Shown: piece after piece, positions 1 through 44,076 of the stretch
Position numbering within the stretch: position 1 is the first letter of the stretch
Layout: each line of letters opens with the position of its first letter
Source of the DNA: a virus
Length of the DNA stretch: 44,076 nucleotides
Virus record (IMG/VR): IMGVR_UViG_3300035091_000016
Coordinates: 1-44,076 of that record
Strand: one strand, 5' to 3'
The notes under the pieces: generated by a model
What the model was told of the DNA's origin: nothing
Seen by the model: the letters and a program-made list of their open reading frames with translations, nothing else
Database searches by the model: none
Translations under genes and position numbers: made by a program

Positions 1-71
1 GACGATAGCCACCCCAGCCCTAAAAAGATCACCATCTATGGTTCATGTGCCTTGAGCAGCACAGATAGTGA
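1..71. other. left edge, no gene
   Basis: No coding region is seen. The stretch is richer in A/T than the rest of the window and holds a short A-run near position 21. It may be a genome terminus, because the packaging genes end 46 nt from the opposite edge, but no terminus can be proven from one strand of text. Confidence 0.4.
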
Positions 72-371
72 TCACCACTTGATGATGGGCACGTACACGT
101 TAGTGATCACGAACTCCTGTTTGATGCCACGCTCTTGGTTGCATCGCCTCGGCCTCCCATCTGGATGGGGTACACAGTGAGGGCACCCATGCACACCATG
201 CGCTGGCCTCCAGTTGGCATAGTCAAGGCTAGTCCTACGTACAGACCTAGGCACCACATGGTCTATGGTGTCTGCCCCTGCATGGCCACATAGCCAGCAC
301 GTGGGGTTGGCCAGGAGGAAGCGCCTACGGGCTACACGGAACGTGGCCCCATCCTCGGTATGCCTACTCAT
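72..371 (-). CDS. HNH endonuclease
   Basis: A 99-residue HNH-family nuclease. Visible motifs are a CxxC zinc pair (C25, C28), the D37-H38 of the first HNH strand, N53 in 'NWRPAH', a second CxxC (C63, C66) and the closing C77-N78 with R81. Small HNH proteins beside terminase are known packaging partners in cos-type phages; here the gene lies at the left edge and would sit just upstream of the terminase operon, on the same strand, if the ends are joined. The ATG at 371 follows a strong hairpin (391-425) and has no clear ribosome binding site, so the start is uncertain. GC content is visibly lower than in neighbours, which suggests recent acquisition; a homing nuclease is the alternative reading. 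Confidence 0.8.
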   Translation of the reverse strand: MSRHTEDGATFRVARRRFLLANPTCWLCGHAGADTIDHVVPRSVRRTSLDYANWRPAHGVHGCPHCVPHPDGRPRRCNQERGIKQEFVITNVYVPIIKW

Positions 372-390
372 GGCCCATATGGTGACACAA

Positions 391-425
391 CTACGCCCTC
401 TCGGGGACGGGCCGAGAGGGCGTAG
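391..425. terminator. strong inverted repeat, likely terminator
   Basis: A perfect 14-bp inverted repeat (391-404 with 412-425) with a 7-nt loop lies between the stop of the 465-1154 gene and the HNH gene. It would end the leftward early transcript. No T-run follows. Confidence 0.7.
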
Positions 426-464
426 ATGGCAACTATGGCGGGCTGCACTGCACACCATACGCGC

Positions 465-1154
465 CTATGCGTGGGAACGCTCCTTGGTCTTGCTCGGGGC
501 GGCCTTGGCCTTGCGCATATCGCGCTCCTCGTGCGCCTGGACCCACGCCTGGATGATCTCGTACCATGCGGGCAAGACCGCGCCCTGGAGCGCCACCCAC
601 TCCTTGAGGTCCGTGAGGTTGGCGTACGGCCAGGAGCGACCGCCCCCGAGGTGGATACCGGTCCCGGAACTTGACCATGCCATCCCCGAGGGGATCTCTC
701 CGGCCTTGACTCCGGCCTCAAGCTTCTTGGCCGAGAACTCCGCCTCCGGGTTGCGCTCCCAGAGCGCTACGGCGCGGCGGCCAAACCCGTTGACATGGAC
801 CCCGATCACGTCCCGGACTTCCCAGGTATCGGCCTTGGCCCCCGGGACGTACCCGCGAGAGAACCCGATGCGCGCCTCCCATCCGGCGGCCCGAGCGGCC
901 TTGGCGAACCCCCGAGGCCCCGAGGGATACCACGCCTCCTCCCACGTCTCGTACGTCTCGATGGAGGTGATGACCGGAGCCGGTTGAGTGACCCGCTCCG
1001 GCTCCTCCGCGTACCGAGGCTCCGGGACGTACTCCGGGCCGCCACCCTCCCACACGGGCGGCACGTTGGCCTCCGCCGGGTAATGCGCCCCCGGCCCCGA
1101 GTGGACCGGGTACGCCCAGGGACTCGGGTTCGGGAGGAGGGTGAGGTCACTCAT
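465..1154 (-). CDS. hypothetical protein, 229 aa
   Basis: No family recognised. The first ~65 residues are rich in Pro, Glu and Tyr and look disordered; the centre (about 66-205) is a mixed alpha/beta stretch rich in Trp and aromatic residues; the tail is Lys/Ala/Glu rich and probably helical. The ATG at 1154 overlaps the stop of the upstream gene by 8 nt, typical of translational coupling, and a GGAGAGG lies about 10 nt before it. It is the last gene before the terminator at 391-425 in the leftward early operon that begins at the 2809 promoter. Confidence 0.75.
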   Translation of the reverse strand: MSDLTLLPNPSPWAYPVHSGPGAHYPAEANVPPVWEGGGPEYVPEPRYAEEPERVTQPAPVITSIETYETWEEAWYPSGPRGFAKAARAAGWEARIGFSRGYVPGAKADTWEVRDVIGVHVNGFGRRAVALWERNPEAEFSAKKLEAGVKAGEIPSGMAWSSSGTGIHLGGGRSWPYANLTDLKEWVALQGAVLPAWYEIIQAWVQAHEERDMRKAKAAPSKTKERSHA

Positions 1155-1419
1155 GGCGATACAGCCTCTCCAGGATGGCCTCCGAGAGTGGACGCCAGAG
1201 GTAGGCCATGAACTCGGCCTCCATCATCTCCCACGCCACCCGCTCGGGCATCGCTGGCCCGTACACCTGGACGTAACTCACCACGGTCTCGTTGCCCAGG
1301 TACTCCCGGATCTCGTACCGGACCATCCCCGCGAATCCAAACGGGCTCGTGGTCTCCACCCGGCGGCCCGGGAAAGGGAGTGCCCCATTGCCATCCCGCC
1401 ACGTGAACGGCTCATCCAC
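1147..1419 (-). CDS. hypothetical protein, 90 aa
   Basis: A small soluble protein with a C-terminal amphipathic helix (region 'ERVAWEMMEAEFMAYLW'). No family recognised. A GTG at 1419 overlaps the end of the endonuclease VII-like gene by 8 nt and has a G-rich stretch at the right distance; a TTG at 1443 in the same frame would add 8 residues. It sits between two overlapping genes, so co-translation is likely. Confidence 0.65.
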   Translation of the reverse strand: MDEPFTWRDGNGALPFPGRRVETTSPFGFAGMVRYEIREYLGNETVVSYVQVYGPAMPERVAWEMMEAEFMAYLWRPLSEAILERLYRHE

Positions 1420-1900
1420 CGAGGACCCCCCGGGTGTACTCAACCGCCCCCGCGGCTAGCCGGAGGATGTCCTCCTCCGAGGCGTCCGGATGCTCGGACC
1501 GCACCTTGCGGAGCGACCAAGCGGGCGGGGCCTGGAGGTAGGCGGCCCCCCGGAGGAACGCCTTGGCCTCGTCTCGGTACCGGCCCACGATGCGGTTACA
1601 GGACCACTCCCCCTTGGCACAGAGGAGCCCGCGCACGAGGCCGGTATCGTGGTTGTGGTCCACCCCGAGGCGCTGGGAGCCCGCCGCCTTGGGATCATCC
1701 GGGTGGATGCCTCGGGCGGTCTGACAGATGAAACACCGCCCCAACTGGATGATGTAGAGGTCCCGGTACTCCTTGGGCGTGATGACGAACCCGCCCTCCT
1801 TGGGGTTGAGACCCTTGAGGTAGAACGCGCGCCAGGAGGCCACCCGCGCGGGAGTCATCCCGGCGGGTGGAGTCCAGTCCAGCTCAATCTTGGCCGCCAT
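1412..1900 (-). CDS. recombination endonuclease VII-like nuclease
   Basis: A 162-residue protein resembling the endonuclease VII (T4 gp49) HNH superfamily, which cuts branched DNA such as Holliday junctions before packaging. The sequence shows zinc-type cysteines C56, C59, C94 and C101, and the core 'GVDHNHDTG' (D81, H82, N83, H84) followed by 'LC' and 'CN' (C101-N102), in the order usual for that family. The ATG at 1900 shares one base with the stop of the small membrane gene upstream. It is in the leftward early operon. A role in resolving replication intermediates is inferred from the family. Confidence 0.85.
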   Translation of the reverse strand: MAAKIELDWTPPAGMTPARVASWRAFYLKGLNPKEGGFVITPKEYRDLYIIQLGRCFICQTARGIHPDDPKAAGSQRLGVDHNHDTGLVRGLLCAKGEWSCNRIVGRYRDEAKAFLRGAAYLQAPPAWSLRKVRSEHPDASEEDILRLAAGAVEYTRGVLGG

Positions 1901-2001
1901 CAGTCCCGGTCCCCCCACGTGAGATAGGCGAGCCATAGCGCCCAGGCGATGAGCGCCAGGCACCCCAGGAACTCCACCATCTCAATCCACGTATCACGCA
2001 T
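1900..2001 (-). CDS. small single-pass membrane protein, 33 aa
   Basis: A short open frame encoding one hydrophobic segment (about residues 8-27) with a charged C-terminus (WGDRD). Its ATG overlaps the stop of the upstream gene by 8 nt and its TGA shares a base with the ATG of the nuclease gene. This tight packing supports it as a real gene despite its size. Function unknown. Confidence 0.55.
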   Translation of the reverse strand: MRDTWIEMVEFLGCLALIAWALWLAYLTWGDRD

Positions 2002-2503
2002 CCGAGCGGCCCGCCATGATGAGGGCCGGGAGGAACACGCCCAATGCCTTGTGCCACGCCTGGTCCAGCGCCCACGCGCCGGTACCGAGGCTCGGGTTGT
2101 CCAGGGGCACCTTGGCTCCGTGGTTCTCGGCATCCGTGGCGGTGGTGGTCATCCCCGCCCGCGGCACGCCCAGCGTGAGGAACCGGCCTTTGCCCGGGAT
2201 GGCCCGCGCCAACGGGTACATGAGCCCGTGGTCCCGGCGGTCCGCCGCATAGTGCGTGACCGCCGAGACCGCCAGCCCGAGCGCGATGCGCCCCCACCGA
2301 GGCTTGGTCCCCGTGGCGAGTGCCGCCCCCACCACGCACACCGCTTGGGTGGCGGTGTACGAGAGGACGTGCTTGGCGCACGCCACATCCCCGGGGATGC
2401 CCGGGAGTCCCTTGTTGGCCGCCTGATGATCGGTCTGTACCCAGTAGTCCCCGATCTCGTGGCCCGCCTCCAGCGCGACCGCATAGCCCGCCATAGCCCG
2501 CAT
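1994..2503 (-). CDS. membrane protein, DUF3307-like
   Basis: A 169-residue protein with two or three hydrophobic stretches. The pattern 'GHEIGDYWVQTDHQA' near the N-terminus, then 'AKHVLSYTATQAV', resembles DUF3307 membrane proteins (His-x-x-x-Asp followed by Gln-Thr and a Lys/His helix); this is pattern memory, not a search result. The ATG at 2503 has GGGAGAG 5 nt upstream; a GTG two codons earlier (2509) is too close to that site. It follows the winged-helix-like gene in the operon driven from 2809. Function unknown. Confidence 0.7.
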   Translation of the reverse strand: MRAMAGYAVALEAGHEIGDYWVQTDHQAANKGLPGIPGDVACAKHVLSYTATQAVCVVGAALATGTKPRWGRIALGLAVSAVTHYAADRRDHGLMYPLARAIPGKGRFLTLGVPRAGMTTTATDAENHGAKVPLDNPSLGTGAWALDQAWHKALGVFLPALIMAGRSDA

Positions 2504-2505
2504 GA

Positions 2506-2802
2506 TCACTCTCCCTGTTGTGCCGGACGGAAATGGGTGTGGTAGCGCTTACCCCGCGCGGTCTGAACCTGGCGGGACTCGCTCTCCAGAACGCCCTTGG
2601 AGGCCATGCGGAAGAGGAGCGCCCGCAAGGTCTCGGTGGACAGTTGGTACCGCGGGGCCACGTCCATCCAGAGGGCGTGACCATCGCGCCACTCCGCTGG
2701 ACTCTTGGACAGTTCGGCCCACACGGCGGCCCAGGCGGGGCCTAGGCGCGCGCCCTTGCTCGGGTAGCCCGGAGTCAGGTCCGGGGCGGTAGTGGTTTCC
2801 AT
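2506..2802 (-). CDS. winged-helix-like protein, leaderless mRNA
   Basis: A 98-residue soluble protein. Residues ~25-80 follow a helix - helix - 'STETLRALLFRMASKGVLE' pattern ending in a basic strand pair, as in winged helix-turn-helix DNA-binding domains, so a regulator of the leftward operon is plausible but unproven. The ATG at 2802 lies 6 nt after the TATAGT of the early-type promoter (2809-2814), so the mRNA should begin at or next to the A of the start codon. No Shine-Dalgarno site exists, which fits a leaderless transcript. It is the first gene of the operon ending at 465. Confidence 0.75.
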   Translation of the reverse strand: METTTAPDLTPGYPSKGARLGPAWAAVWAELSKSPAEWRDGHALWMDVAPRYQLSTETLRALLFRMASKGVLESESRQVQTARGKRYHTHFRPAQQGE

Positions 2803-2808
2803 AGGTGA

Positions 2809-2838
2809 ACTATAGCACGGTACGCGCTCCCCCCGGTA
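2809..2838 (-). promoter_or_regulatory. early-type extended -10 promoter (leftward)
   Basis: TATAGT at 2814-2809 is preceded by ACCGTGC, a diverged form of the family's GTGGTGTGC, with TACCGG at 2838-2833 as a weak -35. It points into the 2802 gene with no leader. Confidence 0.7.
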
Positions 2839-3104
2839 CCCCCTCATGAACGCTGGCCAGGCTGGGCAATTCCCCCCGGAGGGCGCTCCGGCTCCAGGTG
2901 CGGGGTTAGAGGGGTTAGAGGGGTTTGGAAAGGTCCCTAACGCGGGAAGGTTTTTATATCCTACTGATTTGGTATGCATATACATCGCCCGGAGGGGGAG
3001 CAAAACCATACCCCGCACACCCCGCTAACCCCGCACCTCCCAGCACACGAACAGGCCCCCCAGCGCGCGCTGGAGGGCCTGCCACTACCTGGACGTACTG
3101 GGCG
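2823..3104. other. intergenic region, candidate replication origin
   Basis: No gene is supported in these 280 bp. GGGGTTAGA is repeated in tandem at ~2902-2926, an A/T-rich stretch lies at about 2950-2985 (TTTTTATATCC, then GGTATGCATATACATC), and the inverse motif CTAACCCC occurs at ~3025-3032. Short iterons flanking an A/T-rich tract beside the primase-helicase gene are typical of phage origins. The region is closed by a terminator on the primase side and a promoter on the other. The origin call is inference. Confidence 0.45.
3054..3079. terminator. terminator after the primase gene
   Basis: A near-perfect 12-bp inverted repeat (one mismatch) pairs GGCCCCCCAGCG with CGCTGGAGGGCC, 26 nt beyond the primase stop. 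It is followed on the minus strand by TGTT. Confidence 0.6.
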
Positions 3105-5720
3105 CTAGGCCCGCTTTTCGACCCGCCAGAGGGCCACCTTGGTCCGCGAGGTCTTGCCCGCCTCCCGGAGCACGAGCGAGACCCCCTCATCCGTGGTGAC
3201 CCACCGCCCCAACCGGTTCATCACCCAGCGCCCGAGCGACTTGCGGCCCCCAGCCTCCGAGCGCTGGAGCTTCTCCAGGATCACGGTAGGGAGCCATTCC
3301 CGGGCATCGGCCCGGAACTCGTCCGGCTCCGCGGTGAGGAGTTCGCTCACGGTCCAGGGCTTGTCCCCGAACCCGGAGTAGATGTGCTCCAGGAGGGCCG
3401 CCAGACCATCATCATCCCCGCCCATCGCGGCACGCTGCCCGCTCTCCTGGTCAAAGGCCCCCGCCACTCCGGCGGCCTCCAGGATGCCCGCCAGGGCCGC
3501 CTCCCAGGTGGCGAACGAGTCCGATTGCGCGCGGACCGCGGGCCGCGCCCCGAGCGCCACCCAGTTCCGGATCATGACCATGAGCGCGTGGAGGAGCCGG
3601 TTGCGGTTGGTGGTGACCCACGCGGGCAAGTCCTGGATGGCGAACTCCCGTCGCTCGGGGTTGGCCATGTTCGGGTCAATCATGATGGTGATGGTCCGGC
3701 GCACCATGTCCCCGCCCAAGCTGGGGTTGTTCCCCGTGAAGACCCATAGGCGGTCATTGGTGAACGTCACGTTGGAGGTCTTCCCCAACTCCCGGTCCTG
3801 GAGTTCCCCGGACGAGGTGAGCAACCCCGCCAGCGTGGCGGACCTCAACACCCCGGTCACGTTATCGATGTGGACCACCGGGGCCGAGGTGGTGGCCAGG
3901 AGGCTCGTGGTCATTTTCTTGATCTCGGTCTCATCCCCGGGCATCTCGGACCGGAGGATGCCCCCGTGGAGGATACGCGCGATGTCCGCCAGGAGGGTCT
4001 TGCCCGAGCCCGGTTGGTGGGCACCGATGAAGAACGCCTTATAGCTGGGCGGTGCCAGCATCCGGAGGAGGGGCGTGATCAACAACCCGTAGTAGTTCGC
4101 GCGGTCCTCCTTGGTCACGAACGGGAACCCCGCCACCATCTCGTCCAGGAGGGCCACCGCGGAGGACACCTCCTCCGGCGTGGGCGCGTCCGGCACCTGG
4201 GCCACGTTGACCCCAGGGCCAGGGAGGAACAGGTACCCGGAGGCCGCGTCATACCCGGGCATGTCCAGGATCGATCCGTCACGCCGTACCATCGGCGTGT
4301 GGGTCACTCCCGCCAGCGCGCGGAGCATCACCATTGCCTCGGGCGCGTCCACCGCCCGCTTGGCGGCCTCCAGCGGGAAGAGGGCCGGAACCTCTCGCTC
4401 CTGGCCCCCGTCCTTCTCCTTGTCCTTGACCACCTTGTAACAACGGTGCGCGTACTGGATCTTGGCCGTGAGCTGGCCAGGCGTGACCGCCTGAATCTGG
4501 GCCGGACCGTTCTCCTCGTGCTCATCCCGCGGCGGGACGTAGCCAAGGTCATTGATGCGCGGGGTGTGGACCACGGCACCCATCCGCGTGAAGAACCCGG
4601 ACAGTGAGCCGGACCCCAGGGCCGCCTGGAGCCAGTACGTCATCTCCGCCGCGGAGGTGATGCACAGATCGGGGGCGGCGGTACCCGGCGCGCGTGCCGG
4701 AGCCACCTCCGGCTCCTCTCCTGGCCCATCCTGGAACTCGGGCTCCTGGGTGACCATGACCTCCCACGGCTCCTCCTGGCCGCGGGCCAGGCCCGCGCCG
4801 ATCACCGTTGCGGCGGTCCAGTTCCGGCCGTTGGCCGCGTTCCAGGAGTCCGAGTGGACCCCGCCGCGGGCCAGCGCGTCCATGAGGGCCTGGGCCGCAT
4901 CGTCCTCGGTGAGGAACCCGCCGCCCACGAACCGGCCGATGAGGCGCGCGGCCCCGCCGAGGGCACCGTTGATGGTCCCGTCCTTGGCGGCCTCCACCGC
5001 CTGGAGCTGGCCATTGATCACCCGCTGGGCGGACTCGGCATCCCACGCGGAGTACACCGTGTCAAACGGGTCATCATCGTCCCGCTCCGCCGCCTGGCCT
5101 TTGGCCTTGGTCCGCACGGGTGTCCGGCGGGCGCGGCCCGCCCGCACGAGGGACGCCAGCGCGTCCTGGGTACCGTCCCCCTCGTCCGTCCAGTCCGTGA
5201 GCCAGTCCAGGTCCGGCTCCGCCTCCCAGCGGTACGCCACGTCCTGGCCATCGTTGGGTCCGCCCTTGGCCCGCCGGACGGTAGGGGGCAGGAACACGAA
5301 CCCGCGGCCCTCCCCCTTGTCGTCCCCGGCCTGGAGATCAATCCCGGGCGCGGGGGACGCCTTGGCCACCCGGGTCCGGGTGATGTACTCGTGCGTCCCG
5401 CCGCCCGGGGTGAGGACCGTTCCGTACACCCGGGGCCAGACCCCCGCGTTGGTCAAGTCCACACGGGACTCATCCCCCTTGTTGCGGGGGTCGGTGTCCA
5501 GGACATCGCACACCACGCCCATCACGGCGCACATGGCCATCCCGGGCCGCCAGCGGTCCACCGCCGCATGGCTGGGCTTGGTGGTCTCCCAGCCCTTGGG
5601 GTACAGGAACTCGGGTCCGGCCCCGTGATTCCGGGAGGCCACGAACACGGGGATACCCGCGTCCACCATCGCGTGCGCCGTGGCGATGCCCGCCGCTTGC
5701 TCTGGAGTGAGGTCCGTCAT
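3105..5720 (-). CDS. PrimPol-helicase (primase/polymerase fused to ATPase)
   Basis: An 871-residue replication protein. Residues ~1-160 match the bifunctional primase/polymerase (AEP, 'Prim-Pol') pattern: 'CDVLDTD' supplies the metal-binding acids (D75, D77), 'GGGTHEY' the nucleotide-binding His (H110), and 'GEGRGFVFLPPT' the final strand. A linker follows. The C-terminal half is an ATPase/helicase with Walker A 'GAHQPGSGKT' near residue 570, a Walker B-like 'VVHIDN' near 615, and 'FTGNNPSLGGDMVRR' (sensor and arginine finger) near 665. Such fusions start replication in many phages and plasmids. The ATG at 5720 has only a weak AGGCGG upstream. No DNA polymerase gene was seen in the window. 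Confidence 0.88.
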   Translation of the reverse strand: MTDLTPEQAAGIATAHAMVDAGIPVFVASRNHGAGPEFLYPKGWETTKPSHAAVDRWRPGMAMCAVMGVVCDVLDTDPRNKGDESRVDLTNAGVWPRVYGTVLTPGGGTHEYITRTRVAKASPAPGIDLQAGDDKGEGRGFVFLPPTVRRAKGGPNDGQDVAYRWEAEPDLDWLTDWTDEGDGTQDALASLVRAGRARRTPVRTKAKGQAAERDDDDPFDTVYSAWDAESAQRVINGQLQAVEAAKDGTINGALGGAARLIGRFVGGGFLTEDDAAQALMDALARGGVHSDSWNAANGRNWTAATVIGAGLARGQEEPWEVMVTQEPEFQDGPGEEPEVAPARAPGTAAPDLCITSAAEMTYWLQAALGSGSLSGFFTRMGAVVHTPRINDLGYVPPRDEHEENGPAQIQAVTPGQLTAKIQYAHRCYKVVKDKEKDGGQEREVPALFPLEAAKRAVDAPEAMVMLRALAGVTHTPMVRRDGSILDMPGYDAASGYLFLPGPGVNVAQVPDAPTPEEVSSAVALLDEMVAGFPFVTKEDRANYYGLLITPLLRMLAPPSYKAFFIGAHQPGSGKTLLADIARILHGGILRSEMPGDETEIKKMTTSLLATTSAPVVHIDNVTGVLRSATLAGLLTSSGELQDRELGKTSNVTFTNDRLWVFTGNNPSLGGDMVRRTITIMIDPNMANPERREFAIQDLPAWVTTNRNRLLHALMVMIRNWVALGARPAVRAQSDSFATWEAALAGILEAAGVAGAFDQESGQRAAMGGDDDGLAALLEHIYSGFGDKPWTVSELLTAEPDEFRADAREWLPTVILEKLQRSEAGGRKSLGRWVMNRLGRWVTTDEGVSLVLREAGKTSRTKVALWRVEKRA

Positions 5721-5757
5721 GCTATATTCCGCCTAACTGTGTACTTGATGCGATGGC

Positions 5758-5789
5758 GGCGGCCCGGGGGGTGTGATCCCCGGGCCGCC
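5758..5789. terminator. terminator hairpin between helicase and primase genes
   Basis: A perfect 12-bp GC stem (5758-5769 with 5778-5789) with an 8-nt loop separates the two leftward replication genes. TCTTT follows on the plus strand only, so its effect on leftward transcription may be partial. Confidence 0.6.
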
Positions 5790-5798
5790 TCTTTGCTG

Positions 5799-7061
5799 TC
5801 AGGCTCCGCGCTTGGGGGTGGTGATCGTAACCTCCTTGGCGGCCCGCGTCACGGCGGTGTAAAGCCACTGGCGGCCCTGGGCCTCCGCCGCGCGGATGCC
5901 CTCCTTGCGGGTCACCATGCTCATCATGTTGGGGAGTTCGTTGACCACGTACACCGAGTCCCACTCGGAACCCTGGCTCTTGTGGCACGTGATGGCCTGG
6001 GAGAAGGTGGCCAGCATCCGCCCGCCCTTGATACCCGCGCCCGAGGACTTGGCCTGGCGCTCCTTGTCCAAGCCCTGGTATCCCTCGGCAAACGTGGGGA
6101 TGACCCGCTCACGTCCGTCATCGTCCATGAGGGTGAGGGTCGGCCCGAGCGGGGTGGGCTTGGCGTCCAGGACCGTGAACTGTGCGCCGTTGAACACGGC
6201 CAAGTCCTTGTTGTTCGTGAGGCACATCACGCGGTCACCCTTGCTCGGGACACCCAGCTCCCGGCCCGCCTTCTTGCGCATGATGTCGATCATGGCCCAC
6301 CGCCGCTTGTTGCTCCAGACGATGACCTGGGTGGCCTCCATCATCTTGGCGATGCTCCCCGGCTCCATATCCGAGGACGTGAGGCCGAGGGCCGCACCCT
6401 GGGAGAGCCGGACCCGCGTGGCGAGACTCAAGACCGGGGAGTCAAGCGCCTGGCGGTGGATCTCCTCCAGCATGAAATCCGGAGTGCGGTTGATGTAGTA
6501 ACCGCCGCCCTCCACCGGGGGGAGCTGGGCCTGGTCACCGAGCACGAGGACCGGGATGTTGTACCGCTCGATGTCCTCGGCAAGCTTCCCGTTGACCATC
6601 GAGACCTCATCCAGGATGAGGAGGCCCGGTCCGTCGTTCATCGCCTCCGGGTTCCACTCCCAGGACATCCGGCGGGAGCGGACCTCCAAGTCCTTGATCT
6701 CTTCCTGGAGCGCGGTCACCCCGTCCTCGTTGGGGTCCAGGACCGCCAGCTCCCGGCGGGCGGCCACGAGGCGGGCCTTGGCCTCCTCGTCCGCAAGCGG
6801 GTAGTAGATGGAGGAGTGGATGGTCTTGGCGGGCGCACCCTTGCGAGTCAGGACGTGGGCGGCCTTCCCCGTGAAGGTCATGAACTTGGCCGTGACCCCG
6901 AGCGCCCCGGGGATCTCCTTGGCCATCGTGGTCTTGCCGGTACCCGCCGGACCGGTGAGCAGGAAGGCCCCGCGCATCCCGTCACACGCATCCTGGTACC
7001 ACTTCTTGATCTCTTCGATCCCGGCGGTTTGCTCGGCGCTCAGCGCCACTCGGCTTGTCAT
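5799..7061 (-). CDS. SF1 DNA helicase, RecD/Dda-like
   Basis: A 420-residue ATP-dependent DNA helicase. Walker A 'GPAGTGKT' is at residues 37-44, Walker B/motif II is 'LLILDEVSM', motif III-like 'LGDQAQLPPV' follows, and the C-terminal UvrD-C2 part shows 'TCHKSQGSEWDSVYV' and 'LYTAVTRA', the hallmark of SF1B helicases such as RecD2 and T4 Dda. It would act at the fork or in recombination. The ATG at 7061 lies 6 nt after the TATGGT of an early-type promoter, so the transcript should be leaderless. In-frame sequence extends upstream of 7061 but would cross the promoter. It is first in the leftward arm, divergent from the 7150 gene. Confidence 0.88.
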   Translation of the reverse strand: MTSRVALSAEQTAGIEEIKKWYQDACDGMRGAFLLTGPAGTGKTTMAKEIPGALGVTAKFMTFTGKAAHVLTRKGAPAKTIHSSIYYPLADEEAKARLVAARRELAVLDPNEDGVTALQEEIKDLEVRSRRMSWEWNPEAMNDGPGLLILDEVSMVNGKLAEDIERYNIPVLVLGDQAQLPPVEGGGYYINRTPDFMLEEIHRQALDSPVLSLATRVRLSQGAALGLTSSDMEPGSIAKMMEATQVIVWSNKRRWAMIDIMRKKAGRELGVPSKGDRVMCLTNNKDLAVFNGAQFTVLDAKPTPLGPTLTLMDDDGRERVIPTFAEGYQGLDKERQAKSSGAGIKGGRMLATFSQAITCHKSQGSEWDSVYVVNELPNMMSMVTRKEGIRAAEAQGRQWLYTAVTRAAKEVTITTPKRGA

Positions 7062-7067
7062 GGGAGA

Positions 7068-7096
7068 ACCATAGCACACCACGCCAGACCCGCAAA
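7068..7096 (-). promoter_or_regulatory. early-type promoter (leftward), divergent
   Basis: CGTGGTGTGC precedes TATGGT (7073-7068), with TTTGCG at 7096-7091 as a possible -35 (17-bp spacer). It faces away from the promoter at 7113-7142 and drives the helicase gene without a leader. Confidence 0.8.
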
Positions 7097-7112
7097 CCCC
7101 GCAACGCACCTG

Positions 7113-7142
7113 TTCCGGATGCGTGCCGTGGTGTGCTATAGT
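7113..7142 (+). promoter_or_regulatory. early-type promoter (rightward)
   Basis: TTCCGG (7113-7118), 18-bp spacer ending CGTGGTGTGC, TATAGT (7137-7142). The ATG at 7150 is 7 nt beyond, so the mRNA should be leaderless. This opens the rightward early arm. Confidence 0.85.
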
Positions 7143-7149
7143 CCTCACC

Positions 7150-7374
7150 ATGAGTGAGTGGATTGAGGACAACGTGGTTGAGGTCATCGTGGGCCTCCTG
7201 TTCGTGTGCCTGATCATCGTGTTCATCCAGAGGGTTGGAGCCAAACACGATGAGGTGCGGGACGAGTGCCGGGACCGCGGAGGCAACATCAAGACCGTGG
7301 ATGGCGGGCGCTCCACCATCTTTATCTGTACGGACCCCAACGGGGTCCTCCTCTTCACACGGAAGACCATCTAG
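7150..7374 (+). CDS. small membrane-anchored protein, 74 aa
   Basis: One membrane segment (about residues 9-27, 'VVEVIVGLLFVCLIIVFI') is followed by a ~45-residue domain with two cysteines in the pattern C-x3-GG ... C ('CRDRGGN', 'FICTDPNG'), probably outside the membrane if the N-terminus is inside. The same layout recurs in the 9281 gene. The start at 7150 is set by the promoter spacing; there is no Shine-Dalgarno site. Function unknown; interference with the host envelope or superinfection is only a guess. Confidence 0.7.
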   Translation: MSEWIEDNVVEVIVGLLFVCLIIVFIQRVGAKHDEVRDECRDRGGNIKTVDGGRSTIFICTDPNGVLLFTRKTI

Positions 7375-7378
7375 CCGG

Positions 7379-7409
7379 TTGTACCCGCCCCCGGGTGGTG
7401 TGCTATAGT
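7379..7409 (+). promoter_or_regulatory. early-type promoter
   Basis: TTGTAC (7379-7384), 19-bp spacer ending GTGGTGTGC, TATAGT (7404-7409). It serves the 7445 gene with a ~30-nt leader carrying AAGGAG. Confidence 0.85.
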
Positions 7410-7444
7410 CTTCCTATACCGACCGCATACGCAAGGAGCACAGC

Positions 7445-8104
7445 ATGAACCGCAACGCCAAGACCGCCGCCCGCGCGGTAGCCAACGGTACCGCCACCAA
7501 GGCCCAGTCCCAGGACTTCCGGGCCGCCGCCCTGGCGCTCGGATGGCAGGGTGCCCGCGGCCTCGGTGTCGTGAACCACACCTCCAATGAGCGGGTCCAG
7601 TCGTTCCGCCTCCTGGCCCAGTTCCTCCTGGAGGAGGCCGGGGACCACGAGGCCGCGATGGACCGCGCCGAGGAGGCCGAGATGGCCGAGATGGCCCAGG
7701 ACGAGGCGGACCGGGAGGCCCGCTGGGCCGAGTCCCAGGCCGCCAACCTGGCGGAGGCCGAGGCCGCCCGCACCGAGAACGAGGCCCCCGGCGGGATCTA
7801 CAGTCCCGAGGCCGCCCCCGTGACCGTGGTCCTGTACCGCACCCAGACCCCCACCATCCAGCTTTCCGAGGGGACCGCGGTGGACGCGGTGATCACGGAG
7901 GAGATCCTGGGCGTGACCGAGGGACTGTGCGAGTCCGGGGCCTCCCTGGAGTGCTCCCTGGAGGACCCGAGCATGGGACTCCTCCGCACGCTCCCCGAAT
8001 CGATGCTCCCGGGCCAGGAGCGAACCGTGATGCTCCAGTGCCTCCCCTGTTACGAGGCCAGCGCGGAGGCGTACGTCCGCAAGCTCCACCGGGCCACGGC
8101 ATGA
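7445..8104 (+). CDS. hypothetical protein, 219 aa
   Basis: No family recognised. Residues ~1-55 are basic and helical. Residues ~58-118 form a long Ala/Glu-rich, probably coiled-coil stretch ('EEAEMAEMAQDEADREARW'). The C-terminal ~95 residues look like a compact domain with four cysteines (CESGASLEC, CLPC) that could bind metal. The ATG at 7445 follows AAGGAG by 6 nt. The stop overlaps the ATG of the next gene (ATGA), making 7445, 8101 and 8301 a coupled set. Confidence 0.75.
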   Translation: MNRNAKTAARAVANGTATKAQSQDFRAAALALGWQGARGLGVVNHTSNERVQSFRLLAQFLLEEAGDHEAAMDRAEEAEMAEMAQDEADREARWAESQAANLAEAEAARTENEAPGGIYSPEAAPVTVVLYRTQTPTIQLSEGTAVDAVITEEILGVTEGLCESGASLECSLEDPSMGLLRTLPESMLPGQERTVMLQCLPCYEASAEAYVRKLHRATA

Positions 8105-8304
8105 GGACAGTCCTGGGGGTGTGCGCCGTGGTGTGCGCCCTCGGGGCGGTCCTCTCCGCCCTGGGCGGGGAGTGGGGTCACGCGGCGGCCTGGGCTTTCG
8201 GGTTCTGGATGGCGTGCGGGTGGTTCATCGCGGTATCGGTCTCGATGGCCGCCAAGGCCGGGGACGAGGGCATGGCCCGAGACGAGGGGGACGAGGACAG
8301 ATGA
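8101..8304 (+). CDS. two-pass membrane protein, 67 aa
   Basis: Two hydrophobic segments (about residues 4-20 and 27-50) with a short GEWGH turn, then a charged tail rich in Glu and Asp. The ATG overlaps the preceding stop and its TGA overlaps the next ATG, both as ATGA, which supports the short frame as real. Function unknown; holin-like topology is present but the position in the early region argues against lysis. Confidence 0.65.
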   Translation: MRTVLGVCAVVCALGAVLSALGGEWGHAAAWAFGFWMACGWFIAVSVSMAAKAGDEGMARDEGDEDR

Positions 8305-8543
8305 GAGACCAAGAGCGCGCCGTGGTGGACGCGGCCAAGGCATGGGCCAACCACCCCAGCGACTCCCGGGCCAAGGCCCTCGTGGAGGCGGTCCGCAAGC
8401 TGGAGGCCAACACGTGTCCGGCCCAGGGCATCCTGGGTGACCCCGCCTGGCCGTACTCGGTCTCGTGTGAGCGGACCGAGGGCCACGAGGCGGAGTACCA
8501 CAAGGACCCCGTACGCGGTATCGAATGGCGCTCCCGCCGCTAG
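8301..8543 (+). CDS. hypothetical protein, 80 aa
   Basis: A small soluble protein: a helical N-terminal half (residues 1-38), then a Cys/His-containing half ('NTCPAQ', 'SVSCERTEGHEAEYH') that could hold a zinc ion. The ATG at 8301 overlaps the stop before it (ATGA). The stop at 8543 is 1 nt before the next early-type promoter. No family recognised. Confidence 0.65.
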   Translation: MRDQERAVVDAAKAWANHPSDSRAKALVEAVRKLEANTCPAQGILGDPAWPYSVSCERTEGHEAEYHKDPVRGIEWRSRR

Positions 8544-8544
8544 G

Positions 8545-8560
8545 CGTGGTGTGCTATAGT
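8545..8560 (+). promoter_or_regulatory. early-type extended -10 promoter
   Basis: A full match CGTGGTGTGCTATAGT begins 1 nt after the preceding stop codon. No good -35 is present, so the extended -10 element must carry recognition. It drives 8588 onward. Confidence 0.8.
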
Positions 8561-8587
8561 TCAGGTACCAACGGACGAGGAGGCAAC

Positions 8588-8830
8588 ATGCGAGGCACGT
8601 ACTTCCGGTGGACCGCCCGCCAGCGCGTGGGGAGTACCCAGGGGGTCAACGTCCTCCAGGCGGACATCCTGGGGGCGGACACGGACATTGTGGCGGACCC
8701 CGCCACGGGACTGGTCACGGTCAAGGTGCCGGACCGCCCCCTGGATGCGGACGAGGCCCGGATGATCGGGGTCCGCATCATTGAGGCGGCGGCCCTGGCG
8801 GACAACGGCCGATCGGTGCGCGAACCGTGA
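8588..8830 (+). CDS. hypothetical protein, 80 aa
   Basis: A small beta-rich protein ('GTYFRWTARQRV', 'GLVTVKVPD') with a C-terminal helix. No family recognised. GAGGAGG lies 5 nt before the ATG. It is first in a set of overlapping genes (8588 to 12955) that leads into the helicase and nuclease genes. Confidence 0.7.
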   Translation: MRGTYFRWTARQRVGSTQGVNVLQADILGADTDIVADPATGLVTVKVPDRPLDADEARMIGVRIIEAAALADNGRSVREP

Positions 8831-9288
8831 TGCCGGAAGCGGGGGCGGTCATTGAGGCCGCCCGCCGCTTCCTCTCCGGCCCCCTGGATGGGTCGGACGG
8901 AGCGGTGGCAGCGATGGAGGAGGCGGTGGCCGCCCTGGACGCCAAGCTGGCGTCCCTGGGGTCCGAGCCCTCCCGCACGGAGCAAGACCGTACCTGGGGT
9001 GAGGTAGTGGCGGGGGACGAGGTCCTGTCCGTCAAGACCGGGAAGTGGTACGAGGTGGGGACCACGGTCCGGACCACCGAGGGCAAGGCAAAGATCATGA
9101 TCAAGGGGAACCCCAAGCCCATCCTCCGCACCCCGTCGGACCCCGTGCGCCTCAAGCGCGGGGTGGAGGGTGACGCGGTGGACATCGTGGAGGTTCTGTT
9201 CTCCGGCACTACCCGGGCCACGGTCACCCGTGGCGGCGGGGATGCCGGACCCATGCTCACGGACAAGGTGGAGGACGATGATGAGTAA
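8830..9288 (+). CDS. hypothetical protein, 152 aa
   Basis: The N-terminal ~50 residues are helical; the rest is a beta-rich domain ('GDEVLSVKTGKWYEVG', 'VEVLFSGTTRATVTRG') with an acidic C-terminus (KVEDDDE). The ATG shares a base with the preceding stop (TGATG); an in-frame GTG one codon earlier is possible. No family recognised. Confidence 0.7.
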   Translation: MPEAGAVIEAARRFLSGPLDGSDGAVAAMEEAVAALDAKLASLGSEPSRTEQDRTWGEVVAGDEVLSVKTGKWYEVGTTVRTTEGKAKIMIKGNPKPILRTPSDPVRLKRGVEGDAVDIVEVLFSGTTRATVTRGGGDAGPMLTDKVEDDDE

Positions 9289-9550
9289 AAGGGGAGTGGC
9301 GCTCGGTGTCCTGGTTGCTGTCACGCTGGTTGGCCTCGTTACCTGGGCGGTAGTGGCCATGCACAACTGGGAGAAGGCTTGCCACGAGATGGGCGGGTCC
9401 GTAGATGAGCGGTACGAGTACACCGCGATGGACACCACGTACACGTACGATGCCAAGGGCAACGTGACGGGGGTCATCATCACCCCGCGGGATGTCTACT
9501 CGTATCACTGCATGGTGAACGGCCAGGAGGTGGACCCCGATGGCAAGTGA
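9281..9550 (+). CDS. small membrane-anchored protein, 89 aa
   Basis: A cationic N-terminus (MSKR) and one hydrophobic segment (residues ~6-27) are followed by a ~60-residue domain with two cysteines in the order C-x3-GG ... HC ('ACHEMGGS', 'YHCMVNG'), much like the 7150 protein though otherwise different. GGAGG lies 6 nt before the ATG at 9281; an ATG one codon earlier (9278) is less well spaced. An exported, disulphide-bonded domain is inferred. Function unknown. Confidence 0.7.
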   Translation: MSKRGVALGVLVAVTLVGLVTWAVVAMHNWEKACHEMGGSVDERYEYTAMDTTYTYDAKGNVTGVIITPRDVYSYHCMVNGQEVDPDGK

Positions 9551-9740
9551 GGACGAGGACTGGATGGACGTGGCTCCCGCCACCGAGGCGATGGGTACGC
9601 CGTTCGTGGCGGCCCTCCGCGGAGAGTGTGACGAGTGCGCGTGCGGCATCCGCCCCGGAGAGATGATCCAACGGACCGATGGCGGGTACGCGCACGCTCT
9701 GTGCCTCCGCCTCCTCATGCGCCCGGTGGTGTGGGAATGA
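9540..9740 (+). CDS. small zinc-ribbon-like protein with WMD tag, 66 aa
   Basis: The N-terminus carries an acidic tag (SEDEDWMDVAPA, residues 3-14) that recurs in the 11939 and 13307 proteins. It is followed by a likely metal-binding core: C30, C33, C35 and C55 in 'CDECACG ... HALC', similar to small PARP-type/LIM-like zinc fingers. The frame overlaps the stop of 9281 by 11 nt and its own stop overlaps the next ATG (ATGA). The shared tag suggests a partner in the recombination machinery; the role is unknown. Confidence 0.7.
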   Translation: MASEDEDWMDVAPATEAMGTPFVAALRGECDECACGIRPGEMIQRTDGGYAHALCLRLLMRPVVWE

Positions 9741-9943
9741 ACGGGCGCGCGGTGTGCCAGCGGTACGAGGTAGGGGACCGCCAGCGGACCATCCTCATGA
9801 GGGCCAACCTGGACCTCGTGATGACCCTGGACGGACCCGAGCGCAAGGCCGCCATGCGCCTCGTGCGCCGGGGAATCCTTACGCGCCAACGGTTCGGGAG
9901 TCCGTCCATTGGATGGATCACTATCTACAGGATCAACCCGTGA
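9737..9943 (+). CDS. hypothetical protein, 68 aa
   Basis: A basic small protein with a helix (residues ~20-45) followed by 'RLVRRGILTRQRFGS', which could be a small winged-helix or nucleic-acid-binding fold. Start and stop both overlap neighbours (ATGA, GTGA). No family recognised. Confidence 0.65.
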   Translation: MNGRAVCQRYEVGDRQRTILMRANLDLVMTLDGPERKAAMRLVRRGILTRQRFGSPSIGWITIYRINP

Positions 9944-11592
9944 GCATCCTCCGCGGGTACCAGACGGCGCTCCTGGATGCGTTCCAGGAGCGCCTGGCGG
10001 ATGGGGACCTGAACCGCGGAGCGGCGGAGATCCCCACCGGGACCGGTAAGACCGTGACCGGGGCCGCGGGCGCGGTCCGGGCCGGAGGCGCGCTCATCCT
10101 CACGCACACCGAGGAGATCACGGGCCAGTGGGAGGAGAAGCTGGCCTTTGCCGCGCGCAAGACCAACCTCTCAATCGGGGTGGTCAAGGCGGGCCGGAAC
10201 GAGCCCTCCGCGGACCTCGTGGTGGGCTCCGTCCAGACCCTCCGGAACCCGGACCGGATGCGCCAGATTGGCCGCCGGGGGTTCATCATCGCGGACGAGT
10301 GCCACCATGCGGTGTCACCCTCCTGGATGGATGTCCTGGGCCAGGCTGGCGCATGGGACGGGGTGCCCACGCTCGGGTTGACCGCCACCCTCAAGCGGTC
10401 CGATGGCCAGGGCCTCGGGCACGTCTGGCAAGACCTCGTGTTCTCCCGCTCCATCTCGTGGGCGCAACGCCAGGGGTTCCTCCTGGACGTAATCCCTTGG
10501 CGCGTAAGGGTTCCAGACCTCAAGACCACCTCGTCAGACGAGGCCCTGGACGCCATGCTGGCCGATGGCATCGCGCCGGAGGCGGTGGTGGAGACGTGGC
10601 AGGAACACGCCGCGGGACTGTCCACGGTGGTGTTTGCCCCCTTGGTCAAGTCGGCCCAGGCTTTCGCGGATGCGTTCAACGCCAAGGGAATCAAGGCCGA
10701 GGTAATCACGGGGGCACTCCCCGGCCCCGAGCGAGAGGCCATCCTGGAGCGGTACGAGGCCGGGGTGACCCGGGTCCTCTGTAACGCGATGGTCCTCACG
10801 GAGGGATGGGACTCCCCCCGGACCATGTGCGTGGTCTGGGCCAGGCCCACCACGTCCAAGCCCTTGTTCATCCAGGGCGTGGGCCGCGGGCTCCGGCCGT
10901 GGCTCTCCGCGGAGGCCCCGCCCCGCGAGGAACAACGGTGCATCCTCATTTGCGTCACGGACACCACGGGCGCGGGCCTGGCCGATGTGGCGGACCTTTC
11001 GGAGGCTCCGCTGGCCGAGGTTGAGGAGGGCAAGTCCCTCCTGGAGGCGGAGGACGAGTTCAATATCGGGGCCGCCCTGGACGAGGAGGAGGACCGGGCA
11101 TACCGCGGGCCGGTTCGGGTGGAGGAGTGGGACCTGGCCGTACAGGCATCATCCAAGGCGTGGAAGTACACCGCCGCCGGAGCGCCGTTCCTGCCGACCG
11201 CCAAGCGGTCCAAGGGGTACGTGTTCGTGGTGGGGTCCAATGTGTACCTGTACGGACCGCACCCGAGCAACCCCCGCCGGATGGGCGCGCGCAAGCTGGC
11301 CGCCGCGCCGGACCTCTCTCTGGCAATGGCCTTGGCCGAGGACGAGGCCCAGGAGCGCGGTGGGGACATCGGAGCCCTCCTGGCGGACAAGGGCCGCGCC
11401 TGGCGTAAGGCGGTCCCCTCGGCGGACATGGTGCGCGTCGCTCGGTCCGCTGGCGTCACCGAGGCCCAGATTGCGGCCATCCTCCGCCAGCGGGCGGCGG
11501 GCAAGGCCGGGAAACTGTCAGACCTCACGGATAGCCTGTTGGCATCGCGTGTGTTGGACCCGATCGTTGGACGGATTGAGGAGCGAGTGTGA
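9940..11592 (+). CDS. SF2 DEAD/DEAH-box helicase
   Basis: A 550-residue superfamily 2 helicase. A Q-motif-like start ('LRGYQTALL') precedes Walker A 'PTGTGKT' (32-38), motif II 'DECH' (119-122), motif III 'TAT' (148-150), and the second RecA-like domain with 'LTEGWDSP' and motif VI 'QGVGRGLRP'. The layout is that of phage UvsW/RecG-like or type III restriction-like helicases that remodel branched DNA. The C-terminal ~150 residues are not recognised. GTG start at 9940 overlaps the previous stop. It is followed by a small protein and a Cas4-like nuclease, so a recombination/end-processing role is likely. Confidence 0.88.
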   Translation: MSILRGYQTALLDAFQERLADGDLNRGAAEIPTGTGKTVTGAAGAVRAGGALILTHTEEITGQWEEKLAFAARKTNLSIGVVKAGRNEPSADLVVGSVQTLRNPDRMRQIGRRGFIIADECHHAVSPSWMDVLGQAGAWDGVPTLGLTATLKRSDGQGLGHVWQDLVFSRSISWAQRQGFLLDVIPWRVRVPDLKTTSSDEALDAMLADGIAPEAVVETWQEHAAGLSTVVFAPLVKSAQAFADAFNAKGIKAEVITGALPGPEREAILERYEAGVTRVLCNAMVLTEGWDSPRTMCVVWARPTTSKPLFIQGVGRGLRPWLSAEAPPREEQRCILICVTDTTGAGLADVADLSEAPLAEVEEGKSLLEAEDEFNIGAALDEEEDRAYRGPVRVEEWDLAVQASSKAWKYTAAGAPFLPTAKRSKGYVFVVGSNVYLYGPHPSNPRRMGARKLAAAPDLSLAMALAEDEAQERGGDIGALLADKGRAWRKAVPSADMVRVARSAGVTEAQIAAILRQRAAGKAGKLSDLTDSLLASRVLDPIVGRIEERV

Positions 11593-11942
11593 CCACCACC
11601 AAGCGGAAGTACCCGGGGCCGGACAAGGCCCCGTACTGGCGCGGCAACCTGGAGGACTATCCGGGGTATGGGTTCTCCCGCGGGGAGGTGACCGATCCGG
11701 ACCACGAGTGGCGGAACAACGAGCCATTCCAGGCCAACCTCACGTTGACCGGGATCTCCCGTGGGAGGTCCGCCATCAAGTTCATGTGGAGGGACGAGGA
11801 GGGCCACTCGTTCCCGATGTTCGCCATCGATATGGCCGCCTTGGTGATGACCAAGGAGGGTGCCGCCGGAGGCAAGGCCGGAGGCCAATGGATCATCATG
11901 AAACGCGGTTCCAACTACGGAGTAGCGAGGTACGAGGCATGA
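11589..11942 (+). CDS. hypothetical protein, 117 aa
   Basis: A soluble protein between the helicase and nuclease genes, GTG start, with start and stop overlapping both neighbours. The N-terminus is basic (TTTKRKYPG) and Trp/Tyr rich; the rest is beta-rich ('QANLTLTGISRGRSAIKFMW'). No family recognised; its position suggests an accessory of the helicase-nuclease pair. Confidence 0.7.
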   Translation: MTTTKRKYPGPDKAPYWRGNLEDYPGYGFSRGEVTDPDHEWRNNEPFQANLTLTGISRGRSAIKFMWRDEEGHSFPMFAIDMAALVMTKEGAAGGKAGGQWIIMKRGSNYGVARYEA

Positions 11943-12955
11943 GCCAGGAACTAGTCCCCGCGGACCCCATCGAGACCGTGGATGCCGAGATCATCACGGA
12001 GGAGGACGAGTTCTGGATGGATGCCGCTCCGGCGGTGGACCAATACGGCGTGGACCTCCCGGGCCGCGTCAAGGGCCGGTACATCTACCCGGACCCCCCG
12101 GGCTATGTCCGGGCCAAGGGGGCCACCACGGGCTTTATGCGGATGACCAACCTGGCGTCCGCGTTCTCCGATCAGATCAGGCTCCAGCTCTGGCGGGAGC
12201 GCATGATCCTCCTGGGCCTCCGCTCGGATGAGGGCACGATGTTCGATGAACTGTGCGCCCAACCGCTGGAGCACATGGACCCCCGGGACGTGCGCGCGTA
12301 CCTGGAGCGGTTCGCCAAGGAGGCGGCCAATGCCGCGGGTGCCGATCGGGGGGCCAGGCGCGGCACCGCCCGCCACCTCATGGTCCAGACCAACCTGGAG
12401 ACCGGGACCATCGTGGGCAACCGCCGGATGAGGCTCCAGTTGTCGTCCCTCTGGGAGGCCCTGGAGCGCCACGGGCTGGAGCCCATTGAGGGCTGGAGTG
12501 AGCGCCGGGTGTGCAACCCGCGGTACCACGTCATTGGCACCCTGGACCTCCGGGTGCGGGACAAGGCCACCGGGGAGGAGGGCATCCTGGACCTCAAGAC
12601 GCAACGCTCGTTCTGGAGCTACCTGGAGATTGCCGGACAACAGTTCGGCTATGACGATGCGGAGTGGACCTGGGAGGGGCCGAACACCCCCGAGGGCCGG
12701 TGGGTCAAGAGCCCGCGCAACACCCTCACGGGCCTCATGCCGGAGAACATCGGCAAGCGGGTTGCCCTCCTGGCCCACATGCCCCAGGCCGATGGCCCGG
12801 GGACTCTCCCGGTGGAGATCCATGAGGTGTCCCTGGAGTTCGGCAAGCGCGTCCTGGACGTGGCCCTGGACAACGTGACCACCCGGAGCCTCGGGGCCTC
12901 CAAGGCCAAGGGCCGGAGAATTGGTGGTGTGAGGCCCTTGCGCCCTGGGCTATAG
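11939..12955 (+). CDS. Cas4/RecB-like PD-(D/E)XK exonuclease with WMD tag
   Basis: A 338-residue protein. The N-terminal ~35 residues hold the acidic tag 'EEDEFWMDAAPA' (21-32). The nuclease core shows D203 in 'IGTLDLRV' and D218-x-K220 in 'GILDLKTQ', the arrangement of PD-(D/E)XK nucleases of the RecB/Cas4 group used by phages for recombination; a helix with 'QQFGYDDAEW' follows, as in that group. ATG at 11939 overlaps the preceding stop (ATGA). It works next to an SF2 helicase and an SSB-like protein, giving a phage recombination module, although no annealing protein is obvious. Confidence 0.82.
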   Translation: MSQELVPADPIETVDAEIITEEDEFWMDAAPAVDQYGVDLPGRVKGRYIYPDPPGYVRAKGATTGFMRMTNLASAFSDQIRLQLWRERMILLGLRSDEGTMFDELCAQPLEHMDPRDVRAYLERFAKEAANAAGADRGARRGTARHLMVQTNLETGTIVGNRRMRLQLSSLWEALERHGLEPIEGWSERRVCNPRYHVIGTLDLRVRDKATGEEGILDLKTQRSFWSYLEIAGQQFGYDDAEWTWEGPNTPEGRWVKSPRNTLTGLMPENIGKRVALLAHMPQADGPGTLPVEIHEVSLEFGKRVLDVALDNVTTRSLGASKAKGRRIGGVRPLRPGL

Positions 12956-12968
12956 CACGTGATAGAGT
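12938..12968 (+). promoter_or_regulatory. early-type promoter for the structured RNA
   Basis: TTGCGC (12938-12943), 19-bp spacer ending GTGA, TAGAGT (12963-12968). The -35 and spacing equal those of the 19087 promoter, but the -10 region has diverged. The predicted start falls at ~12973-12975, at the foot of the first RNA hairpin. Confidence 0.65.
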
Positions 12969-12972
12969 AGGT

Positions 12973-13122
12973 ACATCGGAAGGGCCGGGGAAGCAACGGG
13001 CCTCGGGGGGACTTCCGATGGTGGCCCGATTCGCCAACGGATAGGGAGCCCTACCAAGACAGTTGGACCGGACCGCGGTGGTGAGCGCCTTAACGAGCGC
13101 GTAGGTACCGCGGTCCGGCAAG
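12973..13122 (+). ncRNA. structured leader or noncoding RNA, unknown class
   Basis: No reading frame of note is present, but the stretch is dense in perfect inverted repeats. A 9-bp stem pairs 12974-12982 with 13012-13020. CCAAC (13034-13038) pairs with GTTGG (13062-13066) around a small TAGG/CCTA hairpin (13042-13053). A perfect 12-bp stem pairs 13068-13079 with 13107-13118. The promoter just upstream would start the RNA at the first stem, and a tRNA-like gene follows 4 nt after the last. It could be a stable RNA, a precursor leader, or a regulator of the 13307 gene. I do not recognise the class. Confidence 0.6.
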
Positions 13123-13191
13123 GGGGAGTTAGCTCAACGGTAGAGCGGGCTCACTTGTAGTTGGTTGGGGGTTCAACTCCCCCACTCCCCA
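13123..13191 (+). tRNA. tRNA-Thr(TGT)-like, anticodon arm damaged
   Basis: The acceptor stem GGGGAGT/ACTCCCC, D arm GCTC-AACGGTA-GAGC and T arm GGGGG-TTCAACT-CCCCC pair perfectly. The anticodon loop reads CTTGTAG (anticodon TGT). The 3' half of the anticodon stem and variable loop is 4 nt too short: 69 nt in place of 73. Restoring GAGC after 'CTTGTAGT' would give a perfect GCTCA/TGAGC stem and a 5-nt variable loop. No CCA is encoded. It may be a decayed tRNA or one with a reduced anticodon arm. Confidence 0.65.
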
Positions 13192-13306
13192 CGCAAGGTG
13201 CAAGGCCATACCACCGCCCAAGCGGGCATGATGAGACTGGACCCCGCACCGCGCACCGCCGGACCCCGCCAGGGCAACGGCTCCGTTGAAGAGGAAGAGG
13301 AACAAG

Positions 13307-13873
13307 ATGGCCAGCAACAAGCCCGCCGAGAACGCCCCCGCTATCACGTCCGAGGACGAGGAGTGGATGGACGGAGCATCGGCAACGTTCCCCAAGGCCG
13401 AGAACCTGGCCCCGAGCGTGCCCCCGAACTTCGGTCCGGGCCGCCTCGTCGCCATCTGGGCTCAGGAGAACGGCACCCGGACGAACGACAAGGGCAAGAC
13501 GTACCCGTACGTCCAGACCCTCACCCTCGTCCTGGACAACGGTCCGGACGGAACCCAGGTGGATGACACCGTGGGCAACGCTCCGGTCCGGCTGGAGGAC
13601 TTCCAGCACAGCACGGGCGGCCTCGTGGCGCGGCTCTCCAAGCGCGTGACGGGCAAGTCCCCCAAGGGCGTGCCGCTCAAGTACCGGCCGATGATCGGTC
13701 GCATGAACACCCAGGCCAGCTCCCAGAACAAGAACGTTCCGGCGTTCTCCATCTCGGAGCCCACCCCCGAGGACATGGTGAAGGCCCGGGAGTACAAGGC
13801 GATGATCACGGCCATCAATGCCGAACTGGAGGCCGCGGACGCCAAGGACGAGGACGCCAAGGCTTTCGAGTGA
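13307..13873 (+). CDS. SSB-like protein with WMD tag, 188 aa
   Basis: An acidic tag 'SEDEEWMDGASAT' (15-27) is followed by a ~110-residue beta-rich core ('GRLVAIWAQENGT', 'YPYVQTLTLVLDNG') compatible with an OB-fold single-stranded DNA-binding protein, then a helical acidic tail ('AMITAINAELEAAD', ending DEDAKAFE), as in phage SSBs. The position beside a nuclease and helicase and the acidic tail support the call, but no motif is decisive. The ATG at 13307 has AGAGGAA at good distance; it closes a unit ended by the terminator at 13892. Confidence 0.6.
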   Translation: MASNKPAENAPAITSEDEEWMDGASATFPKAENLAPSVPPNFGPGRLVAIWAQENGTRTNDKGKTYPYVQTLTLVLDNGPDGTQVDDTVGNAPVRLEDFQHSTGGLVARLSKRVTGKSPKGVPLKYRPMIGRMNTQASSQNKNVPAFSISEPTPEDMVKAREYKAMITAINAELEAADAKDEDAKAFE

Positions 13874-13891
13874 GGCAGGAACGGTAAGCCA

Positions 13892-13927
13892 GGAACGCCC
13901 CGGGGTCGCTCATCCCCGGGGCGTTCC
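13892..13927 (+). terminator. terminator after the SSB-like gene
   Basis: A perfect 14-bp stem (13892-13905 with 13914-13927), 8-nt loop, then TCCGTCT, 18 nt beyond the stop at 13873. Confidence 0.75.
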
Positions 13928-13948
13928 TCCGTCTAACGAGGAGACCGC

Positions 13949-14503
13949 ATGACAAGCACGCTAGCGGACACGCGCCCGGGGGACATCATGTTCTCCAAGC
14001 GCCTCAAGCCCAGGGCGGTGGAGGCCCTTGTGTGGGGCGGCCAGTTGATCCTTGGGGAGACCGGGTACCCGCAACACGTGGGGGTGGTGGTCGATGGTGG
14101 CCGCCTCGTCCAGGCCATGCCGCGGGGTGCCGAGGTCATCCCCCTGGACACCCGCCACTGGACCGGGGACGTGGTGTTCATCCGGCCCAACTACCGGTCC
14201 GAGTACACCGCCCCCGCGGTGGCGCGGGCCGCCCTCCGGTACGTGGGCACCCCGTATAGCTTCCTGGACTACGCCGCGATTGCGGGCCTCCACCTCGGGG
14301 TGCGCAACGGTCCCATCCGCCGGTACGTCCGCACGAGCCAGCACATGATCTGTAGCCAGCTTGCGGACCAAGCCCTGGCGGACGCGGGCTGGCACGTGTT
14401 CGATGATGGCCGCCTGGCCCAGGACGTGACCCCCGCGGCCCTGTACCGCAAGATGAGGGCGGATGGTCCGGCCCTCGTGCTGGGCGTGACCCCCTGGGCG
14501 TAG
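13949..14503 (+). CDS. permuted NlpC/P60-like (papain-fold) hydrolase
   Basis: A 184-residue protein with the order typical of circularly permuted papain-like enzymes (YiiX/LRAT/permuted NlpC-P60): 'GDIMF' and 'QHVGVVVDGG' with H43 come first, the nucleophile C135 in 'MICSQLADQALADAGW' comes later, with 'GTPYSFLDY' between. Such enzymes cut amide or ester bonds in peptides, lipids or peptidoglycan. No signal peptide is seen. GAGGAG precedes the ATG. It lies far from the lysis genes, so a wall role, ubiquitin-like isopeptidase role or defence-related role are all open. Confidence 0.7.
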   Translation: MTSTLADTRPGDIMFSKRLKPRAVEALVWGGQLILGETGYPQHVGVVVDGGRLVQAMPRGAEVIPLDTRHWTGDVVFIRPNYRSEYTAPAVARAALRYVGTPYSFLDYAAIAGLHLGVRNGPIRRYVRTSQHMICSQLADQALADAGWHVFDDGRLAQDVTPAALYRKMRADGPALVLGVTPWA

Positions 14504-14538
14504 GCCCGGATTGAAACGTTACACATGATCCACAACGA

Positions 14539-14569
14539 GAGGCCCGCTCCCCGATCGGGGGCGGGCCTC
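14539..14569. terminator. bidirectional terminator
   Basis: GAGGCCCGC (14539-14547) pairs with GCGGGCCTC (14561-14569), with an inner CCCC/GGGG, between the convergent 13949 and 14583 genes. Confidence 0.7.
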
Positions 14570-14582
14570 CGTCATGCGTGCT

Positions 14583-14753
14583 CTAGTCCAAGTCCTCGTT
14601 GGCGGACCATACGGACTGGACCTTGACCACCTCGGCTTGGCGGTCCTTGGGTTGCTCCTTGGCCCAGTTCATCGCGGCCCGCGAGTCCCGCCCAAACGAG
14701 CGCTTGGGCCGCCCGTTGGGGGTGTCGTAGTACACCCAGTATTCCGGGTCCAT
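14583..14753 (-). CDS. small hypothetical protein, 56 aa
   Basis: A short frame with a good GAGGAGG 7 nt before the ATG at 14753 (another ATG at 14756). The product starts MDPEYWVYYDTPNGRPKR and resembles a small beta-hairpin plus helix with 'SRAAMNWAKEQP' in the helix, then an acidic end. It lies between two terminator hairpins, downstream of the 14808 gene. No family recognised, but codon use fits its neighbours. Confidence 0.6.
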   Translation of the reverse strand: MDPEYWVYYDTPNGRPKRSFGRDSRAAMNWAKEQPKDRQAEVVKVQSVWSANEDLD

Positions 14754-14776
14754 CATGGCCCCTCCTCGGGGGTGAG

Positions 14777-14800
14777 GCCCGCCCCCTCTCGGGGGCGGGC
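14777..14800. terminator. terminator hairpin
   Basis: A perfect 10-bp stem GCCCGCCCCC/GGGGGCGGGC with a TCTC loop, between the leftward 14808 and 14583 genes. Confidence 0.65.
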
Positions 14801-14807
14801 GGTCCGC

Positions 14808-15029
14808 CTAGCGCTCCCAGCCCGAGAGGGTGTTGAGGGCCGCCGCGTTCCGGTTCTGGATGTCCCGGGCCTTGGTGCCCAGGCCCGCCCGGTAGGCGTC
14901 CCCCAGGACCCGCGCCAGGCGGTTCTCCAAGGTGCCCTCGGGCTTGCCCGCGGTGCGCCACGCCTTGTCCAGCTTGGCGACCGAGCGGAGGATCTTGCCA
15001 GCGTTCCGGGTGGAGGTCTTGGCGGCCAT
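14808..15029 (-). CDS. small basic protein, 73 aa
   Basis: A mostly helical, basic protein ('GKILRSVAKLDKAWRTAGK', 'RLARVLGDAYRAG') that might bind nucleic acid. No family recognised. GAGGAG lies 6 nt before the ATG at 15029. Its leader (15030-15068) is almost the same as that of the divergent 15215 gene, so the two are probably expressed alike. Confidence 0.7.
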   Translation of the reverse strand: MAAKTSTRNAGKILRSVAKLDKAWRTAGKPEGTLENRLARVLGDAYRAGLGTKARDIQNRNAAALNTLSGWER

Positions 15030-15068
15030 CTCGTTCTCCTCTGTGTGGTGTTCCTTGCTTGTACCCAT

Positions 15069-15099
15069 ACTATAGCACACCACGGCGGGGGCGTGTCTA
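15069..15099 (-). promoter_or_regulatory. early-type promoter (leftward)
   Basis: TAGACA (15099-15094), 19-bp spacer ending CGTGGTGTGC, TATAGT (15074-15069). It drives the 15029 gene and is divergent to the promoter at 15145. Confidence 0.85.
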
Positions 15100-15144
15100 C
15101 CCTTGGGGGACCGCCGGACCAAAAAAGATTCCTCGGTCTGGGGG

Positions 15145-15175
15145 TTGTGGTGCGGTCCCCGTGGTGTGCTATAGT
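15145..15175 (+). promoter_or_regulatory. early-type promoter (rightward)
   Basis: TTGTGG (15145-15150), 19-bp spacer ending CGTGGTGTGC, TATAGT (15170-15175). The -35 lies between GGGG and CCCC runs that can pair. It drives the 15215 gene with a ~33-nt leader. Confidence 0.85.
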
Positions 15176-15214
15176 TCTCGTATCAGCAAGGCCCGCCACA
15201 CAGAGGAGAACGAG

Positions 15215-16009
15215 ATGACCGCCGCCGGAAAGATCAACGCCAGCAACGTCCAGGCCGGGGACCGCATCGTGGTCCGCATCGAGCGGAATGACGCGGGCCT
15301 CTTCGTGGGCCTCCACGAGAGCCGGACCAAGACCCACGCCGATGACCTCGTGGTCCGCGTGACTGGCAAGACCTTCCGCAACGCCCAGGGTCCTTACGAG
15401 GCCCGCGGTAAGTACGTCATCGAGACCACGGCCGGAGCGTTTGAGGCCGCCCCCATCCAGACCATGATCCTTGCGCCGGAGGACGCGGCGGGCATCAAGC
15501 GGGCACACGCCGAGGCCATCGTTGAGGACGAGGAGTTCTCCCGGGTCCGGGCCGCGATGGCCGAGATTGAGGCCGAGGAGGCCGCTCTCCTGGCCGAGGC
15601 CAAGGACCAGGCGGAGCGCACCGCCGCCCTGGAGGCCCGGGTGGACGAGGCGTTCCCCCCGGCGGTCCACGCGGAGCTGGCGGCCACCCTGGCCGAGGAC
15701 ACCCGCATCACGGAGGCCCAGCACGCCGAGGTGAACGAGCGCCACCGGGCACACCTGGCCTCCCGCTCCACCGCCACCCAGATGGTGGGCCGCCCGCTCC
15801 GGCTGGCCGAGGCCGCCACGCCCGCCGCCGCCTCCCTCGCCACCCTGGCCAGGGTGGCCCAGGGCCTCGGCCGGACCCTCCGCCCCATCCTGGAGGACGG
15901 GGTGCGCCAGGCCCGCGAGATCCCCGAGGGCCGCCGCCGCCACGGCCAGGTGAAGGCCCGCCGGGACGCGCTCCGGCACGCGCGCAAGCTGGAGCTGGCC
16001 AACCTCTGA
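15215..16009 (+). CDS. hypothetical protein with long coiled coil, 264 aa
   Basis: The first ~90 residues are beta-rich ('GDRIVVRIERNDAGLFVG', 'GKYVIETTAGAFE'). The rest is almost all Ala/Glu/Arg-rich helix with likely coiled coil (about 95-200) and a basic C-terminus. GAGGAG precedes the ATG at 15215 by 6 nt. It is expressed alone: a promoter stands before it and a hairpin plus promoter follows. Function unknown; abundance from a strong promoter suggests a structural or host-binding role. Confidence 0.75.
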   Translation: MTAAGKINASNVQAGDRIVVRIERNDAGLFVGLHESRTKTHADDLVVRVTGKTFRNAQGPYEARGKYVIETTAGAFEAAPIQTMILAPEDAAGIKRAHAEAIVEDEEFSRVRAAMAEIEAEEAALLAEAKDQAERTAALEARVDEAFPPAVHAELAATLAEDTRITEAQHAEVNERHRAHLASRSTATQMVGRPLRLAEAATPAAASLATLARVAQGLGRTLRPILEDGVRQAREIPEGRRRHGQVKARRDALRHARKLELANL

Positions 16010-16020
16010 CACCCGCACCC

Positions 16021-16044
16021 GGGCGGGGGTTCCGGCTCCCGCCC
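16021..16044 (+). terminator. terminator whose loop holds the next -35
   Basis: GGGCGGG (16021-16027) pairs with CCCGCCC (16038-16044), 11 nt after the stop of the 15215 gene. The loop contains TTCCGG, the -35 of the next promoter. Confidence 0.6.
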
Positions 16045-16059
16045 GTGGTGTGCTATAGT
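16030..16059 (+). promoter_or_regulatory. early-type promoter
   Basis: TTCCGG (16030-16035), 18-bp spacer ending CGTGGTGTGC, TATAGT (16054-16059), then TCAGGTA. It serves the 16092 gene. Confidence 0.85.
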
Positions 16060-16091
16060 TCAGGTACAGACACCGAGCAAGGGAGAACGAC

Positions 16092-16535
16092 ATGCAGGAT
16101 GCGCGCAACCTGGGCCTCGTGACCGGGGGCACCGACTCCGAGCGGAGTGACACGTACGGGCTGGAGATGGCCCCCGAGGCCCGCCGGGAGGCCCGCCACG
16201 AGGCCGAGACCGCCGAGGTGGCCCAGCTCCGGGCCGACTTCCACGCGGAGCCCTGGAACGCGCCCCGCCGCATCGCCATCCGCCAGCGGTTGGCCCAGCT
16301 TTCCCGCAACCTGTACGAGGACCGCCACGAGACGCGGGAGGAGTACGAGGTGGACCGCCTCCGGGCGCGGTACATGACCACGGACCTCCCGGAGGAAAAG
16401 GAGCGCATCGTGGGCAAGCTGGCGGCCCTGGGCGCGGTGGTCTTCCCCGAGGGCTCCCCCCAGTACACCGAGTACCGGGAAGCGCTCCGCAAGGCCCTCT
16501 CGGACCCCAAGGCGTGGGACTTCCTGGAGGCGTAA
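16092..16535 (+). CDS. hypothetical helical protein, 147 aa
   Basis: A highly charged, mostly helical protein rich in Glu and Arg ('ARREARHEAETAEVAQLRAD'). No family recognised. AAGGGAG lies ~6 nt before the ATG. A promoter before and a terminator after make it a single-gene unit. Confidence 0.7.
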   Translation: MQDARNLGLVTGGTDSERSDTYGLEMAPEARREARHEAETAEVAQLRADFHAEPWNAPRRIAIRQRLAQLSRNLYEDRHETREEYEVDRLRARYMTTDLPEEKERIVGKLAALGAVVFPEGSPQYTEYREALRKALSDPKAWDFLEA

Positions 16536-16543
16536 GGCTCACA

Positions 16544-16571
16544 CCGCGGGGGGGGTTCCGGCCCCCCGCGG
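16544..16571 (+). terminator. terminator whose loop holds the next -35
   Basis: A perfect 10-bp stem CCGCGGGGGG/CCCCCCGCGG, 8 nt after the stop. The 8-nt loop GGTTCCGG contains the -35 of the promoter that follows. Confidence 0.65.
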
Positions 16572-16585
16572 TGGTGTGCTATAGT
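16556..16585 (+). promoter_or_regulatory. early-type promoter
   Basis: TTCCGG (16556-16561), 18-bp spacer ending GTGGTGTGC, TATAGT (16580-16585), then TCAGGTA. It serves the 16614-17401 pair. Confidence 0.85.
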
Positions 16586-16613
16586 TCAGGTACAGACACC
16601 CAAGGAGGGCACC

Positions 16614-17063
16614 GTGAACGGCGAGACCACGCAAGACCTCACCCCCCACTACTCCCCGAGCGAGACCTATCGGTACGTGGTGGGCTACCTGGGCGCGCGC
16701 CGGGGGGACTACATCGGGGGCGGCCCGCTGGCACCCCGGTACACCGCGGAGTACGGCACGGAGGTCCGGGACACCTGGACCGGGGACGTGATGAGCGTTC
16801 ACTGGGCGGCCTCCGCGGAGCTGGCCAGCCTCGTGGCGGAAACCCAGTGCGGGGAGCGGAACGCGGCGGCCACGGCCATCACGTTCCCCTCCAAGCTGGC
16901 CCTGTTCGTGAGCCGCGCCCGCGATGCCGAGACGAACCCCGGGGACATCCTGGAGGACGTGGACCGCATCCTGGAGTGGCACCTCAAGCGCCTCCGGGGC
17001 CTCTCCCAGGAGCCGCTGGACCAGACCCGCCTGTACGTCCAGGCCCCCGAGTTCAACCGGTGA
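16614..17063 (+). CDS. hypothetical protein, 149 aa
   Basis: A soluble mixed alpha/beta protein with a Tyr-rich N-terminal third ('SETYRYVVGYLGARRGDYIG') and a helical C-terminus ('DVDRILEWHLKRLRG'). GTG start at 16614 after AAGGAGG. No family recognised. Its stop overlaps the next start (TGATG). Confidence 0.7.
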   Translation: MNGETTQDLTPHYSPSETYRYVVGYLGARRGDYIGGGPLAPRYTAEYGTEVRDTWTGDVMSVHWAASAELASLVAETQCGERNAAATAITFPSKLALFVSRARDAETNPGDILEDVDRILEWHLKRLRGLSQEPLDQTRLYVQAPEFNR

Positions 17064-17401
17064 TGTGGGTCATGGTGGCGGCCCTCGTGGCCGCCGCCCT
17101 CCTCACTGCCGCGGGCTGGGCCGCGTTCTGGCCCGAGTGGCCGCCCATCGAACCGGGGGCGCACCGAGCCAAGACAGACCCCGTAAACCCCCCAGAACCC
17201 GCGCCCGCCCGGGAGCCCGCCCCTCGGGTGGGGTTCCCGGTCCCCGGGCCGGACGAGTGGATGTGGTCCACGGACGAGGCCAAGCGGAAGCGGCCCAAGC
17301 ATCGTCACGAGGACATCGGGGAAGGCACCCAGCGCCTCCCCTGGCACGAGGTCCCCAGTGGACCCCAACCGCTCTACCCCCCGGCCCCGCCGGTAGACTG
17401 A
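17063..17401 (+). CDS. membrane-anchored proline-rich protein, 112 aa
   Basis: One N-terminal membrane segment (residues ~2-22, 'VMVAALVAAALLTAAGWAAF') is followed by a Pro-rich, probably extended region and a short 'GPDEWMWSTDEAKRK' stretch. ATG at 17063 shares a base with the preceding stop. Function unknown. The Trp-Met-acid run is only loosely like the WMD tag found elsewhere and is not counted with it. Confidence 0.65.
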   Translation: MWVMVAALVAAALLTAAGWAAFWPEWPPIEPGAHRAKTDPVNPPEPAPAREPAPRVGFPVPGPDEWMWSTDEAKRKRPKHRHEDIGEGTQRLPWHEVPSGPQPLYPPAPPVD

Positions 17402-17408
17402 ACCACCG

Positions 17409-17437
17409 CCCGCCCTCGGCTCACCCCCGGGGGCGGG
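17409..17437 (+). terminator. probable terminator
   Basis: CCCGCCC (17409-17415) pairs with GGGCGGG (17431-17437). A second small stem CCGGGG/CCCCGG (17445-17450, 17461-17466) follows, ending at the next -35. Confidence 0.5.
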
Positions 17438-17468
17438 TCCATGTCCGGGGAAAGTTGAGTCCCCGGGG

Positions 17469-17499
17469 TTGACCGTAGGACCGCAAGGTGTGCTATGGT
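17469..17499 (+). promoter_or_regulatory. early-type promoter, best -35 of the family
   Basis: TTGACC (17469-17474), 19-bp spacer ending AAGGTGTGC, TATGGT (17494-17499). The -35 is closer to consensus while the extended element has diverged at its start. Confidence 0.8.
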
Positions 17500-17505
17500 C
17501 TTCAC

Positions 17506-17976
17506 ATGGCAAACACCCCCGCACGGCGGGGACGCCGGAAGGTCACCGAGACCCCGGCCACCGCCGAGACCGCAACCGTCCAGGAGGACACGAACATGAG
17601 CGACATCAACGGCACCCAGGACACCGCCGAGGGCACCGAGGCCGAGGCCGGTACCGCCGAGGCGGGCCACACGTTCAACGTGGGTGACGAGGCCCGCGTG
17701 ATCCGCGGCAAGCTCCGCGGCCAGAACGGCAAGATCCTGGCCTACTCGGCCACGGACAAGACGTACGCCATCTCCCTGGAGTCGGGCACCCTGGCCACCG
17801 TGAACGCGGCCAACCTCAAGGCCCCCGCGGACTCCACGGTCTCCATCTCGGCGCTCGTGGGCATCCTCCACGGGTTCCCGTTCGCGGACTCCGAGGACGC
17901 CGTGAAGCTGGCGGCGGCCCTGGACGCCGTGGCCCCGGGCGTGTCCACCAAGCTGGCCGAGGCTTCCGCCTCCTGA
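17506..17976 (+). CDS. KOW-like domain protein, two possible starts
   Basis: The core 'GDEARVIRGKLRGQNGKILAY' (within ~63-85) resembles a KOW motif, the RNA/protein-binding fold of NusG and ribosomal L24, and is followed by a helical C-terminus. The ATG at 17506 lies 6 nt after the -10, as in the leaderless genes, giving 156 residues. An in-frame ATG at 17596 with CAGGAGGA at good distance would give 126. Both may be used. The extra 30 residues are basic then acidic and look disordered. A role in transcription or translation is possible but not shown. Confidence 0.7.
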   Translation: MANTPARRGRRKVTETPATAETATVQEDTNMSDINGTQDTAEGTEAEAGTAEAGHTFNVGDEARVIRGKLRGQNGKILAYSATDKTYAISLESGTLATVNAANLKAPADSTVSISALVGILHGFPFADSEDAVKLAAALDAVAPGVSTKLAEASAS

Positions 17977-18050
17977 TCATCGGCCCGGCGGAGGCAACGT
18001 CCCCGCAAACAGGGGAGTCCATGCAAGCGGACCCACGCCAGGCGAACGGA

Positions 18051-18076
18051 AAGGCCCTCGGGAAACCAGGGGCCTT
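18051..18076 (+). terminator. rho-independent terminator
   Basis: AAGGCCC (18051-18057) pairs with GGGCCTT (18070-18076), with TT following, 75 nt after the stop at 17976. The 17977-18050 stretch has no gene. Confidence 0.7.
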
Positions 18077-18092
18077 TTCCCGTGCCCGGGGG

Positions 18093-18123
18093 TTGCGGCC
18101 CCCCATCCGTGGTGTGCTATAGT
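18093..18123 (+). promoter_or_regulatory. early-type promoter, leaderless
   Basis: TTGCGG (18093-18098), 19-bp spacer ending CGTGGTGTGC, TATAGT (18118-18123). GGGGG and CCCCC runs flank the -35. ATG follows after 6 nt. Confidence 0.85.
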
Positions 18124-18129
18124 CTAGGT

Positions 18130-19002
18130 ATGAGCGAGAACAAGACCCCCAAGAGCATCCGGGCCGCACGCTGGACCGCCGGAACCGTGATCGGTGGCGG
18201 CCTCCTGGCCTCGGTGGCTGGCAACGTCCAGTCCATCCTCCTGGACACCCCGGAGGGCCAGACCCCCTCCGTGGGTGCGATCATCTCCGCGGTGTGGTGG
18301 CCCGCCCTCCTGTTCGCCATGATCCACCTGGCGCTCACCATCCCGTGGGGGGATGGGGCGTGGCGCTGGGGTCGCTGGATTGGCCCCGGAGTCATCGGTG
18401 GCCTGGCGTTCTACATCTCGTTTTTCCACCTGGCCCACGTCCTCTCGTACTTCGGTTACGACGTGGTGAGCCGGTACGCTGGCCCGCTCACGGTGGACGT
18501 GGCCATGTTCGTGGCCACCATTGCCTGGCACCGCGTGAGCGTGGCCAAGGAGCTGGCCACCCAGGAGGTGGCCACGCTGGCCAGCGCTCCGGCCGTGGCC
18601 ACTGGCCAGCCCGAGGTGGCCACGGAGGAACTGGCCACGGAGCCCGCCGAGGTGGCCACGCTGGCCAGCCTCCGGGAGCCCAGCCTGGCCGAGGACTGGG
18701 CGGACCTGGACACCTCCTGGGACGAGGAGCTGGCCACGATGACCGCCGCCGCCCAGACCGCGCCGGAGCCCACCCAGCCCGCCGAGGAGCCCGCTCCGGC
18801 TCCGGCCGAGGCCCCCGCGGTGGCGCTCACCACGGTCCCCGCCGAGGCCGCCAAGCGCATCCAGGAGATCCTGGACGAGACCCCCAAGGCCACGGGCGTG
18901 GCGATTGCCCAGGCGCTCATGGCGGCGGGCCTGGCCTCCTCGGAGAAGACCGGACGCCGGTACGCGGCGGCGGTCAAGAACAACACCGCCCGGGTGGCCT
19001 AG
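18130..19002 (+). CDS. DUF2637/SpdB-like membrane protein with HTH tail
   Basis: A 290-residue protein. Residues ~15-140 hold four hydrophobic segments in the layout of DUF2637 proteins ('LFAMIHLALTIPW', 'FHLAHVLSYFGYD', 'LTVDVAMFVATIAW'), found in actinobacterial plasmids and integrative elements near FtsK/TraB translocases. A long Ala/Val/Thr/Glu repeat follows, then a C-terminal helix-turn-helix-like end ('GVAIAQALMAAGLASSEKTG'). The mRNA should be leaderless from ATG 18130. Its repeat region carries 13 TGGCCA hexamers. A role with the FtsK-like protein (19599-21527) is inferred. Confidence 0.75.
   Translation: MSENKTPKSIRAARWTAGTVIGGGLLASVAGNVQSILLDTPEGQTPSVGAIISAVWWPALLFAMIHLALTIPWGDGAWRWGRWIGPGVIGGLAFYISFFHLAHVLSYFGYDVVSRYAGPLTVDVAMFVATIAWHRVSVAKELATQEVATLASAPAVATGQPEVATEELATEPAEVATLASLREPSLAEDWADLDTSWDEELATMTAAAQTAPEPTQPAEEPAPAPAEAPAVALTTVPAEAAKRIQEILDETPKATGVAIAQALMAAGLASSEKTGRRYAAAVKNNTARVA
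18498..18737. repeat. TGGCCA cluster in the DUF2637-like gene
   Basis: Thirteen TGGCCA hexamers lie in ~240 bp, encoding repeated Val-Ala-Thr and Leu-Ala. Chance would give about one in 3 kb at this base composition. Confidence 0.7.
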
Positions 19003-19040
19003 GCCACGAGGGGGTACTTTCCCCAGGTCACCACGCTTAG

Positions 19041-19073
19041 ACCGCCCCGCTTGGGTCACCCCGGCGGGGCGGT
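19041..19073 (+). terminator. terminator after the DUF2637-like gene
   Basis: ACCGCCCCGC (19041-19050) pairs perfectly with GCGGGGCGGT (19064-19073), then TT. Confidence 0.7.
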
Positions 19074-19086
19074 TTGGCGTCCGGGG

Positions 19087-19117
19087 TTGCGCTCCCCGGC
19101 CCGTGGTGTGCTATAGT
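19087..19117 (+). promoter_or_regulatory. early-type promoter, leaderless
   Basis: TTGCGC (19087-19092), 19-bp spacer ending CGTGGTGTGC, TATAGT (19112-19117). The -35 is in the loop of a CCGGGG/CCCCGG stem (19081-19099). ATG follows after 6 nt. Confidence 0.85.
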
Positions 19118-19123
19118 ACAGGT

Positions 19124-19522
19124 ATGAGCGAACGAGGCGTTAAGTGCGGCAAGTGCAAGGGCTACCACCCGAACGTCCGGGAGGTGCGGGCCTGCTACCT
19201 GGCCGCCGCCGGACAGACCCCCAGCGCGCCCGCCCAGGTGGCCCAGGAGGCCCTGGCGGTCCCGGCCCCCACGGAGCCCGGGTTCTACACCACGGGGGCG
19301 GCCACGTACCGCCTGGCCCCCACGATGGAGTGGTCCAAGCTCCTGAGTAACGGCCGGTTCGCCACCGGTTGCTCCGCCCCCGTCGCGCCGCGCCGGATGA
19401 CCGTGGACGAGGTGGCCGCCCAGGGCCGCATCCACGTCCGTTGCATCGTCTGTGGGATCACCCTCAAGAACCCCAAGAGCCGCGCCCTCGGCATCGGCCC
19501 GGTCTGCCGCGGGTACGTCTAG
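19124..19522 (+). CDS. zinc-binding protein, DUF6011-like
   Basis: A 132-residue protein with two cysteine sites: an N-terminal 'CGKCKGYHPNVREVRACY' and a C-terminal 'CIVCGITLKNPKSRALGIG' ending PVC. The second has the spacing of DUF6011 proteins (CxxCGxxLxxPxSxxxGIGPxC), common in actinobacterial phages and plasmids. Metal binding is likely; the role is unknown. The mRNA should be leaderless from ATG 19124. It converges with the FtsK-like gene over the terminator at 19531. Confidence 0.78.
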   Translation: MSERGVKCGKCKGYHPNVREVRACYLAAAGQTPSAPAQVAQEALAVPAPTEPGFYTTGAATYRLAPTMEWSKLLSNGRFATGCSAPVAPRRMTVDEVAAQGRIHVRCIVCGITLKNPKSRALGIGPVCRGYV

Positions 19523-19530
19523 GACACGGA

Positions 19531-19558
19531 GGAGCCCTGGCCAGATGGCCAGGGCTCC
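19531..19558. terminator. bidirectional terminator
   Basis: A perfect 12-bp stem GGAGCCCTGGCC/GGCCAGGGCTCC with loop AGAT, between convergent genes. The preceding GACACGGAGGAGCCC also precedes the terminator at 24179. Confidence 0.75.
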
Positions 19559-19776
19559 AGGTGCCCGCGCGACCGCATATCTCGTGGACGTGGCCAGCCT
19601 ACTGGCCAGAGGCCATCCTGGCCATCTGCCAGTCCGTGAGCTGGCCAAGATCAAATAGCCTGGCCTCCGTCCGGCCGTACGCCTGGCCATCGGGCTTGGC
19701 CAGAGGCTCGGGGAACCCCGGGCGCTTGGCCGCCGTCCGCAACCCCTCCAGGGAGATGGCCATCGGTCCATCCTGG
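19538..19776. repeat. TGGCCA cluster at the end of the FtsK-like gene
   Basis: Ten TGGCCA hexamers in ~240 bp span the terminator and the last ~60 codons of the translocase gene. Confidence 0.7.
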
Positions 19777-21527
19777 CCAGGGAGCATGTCCAGCGCGGAG
19801 GCCAGGGTCACGGCCGAGGTGATGGCGGGGCGCTCATCCCCGCCCCCCACCTCGGTCCAGGACTCCCCATCGATGCTCGGGGATGAGGTCTGGGGTCCGA
19901 GGACCGGGCCGGTAGCGGGTGCCGCCCGGAGGCACGCCTCCGCCATCTCCACCTCCGACATCCACGGGACACGGAACACAAAGAACTCATCCCCGCGGGC
20001 AAGGCCCCAGATACCGCGCGGCCCCGTGGGACACGCCACGTAGTCCAGGGTGTCCACCAACATTTTCCAGAGCTTCTTATCCCACTTGGCGATGAGGCGT
20101 CCGCCCTGGAACGACTCCCGAACGTCACCCCCGCCCCCGCCGAACACACCCGCGGACGCGCGCTGGGCGGCGGCCACCATGTGCATCCGCAACTCCCGGC
20201 CCATGAACACGGTTTCCTGGAGCGCGACCACGGCCGGAGAGGTGGTGGGCGGGTCAAGGTCCGCCTCGTCCAGTCCCTCGTCCAGGGCCAGGGCCAGGCC
20301 ATCGGACTTGGACCCCTCGCACCGCTCGATGCAGTCGGCAAGCTGGGCCTTGGCCCGGTTCATGATCCGCCGCCGCTCGGCTTTCCAGTAGCGGTTCAAC
20401 TTCTTGATCTGGGCGTTCAGCTCCTCGGCCACGACGAACACCCGGCGCTGGCGCTCCAGCTCCTCCTCCGGGAGTTCGATCCGGCGGGCGGTCTCCTCGG
20501 CCACGGCCATCCACGCCGCGTGCAAGTCCTCGTCCCGGTGGGCGTACACCACCCGGTCCCGGGAGAGCTTGCCCGCCCAGCGGATGTGAGAGAACCGCTT
20601 GGGGTCCGTGATGATCACGCCATCCCCGCGCTCGATGCGCTGGCGGAGGAACACCCGGACGAGGACGGACTTGCCGGTACCGGCGGCACCCGACATGAGG
20701 ACGTGCGGGGAGTCCTCGGAGAGCGACACCTTGACGAACCGGCCCCCCGGCCCGCGGCCCACAATGATCTCATCCTCCGCACACTTGGCGATGGCGGGGA
20801 GGAGCGAGGCATACGAGACCTCACGCGGGGGCACGGGCGCACCCTTGATGTCCACGAACGGGGCCGCGCCCACCTCGTTCCACTCCCCCACCGGGGACGG
20901 GATGCCGAGGCGCGCGCCGATGTTCTCCGTGATGCGCTTCTTGGTCCCCGCGTCCAGGGTGGAGCCCGCCGGGAGCCAGACCCGCGCCACCTTGGGCACA
21001 TCGTCCTCCGCGGTCTCGGCCCCGCTCCCCCACCCGTGCGGGAGTTCGATCATCCGGCGGGCCTTGCTCTTGACGTAGCTCTGGCCCAGGATGCGCGCCA
21101 GCAACTCCGCCGAGGGGTCGATGAACTCCCGCCGGACACGCCGGGTACGGAGGTACCGGATGGGGTTGTGGAACCGGAGCCCGCGGCGGAGGGCCAGGAG
21201 GAGCCACACGAGGCCCGCCAGCGCGACCGCGGTAAGCCAGGCGACACCGAGCCACCACGGCACCCAGGAGAACGGCGCGGCCAGCTCCAGGAGGAGCGGG
21301 ACCGTGATGGCCGCGTTCCGGCGCGCGACCCTCCGCCACCTGGCCCGGGAGAGCTTGGGGATGGGCTTGTGCCGGTAGTCCTCCGTTGCATCGTGGAGGA
21401 ACGAGGCGTTGTCTCGGGGGGTGAGGATGGGGTACCCGGACACGAGGTAGCGCCACACGGCCAGCGGCCCCTTGGGCGTGTGCCAGGTGTCCGCCCGCGT
21501 GGTCACGATTGCGGTCGCTTTTGCCAT
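19599..21527 (-). CDS. FtsK/TraB-like DNA translocase
   Basis: A 642-residue protein with two membrane segments near residues 73-113, then an FtsK/SpoIIIE-type ATPase: Walker A 'GAAGTGKS' (280-287), 'VIITDPKRFSH', and Walker B 'VFVVAEELN'. The layout (short membrane anchor, single motor) is that of TraB-type translocases that move double-stranded DNA between mycelial cells in Streptomyces plasmids. The final ~150 residues are not a clear gamma domain. The ATG at 21527 is 6 nt after TAGACT, so it may also be leaderless. It is the only leftward gene in this part and shares a divergent control region with 21585. Confidence 0.82.
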   Translation of the reverse strand: MAKATAIVTTRADTWHTPKGPLAVWRYLVSGYPILTPRDNASFLHDATEDYRHKPIPKLSRARWRRVARRNAAITVPLLLELAAPFSWVPWWLGVAWLTAVALAGLVWLLLALRRGLRFHNPIRYLRTRRVRREFIDPSAELLARILGQSYVKSKARRMIELPHGWGSGAETAEDDVPKVARVWLPAGSTLDAGTKKRITENIGARLGIPSPVGEWNEVGAAPFVDIKGAPVPPREVSYASLLPAIAKCAEDEIIVGRGPGGRFVKVSLSEDSPHVLMSGAAGTGKSVLVRVFLRQRIERGDGVIITDPKRFSHIRWAGKLSRDRVVYAHRDEDLHAAWMAVAEETARRIELPEEELERQRRVFVVAEELNAQIKKLNRYWKAERRRIMNRAKAQLADCIERCEGSKSDGLALALDEGLDEADLDPPTTSPAVVALQETVFMGRELRMHMVAAAQRASAGVFGGGGGDVRESFQGGRLIAKWDKKLWKMLVDTLDYVACPTGPRGIWGLARGDEFFVFRVPWMSEVEMAEACLRAAPATGPVLGPQTSSPSIDGESWTEVGGGDERPAITSAVTLASALDMLPGQDGPMAISLEGLRTAAKRPGFPEPLAKPDGQAYGRTEARLFDLGQLTDWQMARMASGQ

Positions 21528-21532
21528 GTGTC

Positions 21533-21577
21533 CAGTCTACCCAACGTCCGACGTTTTCGGGACTCGTGGCATATACT
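21533..21577. promoter_or_regulatory. divergent control region with palindromic operator
   Basis: TAGACT (21538-21533, minus) and TATACT (21572-21577, plus) face away from each other and lie 6 and 7 nt from the flanking start codons. AACGTC-C-GACGTT (21543-21555) is a perfect palindrome between them. Neither -10 has the GTGGTGTGC element. Confidence 0.55.
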
Positions 21578-21584
21578 GGCGCGC

Positions 21585-21749
21585 GTGAGTGAGCAGACCG
21601 CCAGCGCGAACTGGAAACGGACGTTGACCAAGCTACGGCGGATGATGGAGGAGCTACGGGCGCACGATGTCCAGTGCATCGAACCGCCGAACATGGACAC
21701 TCCCCCGCACAAGAGGGGCCTTCCCCCGCCCAGTGATGGTGTGCTATAG
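21585..21749 (+). CDS. small basic protein, possible autoregulator, 54 aa
   Basis: GTG start 7 nt after TATACT, no Shine-Dalgarno site, so again leaderless in form. The product has one strongly basic helix ('WKRTLTKLRRMMEELRAH') and an extended Pro-rich tail. Its stop codon lies inside the TATAGT of the next promoter. It is the likeliest partner of the palindromic operator next to it, but it is short and could be spurious. Confidence 0.5.
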   Translation: MSEQTASANWKRTLTKLRRMMEELRAHDVQCIEPPNMDTPPHKRGLPPPSDGVL

Positions 21750-21750
21750 T
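21721..21750 (+). promoter_or_regulatory. early-type promoter with tandem -10
   Basis: TTCCCC (21721-21726), 18-bp spacer ending GATGGTGTGC, TATAGT (21745-21750); a second TATAGT is at 21754-21759. It serves the 21826-24166 operon. Confidence 0.8.
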
Positions 21751-21763
21751 ACCTATAGTGGGA

Positions 21764-21795
21764 GAGGTGCCCGCGGGAAAGGACGGGGGCACCTC
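21764..21795 (+). promoter_or_regulatory. leader hairpin before the 21826 gene
   Basis: GAGGTGCCC (21764-21772) pairs with GGGCACCTC (21787-21795) at the very start of the leader. It could stabilise the mRNA or act as an attenuator. Confidence 0.45.
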
Positions 21796-21825
21796 CCCCT
21801 CACTCATCCCGGGCCAGGAGGACCG

Positions 21826-22110
21826 ATGCCGCACCTGACAGACCCCAAGTCCCCGTTGATCATCGTGGGGGAGGAGTTCCCCAACTGGACCATCAAGGGC
21901 CAGACCAAGACCCGCATCACGCTCGTGGAGGTCACGACGGACGCGGGCTGGGGGATGGCCTTGATGGGCAACCTCGGCGGGTACGTCCCCGGCCTCCTGG
22001 AGGATGGGACTCCCGTGGAGTGGTACGTGAGCACGGTTCGATACACCGCCATCAACGAGTACAAGGCCCTCCTCATCCCCGAGGTGCGGGCCGGAGAGAA
22101 GACCGCATGA
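21826..22110 (+). CDS. hypothetical protein, 94 aa
   Basis: A beta-rich soluble protein ('WTIKGQTKTRITLVEVTTDAG'). No family recognised. CAGGAGGA precedes the ATG at 21826. First of six tightly packed genes ending at 24166; its stop overlaps the next ATG (ATGA). Confidence 0.7.
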   Translation: MPHLTDPKSPLIIVGEEFPNWTIKGQTKTRITLVEVTTDAGWGMALMGNLGGYVPGLLEDGTPVEWYVSTVRYTAINEYKALLIPEVRAGEKTA

Positions 22111-22484
22111 CCGCGTATGGCATTGAGTTCCCCCTCCCGCGGATGGGGACCTTTGACGATGCCGAGGTGACGGAGCGCCAGGTGGGCCAGTACGTGACCC
22201 TCCTCATGGGCGGGGAGGCGCACCTCCTCAAGGTGACGGAGGCCCACCTCATGCCCGGGGGCCAGATGGTCCTGGGGTGTGAGCGGGAGGAGCCCACGGA
22301 CGAGGAGTTGCCGGAGCCCATCGAACTCACGACGGAGGAGGCGGTGGCCGCCCTCACGTACGAGCGCGGGTTGGACCTCCCGGACGATGCGTGCCTCCGG
22401 ATGGAGCCCGAGGCCCCGTGTCCGGCGGCGGGCTCCCCGCGGTGCCAGAGTTGCGTCTGGAGGCCCGCCGATGGCCAGGCGTAG
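22107..22484 (+). CDS. hypothetical protein, 125 aa
   Basis: A soluble acidic protein with a late cluster of four cysteines: one in 'DDACLRME', one in 'EAPCPAAG' and the pair in 'RCQSCVW', the last three close enough to hold a metal. No family recognised. It overlaps both neighbours. Confidence 0.65.
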   Translation: MTAYGIEFPLPRMGTFDDAEVTERQVGQYVTLLMGGEAHLLKVTEAHLMPGGQMVLGCEREEPTDEELPEPIELTTEEAVAALTYERGLDLPDDACLRMEPEAPCPAAGSPRCQSCVWRPADGQA

Positions 22485-23046
22485 GAAGCGCAAGCGCTCG
22501 TTCATCCGCTGGGCCACCAAGCGGAGGCGCACTCCTGGCCAGTGGTGGCGGTCCGTCAAGCGGAGGCGGGGCGGGATCTACGCCTGGCGCACCCGGCGGC
22601 ACGCCCACCCTGGCCTCCGGGAGTGGGGGTACGTGGGCCTCACCAACTCGTTCAACCGGCGGGAGCGGGACCACAAGGGGAAGACCGCATACATGCGGGA
22701 GGACGGGTCCGTGGTGGCGTCCACCGAGAAACCGTGGATGGACCTGGACGCCAAGGTACACAAGGTCATCCGGCTCCCGTGGTGGTTGTGCTGGGGATGG
22801 GTCCTCGGCCCGCTGGAGACGTTGACCATCCTGGCCCTCTGGCCCCGCTACAACCACGCAAAGAACCTCTGGAACCCCCGGCGCGTGTCGCTCTCCGCCC
22901 AGGCCGCCCAGCGCGCCCAGCGTGACGGGGGTGGCCTCGTCTACCGGGCCAAGGTCCGGACCGTTGTCTGGACTCGCTATGCGGTCCAGGCCCTCGGTGT
23001 CATACTCATCCTCGTGGGCGCGTACGGCGCTTACGTCACCCGTTAG
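22471..23046 (+). CDS. membrane-anchored GIY-YIG-like protein
   Basis: A 191-residue protein. After a very basic N-terminus (MARRRKRKR) come GIY (35-37), YVG (54-56), R64 in 'FNRRERDH', E116 in 'PLETLTI' and N128 in 'WPRYN', matching the five landmarks of GIY-YIG nucleases. A C-terminal membrane segment (~170-188) anchors it. The spacing between YVG and E116 is long and includes a hydrophobic stretch at 103-122 that may also enter the membrane. GGAGG precedes the ATG. Nuclease activity at the membrane is inferred; a non-catalytic role is possible. Confidence 0.65.
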   Translation: MARRRKRKRSFIRWATKRRRTPGQWWRSVKRRRGGIYAWRTRRHAHPGLREWGYVGLTNSFNRRERDHKGKTAYMREDGSVVASTEKPWMDLDAKVHKVIRLPWWLCWGWVLGPLETLTILALWPRYNHAKNLWNPRRVSLSAQAAQRAQRDGGGLVYRAKVRTVVWTRYAVQALGVILILVGAYGAYVTR

Positions 23047-23056
23047 GAGCGACCGC

Positions 23057-23185
23057 ATGTCGTGGACCCTCTGGGCACAGTTGATGCTCCTCATCCTCTG
23101 GGTTGCCCTCCTCCTGGATTTCCTCCTCCACTCCCAGGCCCGCCGTGCCTCGGACCTCCTCAAGGAGGCCCGCAATGGCGAGTGA
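23057..23185 (+). CDS. small single-pass membrane protein, 42 aa
   Basis: One hydrophobic segment (residues ~3-24) and a charged C-terminal helix ('RRASDLLKEARNGE'). AGGAG lies 8 nt before the ATG at 23057, and it overlaps the next gene by 11 nt. Function unknown. Confidence 0.6.
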   Translation: MSWTLWAQLMLLILWVALLLDFLLHSQARRASDLLKEARNGE

Positions 23186-23597
23186 CGAACTGGCACGTAC
23201 CCGGCGGTACGAGGTCTCGGACTTCCCCCCGGGAACGCGGATGATGGTGGGGGACCGCCGGGACCTGGACGCGGCCATTGCTGGCGGCCAGGTGCGCGCG
23301 GTGGGCAAGTTCAACACGGGGGCCAACGGTGTGGCCTCGGTCCCCGTGGTCTACGTGAGCCAGCGCGCCAAGCCTTTCCACGAGCGGCACCGCATCGCGC
23401 TCGTGGTGTCCGGCGGTGTGCTCCTCCTGGCCGCCGGTATCGCGTGGATCATCCTGGCCGTGGGCCTCGGGTGGTTCCTGGCCTCCATCGGCCTGGCCGC
23501 CCTGGCCATCGCTCTCCTCAACCGCGTCTCCCGCGGGGGCGGCACTCACGTCTCCGTGACCACCACCACCACAACGAATGTGAAGGTCCGCCGATGA
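23175..23597 (+). CDS. two-pass membrane protein, 140 aa
   Basis: A soluble N-terminal ~70 residues ('YEVSDFPPGTRMMVGDRRD') precede two adjacent membrane segments (about 77-118) and a Thr-rich, beta-like tail. AAGGAGG precedes the ATG at 23175. No family recognised. With its neighbours it makes a run of membrane proteins opposite the FtsK-like gene. Confidence 0.65.
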   Translation: MASDELARTRRYEVSDFPPGTRMMVGDRRDLDAAIAGGQVRAVGKFNTGANGVASVPVVYVSQRAKPFHERHRIALVVSGGVLLLAAGIAWIILAVGLGWFLASIGLAALAIALLNRVSRGGGTHVSVTTTTTTNVKVRR

Positions 23598-24166
23598 GTA
23601 CCCGCCTCGTGTTCCAGGTCCGGCCCGATGGCCAGGGTCCGTTCTCGTGCGCGCTGGAGGTCACCCAGCAATACGTGGATGTCTCCAGCTTCTCGGGGGA
23701 GCGCCACCCCAATCTGGCGTGGGAGTTCGTGGATGAGGCGGGCCACTATCACGCTTTCGCCAAGGACGAGACGTTGCCGACCCTGGACCGCCACGTGACC
23801 CACCGGACGTGCGGGGAGCTGGACCACCTCCACACGGACCTGGACGAGGTGGACGAGTGCGGCGGGTACGACGAGATCCGGACCGTGTGCAAGCTCTGTG
23901 CGGAGCCGGTTGAGCCCGCGTACGTCACCGAGGCCCCGCGGGCCAAGGCCATCCCCGGGCGCTCGTTCTGGGAGGCGACCATCTACGGGGTCCACCTGGA
24001 GGTGGGCTCCAAGGTCTCCCTGGCCTTCTCGGAGCCCGCAACCGGGCGGGTCCAATGGTTCGGCATCGGGGGCGTTGTCGGCAACGGCATCGAGACCTAC
24101 GATGGCGGGGCCACGTACGTCACGCGGGTGTTCGGGGACGGACCCCTGGCGCGCAAGGGCAAGTAG
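23594..24166 (+). CDS. hypothetical protein, 190 aa
   Basis: A soluble protein with several Cys and His residues: 'GHYHAF', 'RHVTHRTCGELDHLHTD' and 'DECGG' with 'VCKLCAE', suggesting a metal site in the middle. The C-terminal ~65 residues are beta-rich. ATG overlaps the preceding stop (ATGA). Last rightward gene before the main terminator. Confidence 0.68.
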   Translation: MSTRLVFQVRPDGQGPFSCALEVTQQYVDVSSFSGERHPNLAWEFVDEAGHYHAFAKDETLPTLDRHVTHRTCGELDHLHTDLDEVDECGGYDEIRTVCKLCAEPVEPAYVTEAPRAKAIPGRSFWEATIYGVHLEVGSKVSLAFSEPATGRVQWFGIGGVVGNGIETYDGGATYVTRVFGDGPLARKGK

Positions 24167-24178
24167 CCCAGACACGGA

Positions 24179-24214
24179 GGAGCCCGCCCCCCGAGCGAGT
24201 AGGGGGCGGGCTCC
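24179..24214. terminator. main bidirectional terminator between early and late regions
   Basis: A perfect 13-bp stem GGAGCCCGCCCCC/GGGGGCGGGCTCC, 10-nt loop, extended by outer CAGAC/GTCTG (24169-24173, 24216-24220). It separates convergent early and late transcripts. Confidence 0.85.
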
Positions 24215-24222
24215 AGTCTGTG

Positions 24223-24456
24223 TTAGACCTTCCGGCGCTTGGCCCGGTACGCGGTGAGCCACCCGCCCGCGGTGGCCAGGCCGAGGGACACGAACGGCAC
24301 CCACCACCCAGTCCACGAGGTGGTATCCACGTTGGTCACGGCGGAGATGGCGGTGTCCAAGGCGATGCCCAGGACGAACGTCACGGCCAGGCCCAGCTTG
24401 GAGTCCCGGAGGATGGACTTGGAGCCATCCCCCGCGGGGGTTGAGTAGTCAGTCAT
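24223..24456 (-). CDS. holin-like two-pass membrane protein, 77 aa
   Basis: Two hydrophobic segments (about 21-40 and 48-67) with a polar loop and a basic C-terminus (AYRAKRRKV), as in small class II holins. It is the last gene of the late operon, right after other small membrane proteins and the endolysin. The ATG at 24456 overlaps the preceding stop by 8 nt. Holin function is inferred from topology and position. Confidence 0.65.
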   Translation of the reverse strand: MTDYSTPAGDGSKSILRDSKLGLAVTFVLGIALDTAISAVTNVDTTSWTGWWVPFVSLGLATAGGWLTAYRAKRRKV

Positions 24457-24727
24457 CGATGGGTCCTTTCGATGGCGGGCACTGCAAGCGGTCGCTTAGG
24501 GCTTCCATCTTGCCCGCGATGTTCCGCCCCGCGGGAGTGCTGGGCGGGTTCTGTTGGTACGCCTCCGTCTGGGCGGTCACGATGTCACAGAACTGGCGGA
24601 GGCTCGCTCGGCCGGACGCCAGTGCGATGACGAGGGACGCCACGCACAACGATATGCACGTGAGGAGGACAACCACGAGCCCGTATCCGGTGACGGGCTT
24701 AGCCAGGCGCTCACGGACCGGGCTCAC
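24449..24727 (-). CDS. lysis-cassette membrane protein, 92 aa
   Basis: One N-terminal membrane segment (~16-38), then a helical periplasmic-type part with 'FCDIV' and 'LQCPP', whose two cysteines may pair. GTG start overlaps the holin-like gene upstream (GTGA). Such proteins often sit beside endolysins in actinobacterial phages; a spanin-like or holin-modulating role is only inferred. Confidence 0.6.
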   Translation of the reverse strand: MSPVRERLAKPVTGYGLVVVLLTCISLCVASLVIALASGRASLRQFCDIVTAQTEAYQQNPPSTPAGRNIAGKMEALSDRLQCPPSKGPIDD

Positions 24728-24999
24728 TGGCTACCCCCTCCAGACGTGGACGATGATGGCGGCGGCGGGGACACCGATGGCGGAGAGGCCGATGGCGACC
24801 CCCCGATACCAAACCGCCAGGCGATGACCTGGGCCACGCCCGGTACCCCGATCAGGAGTGCCGCCACCCAGATCAACGTCTCGTTGGGCTGGGGTGGCGG
24901 GACGAACAAGATGCCAGCCTGCTTGAGCATCAAGAGCCACCCCCCGATGTAGGCGGAGGTGTCCCGGAGTACCGAGAGGCGGGAGGGCCGCGCGCTCAC
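24724..24999 (-). CDS. holin-like membrane protein, 91 aa
   Basis: Two hydrophobic stretches ('YIGGWLLMLKQAGILFV', 'LIWVAALLIGVPGVAQVIAW') and a low-complexity Gly/Ser/Pro tail. The GTG at 24999 has AGGAAGG 6 nt upstream; the overlapping ATG at 25003 is in another frame and gives a non-membrane product. It directly follows the endolysin gene, so it is a holin candidate. Confidence 0.65.
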   Translation of the reverse strand: MSARPSRLSVLRDTSAYIGGWLLMLKQAGILFVPPPQPNETLIWVAALLIGVPGVAQVIAWRFGIGGSPSASPPSVSPPPPSSSTSGGGSQ

Positions 25000-25025
25000 T
25001 CATAACCTTCCTTTCCGGTACCTGA

Positions 25026-25889
25026 TCAGTCCAGGGCCTTGACGATGGGGCCGAGGGTCTGAGGTCCCGCTACTCCGTCCACCTTGTACCCACGCATCCG
25101 CTGATAGTCACGGGTGCGCGCCGTGGTTGCGGGGCCGAACACGCCATCCGCCTTGATCTGGCCAATGAACGCCTGATACGTGCGTACGTCTGTGCCGGAC
25201 ATGCCCTCCTTGAGGGTCCGCGACCCCAGCGCGTGGACCGGGAGTCCCGCGGGGGCCGGAGGCTTGGGCTTGACGGGAGGCTTGGGCGCGGCGGGGAGCG
25301 ATGCCCGCCACTGGGCCACCGACCATCCCATTAGGACCGTGAGGAGCGCCCACATGGCCCAAAAGTCATCGCACTCCGAGCGGAGGAGCGAGAGGTGGAT
25401 ATGCCAGAGGTGACTGGAGTCCGAGGAGGCGTATTCCTCCCGGTACTCGTTGTACCCCTCCACCGCCTTGTCGGAGTCCGCCTGGCCATAGAACTCAAAG
25501 AGAGCCATGTCCAGGCGCGGGTCCTTGGAGTCCAGTGCGGACTTGAGGAGGCGGGACGTGTACTTGTCAATGGTCCCGTACTTGCCCGCCTGGGCATCCG
25601 GGAACGTCCAGTCCAGCGCGGAGGACTTGGACAACCAAACGCCCTTGCGGTTGATGGCGTCCCGGATGGAGTAGTCCGTTGTGGACTTCCCCTGGCCGTG
25701 GTCCCGGCCCTTGTCCTTGAGGTACTGGCCCCAGGCGTGGAACCCGGGCTTTTCCGCGACGATGCCACCCAGTTGGGTCTTGGGTTCCAACTCGTGGAGC
25801 CGGAGCCAGAGCCACCACGTGGCGTCCGAGATCCGGCCCTTGTTGGGGTTCGCCTTGTCCAGCTTGAAATCAGGCTTGGTCAATGTCAT
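25026..25889 (-). CDS. endolysin: M15-type peptidase plus peptidoglycan-binding domain
   Basis: A 287-residue lysin. The N-terminal ~170 residues look like a D-Ala-D-Ala carboxypeptidase-type zinc peptidase, with H160 and the H163-x-H165 of 'SSHLWHIHLS' as likely zinc ligands. A Pro/Lys linker (~200-215) leads to a PG_binding_1 repeat (~220-284, 'LKEGMSGTDVRTYQ', 'DGVFGPATTA', 'DGVAGPQTL'). It cuts host wall peptides at lysis. A hydrophobic stretch (176-196) closes the catalytic part. GGAAGGAGG precedes the ATG. Lysis genes follow on the same strand. Confidence 0.85.
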   Translation of the reverse strand: MTLTKPDFKLDKANPNKGRISDATWWLWLRLHELEPKTQLGGIVAEKPGFHAWGQYLKDKGRDHGQGKSTTDYSIRDAINRKGVWLSKSSALDWTFPDAQAGKYGTIDKYTSRLLKSALDSKDPRLDMALFEFYGQADSDKAVEGYNEYREEYASSDSSHLWHIHLSLLRSECDDFWAMWALLTVLMGWSVAQWRASLPAAPKPPVKPKPPAPAGLPVHALGSRTLKEGMSGTDVRTYQAFIGQIKADGVFGPATTARTRDYQRMRGYKVDGVAGPQTLGPIVKALD

Positions 25890-25919
25890 TCCGTCCTCCT
25901 TCCGGGTGAGAGTACCCGT

Positions 25920-26447
25920 TCAGCCGATGCGCCGGTACTTCACGTACGAGTTCGCGTTGACCAGGGAGCCGGTGGCGTTGGCCACGTTCTGTGCCCACCG
26001 GAAGGTGCAAGAGCCAGCGGTGGCCCCCACCGAGAGGATGGCCCGCTCCTCCAGGAAGGTCTGGAGAGACACCGAGTTCCGCGGGTTCGTGTAGAGGACC
26101 GCGGTCCCGTATCCGTGTACGGCCAGGCGTAGCTCCGTGGTGTTGGCGTCCGCCTGGACCGCGTTTGCCGAACCGGGGCCGAGGCATTCACGGTTGCCCG
26201 TGGTCCCCGCGGGAACCGTCCAGTCCGTCCGGAGGCCCGCCGCCTGGAGGCCCGCCCACCGCACGCGGAACATCACGTCATAGACCGCATTGGCGACCAC
26301 CGGGAACGTGAGGTCCGTGTCCGCCGCTAGGGTCGCGTTCACCCGCGGAGTGGCGTCCGCTGGCTTGATAATCCAGTTGTCAATCAAGTCCGAGAGGAAT
26401 TGGTCATCCACCGGAGTCCCGCCGCCAACGATCGGGTATTGCGCCAT
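25920..26447 (-). CDS. minor tail/fibre-like protein, 175 aa
   Basis: A beta-rich protein without cysteine pattern or signal. The N-terminus 'VDDQFLSDLIDNWIIKPAD' is a typical short trimer-leading helix, and the rest has alternating hydrophobic strands ending in a basic tip. It lies between the large minor tail gene and the endolysin, where actinobacterial siphoviruses often encode a tail fibre or baseplate-associated protein. Receptor contact is inferred. Confidence 0.65.
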   Translation of the reverse strand: MAQYPIVGGGTPVDDQFLSDLIDNWIIKPADATPRVNATLAADTDLTFPVVANAVYDVMFRVRWAGLQAAGLRTDWTVPAGTTGNRECLGPGSANAVQADANTTELRLAVHGYGTAVLYTNPRNSVSLQTFLEERAILSVGATAGSCTFRWAQNVANATGSLVNANSYVKYRRIG

Positions 26448-26458
26448 CCCTTGCCTCC

Positions 26459-29215
26459 TTAGTGGACCACGTACATGAGTTGCTTGAGGTGGATCGGCTC
26501 ACCGATCACGTGGGCCTTTGTGAACCCGTTGACCCCGCGGGTAACCGTAGCGGTCTGGGTGCCGGAGCCGGAGAGCGCGGTCACGGTCACCTGTTCTCCC
26601 GCCACGTCCCAGTCAAACGGGACCGCCGCCGCGTTCCAGTTCCGGCCCGCATTGGTGATGGTCCAGGTATCCGTGGCCCCCACGGCGGTGGCCGCCTCCA
26701 CGGACCCGAGGGTGGAGCCCACGAGGTCCATGCGATTGAACAGGGCACCGCCCGCCGTGCCGTTGGCGTACACCCGCCAGGGGCCATAGGGCGTACACGT
26801 CAAGGTGACTTTCCAGTCAAACTCTGTGAAGTACGTTTGGACGTTCTCCACCAACAGGCGGATGGCCCCCACTGGGAGATTGGCGGGCGGGTTCGTCACG
26901 GTGATGTGCGCGCCCGCGTCAAGGGAGGTGGTCCGCTCGGTGTAGTTGGCTACCCCGTAGTTGCGCGCCACGTCCAGGACGATGGAGGGCCACCGCAACT
27001 CGTCCCACGTACCGAGGTGGAGCCTCCATCCAGCCTGGCCCGGGAGCACGTCATCGGTGGCGGTGTTCACCTCCACACTTGTGTCATACAGGCCATTGGC
27101 CGTGATGCTGGCTTGGTCCACGGCGCGGGCCGAGGACCCGCCCTTGCGCTCCACCGTGATGTCATTGCGGAGGGCCTTGTCATCGTCCACCGGTTCCGGC
27201 GGGTCCGAGATGTGACCCTGGCTCATGTCATAGGTCATGCGGGAGTTGGTCCCGTACCGCCGCCCGCGGGTGCGGTAGCGGAGTCCCCCGCGGAACTCGG
27301 TGAGGAGGCCCATGTCCGTGGTTGCGGCCTCACCCATGTTGGCCAGGAGGGTATCCGTGGTCTGTGCGCCCAGGGCCGACTCCTGGCCGCCGGAGAGGAG
27401 GTCCAGCCGGACGCCAGCTTGAGCGGCCAGGCGGGCGGCCCGCGTACCGGCCAGCTCCCCCCGATACCCACGGGCTCCACTCTGGAGGTTGGGGATGTTC
27501 ACCGAGGGGATGAGGGACCAGAAGGCAACCGGGCCAGCGGCGGACGCCTGGAACCCGGTGGAGCCGTAGATGGACCATGCGTTGGGGGCACCGATGTTGC
27601 CCGAGACCGCGGGTGCGGTCGCGCCGGACACGCCCCCGTCCCCCACGGCGTACTTGACCACGCGACCCGTGAACGTGCTTCCGGTCTGCTGGATCTCAAT
27701 CTGGCCCACGGTCCACTGGCCCGCCACGTACGGGATGGACTGATTGACGAGGACCGCGCCAGTTGAGTCCTGGCCCGTGAGGTAGAGGACCCCGCCGAAC
27801 GAGTCCGAGACCCGGAGGTCCCAGTTGACGATGGTGCCGGAGGAGCGCACCCGGAAGATAAGCGGGTTGGTCACGGGGAGGACTGGCATATAGAACACGA
27901 ACCATGCGAACCACGCGCCATTGGGCGTGATCTTCGGGAGGGTGCCGGAGATGGTGGTGTCCACGCCCACCGCGTACTGGGAGGTGGTCCCCTCCAGGAG
28001 GGGCGGGCCATCCCATCCGGCGGGCTCGGTCGCGTAGAGGGTGGCCGCCGCCACGCCCGGGGTTGCACTGGCCGCCACGGTGGACCCGGACTTGTCCTCC
28101 AAGGTCCAGATGGCCGCGGGGTTGAGTGAGTCAATGAACGCATAGAGCGGGGACTTGAGGGGGGACTTGCCCGCCAGGAGGCGGCGGAGGACACCCGTGG
28201 CCTTTACCGGCGCGGTGGAGTCGTTCCCGCTCTTGTCCCACCGGACTGGCCACTCCGGCACCGTACCCACGAACGGGTACGAGTTGATGGTGATCGGGTA
28301 CCAATAGATGGTGGCCGCCGCCGGGGTGCCGATGGTGGAGACGTTCATCTGGATGTTCGTGGACAACGCGGTGTTGTCCATCGTATACGCGCCCTCATTG
28401 GTGGCGGTCATGTTCCAGTTGGCGGGCTCGCTCCCCGAGGCCAGCCATATCTTGGCCGCCAGGTACCCGCCCTCCGCCTTGAGGCGCACGTTGTATCGGG
28501 TGTTGGCGGCCACCGTTCCGAGGCCGGGTGTGGATACTCCGGTGACGGTTGTGTTTGCGGCATCCAGTACCCGAATGAAATACATGGAAATGGTGTTGTC
28601 CGGGTTCCAGTCAATCCGGAGTTGGTATTGGTTGCTGGCGTTGACCCGCCGGAAGTTGATGAAATGGATGCGGTAGTTGCCGACTCCCGGGAGGGCGGTG
28701 ATCTCAATCCCGGTGGTCAAGTCAAAGTCCCACGTACCGGCATTGAGTGCGGTGGTACCGCCCGCCGCATTCTGGATAGCGCGTCCCGTGCCATCGGTGC
28801 CCAGGTTGTTGACGGAACTCCAGGCAATGCCCGACTCCGAGACTCCCCATCCGGTACCCACGGCACGGGTCCGCTGGAACGTATCCTTGCCACGCTGGAG
28901 GCGCACCCTCAAGGGAGTGTTCTTGGCCAGGAGGCCATAGTACGGACCCGCCGCGTTGCGCGGGGAGTAACACCCGGCCTGGCCCAGGGTGGCGGCCACC
29001 TTGGACGGACCGTTGGCCAGGGTGAGGACGCACGAGCCCGGGTCCGCCTGGTTGGCCTCGTCCGGGATGCCCTCCTCAATGGTGATACCCGAGGCCACCC
29101 GGACATCCTTGGTGATGTCTTTCCAGTACGGCTCCCAGGAGTCGATGGTGCCCACCGGGCTGGCACCCGGCGCAATGTCCACCGAGATGGGCAATGGCTC
29201 TTGGGGGAAAGGCAT
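26459..29215 (-). CDS. large minor tail protein
   Basis: A 918-residue protein directly after the tape measure gene, the usual place for the distal tail/tip protein. The N-terminal ~110 residues ('GTIDSWEPYWKDITKDVRV' and following) resemble the phage tail base protein of actinobacterial siphoviruses. Two Gly/Thr/Ser-rich beta stretches at ~130-310 and ~365-560 look like laminin-G/concanavalin-like sandwiches. The C-terminus ends 'TVTRGVNGFTKAHVIGEPI'. The start ATG overlaps the tape measure stop (TAATG). It probably forms the tail tip and contributes to host binding. Confidence 0.8.
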   Translation of the reverse strand: MPFPQEPLPISVDIAPGASPVGTIDSWEPYWKDITKDVRVASGITIEEGIPDEANQADPGSCVLTLANGPSKVAATLGQAGCYSPRNAAGPYYGLLAKNTPLRVRLQRGKDTFQRTRAVGTGWGVSESGIAWSSVNNLGTDGTGRAIQNAAGGTTALNAGTWDFDLTTGIEITALPGVGNYRIHFINFRRVNASNQYQLRIDWNPDNTISMYFIRVLDAANTTVTGVSTPGLGTVAANTRYNVRLKAEGGYLAAKIWLASGSEPANWNMTATNEGAYTMDNTALSTNIQMNVSTIGTPAAATIYWYPITINSYPFVGTVPEWPVRWDKSGNDSTAPVKATGVLRRLLAGKSPLKSPLYAFIDSLNPAAIWTLEDKSGSTVAASATPGVAAATLYATEPAGWDGPPLLEGTTSQYAVGVDTTISGTLPKITPNGAWFAWFVFYMPVLPVTNPLIFRVRSSGTIVNWDLRVSDSFGGVLYLTGQDSTGAVLVNQSIPYVAGQWTVGQIEIQQTGSTFTGRVVKYAVGDGGVSGATAPAVSGNIGAPNAWSIYGSTGFQASAAGPVAFWSLIPSVNIPNLQSGARGYRGELAGTRAARLAAQAGVRLDLLSGGQESALGAQTTDTLLANMGEAATTDMGLLTEFRGGLRYRTRGRRYGTNSRMTYDMSQGHISDPPEPVDDDKALRNDITVERKGGSSARAVDQASITANGLYDTSVEVNTATDDVLPGQAGWRLHLGTWDELRWPSIVLDVARNYGVANYTERTTSLDAGAHITVTNPPANLPVGAIRLLVENVQTYFTEFDWKVTLTCTPYGPWRVYANGTAGGALFNRMDLVGSTLGSVEAATAVGATDTWTITNAGRNWNAAAVPFDWDVAGEQVTVTALSGSGTQTATVTRGVNGFTKAHVIGEPIHLKQLMYVVH

Positions 29216-31866
29216 TAGGCGGCACTCCCGGTCTGGTACAGGTTGTCCGTGCGGGCCATCCCGCGGACAAGGGTCTTGAACTTGCCCTCCTGGCCCGTAA
29301 CGTCCAGGCGGGACACCACCTCAATCTTTTGGCGGCGGGCGGCCACGGTGAGGGTTGCGTCCGCGGACCCCAGCGCCCCATCCATATCCACGCTCGGGCC
29401 GGAGATCCGAGTCCCCTTGAGGATGGCGGCCATCCGGGACGCGGCCCGGACAATGGAGTTGCGGTTGTCATCCATACCGACCGCCACGCCCTCGGGAATC
29501 CAGTGACCCACCTCCTTGGCCATCACCTTGGAGGGGGAGCCGATTCCCAATGCGTCTTGCACGCTATTCCAGATACCCGCGGCAAAGTTCTTGGCCTGGT
29601 TGTAAAGCCAATTGGCCCGCCCCGCAATGCCGTTCCAGATACCGGCAACGATGTTGTACCCAACGGAGAGCATGTTGTTATACAGCCCGGATACCGCGTT
29701 CCAGAGCCAGGAGCCGATGTTCCGGAACACGCCCGGGAGGTTGCGGATGTTGTTATAGATCCGCGTTCCCAGACCGCCGAAATAGGAACCGATGGCGTTT
29801 ACCCCGGAGCGGACCCACGCGGCGGCGGTATTCATCATGTTGGAAAACCAACGCTGGGCCGACTTGGGGAGGTTGGACAACCACGTGTCCACACCGCGGT
29901 ATAGGTTCTGGAACCACGCAATGACGTTGCGGACGTAGCCCGGGATGTTGCCCAGCCATTGGAGGAACCGGACCACCGCGACACCCGCGGCCCAGAAACC
30001 GTCAATGAACTCCGAGACCTTCTCTTGGTTCTCCGGGTTGGCAAGCCACTTGGCGATTGAGTCCAGGGTCTTCTTGAGCCCATCCCATCCGCCGGTTGCG
30101 GTACCCGTGCCAAAGAGGATGGAGATGACGGACCCCGCAATGGAGCCGATGTCCTCCAGCATGTCAAAGATGTCCCCGAGGATCTTGGCCGCCTCGGCCA
30201 TGAACGAGTCCAGGGAGCCATTGTCATCCATCTTGGCAATCCACTCGGAGAACCGAGTGATGATGCCCGCCACCTTGTCCCCGATGACATCCAGGATAGG
30301 CTTGGCCGCGCGGGTGAGTCGGCCCCACGCATCGACTAGCGGCCCCGCGATTGCCTGGCCGATCTTCCCGAGCATCCCCCGGAACGCATCCAGGCCCACC
30401 TCCATATTGGAGATGAACTGGGGGTCCGAGAGGGAGTCAAAGGCAGTCTTGACCACACCGTTGATGGTGTCCGCCATACCGCCCAACTGGCGCTTGAGGG
30501 CGGGCATCCAGCGGGAGGCCAACACGTCCAGCTTATCCGCGAGTCCCGCAAAGAGCCTCTGTTGCACATCGAGCCGGAGGGCATCAAACGCGGGCTTGAG
30601 TTCCTTGAGCTTGTCCAGGAACTCCTGGGCGGACCGCGCAATCTTGGGGAGGACCACGCCACCGAGGCCGCCGCCCGCCGAGGACGTGGCCGCAATCTTC
30701 TCCTTGAGGGACCGCTGGGCATCCCCGAGGCGCTGGACCGCGAGGGTATGCGCCTCGGTCGCGTCCTGGAGCGCGCGGGCCGCCTGGGCCTCCTCCTTCT
30801 TGGCGGCGGTTACCTCGTCCGAACCCTCAATCCCCTTGGCGGATGCGTCCTTGTATTCCTTACCGAGGTCATCCGCCTTGTCTGCCGCTTCCTCCAGGGC
30901 CAGGCGTTGCTTGTCCACGGCCATCTGGGCGCGCATGATCTCGTCCGGGTTCCCGCGACCCTGGGCCAGACGCAACTGTTGCTCGGCCTCAATGAGGCCC
31001 TGGGCCTCCTCCGCCTGATCTTGCTTGGCCTGGCGGTACTCCCGGTTGAGATCGGAGAGGCGTTCCTTGGCCACCTCGTGCGCCTTGGCCACGTTCTTCT
31101 GGGCCTCGGCCAGCGCCTTCTGGGCATCCGCCACATCGCGGCTGGACCGGGCCAGCTCCCGCTGGGCGGCCTCCACCGCGCGGATCTTGGGTGTCATGTC
31201 CACCTTGGGCGCGGCACCCCCACCGCCACCCCCGCCCCCGGTCTTGGGCGCGTTCATCGCGGCCCAGTTCTCCGAAAGGCCGGACATCCCCATCTTGAGG
31301 GTGGCAATGGCCGCGATGGCCCCGGACAACATGGCGGGGATGGCCGCCGCCGCACCGCCTAGCGCATAGAGTGCGGGCGCGGCCACCGTGCCAAAGAAGG
31401 CCAGGCCGATCCCCACCGCCACGAGGCCGGAGATGGACGAGATGAGGCCGGACACCGAGGAGCCCGCGGACGAGAGGGAGGACCCGAAATTGGAGGCCAT
31501 CCCGCCCACGCGGGAGAACATCCCCGCCAGGCCCCCCAGCTTCCGGTCCGCATCCTCCCCATCGTCACCCGTGTTCTTGAGTTCGTTGCGGATCTTGGTC
31601 AACTGGGAGACGAGGGCCTTATCCCTGTTGATCTTGCCAAAGAGGGTCTTGTCCCCGGTCCGCTCAAACTCCTCCGAGAGTGAGCGGACCCGGGCCTGTA
31701 CCTCGGCAATCTGGCGGTCCAGGTTCTCGGTGCCCGCCCCCGCCTTTTCCAGGGCCTCCTCCGCGGAGGCACCCGCCCCCTTGAAACCGCCCGCAATCTT
31801 GTCCAGGACGCGGCCCAGCCCGGAGTCACGCGCGATGACGTTAAAGATCAGGCTGGTATCCGCCAC
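29215..31866 (-). CDS. tape measure protein
   Basis: An 883-residue protein, the longest of the tail genes, immediately after the frameshifted chaperone gene. It has a long Glu/Lys/Ala coiled coil (about residues 200-390), hydrophobic Gly/Ala-rich segments (~125-180) and a C-terminal half with repeated amphipathic 'WLSNLPKSAQRWFSNM' and 'GIWNGIAGRANWLYNQ' units, as in many actinobacterial tape measures. At about 0.15 nm per residue the tail would be ~130 nm. GTG start at 31866 with GAGGAG 8 nt upstream. Confidence 0.9.
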   Translation of the reverse strand: MADTSLIFNVIARDSGLGRVLDKIAGGFKGAGASAEEALEKAGAGTENLDRQIAEVQARVRSLSEEFERTGDKTLFGKINRDKALVSQLTKIRNELKNTGDDGEDADRKLGGLAGMFSRVGGMASNFGSSLSSAGSSVSGLISSISGLVAVGIGLAFFGTVAAPALYALGGAAAAIPAMLSGAIAAIATLKMGMSGLSENWAAMNAPKTGGGGGGGGAAPKVDMTPKIRAVEAAQRELARSSRDVADAQKALAEAQKNVAKAHEVAKERLSDLNREYRQAKQDQAEEAQGLIEAEQQLRLAQGRGNPDEIMRAQMAVDKQRLALEEAADKADDLGKEYKDASAKGIEGSDEVTAAKKEEAQAARALQDATEAHTLAVQRLGDAQRSLKEKIAATSSAGGGLGGVVLPKIARSAQEFLDKLKELKPAFDALRLDVQQRLFAGLADKLDVLASRWMPALKRQLGGMADTINGVVKTAFDSLSDPQFISNMEVGLDAFRGMLGKIGQAIAGPLVDAWGRLTRAAKPILDVIGDKVAGIITRFSEWIAKMDDNGSLDSFMAEAAKILGDIFDMLEDIGSIAGSVISILFGTGTATGGWDGLKKTLDSIAKWLANPENQEKVSEFIDGFWAAGVAVVRFLQWLGNIPGYVRNVIAWFQNLYRGVDTWLSNLPKSAQRWFSNMMNTAAAWVRSGVNAIGSYFGGLGTRIYNNIRNLPGVFRNIGSWLWNAVSGLYNNMLSVGYNIVAGIWNGIAGRANWLYNQAKNFAAGIWNSVQDALGIGSPSKVMAKEVGHWIPEGVAVGMDDNRNSIVRAASRMAAILKGTRISGPSVDMDGALGSADATLTVAARRQKIEVVSRLDVTGQEGKFKTLVRGMARTDNLYQTGSAA

Positions 31867-31871
31867 GGGGA

Positions 31872-32461
31872 CTACTCCTCTTCCTGGGACTTACTCTCGT
31901 GCCGTTCCAGCCATCCGGAAAGGATGTGGAAGTCCTCCACGGCTAGGTCCGCCACCACATCGGGAGTCCACCCAAAGTGATAGGCGAACAGTCCTAGGAG
32001 CTTGACTCGCTTGTCTCCGAGGGGACCTCGGCTTTTCCCAGGTCCACGGCGGTCAACTCCTCGGTGGGCTTGAGGAGCCGCGTGGCAATCTCCATGTCCA
32101 GGCGGTCCAGGGTCTCGGCCTTGGCCGCGTCATCCATCGCGGACTCGGCCACCTGGCCGCGGAGCTTCTGGAGGTCCGCCACGGAGTAGTCCAGCTCCAG
32201 CTCCCCGAACATGAAATCCGGAACGTCCTCCATCTTGAAGGTGGGGTGTTCCAGGGAGAGGAGGTGCCACACGAGCACGCGGCGGGCCTTTGCCTCCCCG
32301 GCCTGGATCTCCGAGACCCACACGGCGTATCGCGCGCCGTACCGCTTCTCGATCATCTCGGCGCGGGACTGGCGGACGCGCTGGGGGTTGAACTCTTTCT
32401 CCCACCCCTCTCCGGCGCGCGGGGTTCCGTCCTCGTTCTCGGGCTTGTACGTCACTAGCAT
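31872..32461 (-). CDS. tail assembly chaperone, -1 frameshift product
   Basis: The extended (G-T type) product. Ribosomes slip back one base at GGGAAAA (32039-32033) after 143 codons and read 53 more residues, including 'KRVKLLGLFAYHFGW' and 'DVVADLAVEDFHILSGW', ending at the stop at 31874-31872. That part has no start codon of its own and good coding character, which supports frameshifting. In siphoviruses the ratio of the two products guides tail tube assembly around the tape measure. Confidence 0.82.
31994..32461 (-). CDS. tail assembly chaperone, short (G-type) form
   Basis: A 155-residue protein that ends at the in-frame TAG just past the slippery site. 'RVRQSRAEMIEKRYGARYAVW' and 'ARRVLVWHLLSLEHP' match the usual G-type chaperones of actinobacterial siphoviruses. 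The ATG at 32461 follows GGAAGG. It lies directly between the tail tube region and the tape measure gene, as expected. Confidence 0.82.
   Translation of the reverse strand: MLVTYKPENEDGTPRAGEGWEKEFNPQRVRQSRAEMIEKRYGARYAVWVSEIQAGEAKARRVLVWHLLSLEHPTFKMEDVPDFMFGELELDYSVADLQKLRGQVAESAMDDAAKAETLDRLDMEIATRLLKPTEELTAVDLGKAEVPSETSESSS
32033..32039 (-). promoter_or_regulatory. -1 frameshift slippery heptamer
   Basis: GGGAAAA in the phase G-GGA-AAA of the chaperone frame, a canonical X-XXY-YYZ site, 46 nt before the 0-frame stop. Confidence 0.85.
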
Positions 32462-32466
32462 GATCG

Positions 32467-32994
32467 TTAGACCTTCCTGGCTATGCGGTCCGCGGTTTGG
32501 TTCATGGCCGCCTCCACGGCGGCCTTGTACCTCGCTCGATGGGATCTTAGCGGCACGTCGAACCATCCGGGCTTGCCGACTTGCGCGACCCACCGAGGAG
32601 GTGGCATTGGTCCCGCAACGCCCTTGCCCAGGGGCCGCTGGACCACCGGGTGACGCCACCCTCCGGCCAACTGTGTGGTCTTGGGCGCGTTCTGGAAATT
32701 GCGGGGGGACTTCCCCTTGGCCACCTTCACCTTGACTTTGGCGGAGCGGGCCGAGAGGGACACCTGGGTCTTGACTTGCTTGGCGATGGAGGCTCGGAGT
32801 GGGCCTCCCTTTTGGAGGAGGCCCTTACTCGGCATGGACATAATCGATGCCTTGGCCTCCTCCGCCGCCGGGGTGACCGCCGCACGGAGGTTCCTCACGA
32901 ACTCCCGGCGCATGACCTGGCCATCCTCCTCGTACTTGATGGCCAGCGCCAGGTCCGCCAGTTCCCGTGAGGACACCTCCGCGCGAACGACCAT
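32467..32994 (-). CDS. neck/tail-completion protein, HK97 gp10-like
   Basis: A 175-residue basic protein. 'MRREFVRNLRAAVTPAAEEAK' then a Lys/Arg-rich 'VSLSARSAKVKVKVAKGK' and a C-terminal helix follow the layout of the HK97 gp10 family, which helps join head and tail. The family call is by pattern. Start ATG at 32994 lies just after the stop of the tail tube gene; no strong Shine-Dalgarno site is seen. Confidence 0.65.
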   Translation of the reverse strand: MVVRAEVSSRELADLALAIKYEEDGQVMRREFVRNLRAAVTPAAEEAKASIMSMPSKGLLQKGGPLRASIAKQVKTQVSLSARSAKVKVKVAKGKSPRNFQNAPKTTQLAGGWRHPVVQRPLGKGVAGPMPPPRWVAQVGKPGWFDVPLRSHRARYKAAVEAAMNQTADRIARKV

Positions 32995-32998
32995 GCCG

Positions 32999-33412
32999 CT
33001 ACGCCGTAGCCCGAGCGACCGCGCCCGTGGTGGGCCAGGTGAGCCCGCCAGTTTCCGCGGTGTCACCCACGGAGCCGGAGATCGGCGCGTACTGGCGGAG
33101 GTTGAGCGCGCCCGTGTACTTCGGGTTGTTCACGCCCACAACCGCGTTGTTCATCCGGACCTCAAAGGTGGGCTGGGTACCGAACAGGGGGAAGAGGATG
33201 GAGTCCAGGGCCGCCGCCGCCATGTCTTGCTTGAAGGTCACGGCGACCGTGCCCGACTTGATGCCGGACAGTTCCTCGTGCCACCCGCCGGAGCCAAAGG
33301 TGGTGGTGTCCTTGGACTCCGCCTCAAGCGAGAACTCGATGCGGGAGCAGTAGGACGTGACATCGGTACCGCCGATTGACAGGAACGACGCCAGCATCAC
33401 GGACTTAGCCAT
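32999..33412 (-). CDS. tail tube-like protein B
   Basis: A 137-residue protein that shares the block 'AESKDTTTF..GWHEELSGIKSGTV' with the next gene upstream (33427-34164), so the two are paralogues. AGGAG lies 7 nt before the ATG at 33412. The short length fits a compact tail tube protein; the longer paralogue has an added C-terminal domain. Which of the two forms the main tube cannot be told from sequence. Confidence 0.75.
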   Translation of the reverse strand: MAKSVMLASFLSIGGTDVTSYCSRIEFSLEAESKDTTTFGSGGWHEELSGIKSGTVAVTFKQDMAAAALDSILFPLFGTQPTFEVRMNNAVVGVNNPKYTGALNLRQYAPISGSVGDTAETGGLTWPTTGAVARATA

Positions 33413-33426
33413 GATCAAACTCCTAA

Positions 33427-34164
33427 CTAGGCTGAGACACCGAGGGCGCTCATGAACAACAGGGACGGGGTGGTACCGGAGATGGTCCAGGTGGCCCGGT
33501 AGAACGTGTCAGTGATCGGGCCACCGATGCGGAAGACCTGGCCGCCAATGGCGGATTGAGAGTTGAACGTGAGTCGCGTGGTGGGAGAAGTCATCCCCAC
33601 CACGGCCGAGGACTGGATGGTGAGGGTGACCGCCGGAGTGGTCCCCGAGAGGGACATGACGTGGAGGGTTCCCACGAGGAACTGGCCCGCCAGGACCGCG
33701 GGGAGCTGGAACACCGAGGAGTTGCCGGTTGCGGTCCGCGGAGTGGGGGTTCCCATCACGACACCCCGGCCCAGACCCCAGGTGCCAACCCACTTGCCGG
33801 ACCACGGGATCACGTCTCCCACGGACCCGCCCAGGGAGTACGAGGTCCGGTTAAACGCGGTCATGTACGCCAGCGCGCCATCCGCGGCGGTCTGGGGGCA
33901 GAGGGTGAGCGGGGACACGGAGCCCAGGTTGGCAAAGGCGGAGTCATCCACCATGCTGGCGTCCCCGGCCTCCCACTGGCCCGCCGCGTTCACGGTCACA
34001 GTCTTGATGCCGGACAGTTCCTCGTGCCAGACCTGGCCCGAGGGGGCAAAGGCGGTGGCGTCCTTGGACTCCGCCTCCATACCGATCTCGGCCCGATTGG
34101 ACCGGGTAGTGAGGTCCGCACCCGCGCTAAAGGTCCGGACGTTCTGTAGCGTGAACTTGGACAT
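33427..34164 (-). CDS. tail tube-like protein A with extra C-terminal domain
   Basis: A 245-residue protein. The N-terminal ~110 residues hold 'AEIGMEAESKDATAF' and 'WHEELSGIKTVTV', paralogous to the 32999 protein. The C-terminal ~110 residues are Gly/Thr/Ser-rich beta strands ending 'SLLFMSALGVSA', possibly an Ig-like or decoration domain on the tail surface. It starts 3 nt after the preceding stop. Confidence 0.75.
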   Translation of the reverse strand: MSKFTLQNVRTFSAGADLTTRSNRAEIGMEAESKDATAFAPSGQVWHEELSGIKTVTVNAAGQWEAGDASMVDDSAFANLGSVSPLTLCPQTAADGALAYMTAFNRTSYSLGGSVGDVIPWSGKWVGTWGLGRGVVMGTPTPRTATGNSSVFQLPAVLAGQFLVGTLHVMSLSGTTPAVTLTIQSSAVVGMTSPTTRLTFNSQSAIGGQVFRIGGPITDTFYRATWTISGTTPSLLFMSALGVSA

Positions 34165-34167
34165 GCC

Positions 34168-34641
34168 TCAACTCACAATCACGCGGACGGAAAGGTTTGC
34201 GCCGTACAGGGTGCCGTTATCCCCTACGGAGATCATGCCGTAACCCGAGATGTCGAATAGGTACAGGTCATCCGCGGCACCATCCAGCGCCTCCACCCCG
34301 GGCTCCCCCCGCATATCCCATATGGCCTTGCGGACCTTGCCGTTCCGCGAGAGGAGCGCGTCCAGGAGTTTCTGGCCACTCTCATCCTCAACGGTGGAGG
34401 AGAACACGGAGATGGTGACCACCATCTCCTCCATACCCGGCCCCGCCGCATTGCCCATCGTCCGGCTAGGCGTGATCTGCACTTCCCCCACGCAAATGGC
34501 GGGCAAGTGCATTGAGTCCGGGACGCCGTAGTAAACGTCAATCCCCTTGGGCATCCACGCCTTGAATGCGGACACCATTGCTTTCTTGATGGCACCGACT
34601 TCCCCGCCATCACCCAGGAGCGCTAGAAGGTCATTCATCAT
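34168..34641 (-). CDS. tail terminator/head-tail joining protein
   Basis: A 157-residue protein between the connector and tail tube genes, the usual place of the tail terminator. It has an N-terminal helix ('AIKKAMVSAFKAW') and beta strands ('MEEMVVTISVFSST'), with the pattern of the minor tail/tail terminator fold in actinobacterial phages. The ATG overlaps the upstream stop (ATGA). The call rests on position and general pattern. Confidence 0.65.
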   Translation of the reverse strand: MMNDLLALLGDGGEVGAIKKAMVSAFKAWMPKGIDVYYGVPDSMHLPAICVGEVQITPSRTMGNAAGPGMEEMVVTISVFSSTVEDESGQKLLDALLSRNGKVRKAIWDMRGEPGVEALDGAADDLYLFDISGYGMISVGDNGTLYGANLSVRVIVS

Positions 34642-35516
34642 GCGAACCCGGGAGTGATGAACGGGAAGAGGAGGGCGTGAATGTCGGGGTCCGTGCGGGA
34701 TACCCGAACGGCACCCCAGTCCGCCGAGGTGATGACACCTTGCGGGGAGTCCTTGCGCCGGTAAAGGCGGGCGGCCAGCATCCGGCACGCCAGCTCAATC
34801 TGGCTCGGCGTGCTCGGGTATCCCCAGCGGGCGGTCACCTGGATGGAGTCGATGGAGGAAAGGCCGGAGGTGGTCACGCCAATCCACTCAATGGGCTCCC
34901 CCATCGAGACCGCGCTTGGCGGGCCATACATATACGTCCCATTGGCCCACGTGGTGTATATCCCCGTGAACGCATTACCGCCGCCAACCACGAGTCCCGT
35001 TGCCGAGGCGATGGGTCCGGCCGAGATGGCGGACCGGTTGAGGCCGATGGACCGCGTGTTGCCCGCCAGCTCCACCACGCGGGTACTGGCCACCGCGTCC
35101 GGACGGAAGGCCCCGGGCCAGAGGCCGCACTCCGCATCGATCATGCGGGACGCGGCCAGGATGCTGGCCGAGATCATCTCGTCCCGGTCATCGGTGGTGA
35201 GCTTGCCAATCTGGGAGCGGACCAAGGCCAACTCGGCGTACTGGCCAGCGCTCTGGCCAACCACGAGAAAGGTCCCGGTGGCCACGTCCGTGATGGTGCC
35301 GCTGGCCACCCATTTCCAGGTGTACTCCCCGATGGCCAAAGGGACGTACGTGGCCGCGTCGTACTGGCCAAGCTCCGTGGCCACCGTGGCCACCGTGTCC
35401 ACGGTCCCGTTTGGCCGCGTGACCGTGAGGACCACGGTGGTGGCCACCGGGTCACCGTTGCGGTCCGTGGCCAGGTAGCGGAGCGGCACCCCGTCCCCGA
35501 GTTCGTAGGTAGTCAC
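34638..35516 (-). CDS. head-tail connector with Ig-like N-terminus
   Basis: A 292-residue protein. The first ~105 residues ('LRYLATDRNGDPVATTVV' ... 'GEYTWKWVASGT') look like an Ig-like beta sandwich. The rest, with 'DDRDEMISASILAASRMID' and a C-terminal helix ending in a basic patch, resembles the HK97 gp6/SPP1 gp15 connector group. GTG start at 35516, GGAGGGG 7 nt upstream; it overlaps the preceding stop. The first domain carries ten TGGCCA hexamers. Confidence 0.72.
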   Translation of the reverse strand: MTTYELGDGVPLRYLATDRNGDPVATTVVLTVTRPNGTVDTVATVATELGQYDAATYVPLAIGEYTWKWVASGTITDVATGTFLVVGQSAGQYAELALVRSQIGKLTTDDRDEMISASILAASRMIDAECGLWPGAFRPDAVASTRVVELAGNTRSIGLNRSAISAGPIASATGLVVGGGNAFTGIYTTWANGTYMYGPPSAVSMGEPIEWIGVTTSGLSSIDSIQVTARWGYPSTPSQIELACRMLAARLYRRKDSPQGVITSADWGAVRVSRTDPDIHALLFPFITPGFA

Positions 35517-36380
35517 GAGACAACCCCTCCAAGATCCGCCACACGCGCGTCCAGGTGAGTCTGGCGCATCGGTGGTGTGCGTGTCACCGAGAACCCGCCG
35601 TTGAGGCCCCCAGCGCCTCCGTGGCGGGCCTGGCGCGCTGGAGCCCAACGAGACCACCGCCCGGGGCGGGCTGAGGACGGGGGCACCGATCCAGCCCGCC
35701 CAGCGGGCGGTGGCGGCGGGCCGGTTCCGCTGGCGGGCTTCCCCGGTCCACGAGGGCCAGGGTACGGCACGGGGGCGCTCACGAGGTGGCCGCCTGGCCG
35801 CCGGAGCTGGCCACGATGATCTGGCGGGACGGGGTGGCCACGATGGGCCGCCCGCGGCCAGAGCTGGCCAGGATGACGTGGCCAGGCGCGTCCGTGGCCA
35901 CCGGGGCCAACGTGGATGGCTGGCCAATGGCCACGGGGATGGCCAGACCGGTGGGCGTGGCCACTCTGGCCAACGATGCCGAGGGTTGGCCAAGGGACAG
36001 AGGGATGGCCAACCCGGACGGACTCACCCCCGCGGGGCCAACGGTTGGTTGGCCAAGGGCCACGGGGATGGCCAGACCCCCCGGCGCGGCGGTCCTACCG
36101 AGGGCCGCCGCCGGTTGGCCAAGTGCCACCGGGACCGCGAGTCCGCCCGGAGTAGTGGACAGACCGAGGGCCGCCGTCGGGGTGCCGAGGGAGACCGGGA
36201 TGGCCTGGCCACTCGGGGATGCGGAGGGGAGCCCGGAGTCCGGTTGAAACACAAGGTCCGTGAAATAGCAACCATTGTTGAATGCGGACCCCGGGTACGC
36301 GATATCGGGGCCGGTAGAGAACCGGCCCGCGGACGCCTCGGCCGTGATGTCCCCGCGCGTAATGGGGGAGCCGAAATAGG
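35240..36380. repeat. TGGCCA clusters in head-tail genes
   Basis: About 27 TGGCCA hexamers in 1.1 kb, in two groups (35,240-35,475 and 35,805-36,375). The second group coincides with ~20-residue tandem repeats of the DUF4082-like protein. Confidence 0.7.
35513..35782 (-). CDS. proline-rich small head-tail protein, 89 aa
   Basis: A low-complexity Pro/Gly/Arg/Ala protein with a more ordered end ('RQTHLDARVADLGGVVS'). No family recognised. It is credible as a gene because its GTG overlaps the preceding stop and its stop overlaps the next GTG, both as GTGA. It may be a flexible linker or a short head-surface protein. Confidence 0.5.
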   Translation of the reverse strand: MSAPVPYPGPRGPGKPASGTGPPPPPAGRAGSVPPSSARPGRWSRWAPARQARHGGAGGLNGGFSVTRTPPMRQTHLDARVADLGGVVS

Positions 36381-36708
36381 CCGGGGTGGCCACGTACTTA
36401 TTGGGGGTCCAGTACACCGCCATGTACGATTCCGTGGGCACAATGGGGATGCCCGCGGGGAGAGCAAAGGTATTCCACGCCGATACCGTGTATGAGGAAT
36501 AGGTCTGGACCGTGAGGAGTGACGTGTCACTCTGCCGATAGAGACCCCACTTGACATCCCCGGACACGGTATCCGCCGCACGGAACCGAGCATGAGTCAC
36601 CGTGCCCGCAACCCCCACGGAGAATCGGAATCCGAGGGATAGGGCAACCGCGTCATCAAAGTTCGGTCCGGCGGGGACTTCCGAGTCATCGTGGAATGTC
36701 TGGGACAT
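35779..36708 (-). CDS. DUF4082-like protein with tandem repeats
   Basis: A 309-residue protein. Residues ~20-150 ('LGFRFSVGVAGTVTHARFR', 'VKWGLYRQSDTSLLTVQTY', 'AWNTFALPAGIPIVPTESYM') resemble DUF4082 domains, beta sandwiches that occur in secreted and phage surface proteins. Residues ~165-270 are about five ~20-residue repeats with core GLAIPVALGQP. It stands between the decoration-like and connector genes, so it may decorate the head or neck surface. No clear ribosome binding site. Confidence 0.7.
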   Translation of the reverse strand: MSQTFHDDSEVPAGPNFDDAVALSLGFRFSVGVAGTVTHARFRAADTVSGDVKWGLYRQSDTSLLTVQTYSSYTVSAWNTFALPAGIPIVPTESYMAVYWTPNKYVATPAYFGSPITRGDITAEASAGRFSTGPDIAYPGSAFNNGCYFTDLVFQPDSGLPSASPSGQAIPVSLGTPTAALGLSTTPGGLAVPVALGQPAAALGRTAAPGGLAIPVALGQPTVGPAGVSPSGLAIPLSLGQPSASLARVATPTGLAIPVAIGQPSTLAPVATDAPGHVILASSGRGRPIVATPSRQIIVASSGGQAATS

Positions 36709-36717
36709 GGGCGGGGG

Positions 36718-37140
36718 TCACCCCACCTTGAGGATCTTGTTGGTGCCGTTGTCCCACGTGATCGGAGTCGCGCCGGACCCGGGCTGAATGGGGAGGCCGG
36801 TTCCCGAGTCCAGGTACGCAATGACCCGCTGGGCCGAGGCCGCCACATCGGCACCGCCGCCCACGGCCGATGCCTGGAATACGAGGATGCCGTGATCCAC
36901 CGCGGAGGCGACCGTGGTAACCGTGGTGTCCGCCGCATCCACGGTGCCGCCGGTAACCGTCACGGAGAGGGCCGCACTCGTGCCGTTGATGGTGCCGCCC
37001 GCGCCGGTTACGTCACTCACGAACTTGTGGGCGGCACTGAATGTGTACCCACGGACAAACGCGGCCTTGAATACCGCGGTGTCCATGTCAATCTCCCCCT
37101 TGAGCCAACCCTCAATGCCGGGGGTAAAGTATCCGCTCAT
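36718..37140 (-). CDS. head decoration/structural protein
   Basis: A 140-residue protein with the layout 'YFTPGIEGWLKGEIDMDTA' ... 'VIAYLDSGTGLPIQPG' ... 'ITWDNGTNKILKVG', common in actinobacterial siphoviruses near the capsid gene and presumed structural. AAGGA precedes the ATG at 37140. The role as capsid decoration or accessory is inferred from position. Confidence 0.68.
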   Translation of the reverse strand: MSGYFTPGIEGWLKGEIDMDTAVFKAAFVRGYTFSAAHKFVSDVTGAGGTINGTSAALSVTVTGGTVDAADTTVTTVASAVDHGILVFQASAVGGGADVAASAQRVIAYLDSGTGLPIQPGSGATPITWDNGTNKILKVG

Positions 37141-37177
37141 TCCTTGCGCTCCTGGCGTTGAGGTGGCCTATCGGGAC

Positions 37178-37210
37178 GGACCCCGGCCCCCTCGCGGGGA
37201 ACCGGGGTCC
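37178..37210 (-). terminator. terminator hairpin in the late operon
   Basis: GGACCCCGG (37178-37186) pairs with CCGGGGTCC (37202-37210), with inner CCCC/GGGG, after the 37217 gene. It may lower expression of the downstream tail genes relative to the capsid. Confidence 0.6.
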
Positions 37211-37216
37211 GGTTGA

Positions 37217-37696
37217 TCAGCGGGTGGTCTGGTCACCCGAGGTGGTGGCGGTGCGCTTGTTGGCGTCCGCCTTGGCACCCCGCGGGGCGGCCACGGCGCT
37301 GGCCTCCTGCACGGGCTGGGCCGACTCGTCCGCCTTCTCGTTGGCGCGCACGAACCCCTCCTCCACGAACTCGGAGAGACCCTGGCGGGCCTCCTTGGGG
37401 GTGACCGGGGACTCCGCCTCGGCCCGCCGGACCGCCGCCGCCGCCTCGGCCTGGAGCTGGGGGCCGGGGGTGGCCGCCGGAGCGCCGTGGATGATGCTGC
37501 CCGCCGCCGCCCGGTCCCGGGCCGCCCGCGCGTTGTTCTCCATCTGGGCCACGCTCTGGGGGGTGCCGTCCGGGTGGACGTAACCCTCATCGCCCGGAAC
37601 GGGCCACGCCCGGTCTCCCTGCTGCTGGACCGCGGTCTGGGGGGAGTCCTCCGCGAGATCCAGGCTCGGGTCCGGGATGTTGTCTGCCTTGGCCAT
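37217..37696 (-). CDS. hypothetical head protein, 159 aa
   Basis: A highly charged, Ala/Glu-rich helical protein with probable disorder at both ends; 'EARQGLSEFVEEGFVRANEK' is the most ordered stretch. No family recognised. ATG at 37696 shares a base with the preceding stop and has AGGAGG 6 nt upstream; GTG 37699 is an alternative. It follows the small head gene after the capsid, in the head part of the operon. Confidence 0.65.
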   Translation of the reverse strand: MAKADNIPDPSLDLAEDSPQTAVQQQGDRAWPVPGDEGYVHPDGTPQSVAQMENNARAARDRAAAGSIIHGAPAATPGPQLQAEAAAAVRRAEAESPVTPKEARQGLSEFVEEGFVRANEKADESAQPVQEASAVAAPRGAKADANKRTATTSGDQTTR

Positions 37697-37932
37697 CACT
37701 GGCCTCCTGTTCGCTTGGTCTTGGTCGCTGCCTCGTACGCGGGTAGCTCCCCCTCATACCCGAGGTGCGCCAGCGTGGCGTCAATCCCCGGGATGAGGTG
37801 GAGGTGTCCGGCGGAGATGTACCCCGCCCGATCGGAGAGGATGGCCGCAATCTCGGCCTCCTGGGGTGTGGGGACCTCCAGGAAGTCCTTGCCACCGTTG
37901 CGAACAACGGTGACCTCAACGCGGTCCGGCAT
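37696..37932 (-). CDS. small head protein, 78 aa
   Basis: A compact protein ('VEVTVVRNGGKDFLEVPTP', 'HLHLIPGIDATLAHLGYEG') directly after the capsid gene. No family recognised. GGAGAGGAAGG precedes the ATG at 37932. Position suggests a head accessory. Confidence 0.65.
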   Translation of the reverse strand: MPDRVEVTVVRNGGKDFLEVPTPQEAEIAAILSDRAGYISAGHLHLIPGIDATLAHLGYEGELPAYEAATKTKRTGGQ

Positions 37933-37960
37933 GGCGGCCTTCCTCTCCGGGGTGGGGGAC

Positions 37961-39349
37961 CTAGAACGTCGGGGCCACGAGGCCCACGCCGTTGAGGACC
38001 GCGATGGACTTGGGGAACCGCTGGGCGTGGAGGGCCACGTACCGGAAGAATCGGAGGTTCACCGTGAGGTTCATGAACCCGGGCTGGATGCTGGCCTCCG
38101 CACGGGGGGCCGACTCGTACAGGATCACGTCCCGCTCACGCATGAGGAGGACCGGGTCCTGGTTGGTACCGGCACCCAGGTTGGTGGGGATGTTCGGGTC
38201 CGTGTAGACCGGGAGACCCTGCATGACACCGACCCGCCCCGCGGAGAGCACGCCCCCGCTCTGGGCAATCGGGTTCATCGCGTCCGGGGTCACCATCGGG
38301 CGGCCCTGGGTGTCCACCGCCGAGATGATCCACGCCCAGCGGCGCGGGTGCATCACGATGGCGGTCGGGGGCATGTAGCGGAGGGTGTGGATCTGCTGGA
38401 TACCGTCCGCCAGCTTGGCCCAGAGCGAACCCGCGCCCGTGAGCGTGGTTGCCGTGACGTTGACCGCCGTGCCGCCCGCGTTGAGGATGCCGTTGGCGTT
38501 GGCGGCGGAGTTGTTGATCACGAAGATATCGGCCTTGACCGCGTAGTCCGAGGCCAGGTCCTCCAACAGGATCTCGTCCATGTTGATCGGGCTCTGGTCC
38601 AGGAGTTGCTGGGCCATCGACTGTCCACCCGCGAGGGTGAGGACCGCCGCGGACACGGAGTTGGTGGTGGCGTCCGTGTTCTGGATGCCCGTGTTCTGGG
38701 TGGCCTGCTGGGCCACCGCCGTACCCGTGGCGAGACGCGGGAGGGAGATGGTGTCCGTGCCGCCCGGGAGAACCTGGCCACGAACGAGGTCCGCGGTCAC
38801 CCGGCCCGGACGCGCCAGTTCGATGAACTCGTTGATGAGCCAGAGCGGCGGCACGAAGTCGCCACCCGCGCCATCCGTGGTGGACAGTGCGCGGGTCTCG
38901 CTCCGGGGAGCGTTCCGCACCTGGTCCACGAACTGGCGGGAGTTGCGCTGGAGTCGTTCCCCGGCCTCGGACACCCCGGAACCCGTGCGGGTCTGGGCGC
39001 GCATGAGGTCCCGGAAGTACGAGACGTCACCACCCTGGCGGTACACCTCGGGCTCCGAGGTGACCCGGGCTCCGCCGGTGGGCCGCGGGGCCGCGTCCCG
39101 GACCGTGGTCTGGAGGGCGGTCATCCGCTCCTCCTCCTGGATGTCCGCCTCCACGCGGGCCACCTCGGCCTGGGCCGCGTCCACCCGAGCGGTGGCCGCG
39201 TCACGTGCGGCGGTGGCGGCGGTCACGTCCGCCTCGGAGAGGTTGTCCTGGCCCCGGAGGTTCAGGAGCGTTGCCTGGGCCGCCGCGCGGGCCGCAAGCT
39301 CAGTCTGGAGGGTGGCCTGGGCGCGCGCCAGGAGTTCCGCAAGAGTCAT
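37961..39349 (-). CDS. major capsid protein, HK97 fold
   Basis: A 462-residue protein. Residues ~1-75 form a helical delta domain ('LLARAQATLQTELAARAAAQ', 'RDAATARVDAAQAEVARVEA'), a built-in scaffold usually cut off by the protease. The rest shows HK97-type features: 'PPLWLINEFIELARPGRV' (N-arm to spine), 'HPRRWAWIISAVD' and 'GLPVYTDPNIPTNLG', and C-terminal 'ALHAQRFPKSIAVLNG'. Downstream of protease and portal. GAGGACAG precedes ATG 39349, which overlaps the tiny gene upstream. Confidence 0.92.
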   Translation of the reverse strand: MTLAELLARAQATLQTELAARAAAQATLLNLRGQDNLSEADVTAATAARDAATARVDAAQAEVARVEADIQEEERMTALQTTVRDAAPRPTGGARVTSEPEVYRQGGDVSYFRDLMRAQTRTGSGVSEAGERLQRNSRQFVDQVRNAPRSETRALSTTDGAGGDFVPPLWLINEFIELARPGRVTADLVRGQVLPGGTDTISLPRLATGTAVAQQATQNTGIQNTDATTNSVSAAVLTLAGGQSMAQQLLDQSPINMDEILLEDLASDYAVKADIFVINNSAANANGILNAGGTAVNVTATTLTGAGSLWAKLADGIQQIHTLRYMPPTAIVMHPRRWAWIISAVDTQGRPMVTPDAMNPIAQSGGVLSAGRVGVMQGLPVYTDPNIPTNLGAGTNQDPVLLMRERDVILYESAPRAEASIQPGFMNLTVNLRFFRYVALHAQRFPKSIAVLNGVGLVAPTF

Positions 39350-39468
39350 CGTCTGTCCTCGGGTTGGTCGGAAGGATCTCCGGCATCCAGGTCAGACGGC
39401 CAGCCCGAGGCGTAGCGCCGGGTGGACTCGTGCGCGCGGTGCGCGGTACTAGCGGGAGCATAGCCCAT
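39346..39468 (-). CDS. tiny protein upstream of capsid, 40 aa
   Basis: A short frame between the 39475 stop and the capsid start. The ATG at 39468 has GAGGAG 9 nt upstream, an in-frame stop lies two codons before it, and its TGA overlaps the capsid ATG (ATGA). The product has a basic, Ser/Asp-rich pattern with 'RRYASGWPSDLDAGDPSDQP'. No family known to me. It may couple capsid translation, or be a small scaffold or inhibitor. Confidence 0.6.
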   Translation of the reverse strand: MGYAPASTAHRAHESTRRYASGWPSDLDAGDPSDQPEDRR

Positions 39469-39474
39469 CCAGGG

Positions 39475-39633
39475 CTACTCCTCCTCGTCCGCCGCGGGAG
39501 GAAGTGGCGGCGGGATGAGGAAAGGCGGGGCGGGGTCCGGCGGAGGGGTCTCCTCCACGGGCTCATCGGCCGGAGGCTCCGGCGGGAGGCCGATGACCTC
39601 TCCGTCATCGGTGGTGGGCGTGGGCTCGGTCAT
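39475..39633 (-). CDS. acidic proline-rich small protein, 52 aa
   Basis: A disordered, Pro/Glu/Asp-rich product (begins MTEPTPTTDDGEVIGLPPEP) with a strongly acidic end (DEEE). The ATG at 39633 has only a weak site; ATG 39666 and GTG 39684 are alternatives. Sited between protease and capsid genes, it could be a small scaffold-type or accessory protein. Function unknown. Confidence 0.55.
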   Translation of the reverse strand: MTEPTPTTDDGEVIGLPPEPPADEPVEETPPPDPAPPFLIPPPLPPAADEEE

Positions 39634-39702
39634 CGCAAGATCCACATCTGTAGAGCGACCCACCATCGCGGTGTGGCCGCACACGGTCCATCATGGCCGA
39701 AC

Positions 39703-39741
39703 GTGCGGGGGCACCGCCAACCACGCGGTGGCCGCCCGCAC
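39703..39741 (-). terminator. hairpin after the protease gene
   Basis: GTGCGGG (39703-39709) pairs with CCCGCAC (39735-39741), with further inner pairing, between the protease stop and the small genes before the capsid. It may end or protect the upstream part of the late mRNA. Confidence 0.5.
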
Positions 39742-39755
39742 TCCGGAGCCTTCAC

Positions 39756-40427
39756 TTACTCCCCCAGCGCGATGGCCAGGGCCAGGAGGGCCTTGGGGTC
39801 GCGCGTGGCGGCGGCCCGCTCCGCGGAGCGGGAGCCCGCGTCCGTGAACGGGTTGGCCCCGAACCCCACGATTGCCACGTCCCCGCGGTGGATGTCCACC
39901 TCATCAATGCGGTACTCCGAGTAATCCGGGGACCACACCCCCCGCGTGATGCGGAAGGCAAAGGACATCTCATCGATGTGTCCCGCCTCCAGCTTGGGGA
40001 GGATGTACGCCACGTCCTGGTCCGCGCGGTTGAGGTCCGCCACCACGTGGAGACCGGACTCATCCATCTCCAGCCGGAGGTCCCCGGTGGTGGTCCGGGC
40101 AATGCGCCTCATCTGGTCATGGCCCAGGACCAACGGCACGTCCAGGTCTTGACGGTTGAGGGTCGCGTCAAAGGCCCCCGCGGACACCACCTCCGTGTAC
40201 GGACCCCAATAGTCGTACATCTCGTACGGGGTCTCGGTCACCGAGGCGTGCCCATCGAACGTCACCATTGAGGAGCCCTCGGTGGCGGCGGCCCGGATCT
40301 CCACCTGGGCCAGGTGGGCACGCGCGGCGGGGCGGCCCCCGTCCTCACTCCGGCGCTTCCGTGGGCGGTCCGCCCGCTGGGAGACTTCTCCGCCGCGCGC
40401 TTCCGCCGCCTGGCGCATCGTGGTCAT
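39756..40427 (-). CDS. prohead maturation protease, HK97 family
   Basis: A 223-residue serine protease of the HK97 prohead type. 'VPLVLGHDQ' carries the catalytic His and 'HIDEMSFAFR' the catalytic Ser, with 'RITRGVWSPDYSEYRI' typical of the fold. The ~45-residue basic N-terminus is extra and may be trimmed. It processes the capsid delta domain during assembly. ATG at 40427 overlaps the portal stop (ATGA). Confidence 0.88.
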   Translation of the reverse strand: MTTMRQAAEARGGEVSQRADRPRKRRSEDGGRPAARAHLAQVEIRAAATEGSSMVTFDGHASVTETPYEMYDYWGPYTEVVSAGAFDATLNRQDLDVPLVLGHDQMRRIARTTTGDLRLEMDESGLHVVADLNRADQDVAYILPKLEAGHIDEMSFAFRITRGVWSPDYSEYRIDEVDIHRGDVAIVGFGANPFTDAGSRSAERAAATRDPKALLALAIALGE

Positions 40428-41638
40428 GCGGGTACTCCGTTCGTCTTGGCGGGGTCCTTGCCCGCGGCGGTGGGGGGCGGGTTCTTGTCCCCGAACAGGT
40501 CCGAGAACTGGCCGATTTGCTCGGGGGTGAGCGGTGCCTTGTCCATGAGTGCGCGGGCCTCGTCCGGCGTGGTGTACCGGTTCGTGATCTCGATACCGAG
40601 GAGCTGGGCCTGGGTCATCGGGTCCATTGCCAGGAGGGCCTTGCGGTTGAGCTTGACGAACCGCGGGGCGGCGGAGAGGCCAGAGAGGGACAGTTCCCGG
40701 CGCGTGATGCTCGGGCCGAGGTGGACCACGAGCAATTGGAGGAACCGCTGGGTCACGTTGGCGTACGTGATGGCGGAGCCGGAAATGGCACCATCGATCA
40801 TGTCCGCGGGTACGTCAAAGAATCGAGCGATGTCCGGCACGCCGTATTGCATCGTCTCGATGTAGTTGTTTGAGTTCGTGGCCGCGTTCATCGGAGTTAG
40901 ACTCCAGTCCCGCCCGGTCACGAACACCCCGCCGGGGGTCATGCTGGCTTGGTACTTGGCCTTGGCCGCATCCGCCACCTTGGCGGGGACCACCTCCTCC
41001 TCATTGCGGAGAACGGCGGCGGGGAGGGCATCGTTGCCAAACCACTTGATGGCAAAGTCTTGGGCGGTCAAATACGAGCCCACCGCGTATGCCGCATATG
41101 CAATGGCATTGAGGCCCATAGGCATACCCGAGACCACGTACTGGCGCTCGTGCCACAAGTCCTCGTACTCGTACTCGATACCGCCGATGCGCCACACGTA
41201 GTCCCCGGATAGCACGTTGACTCCCACATGACGCGGGGAGCACGAGACATCACCGAGGTTCACGAGTTCGATGCGGGTGGGGAGCCCAAGCGCGTTCCGC
41301 TGGGTAATCACGCCAAAGGCGTTCCCCGAGCGGTCCAGGTCCATCTGGGTGGCATACAGGAACTCGTGCCAGGGGATCTCCTCCCCCGCGTTGATGAACG
41401 TGACGTTGGGGTTGTCGATGGTGATCCGCATCCCCTCACGCATCCGGAAGGACTCAACCGGGAGCGTGGAGATGAGATTGGCTCGGAGCCGGAGGGCGGC
41501 CCACACGGCCGAGGAGCGGAGTGCGCTCTCCGCGGTGACACCCTGGCTCCCGACTTGGAGTCGGCCCACTTGACTATTGGGCGGGATAGCGCCCATATCC
41601 TGGAACCGCTGGGCGCGGCCCCGAAAGAGGAGGCTCAC
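40424..41638 (-). CDS. portal protein
   Basis: A 404-residue HK97-type portal. 'SSAVWAALRLRANLISTLPV', 'LDRSGNAFGVITQRNALGLP', 'GVFVTGRDWSLTPMN', 'QYGVPDIARFFDVPADMI' and a final acid-rich, Pro-rich tail follow the family order. Twelve copies form the DNA gate at one head vertex. GTG start at 41638 overlaps the stop before it. Confidence 0.9.
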   Translation of the reverse strand: MSLLFRGRAQRFQDMGAIPPNSQVGRLQVGSQGVTAESALRSSAVWAALRLRANLISTLPVESFRMREGMRITIDNPNVTFINAGEEIPWHEFLYATQMDLDRSGNAFGVITQRNALGLPTRIELVNLGDVSCSPRHVGVNVLSGDYVWRIGGIEYEYEDLWHERQYVVSGMPMGLNAIAYAAYAVGSYLTAQDFAIKWFGNDALPAAVLRNEEEVVPAKVADAAKAKYQASMTPGGVFVTGRDWSLTPMNAATNSNNYIETMQYGVPDIARFFDVPADMIDGAISGSAITYANVTQRFLQLLVVHLGPSITRRELSLSGLSAAPRFVKLNRKALLAMDPMTQAQLLGIEITNRYTTPDEARALMDKAPLTPEQIGQFSDLFGDKNPPPTAAGKDPAKTNGVPA

Positions 41639-41817
41639 TCAACACCGCCTTTCCGAGGCCGGAGGTATGACACGAGGGCGGACATGCACAGTATGACGGA
41701 CCCGAGGGCCAGGAGTCCCCACCCGATGCCGAACCGCTCCGCGGTGAGCCACCCGATGCCCAGTGCGATGGCCAGGAGGGCAAGGGCCTCCGCGTACGTG
41801 GTCACGGTCTCGGTCAC
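41635..41817 (-). CDS. small two-pass membrane protein, 60 aa
   Basis: Two hydrophobic segments (about 9-25 and 32-49) with a short turn and a basic end (YLRPRKGGVE). It lies between the large terminase and portal genes, and overlaps both as GTGA. A membrane protein here is unusual; it may act at the host membrane during infection, with no direct evidence. Confidence 0.65.
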   Translation of the reverse strand: MTETVTTYAEALALLAIALGIGWLTAERFGIGWGLLALGSVILCMSALVSYLRPRKGGVE

Positions 41818-43361
41818 GCGAATGACTCCATAAGGTCGTATTTGGCCAGGAGGTGGCGGCGGGCAACGAGCGCCCAGACCCCGATGGTGGCGGCCACGAG
41901 CGGGGAGATGTCCGCCCCGCCCTTACCCCGGTCCCACGCCGTGCCGCCCACGAGAGCGCGCGTCTCGGCGGTCTGGACCGCTCGGTTGAGGGGTTCGTCC
42001 CCGGCATGGTATATGAGGCCCTGGCGGAAGAGGTCCACGAACAGGCCATAGGCCGCCGCCACTTCCTGGGCGTTGGGGATGGCCAGGTCACCCCGGCGCG
42101 GGCGGTCCTTGTCCCGCGGGAGGTGGAACCCCTCATCCTCCAGGTCCAACAGGAGCGACCCCGCCGGACCCTTGACATCCAGCACGATGGCCAGCGGTGA
42201 GCGGGTGTCCCGGAGGAGTACGAGGCGCGGGACCACCCAGTCAGTCCCGGGCTCGTACGCCACGCACGAGAGGGAGATCGGGCCTTCCTTCTCCGCGGTG
42301 ATGGCCCAGAGCGCGGACATCGTGCGCGCCGGATTGATGTCCAGTGCGAATACGGTTCCGCCCTCTGGCATCGCGGTAAAGACCTTCCGCCGCCACTCGT
42401 CCATGTCGATGATGCCCGCGCCCTCCTTGATCTGGCGGGGCCAGATACCGAGGCGTTCCCGCGCAAAGTCGCGCCAGGGGAGGGTCTTGTATTCCTTGCG
42501 GGTGAACGATTCCGAGATCCGGATACCGCTGGCGGGGTTGGCCTTGAGCCAGTTGTCTGGGTTAGAGAGGAGGGCAACCCGGTCCTCGTCTGACATCTCG
42601 TCCAGGTCATCCAGGTCCAGGTCTTGCAACCCAAAGTCATACCAGAGGAGGGAGTCATCATCTCCGCGCTCGGCCCGCGCACGGAGGTTGAACATATGGT
42701 CCCCCGTGAGGCCATCCAACGGCGGGGAGGACGTGTACCAGATTTGCGGGTTGTCCCGCGCGGAAAGGGTGGGGATGAGGGCGGCCATCGATGCCGCGTC
42801 CAGTTCGTACGCCTCGTCAAGGATGATGAGGTCCGCGGAGAAACCACGGCCGGAACCCTTGGACCGCGCAACGAACCGGAGTCGCGCGCCGTTGTGGAGT
42901 TCGATCCCCTCTTTACCGTTCGCCCGGTGGATGGTCTTGACCATCTTTTTGAGTTCGGGGTCCGAGGTGAATAGCTCCTCCATTCGGAGGAACGCCTCAA
43001 AGGCGGTCTTGGTCTCGTGTGCGGACCATAGGATTAGCTTCTCACCGAATAGCAGCATCCCCGCGAGGACTCGGGCCTCAAGCGTTGATCCCTTGCCATT
43101 CTGGCGGGACACCACAAGCCCGCACTCGAAACACGCCCAGTTGCCGAACTCGTCCTCCGCCAGGGAGTCCGTGAGAAAGTCCTGTTGCCAGCCATCGAGA
43201 ACGAGGCCCGCCCCCGCCGCCAGCTTGATGGCCTCCTTGCCGGAGGTGTGCCGGTACGCGGGGACGGACTTGAGCTGGGGTGTGCGACTACCGCGCCCGC
43301 CCCTCTGCCTCTGCCTCGGCTTGGGCGCGTCGCTCCGCCCGCTCGGCCTGGATGCGGTCAA
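41814..43361 (-). CDS. terL: large terminase subunit
   Basis: A 515-residue packaging ATPase-nuclease. The ATPase part has 'LVVSRQNGKGS' as Walker A and 'LIILDEAYELD' as Walker B; the nuclease part has acids in 'FALDINPARTM', 'IVLDVKGPAG' and near 'GGADISP'. It drives DNA into the prohead and cuts it to length. No ATG or GTG lies before the ATPase motif; a TTG at 43361 with GGGGG 8 nt upstream is the best start and overlaps the upstream gene by 74 nt. The exact start is uncertain. Confidence 0.88.
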   Translation of the reverse strand: MTASRPSGRSDAPKPRQRQRGGRGSRTPQLKSVPAYRHTSGKEAIKLAAGAGLVLDGWQQDFLTDSLAEDEFGNWACFECGLVVSRQNGKGSTLEARVLAGMLLFGEKLILWSAHETKTAFEAFLRMEELFTSDPELKKMVKTIHRANGKEGIELHNGARLRFVARSKGSGRGFSADLIILDEAYELDAASMAALIPTLSARDNPQIWYTSSPPLDGLTGDHMFNLRARAERGDDDSLLWYDFGLQDLDLDDLDEMSDEDRVALLSNPDNWLKANPASGIRISESFTRKEYKTLPWRDFARERLGIWPRQIKEGAGIIDMDEWRRKVFTAMPEGGTVFALDINPARTMSALWAITAEKEGPISLSCVAYEPGTDWVVPRLVLLRDTRSPLAIVLDVKGPAGSLLLDLEDEGFHLPRDKDRPRRGDLAIPNAQEVAAAYGLFVDLFRQGLIYHAGDEPLNRAVQTAETRALVGGTAWDRGKGGADISPLVAATIGVWALVARRHLLAKYDLMESFA

Positions 43362-43620
43362 AGTCGGTACCCCCGGTCTCTCCTGGCAGATCATCCAGCT
43401 CCCGGACCACCTCACGCAACTCCCGCGCGATGGCGGCCACCTTGCCAGTGTCCCAGGGCACCCCGCACTCACACTCGCAATGCCGGTGGTGTCCCACCGT
43501 ACCGTCCAGGATGCCCGCCAGGCGGTCACGGAGGGCGGCCAGCGTGGCGCGGCGGCCCGAGGCCAGGGCGCTCTTGACCGGGGCCGCGGGGGCCTCGTCC
43601 TCGTCGTGCTCGCTCATCAT
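43288..43620 (-). CDS. putative small terminase subunit
   Basis: A 110-residue, mostly helical protein: an acidic N-terminus, 'RRATLAALRDRLAGIL', then a Cys/His patch ('HHRHCECECG') and 'REVVRELDDLPG'. Position right before the large terminase and the helical content fit a small terminase; the HCxCxC patch is unusual and may bind zinc. ATG at 43620 overlaps the upstream stop (ATGA). Confidence 0.6.
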   Translation of the reverse strand: MMSEHDEDEAPAAPVKSALASGRRATLAALRDRLAGILDGTVGHHRHCECECGVPWDTGKVAAIARELREVVRELDDLPGETGGTDFDRIQAERAERRAQAEAEAEGRAR

Positions 43621-44030
43621 GACCACCTCGGGGTTGGCGTGGGCTCCTCGGGGAGCGTGATCCGGTACGCGGTCTCCTGGCCGTTCGGCCTCGGGAGCAT
43701 GGACGAGACGATGACCGTTCCGTTGTCGCGCAAGGACTGAAGGTCCGCCCGCAACTCGGGGGACGCCTCGGTCATCATGCGGTGCCAGCGGGAGTCCGGG
43801 ATGACGTACCGGTCCCGCTCGTACGGGAGGGCCAGGAGGCGGTCCATTGCCGCGCGCATGTCCTCCCACGTCACGGGCTTGGCGGCCTCGGGCGGCGGGG
43901 CGGCGGTCACGATGCCGGACACGAGGTCATCGAACGGGCGGCGGAAGTGGTCCCAGGGCGGGGTCACCTCCGCGGTGAGGAGGTCCGCCCACGGGGGCGC
44001 GCTCCGTGACGGGTTCGGGGTGTCTGCCAT
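43617..44030 (-). CDS. hypothetical protein, first gene of late operon, 137 aa
   Basis: A soluble protein with a Pro-rich first third, a helical centre ('TWEDMRAAMDRLLALPYERD') and a C-terminal strand pair ('TVIVSSMLPRPNGQETAYR'). A small winged-helix fold is possible. AGAGGT lies ~10 nt before the ATG at 44030. As first packaging gene it may bind the genome end or regulate late genes. The 46 nt up to the window edge hold no clear promoter. Confidence 0.65.
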   Translation of the reverse strand: MADTPNPSRSAPPWADLLTAEVTPPWDHFRRPFDDLVSGIVTAAPPPEAAKPVTWEDMRAAMDRLLALPYERDRYVIPDSRWHRMMTEASPELRADLQSLRDNGTVIVSSMLPRPNGQETAYRITLPEEPTPTPRWS

Positions 44031-44076
44031 GTTGATCTTGACCTCTCGTGGGCCGCGGGGAGAGAAAAAGGACGCC
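44031..44076. other. right edge, no gene
   Basis: Only the ribosome binding region of the 43617 gene is seen. An A-run (44063-44068) lies near the edge. The late promoter, if any, must be further upstream, perhaps across the joined ends. Confidence 0.4.

Follow-up and report, generated by a model that had tools for sequence, protein, structure and literature searches.

Thirteen closely similar sites in the window look like promoters, and the short word upstream of their -10 elements seems to be private to this phage. We lean towards the view that these are early promoters for the host's sigma factor and that a DNA-binding protein of the phage also reads the word. (The window is the whole of the IMG/VR record IMGVR_UViG_3300035091_000016, with 44,076 bases and 67.9% GC. 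It represents an uncultured phage, probably of actinobacteria, and its lifestyle is probably lytic.) Under this view, they would be multi-copy early promoters, which are known from phages, with an added phage-private element.

Thirteen sites in the early region

The initial annotation described a repeated promoter motif, and the repeat is real. Searching for GTGGTGTGCTATAGT with up to three mismatches gives 13 matches in the window, while shuffled sequences give 0.35 on average and 3 at most. Nine copies of the 15-mer are exact (7395, 7128, 8546, 15161, 16045, 16571, 18109, and 19103 on the plus strand and 15069 on the minus strand). Two have one mismatch (7068 on the minus strand, with TATGGT, and 21736 on the plus strand) and two have three (2809 on the minus strand and 17485 on the plus strand, the latter with TATGGT). 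These are the sites given originally, except that eight of them had been placed one base low. If one base is inserted into the 15-mer where the motif was first written with a hyphen, there is no match in the window, so the hyphen does not stand for a gap.

With a 23-column weight matrix, the 13 sites score 27.8-40.1 bits. The next match, which is inside a gene, scores 11.5 bits, and Markov shuffles reach at most 14.5 bits. Because the matrix splits these 13 sites from all else, a diverged fourteenth site that had been proposed at 12938 is not a member of the family: the closest candidate, at 12949-12963 on the minus strand, reaches 5.5 bits, faces against the operon, and is a chance match.

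All 13 sites lie within the first 22 kb, on both strands. Nearly every early transcription unit has its own promoter of this family, and the late genes have none: we found no family promoters in the late block (24.2-44 kb, all on the minus strand), which encodes the terminase, portal, protease, capsid, tape measure, tail, and endolysin.

Promoter 1 (GTACCGTGC TATAGT; 2809..2823, minus strand) has a diverged word. It would serve the endonuclease VII operon, and the ATG of a winged-helix gene (2506-2802) is at its +1 (2802). Promoter 2 (GTGGTGTGC TATGGT; 7068..7082, minus strand) has at its +1 (7061) the ATG of a Dda-type helicase (5799-7061), which is followed on the minus strand by the polymerase (3105-5720). 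Promoter 3 (7128..7142, plus strand) is divergent from promoter 2, and the ATG of a 74-amino-acid, membrane-like protein (7150) lies 7 nt past its hexamer. The genes next to these three promoters appear to be leaderless. In contrast, a leader with a Shine-Dalgarno (SD) sequence follows promoter 4 (7395..7409, plus strand; +1 A at 7416; genes 7445-8543), promoter 5 (8546..8560, plus strand; helicase/exonuclease operon 8588-12955, plus strand), and the divergent promoters 6 (15069..15083, minus strand; genes 14808-15029 and 14583-14756) and 7 (15161..15175, plus strand; gene 15215-16009).

From 15 to 19.5 kb, single genes would be served by family promoters. Directly upstream of promoter 8 (16045..16059, plus strand; gene 16092-16535) is a GC hairpin with a 7-bp stem and TTCCGG in its loop, and promoter 9 (16571..16585, plus strand; genes 16614-17401) has a GC hairpin with a 9-bp stem, also with TTCCGG in the loop. 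Promoter 10 (AAGGTGTGC TATGGT; 17485..17499, plus strand; gene 17506-17976) has TTGACC 19 bp upstream. The hairpin loops at promoters 11 (18109..18123, plus strand; gene 18130-19002, with a weak match to DUF2637) and 12 (19103..19117, plus strand; gene 19124-19522, DUF6011) contain TTGCGG and TTGCGC. The genes of promoters 10, 11, and 12 also appear to be leaderless. Promoter 13 (ATGGTGTGC TATAGT; 21736..21750, plus strand) is followed by a leader that is about 70 nt long and contains a hairpin, and it would serve the operon at 21826-24166 (plus strand). The gene for an FtsK/HerA-type ATPase (19599-21527) has a different -10 upstream (TAGACT-GGACAC-ATG), which is also of the leaderless kind.

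Architecture of the putative promoters

When aligned on the hexamer, the sites have GGGG, then TTG or TTC, about 10 poorly conserved bases, CGTGGTGTGC, TAT[AG]GT, six bases, and an A. The common core of the family is TGTGC-TAT[AG]GT. All 13 sites have TGC directly before TAT[AG]GT, which matches the sigma-A type of extended -10 (TGN directly before TANNNT). This agrees with the original proposal that the phage has a family of extended -10 promoters. TTGNNN or TTCCGG had also been reported at 18-19 bp upstream. Such a -35 is present in loose form (five sites have TTG at 19 bp upstream, and others have TTC at 18 bp), but the GGGG run that directly precedes it is more constant. At the predicted +1, seven bases past the hexamer, there is an A in 12 of the 13 sites and in 88% of the sites in related phages. 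The base at -1 is always a pyrimidine (10 T and 3 C). Both features are seen in genes with an SD leader as well as in leaderless ones.

In six open reading frames, the ATG is at +1 (2802, 7061, 17506, 18130, and 19124) or one base later (7150). We infer that these six early genes, at about half of the promoters, have leaderless mRNAs. The pattern TGCTATAGT-N6-ATG, with at most one mismatch, was found 7 times (5 of them with the complete ATG), while 0.01 were expected. The other seven promoters are followed by leaders of about 20-70 nt with an SD sequence. In Mycobacterium tuberculosis, about a quarter of the genes are leaderless, and TANNNT at 7-12 bp upstream of the start is standard for leaderless genes in actinobacteria (PMC3898074). 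Leaderless starts of this kind correct phage start codons that are misplaced by simple ORF calling.

Most related phages have the same array with words of their own

A permissive scan for the DNA pattern identified G001 (42.3 kb) and G002 (21.2 kb) as relatives; their replication genes share 45-60% identity with the window's. A search with the helicase at 9913-11592 found about 12 uncultured phages (40-56% identity), while single-protein searches with the Dda helicase or the polymerase found no relatives. A blind search for repeated 16-mers that contain TANNNT recovered a promoter family (6-13 members) in 12 of the 14 loci L252-L265 as well as in the window, as compared to 1-6 members in shuffles. 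(L257 and L265 had no such family by this search.)

Most of the relatives carry this array and share its -10 and +1, but they have their own word at -22..-16. This word is CGTGGTG in the window, CTACGTG in its nearest relatives, and [CT]TAC[CG]TC and others elsewhere. The arrays are at equivalent places (for example, the Dda helicase again has a divergent pair upstream), and the ATG of the Dda gene is 6-7 nt past the hexamer in all 12 phages with a listed site. A tree of the helicase places the window phage and L252 as sisters (support 0.864), within a clade that includes L253 and L255 (0.996). Before the hexamer, members of this clade mostly have TGTGC and the other relatives mostly have TCTGC.

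We then compared 91 promoters from 13 phages. These were picked by their hexamer, the adjoining bases, and a downstream start codon or SD plus start codon; the word was not used. For the word (-22..-18), the average identity was 0.58 within phages and 0.37 between phages (0.51 and 0.41 without the window). For the hexamer, it was 0.95 in both cases. The excess within phages was also present at -17..-13 (0.89 versus 0.79) and in the discriminator at -6..-1 (0.50 versus 0.41). None of 200 permutations equalled the differences for these three regions. There was little or no difference for the free spacer (0.30 versus 0.28), for +1..+3 (0.56 versus 0.57), for +4..+12 (0.33 for both), or for the flank at -29..-23, and the -35 zone had a weak excess (0.03-0.05), which was mostly due to the window. 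The comparison of 13 phages thus separates the constant parts (the -10, the +1, and the leaderless starts) from the phage-private word. A caveat is that the word is poorly defined in L254, L258, and L264.

Orthologous promoters can also be compared. The promoters of Dda have an identity of 0.535 to other promoters from the same phage and of just 0.327 to their orthologues, which is the background level. For the divergent partner of Dda's promoter, the values are 0.525 and 0.327. Given these contrasts, the word seems to be kept uniform site by site within each phage and to switch in concert between phages. Within the clade with L252, L253, and L255, CGTGGTG replaces CTACGTG in the window phage only. 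From this and the tree, it appears that ten or more sites switched their word in the lineage of the window phage as their flanks drifted. The initial annotation argued that the conserved block is more than a sigma factor needs. This is borne out by its information content (24.7 bits in the 15-mer, while 12.7 bits are required to find 13 sites), and the concerted change among relatives weighs more.

The copies might instead be alike because a promoter cassette was copied or because of gene conversion. Some pairs do have more sequence in common (16045 and 16571, the leaders of 15069 and 15161, and the starts of 18109 and 19103). But -29..-23 and +4..+12 show little or no extra likeness within phages, so the copied tracts would have to span less than about 25 bp at each of many sites. 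We consider this explanation very improbable. Recognition in trans would explain uniformity that is confined to a few bases, which copying or conversion does not readily do.

It had been proposed to look for the 15-mer in related phages, but the relatives carry their own words, and the exact 15-mer is found elsewhere at chance level. Across IMG/VR, there are 11 single matches, in contigs with 38-54% GC. Across 84,980 genomes, the 15-mer plus TA has 10 matches, none of them actinobacterial. Arrays with private spacer words are also seen in the Actinoplanes phage phiAsp2 (TTGACACTTCACAGTCAAGC) and in an unrelated contig (L093).

What might read the word

In the model we favor, the host's RNA polymerase, carrying the main sigma factor (assumed to be sigma-A), would read TGTGC-TAT[AG]GT, with the loose TTG/TTC -35 at 18-19 bp. 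Transcription would start at the A seven bases past the hexamer, which in six genes is at the start codon or one base before it. The upstream word of 5-6 bp (CGTGG.. at -22..-17) would be a further recognition element, common to the promoters of one phage. The simplest cause would be that the phage encodes a DNA-binding protein that binds the word beside sigma and tunes the array, by activating it or shutting it off. A phage factor that acts in trans would be expected to leave this pattern, with a word that is uniform within phages and switched between them. If such a factor were bound to the upstream word only, the within-phage excess in the discriminator (-6..-1) would be left unexplained.

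Alternatively, the host's RNA polymerase alone might read the word of plain sigma-A promoters, and the differences between phages would reflect their hosts or their preferred strengths. This is possible but doubtful. RNA polymerase itself contacts parts of -22..-13 (the TRTG motif and the beta' zipper), so plain promoter strength may account for part of the word. A many-copy array of the extended -10 TGTGC-TATAGT with TTGACA is present in L087, an unrelated viral contig. Also, IMG/VR sites that match the 12-mer GTGTGCTATAGTNNNNNTA have TTGA at 16-19 bp in 27 of 120 cases (versus 57 of 2,380 random positions) and precede an SD sequence and start codon in 17 of 120 cases (versus 1 of 99 control sites). 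(The 12-mer itself is not strongly enriched in viral DNA, as the reversed pattern was found in 99 contigs and the true pattern in at least 119, but its context is.) And in M. tuberculosis, an extended -10 goes with higher activity (PMC3898074). On the other hand, the best copy in L252, the sister of the window phage, is CTACGTG and not CGTGGTG. Because the RNA polymerases of actinobacteria are strongly conserved, they would not by themselves be expected to cause a complete change at ten or more sites.

The word might also be an operator for a phage repressor (for immunity or early shut-off), like the inverted repeats of phiC31 or the stoperators of cluster A phages. There are many phage-specific copies over early promoters, and operator arrays are known from actinophages such as R4 (PMC10276819); in phiC31, palindromes are observed in the sequence. 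But an operator or stoperator array should have copies that are free of promoters or vary in register, usually with dyad symmetry. Instead, the word is asymmetric, 10 of the 13 copies of GTGGTGTGC are in promoters and always in the same register relative to the -10, and the other three are near chance level. Furthermore, no tyrosine integrase, serine recombinase, or HTH_3 protein was above the cut-off in the window, G001, or G002, while the control genomes were positive. With an asymmetric word, a fixed register, no integrase or HTH_3 repressor, and no clear excess of free copies, we consider a classical repressor operator to be quite unlikely. The original suggestion was of an operator or activator site; an activator or co-factor beside sigma is more likely than a repressor.

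We also considered whether these could be promoters for a sigma factor of the phage. No Sigma70_r4 domain was above the cut-off in the window, G001, or G002, although a very diverged sigma factor could escape this search; the domain was found in G003 and in all controls. We consider this candidate unlikely. As for promoters of a T7-type single-subunit RNA polymerase, there was no RNA polymerase among the matches to PHROGs, and a search with PF00940 matched neither the phage nor any control.

The best candidate reader that we can name, which is speculative, is the 98-amino-acid predicted winged-helix protein encoded at 2506..2802 (minus strand), one of the two DNA-binding candidates named originally. 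It is conserved in the clade, with homologues in 10 members, including the window. Its structure was predicted with three homologues (pLDDT 81.5), and the best match in PDB is 3r0a (E = 7.7e-4, probability 1.0). In the window (where it is tied for worst) and in G001, L252, L253, L256, L260, and L261, the gene's own promoter deviates from the family word, which would suit a factor that is made before its targets. In several relatives, this promoter overlaps the end of the preceding gene, and the comparison of words there is partly post hoc. In a variant of the model that we consider unlikely, though less so than a repressor, a small specificity factor (perhaps from the 2506 family) would steer the host's RNA polymerase to the 5-6 bp word, which touches the extended -10. 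The factor would co-evolve with the word, and each phage would thus have private early promoters without having its own sigma factor or polymerase.

Similarity to known promoter arrays

Extended -10 promoters for sigma-A/sigma-70 in actinobacteria (TGNTANNNT) have the same TGC-TATAGT, a purine start seven bases on (a putative start in the window), the same loose -35, and leaderless mRNAs, which are predicted for the window (PMC3898074, PMC5511352). To these, the window adds a near-invariant, phage-specific word and a spacer of 18-19 bp.

The Streptomyces phage phiC31 also has a near-identical element before many early genes, with GGGTTG in the -35 zone. (These are the CGGGTTGCCGACTCCCTTAC elements, which we take to be early promoters from work by Ingham, Wilson, and Smith.) But the core is different: we found no GTGGTGTGCTATAGT-like site in phiC31, and the sites in the window do not match CGGGTTGCCGACTCCCTTAC. 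Also, phiC31 is temperate, while the window phage is probably lytic. In phiAsp2, the repeat TTGACACTTCACAGTCAAGC-N3-TAATGT forms an array in the early zone that is promoter-like and has a conserved spacer, as in the window, and Pas41 of phiAsp2 is a partial homologue of the gene at 15215-16009. The phiAsp2 repeat differs in having another word, TTGACA as its -35, and a partly palindromic spacer.

Repeated intergenic motifs are reported in many actinophage genomes. Microbacterium phages of cluster EC have 12 copies of an 18-bp asymmetric motif, TAGaCTATaGGTgTaAgC (PMC7302621). As in the window, this motif is asymmetric and intergenic, lies 21-30 bp before start codons, and contains CTATAGGT; it is from lytic phages, as the window phage probably is (PMC7302621). 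However, the motif differs, and cluster EC phages encode a sigma factor, while none was recognized in the window. The SAS/ESAS elements of cluster K (a 13-bp GGGATAGGAGCCC at the ribosome binding site) were rejected as a match, as the motif in the window is at -21..-7 of the promoter rather than at the SD sequence, and its own sequence is different.

At the middle promoters of phage T4, a phage protein (MotA) acts beside the host's extended -10. The MotA box is near -30, unlike the word in the window, and no homologue of MotA or AsiA was identified in the window.

Hairpins at the promoters

About 5 of the 13 promoters in the window have a GC-rich stem with TTG or TTCCGG in the loop. Across the clade, perfect stems of at least 7 bp are present at 13 of the 91 promoters, as compared to 1.0 expected in shuffles. 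Since only about 5 of the 13 sites have one, we rejected a hairpin that holds the -35 in its loop as a general element of these promoters. The hairpins may instead terminate the preceding gene and overlap with the promoter that follows; in the early region of phiC31, terminators are reportedly packed into the next promoter.

Probable replication origin and other genes

We found G-rich iterons in the window (GGGGTTAG, at 2850-3060) and in two uncultured relatives of this phage (GGGGGTTTC-like sequences and GGGGGGAGT; about 23030-23200 in G001 and about 1580-1750 in G002). In all three phages, the iterons flank an AT-rich stretch in an inverted arrangement, and the iteron region follows shortly after the 3' end of the polymerase gene. 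These regions are probably replication origins.

Adjoining genes at 18130-21527 of the window encode an FtsK/HerA-type ATPase (with DUF87 and TrwB-like matches), a DUF2637 protein (a weak assignment), and a DUF6011 protein. Homologues are present in several relatives, and the set is similar to that of actinomycete conjugative elements and plasmids. Just upstream, 17506-17976 encodes a leaderless 156-amino-acid protein whose KOW motif scores slightly under the Pfam cut-off. This protein is possibly associated with RNA or RNA polymerase. A single tRNA gene, tRNA-Lys(CTT), is at 13123-13192, with the exonuclease operon on one side and gene 13307 on the other.

Promoter-like sequences elsewhere

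A copy of GTGGTGTGC at 35572-35580 of the window lies within a late intergenic gap of 262 nt and is not accompanied by a -10 element; it may be due to chance.

A second dense promoter-like array is found in an unrelated virus (L087, a 31.9-kb viral contig with 44% GC). About 14 sites of the form TTGACA-(16-17)-RTGTG[CG]TATAGT, all on one strand, lie within 7.4 kb (positions 82-7402). A further unrelated contig of 43.5 kb (L093, or G003) has a family of promoter-like sites with the spacer word TGTCCGACCC. This contig also encodes a Sigma70_r4 protein (23100-23186 in G003).

What the first reader, a model, noticed from the sequence alone, without database searches (positions are those of the whole stretch)
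12973..13122. Unclassified structured RNA with its own promoter, ahead of a tRNA
Three perfect or near-perfect helices (9 bp, 5 bp with an inner hairpin, 12 bp) fill ~150 nt without a reading frame. A promoter with TTGCGC-19-TAGAGT would start the RNA at the first helix. I do not recognise it as tmRNA, RNase P, 6S or a known riboswitch. It could be a stable phage RNA, a tRNA precursor leader or a regulator of the SSB-like gene.
Basis: partly seen in the sequence, partly recalled or inferred. Interest (0 to 1): 0.75.

Follow-up and report, generated by a model that had tools for sequence, protein, structure and literature searches.

The report
Phage RNA ending in tRNA mimic
A soil-type actinobacterial phage carries, between two DNA-replication genes, a promoter-driven structured RNA ending in a tRNA-shaped domain without a working anticodon; related phages keep hypervariable arrays of such mimics in the same place, and the abundant, toxic non-coding RNA of mycobacteriophages L5/D29 turns out to carry one too.

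Summary
The helices and promoter are real (helix combination in 0/4000 shuffles). No Rfam family matches apart from the tRNA model on the downstream gene. That 'tRNA' (13123-13191) has perfect acceptor, D and T arms but a shortened, mispaired anticodon arm. In 27 related phage loci, the same exonuclease-to-SSB gap usually starts with a promoter overlapping the exonuclease stop codon and holds up to 1350 nt of non-coding sequence rich in such units: 25 T arms in 15.3 kb of gaps versus 6 in 275 kb outside. Only 2 of 34 units have a canonical anticodon arm, against 39 of 46 tRNAs in control phage clusters. The 3' part of the experimentally known, most abundant, toxic Pleft RNA of mycobacteriophages L5/D29 folds the same way, with strong covariation (96% of cells paired, 16 pairs with double changes), unannotated and not in Rfam. 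Best reading: a stable phage non-coding RNA with a 3' tRNA-like domain, in a hypervariable tRNA-mimic locus, probably processed by host tRNA enzymes and acting as an RNA effector or decoy. Structural class: well supported. Function: inferred. Not shown: transcription in this phage, and covariation for the window's own three helices, which have no detectable homologue.

The parts
11948..12955 (+). PD-(D/E)XK-type exonuclease gene (phrog_466); upstream anchor of the locus; stop codon TAG 12953-12955 lies inside the promoter
   Evidence: PHROGs E 1.2e-23; 14-member alignment A1
12938..12968 (+). promoter: -35 TTGCGC 12938-12943, GCTATAGC 12949-12956 in the spacer, -10 TAGAGT 12963-12968; predicted start near 12975
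   Evidence: Sequence; same layout overlapping the exonuclease stop codon in relatives: 13 of 27 score 8 or more against 2% of shuffles, others carry TTGCGC by eye
12974..13020 (+). helix I, 9-bp stem 12974-12982/13012-13020, at the predicted 5' end of the RNA
13025..13046 (+). helix II, hairpin 13025-13027/13044-13046 and 13029-13033/13038-13042, loop CCAA (weak)
   Evidence: predicted fold only
13068..13118 (+). helix III, perfect 12-bp stem 13068-13079/13107-13118 with an inner GCGC hairpin
   Evidence: (z -5.4)
13123..13191 (+). tRNA-like domain: acceptor GGGGAGU/ACUCCCC (13123-13129/13184-13190), D arm GCUC-AACGGUA-GAGC (13132-13146), defective anticodon region 13147-13166, T arm GGGGG-UUCAACU-CCCCC (13167-13183), A73 then CGC
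   Evidence: Rfam tRNA 50.3 bits; ARAGORN Lys-CTT without U33
13307..13873 (+). SSB-like gene with acidic tail; downstream anchor of the locus
   Evidence: No PHROGs or Pfam hit; 12-member alignment A2, 33-56% identity; SSB-like by its acidic C-terminus and neighbours, not by a family match

Best explanation
The region encodes one stable non-coding phage RNA of about 220 nt. SHOWN by sequence: a promoter overlapping the exonuclease stop codon would start it at helix I, and it ends in a tRNA-like domain (acceptor, D arm, T arm intact; anticodon arm broken). SHOWN by comparison: the exonuclease-SSB gap of related phages is a hypervariable non-coding RNA locus holding tRNA-like units whose anticodon domain is lost or replaced, and the same architecture (promoter, hairpins, 3' tRNA-like domain with covariation) exists in the abundant Pleft RNA of mycobacteriophages L5/D29. 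INFERRED: the host tRNA maturation enzymes (RNase P at the 5' side, RNase Z or exonucleases and CCA addition at the 3' side) recognise the tRNA-like top half, cut the RNA out of the exonuclease-SSB transcript and stabilise it; the freed RNA, unable to decode, works as an effector in takeover of the host, either by occupying tRNA-binding host proteins (processing enzymes, translation factors, tRNA-targeting defences) or through the variable lower half. The fast turnover of the units fits an arms race.
For: T arms: 25 in 15.3 kb of gaps, 6 in 275 kb outside, 1 on the minus strand. Top enriched 7-mers in gaps are T-arm and D-arm words. Canonical anticodon arm: 2/34 gap units, 39/46 control phage tRNAs, chance 1.3%. 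Whole cloverleaf with the anticodon arm replaced by a 12-bp hairpin in L009, extended domains in L005, L010, L092. Synteny and promoter in the relatives. D29/SWU1 unit found, 135 mycobacteriophage records match, covariation in 13 sequences: 96.2% of cells paired, 53 double-change cells against 16.7 in shuffles and 2-6 when slid; no gathering-level Rfam hit and no ARAGORN call. Expression, processing to 100-400 nt, toxicity, and failure to obtain a deletion of part of that RNA: PMC5712189.
Against: No transcript data exist for this phage. The window's three helices have no homologue in any collection searched, so no covariation test was possible for them. The window's unit is the least extreme (short, mispaired arm rather than a replaced one) and could be a decaying tRNA. 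Mean folding z of gap windows is only slightly below coding windows (-0.76 vs -0.30) and the same on both strands. Several relatives (L004, L006, L012, L086) have short gaps without a T arm. No protein partner or target has been tested; the decoy/effector role is inference. The covariation rests on L5/D29-type RNAs, which are not sequence homologues of the window RNA.
Confidence: 0.6

Rival explanations
1. An ordinary but divergent phage tRNA (Lys CUU, or Thr UGU if the loop is read CUUGUAG), with the upstream helices as its precursor leader.
For: ARAGORN calls tRNA-Lys; Rfam tRNA 50.3 bits; 80.7% identity over 53 nt to a Gordonia phage region annotated tRNA-Ala.
Against: Read as Lys CUU, position 33 is A instead of U; read as Thr UGU, the stem has a C-U mismatch and the variable loop shrinks to 1 nt; the arm is 2-3 nt short. 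No standard anticodon arm was found in this unit, and only 2/34 gap units have one.
Confidence: 0.12
2. A cis-acting leader of the SSB-like gene: helices and tRNA-like domain control translation, stability or attenuation of the downstream message.
For: Lies directly upstream of the SSB-like gene with no + strand terminator found between them; the gap is always next to this gene in the close relatives.
Against: Relatives replace the content completely (64 to 1349 nt), which a leader sensing one signal would not tolerate; multi-unit arrays are unnecessary for a leader; the L5/D29 RNA sits before an unrelated small gene and is far more abundant than its message (PMC5712189).
Confidence: 0.18
3. 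Decaying tRNA remnant plus chance GC-rich inverted repeats, or a DNA-level feature (operator, origin) with no RNA function.
For: 12-bp stems occur about once per 5 kb in this window; both strands fold equally well; GCTATAG elements recur in the window, so part of the signal is a promoter/operator motif.
Against: T arms with matching acceptors are confined to one strand and one locus in the relatives; helix combination 0/4000 in shuffles; the L5/D29 units covary and are expressed (PMC5712189).
Confidence: 0.1

Closest known systems
Pleft non-coding RNA of cluster A mycobacteriophages L5, D29, StarStuff (PMC5712189)
   Same: Promoter, hairpins, then a 3' tRNA-like domain (acceptor, T arm, no anticodon arm) before the next gene; actinobacterial phage; stable, abundant, processed.
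   Different: About 500 nt against about 220; at the genome's right end, not between exonuclease and SSB; its D arm carries an inserted hairpin; no sequence homology. The paper's text does not mention a tRNA-like fold.
Phage-encoded tRNAs (Rfam RF00005)
   Same: Acceptor, D arm with GG in its loop, T arm with UUCRA loop.
   Different: Anticodon arm defective here and absent or replaced in 32 of 34 units of the family.
tmRNA (RF00023)
   Same: Works like it in that a tRNA-like top half carries a non-anticodon lower part.
   Different: No tmRNA match by ARAGORN or Rfam.
YrlA / bacterial Y RNAs (RF02553)
   Same: Non-coding RNAs that mimic tRNA (from memory).
   Different: No Rfam match in the window region at permissive threshold.
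GOLLD and ROOL large phage RNAs
   Same: Large structured RNAs found near phage tRNA genes (from memory).
   Different: Far larger; no Rfam match here.

Membership tests
Canonical tRNA | 7-bp acceptor stem, D arm, T arm with conserved loop | tested here: met
   13123-13191, acceptor 7/7 pairs, T stem 5/5
Canonical tRNA | 5-bp anticodon stem and 7-nt loop with U33 | tested here: not met
Canonical tRNA | aminoacylation and decoding | not testable with these tools
   needs experiment
tmRNA | tRNA-like domain plus tag reading frame, match to the family model | tested here: not met
   ARAGORN and Rfam give none
Any Rfam 15 RNA family (leader 12973-13122) | match to a covariance model | tested here: not met
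   only tRNA at gathering; no credible match at E up to 5
Exonuclease-SSB tRNA-mimic locus (proposed here) | between the phrog_466-type exonuclease and the SSB-like gene | tested here: met
Exonuclease-SSB tRNA-mimic locus (proposed here) | promoter overlapping the exonuclease stop codon | tested here: met
   12938-12968; the spacer is 19 nt and -35 is TTGCGC, a weak match to consensus
Exonuclease-SSB tRNA-mimic locus (proposed here) | T arm plus acceptor without a standard anticodon arm | tested here: met
Exonuclease-SSB tRNA-mimic locus (proposed here) | expressed, processed RNA | not testable with these tools
   shown in the literature only for the L5/D29 analogue (PMC5712189)
L5/D29 Pleft RNA family | sequence homology to the D29 unit | tested here: not met
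   blastn of the D29 unit finds only mycobacteriophages; blastn of the window finds none of them

The most novel reading that the evidence does not exclude
Actinobacterial phages, and probably phages generally, make a large unrecognised class of anticodon-less tRNA mimics, hidden in annotation as odd tRNAs or as empty intergenic DNA. They are expressed as processed arrays and diversify fast because they act as RNA effectors or decoys against host tRNA-handling or tRNA-targeting defence proteins; the toxic RNA of L5/D29 is the first expressed example.
Probability: 0.4. Interest if true: 0.9.

Novelty: new variant of a known kind. Interest (0 to 1): 0.74.

Why it matters
It gives a concrete structural handle (a covariation-supported tRNA-like fold) on the most abundant and toxic transcript of the best-studied mycobacteriophages, whose function is open, and points to a general class of phage tRNA mimics that annotation tools miss or mislabel. 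The L5/D29 case can be tested at once in laboratory strains.

Tried and rejected
Sequence relatives of the leader: blastn in phages found only a tRNA match; a pattern from helix III gave two contigs that are unrelated sequence by eye. SSB-like and exonuclease single-protein scans of viral contigs found nothing; the helicase scan and the exonuclease alignment opened the family. The genome-contig scan found no relative. A phage attachment site was rejected: full cloverleafs with 5' acceptor strands, in multi-unit arrays between replication genes. Pairing between 13034-13051 and the anticodon region 13147-13164 (72% over 18 nt) is no better than other chance pairs in the region. Generic folding z-scores hardly separate gaps from coding DNA. 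Theta (HDV-like) ribozymes: that paper's text contains no mention of tRNA-like elements and the leader has no Rfam ribozyme match. Literature searches for phage tRNA-like arrays found no precedent in the held library.

Full report
WHAT IS THERE. The window is a whole IMG/VR virus record of 44,076 nt, a tailed actinobacteriophage-like genome (tape measure protein, helicase, exonuclease). The finding lies in the 351-nt non-coding gap between a PD-(D/E)XK-type exonuclease (stop TAG 12953-12955) and an SSB-like gene (13307-13873). Helix I has 9 bp and helix III 12 bp, both perfect; the combination was not seen in 4000 dinucleotide shuffles, although 12-bp stems alone occur about once per 5 kb in the window. 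Rfam gives nothing but the downstream tRNA, even at a permissive threshold.

THE 'tRNA' IS NOT ORDINARY. 13123-13191 has a 7/7 acceptor, a D arm with GG in the loop and a perfect T arm with loop UUCAACU, but only 20 nt between D stem and T stem. Read as Lys CUU, position 33 is A; read as Thr UGU, the stem has a C-U mismatch and the variable loop is 1 nt. The predicted arm has a 3-nt loop. A scan for a standard anticodon arm fails.

RELATIVES. The upstream helicase brought in about 14 IMG/VR phages at 40-56% identity, and an exonuclease alignment brought more. The order helicase, exonuclease, gap, SSB-like gene holds across the close family. The gap ranges from 64 to 1349 nt. In most members it begins with a promoter whose -35 element overlaps or adjoins the exonuclease stop codon; 13 of 27 score 8 or more against 2% of shuffles, and others carry TTGCGC about 17 nt before TAAGGT, as the window does with TTGCGC-19-TAGAGT. 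A GCTATAG element recurs in the spacer or as -10.

tRNA-LIKE ARRAYS. The most enriched 7-mers in the gaps are T-arm and D-arm words. Strict T arms number 25 in 15.3 kb of gaps against 6 in 275 kb outside, with one on the minus strand; three of the six outside lie near the ends of L011 and L012, where further arrays appear to start. Of 34 gap units, 2 have a standard anticodon arm, against 39 of 46 units in control phage tRNA clusters, with a chance rate of 1.3%. The lower halves are replaced: a perfect 12-bp hairpin in L009 (9498-9579), nested hairpins in L005, L010 and L092, a single hairpin without a D arm in L013. About half of the units are followed by R-CG directly after the acceptor. The window's single unit, followed by ACGC, fits this series at its mild end.

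AN EXPRESSED RELATIVE IN KIND. A published study of mycobacteriophages L5, D29 and StarStuff (PMC5712189) reports that their most abundant RNA is a non-coding transcript of about 500 nt from Pleft, stable, processed to 100-400 nt, and that the region is toxic to M. smegmatis and E. coli; deletions of L5 51,195-51,619 and 51,195-51,407 could not be purified. Its text does not mention a tRNA-like fold. I find one at the 3' part: D29 48,084-47,981 and SWU1 51,405-51,314, with acceptor GGGUAG/CUACCC and an invariant UUCGAUU loop. The unit or part of it matches 135 phage records, all mycobacteriophages. In 13 distinct sequences 96.2% of structure cells pair, 16 pairs show changes on both sides, and 53 cells change on both sides against 16.7 in shuffles and 2-6 when partners are slid. 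The T stem changes between CCAGG/CCUGG, CGCGG/CCGCG, UCGGG/CCCGA and GAGAG/CUCUC around a constant loop. The minimum-free-energy fold of the single D29 sequence keeps the acceptor but not the T arm, so the evidence is comparative, not energetic. If L5 coordinates are SWU1 minus 177 (difference in record length, L5's length being from memory, and consistent with the published start at 51,672), the unit is near L5 51,228-51,137, ending where the paper places the 3' end (51,140-51,190) and overlapping the deletion that could not be made; this placement is inferred. The RNA is missed by ARAGORN and has no gathering-level Rfam match. A Rhodococcus phage study also finds non-coding regions to be the most highly transcribed loci (PMC10986025).

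HOW IT PROBABLY WORKS. Shown: promoter position, structure classes, loss of the anticodon arm, covariation and published expression for L5/D29. Inferred: the tRNA-like top half is recognised by host tRNA-maturation enzymes, which free the RNA from the exonuclease-SSB transcript and protect its ends; the RNA then acts as a non-decoding tRNA mimic (effector or decoy) in host takeover, and its hypervariability reflects an arms race. Which host factor is bound is unknown. A cis role on the SSB gene is the main rival.

LIMITS. There are no expression data for the window phage. There are no homologues, and therefore no covariation, for helices I-III themselves. The host is unknown. The functional reading rests on analogy with L5/D29, which is not a sequence homologue. 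Generic folding energies barely separate the gaps from coding DNA. The literature library lacks most subscription papers, so absence of precedent is not proof of novelty.

VERDICT.

Noticed in passing
L113-L232 and L010:9849, L014:10563, L016:9970, L090:5567, L100:4617, L103:1951, L109:5259 (hairpin positions): A conserved hairpin UGACRG-NNCG-GARAGA-CGNN sits just upstream of tRNAs or ORF starts in over 100 diverse viral contigs; 111 of 121 distinct sites have both free pairs complementary. No Rfam family covers it in the loci scanned. Likely a separate unrecognised phage RNA motif.
   Followed up: partly
L273, L310, L315, L295, L257, L340, L323: Phage tRNAs that seem to have real CUNNNAA anticodon loops but an insertion of about 45 nt between D and anticodon arms, often a hairpin followed by ACAGCAA.
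   Followed up: partly
L316, L317, L329, L306, L348, L357: tRNA-like units with the anticodon arm replaced by long hairpins in unrelated viral contigs; 82 of 131 pattern matches with a 50-80 nt middle have 6/7 or better acceptor pairing.
   Followed up: partly
L233:4579-4650 (Nocardia phage NTR1, MF477236): An isolated phage has an unannotated tRNA-like unit with a T arm and acceptor in the gap before its Holliday junction resolvase gene; ARAGORN misses it.
   Followed up: partly
window 2809, 7132, 7399, 8550, 15069-15175, 16049, 16575, 18113, 19107, 21740: TGTGCTATAGT occurs 17 times within 2 mismatches (2.1 expected), in front of early genes: a phage-wide -10 or operator motif.
   Followed up: partly
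L107:5150, L109:5000, L015:9895; long form L009:9280, L092:5120: A motif GUUGCCGGU(A)CGAC...GUCUGAACCGG recurs behind the promoter in several arrays.
   Followed up: no
L005:10133, L010:10123, L014:10579, L015:10185, L016:10061, L092:5547: A closing helix GAGGGG(C/G)G...CCCCUC with 30-58 nt inside lies just before the SSB gene in several relatives.
   Followed up: no
D29 about 48,445; SWU1 about 51,805; L010 about 10,170: The hairpin CCGGUGAAAAUCCGG occurs in the L5/D29 type RNA region and in one exonuclease-SSB array; it recalls part of the cobalamin riboswitch core (from memory).
   Followed up: no
L011:13500-13787, L012:13359: Further T arms near the end of these loci suggest second RNA arrays downstream of the SSB gene.
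   Followed up: no
window 13891-13928: A perfect 15-bp stem directly after the SSB-like gene, probably a terminator.
   Followed up: no
L146:2667-2745, L150:527-604: Proteo-phage-1 RNA (RF03044) lies about 100 nt upstream of the UGACRG hairpin in these phages.
   Followed up: no
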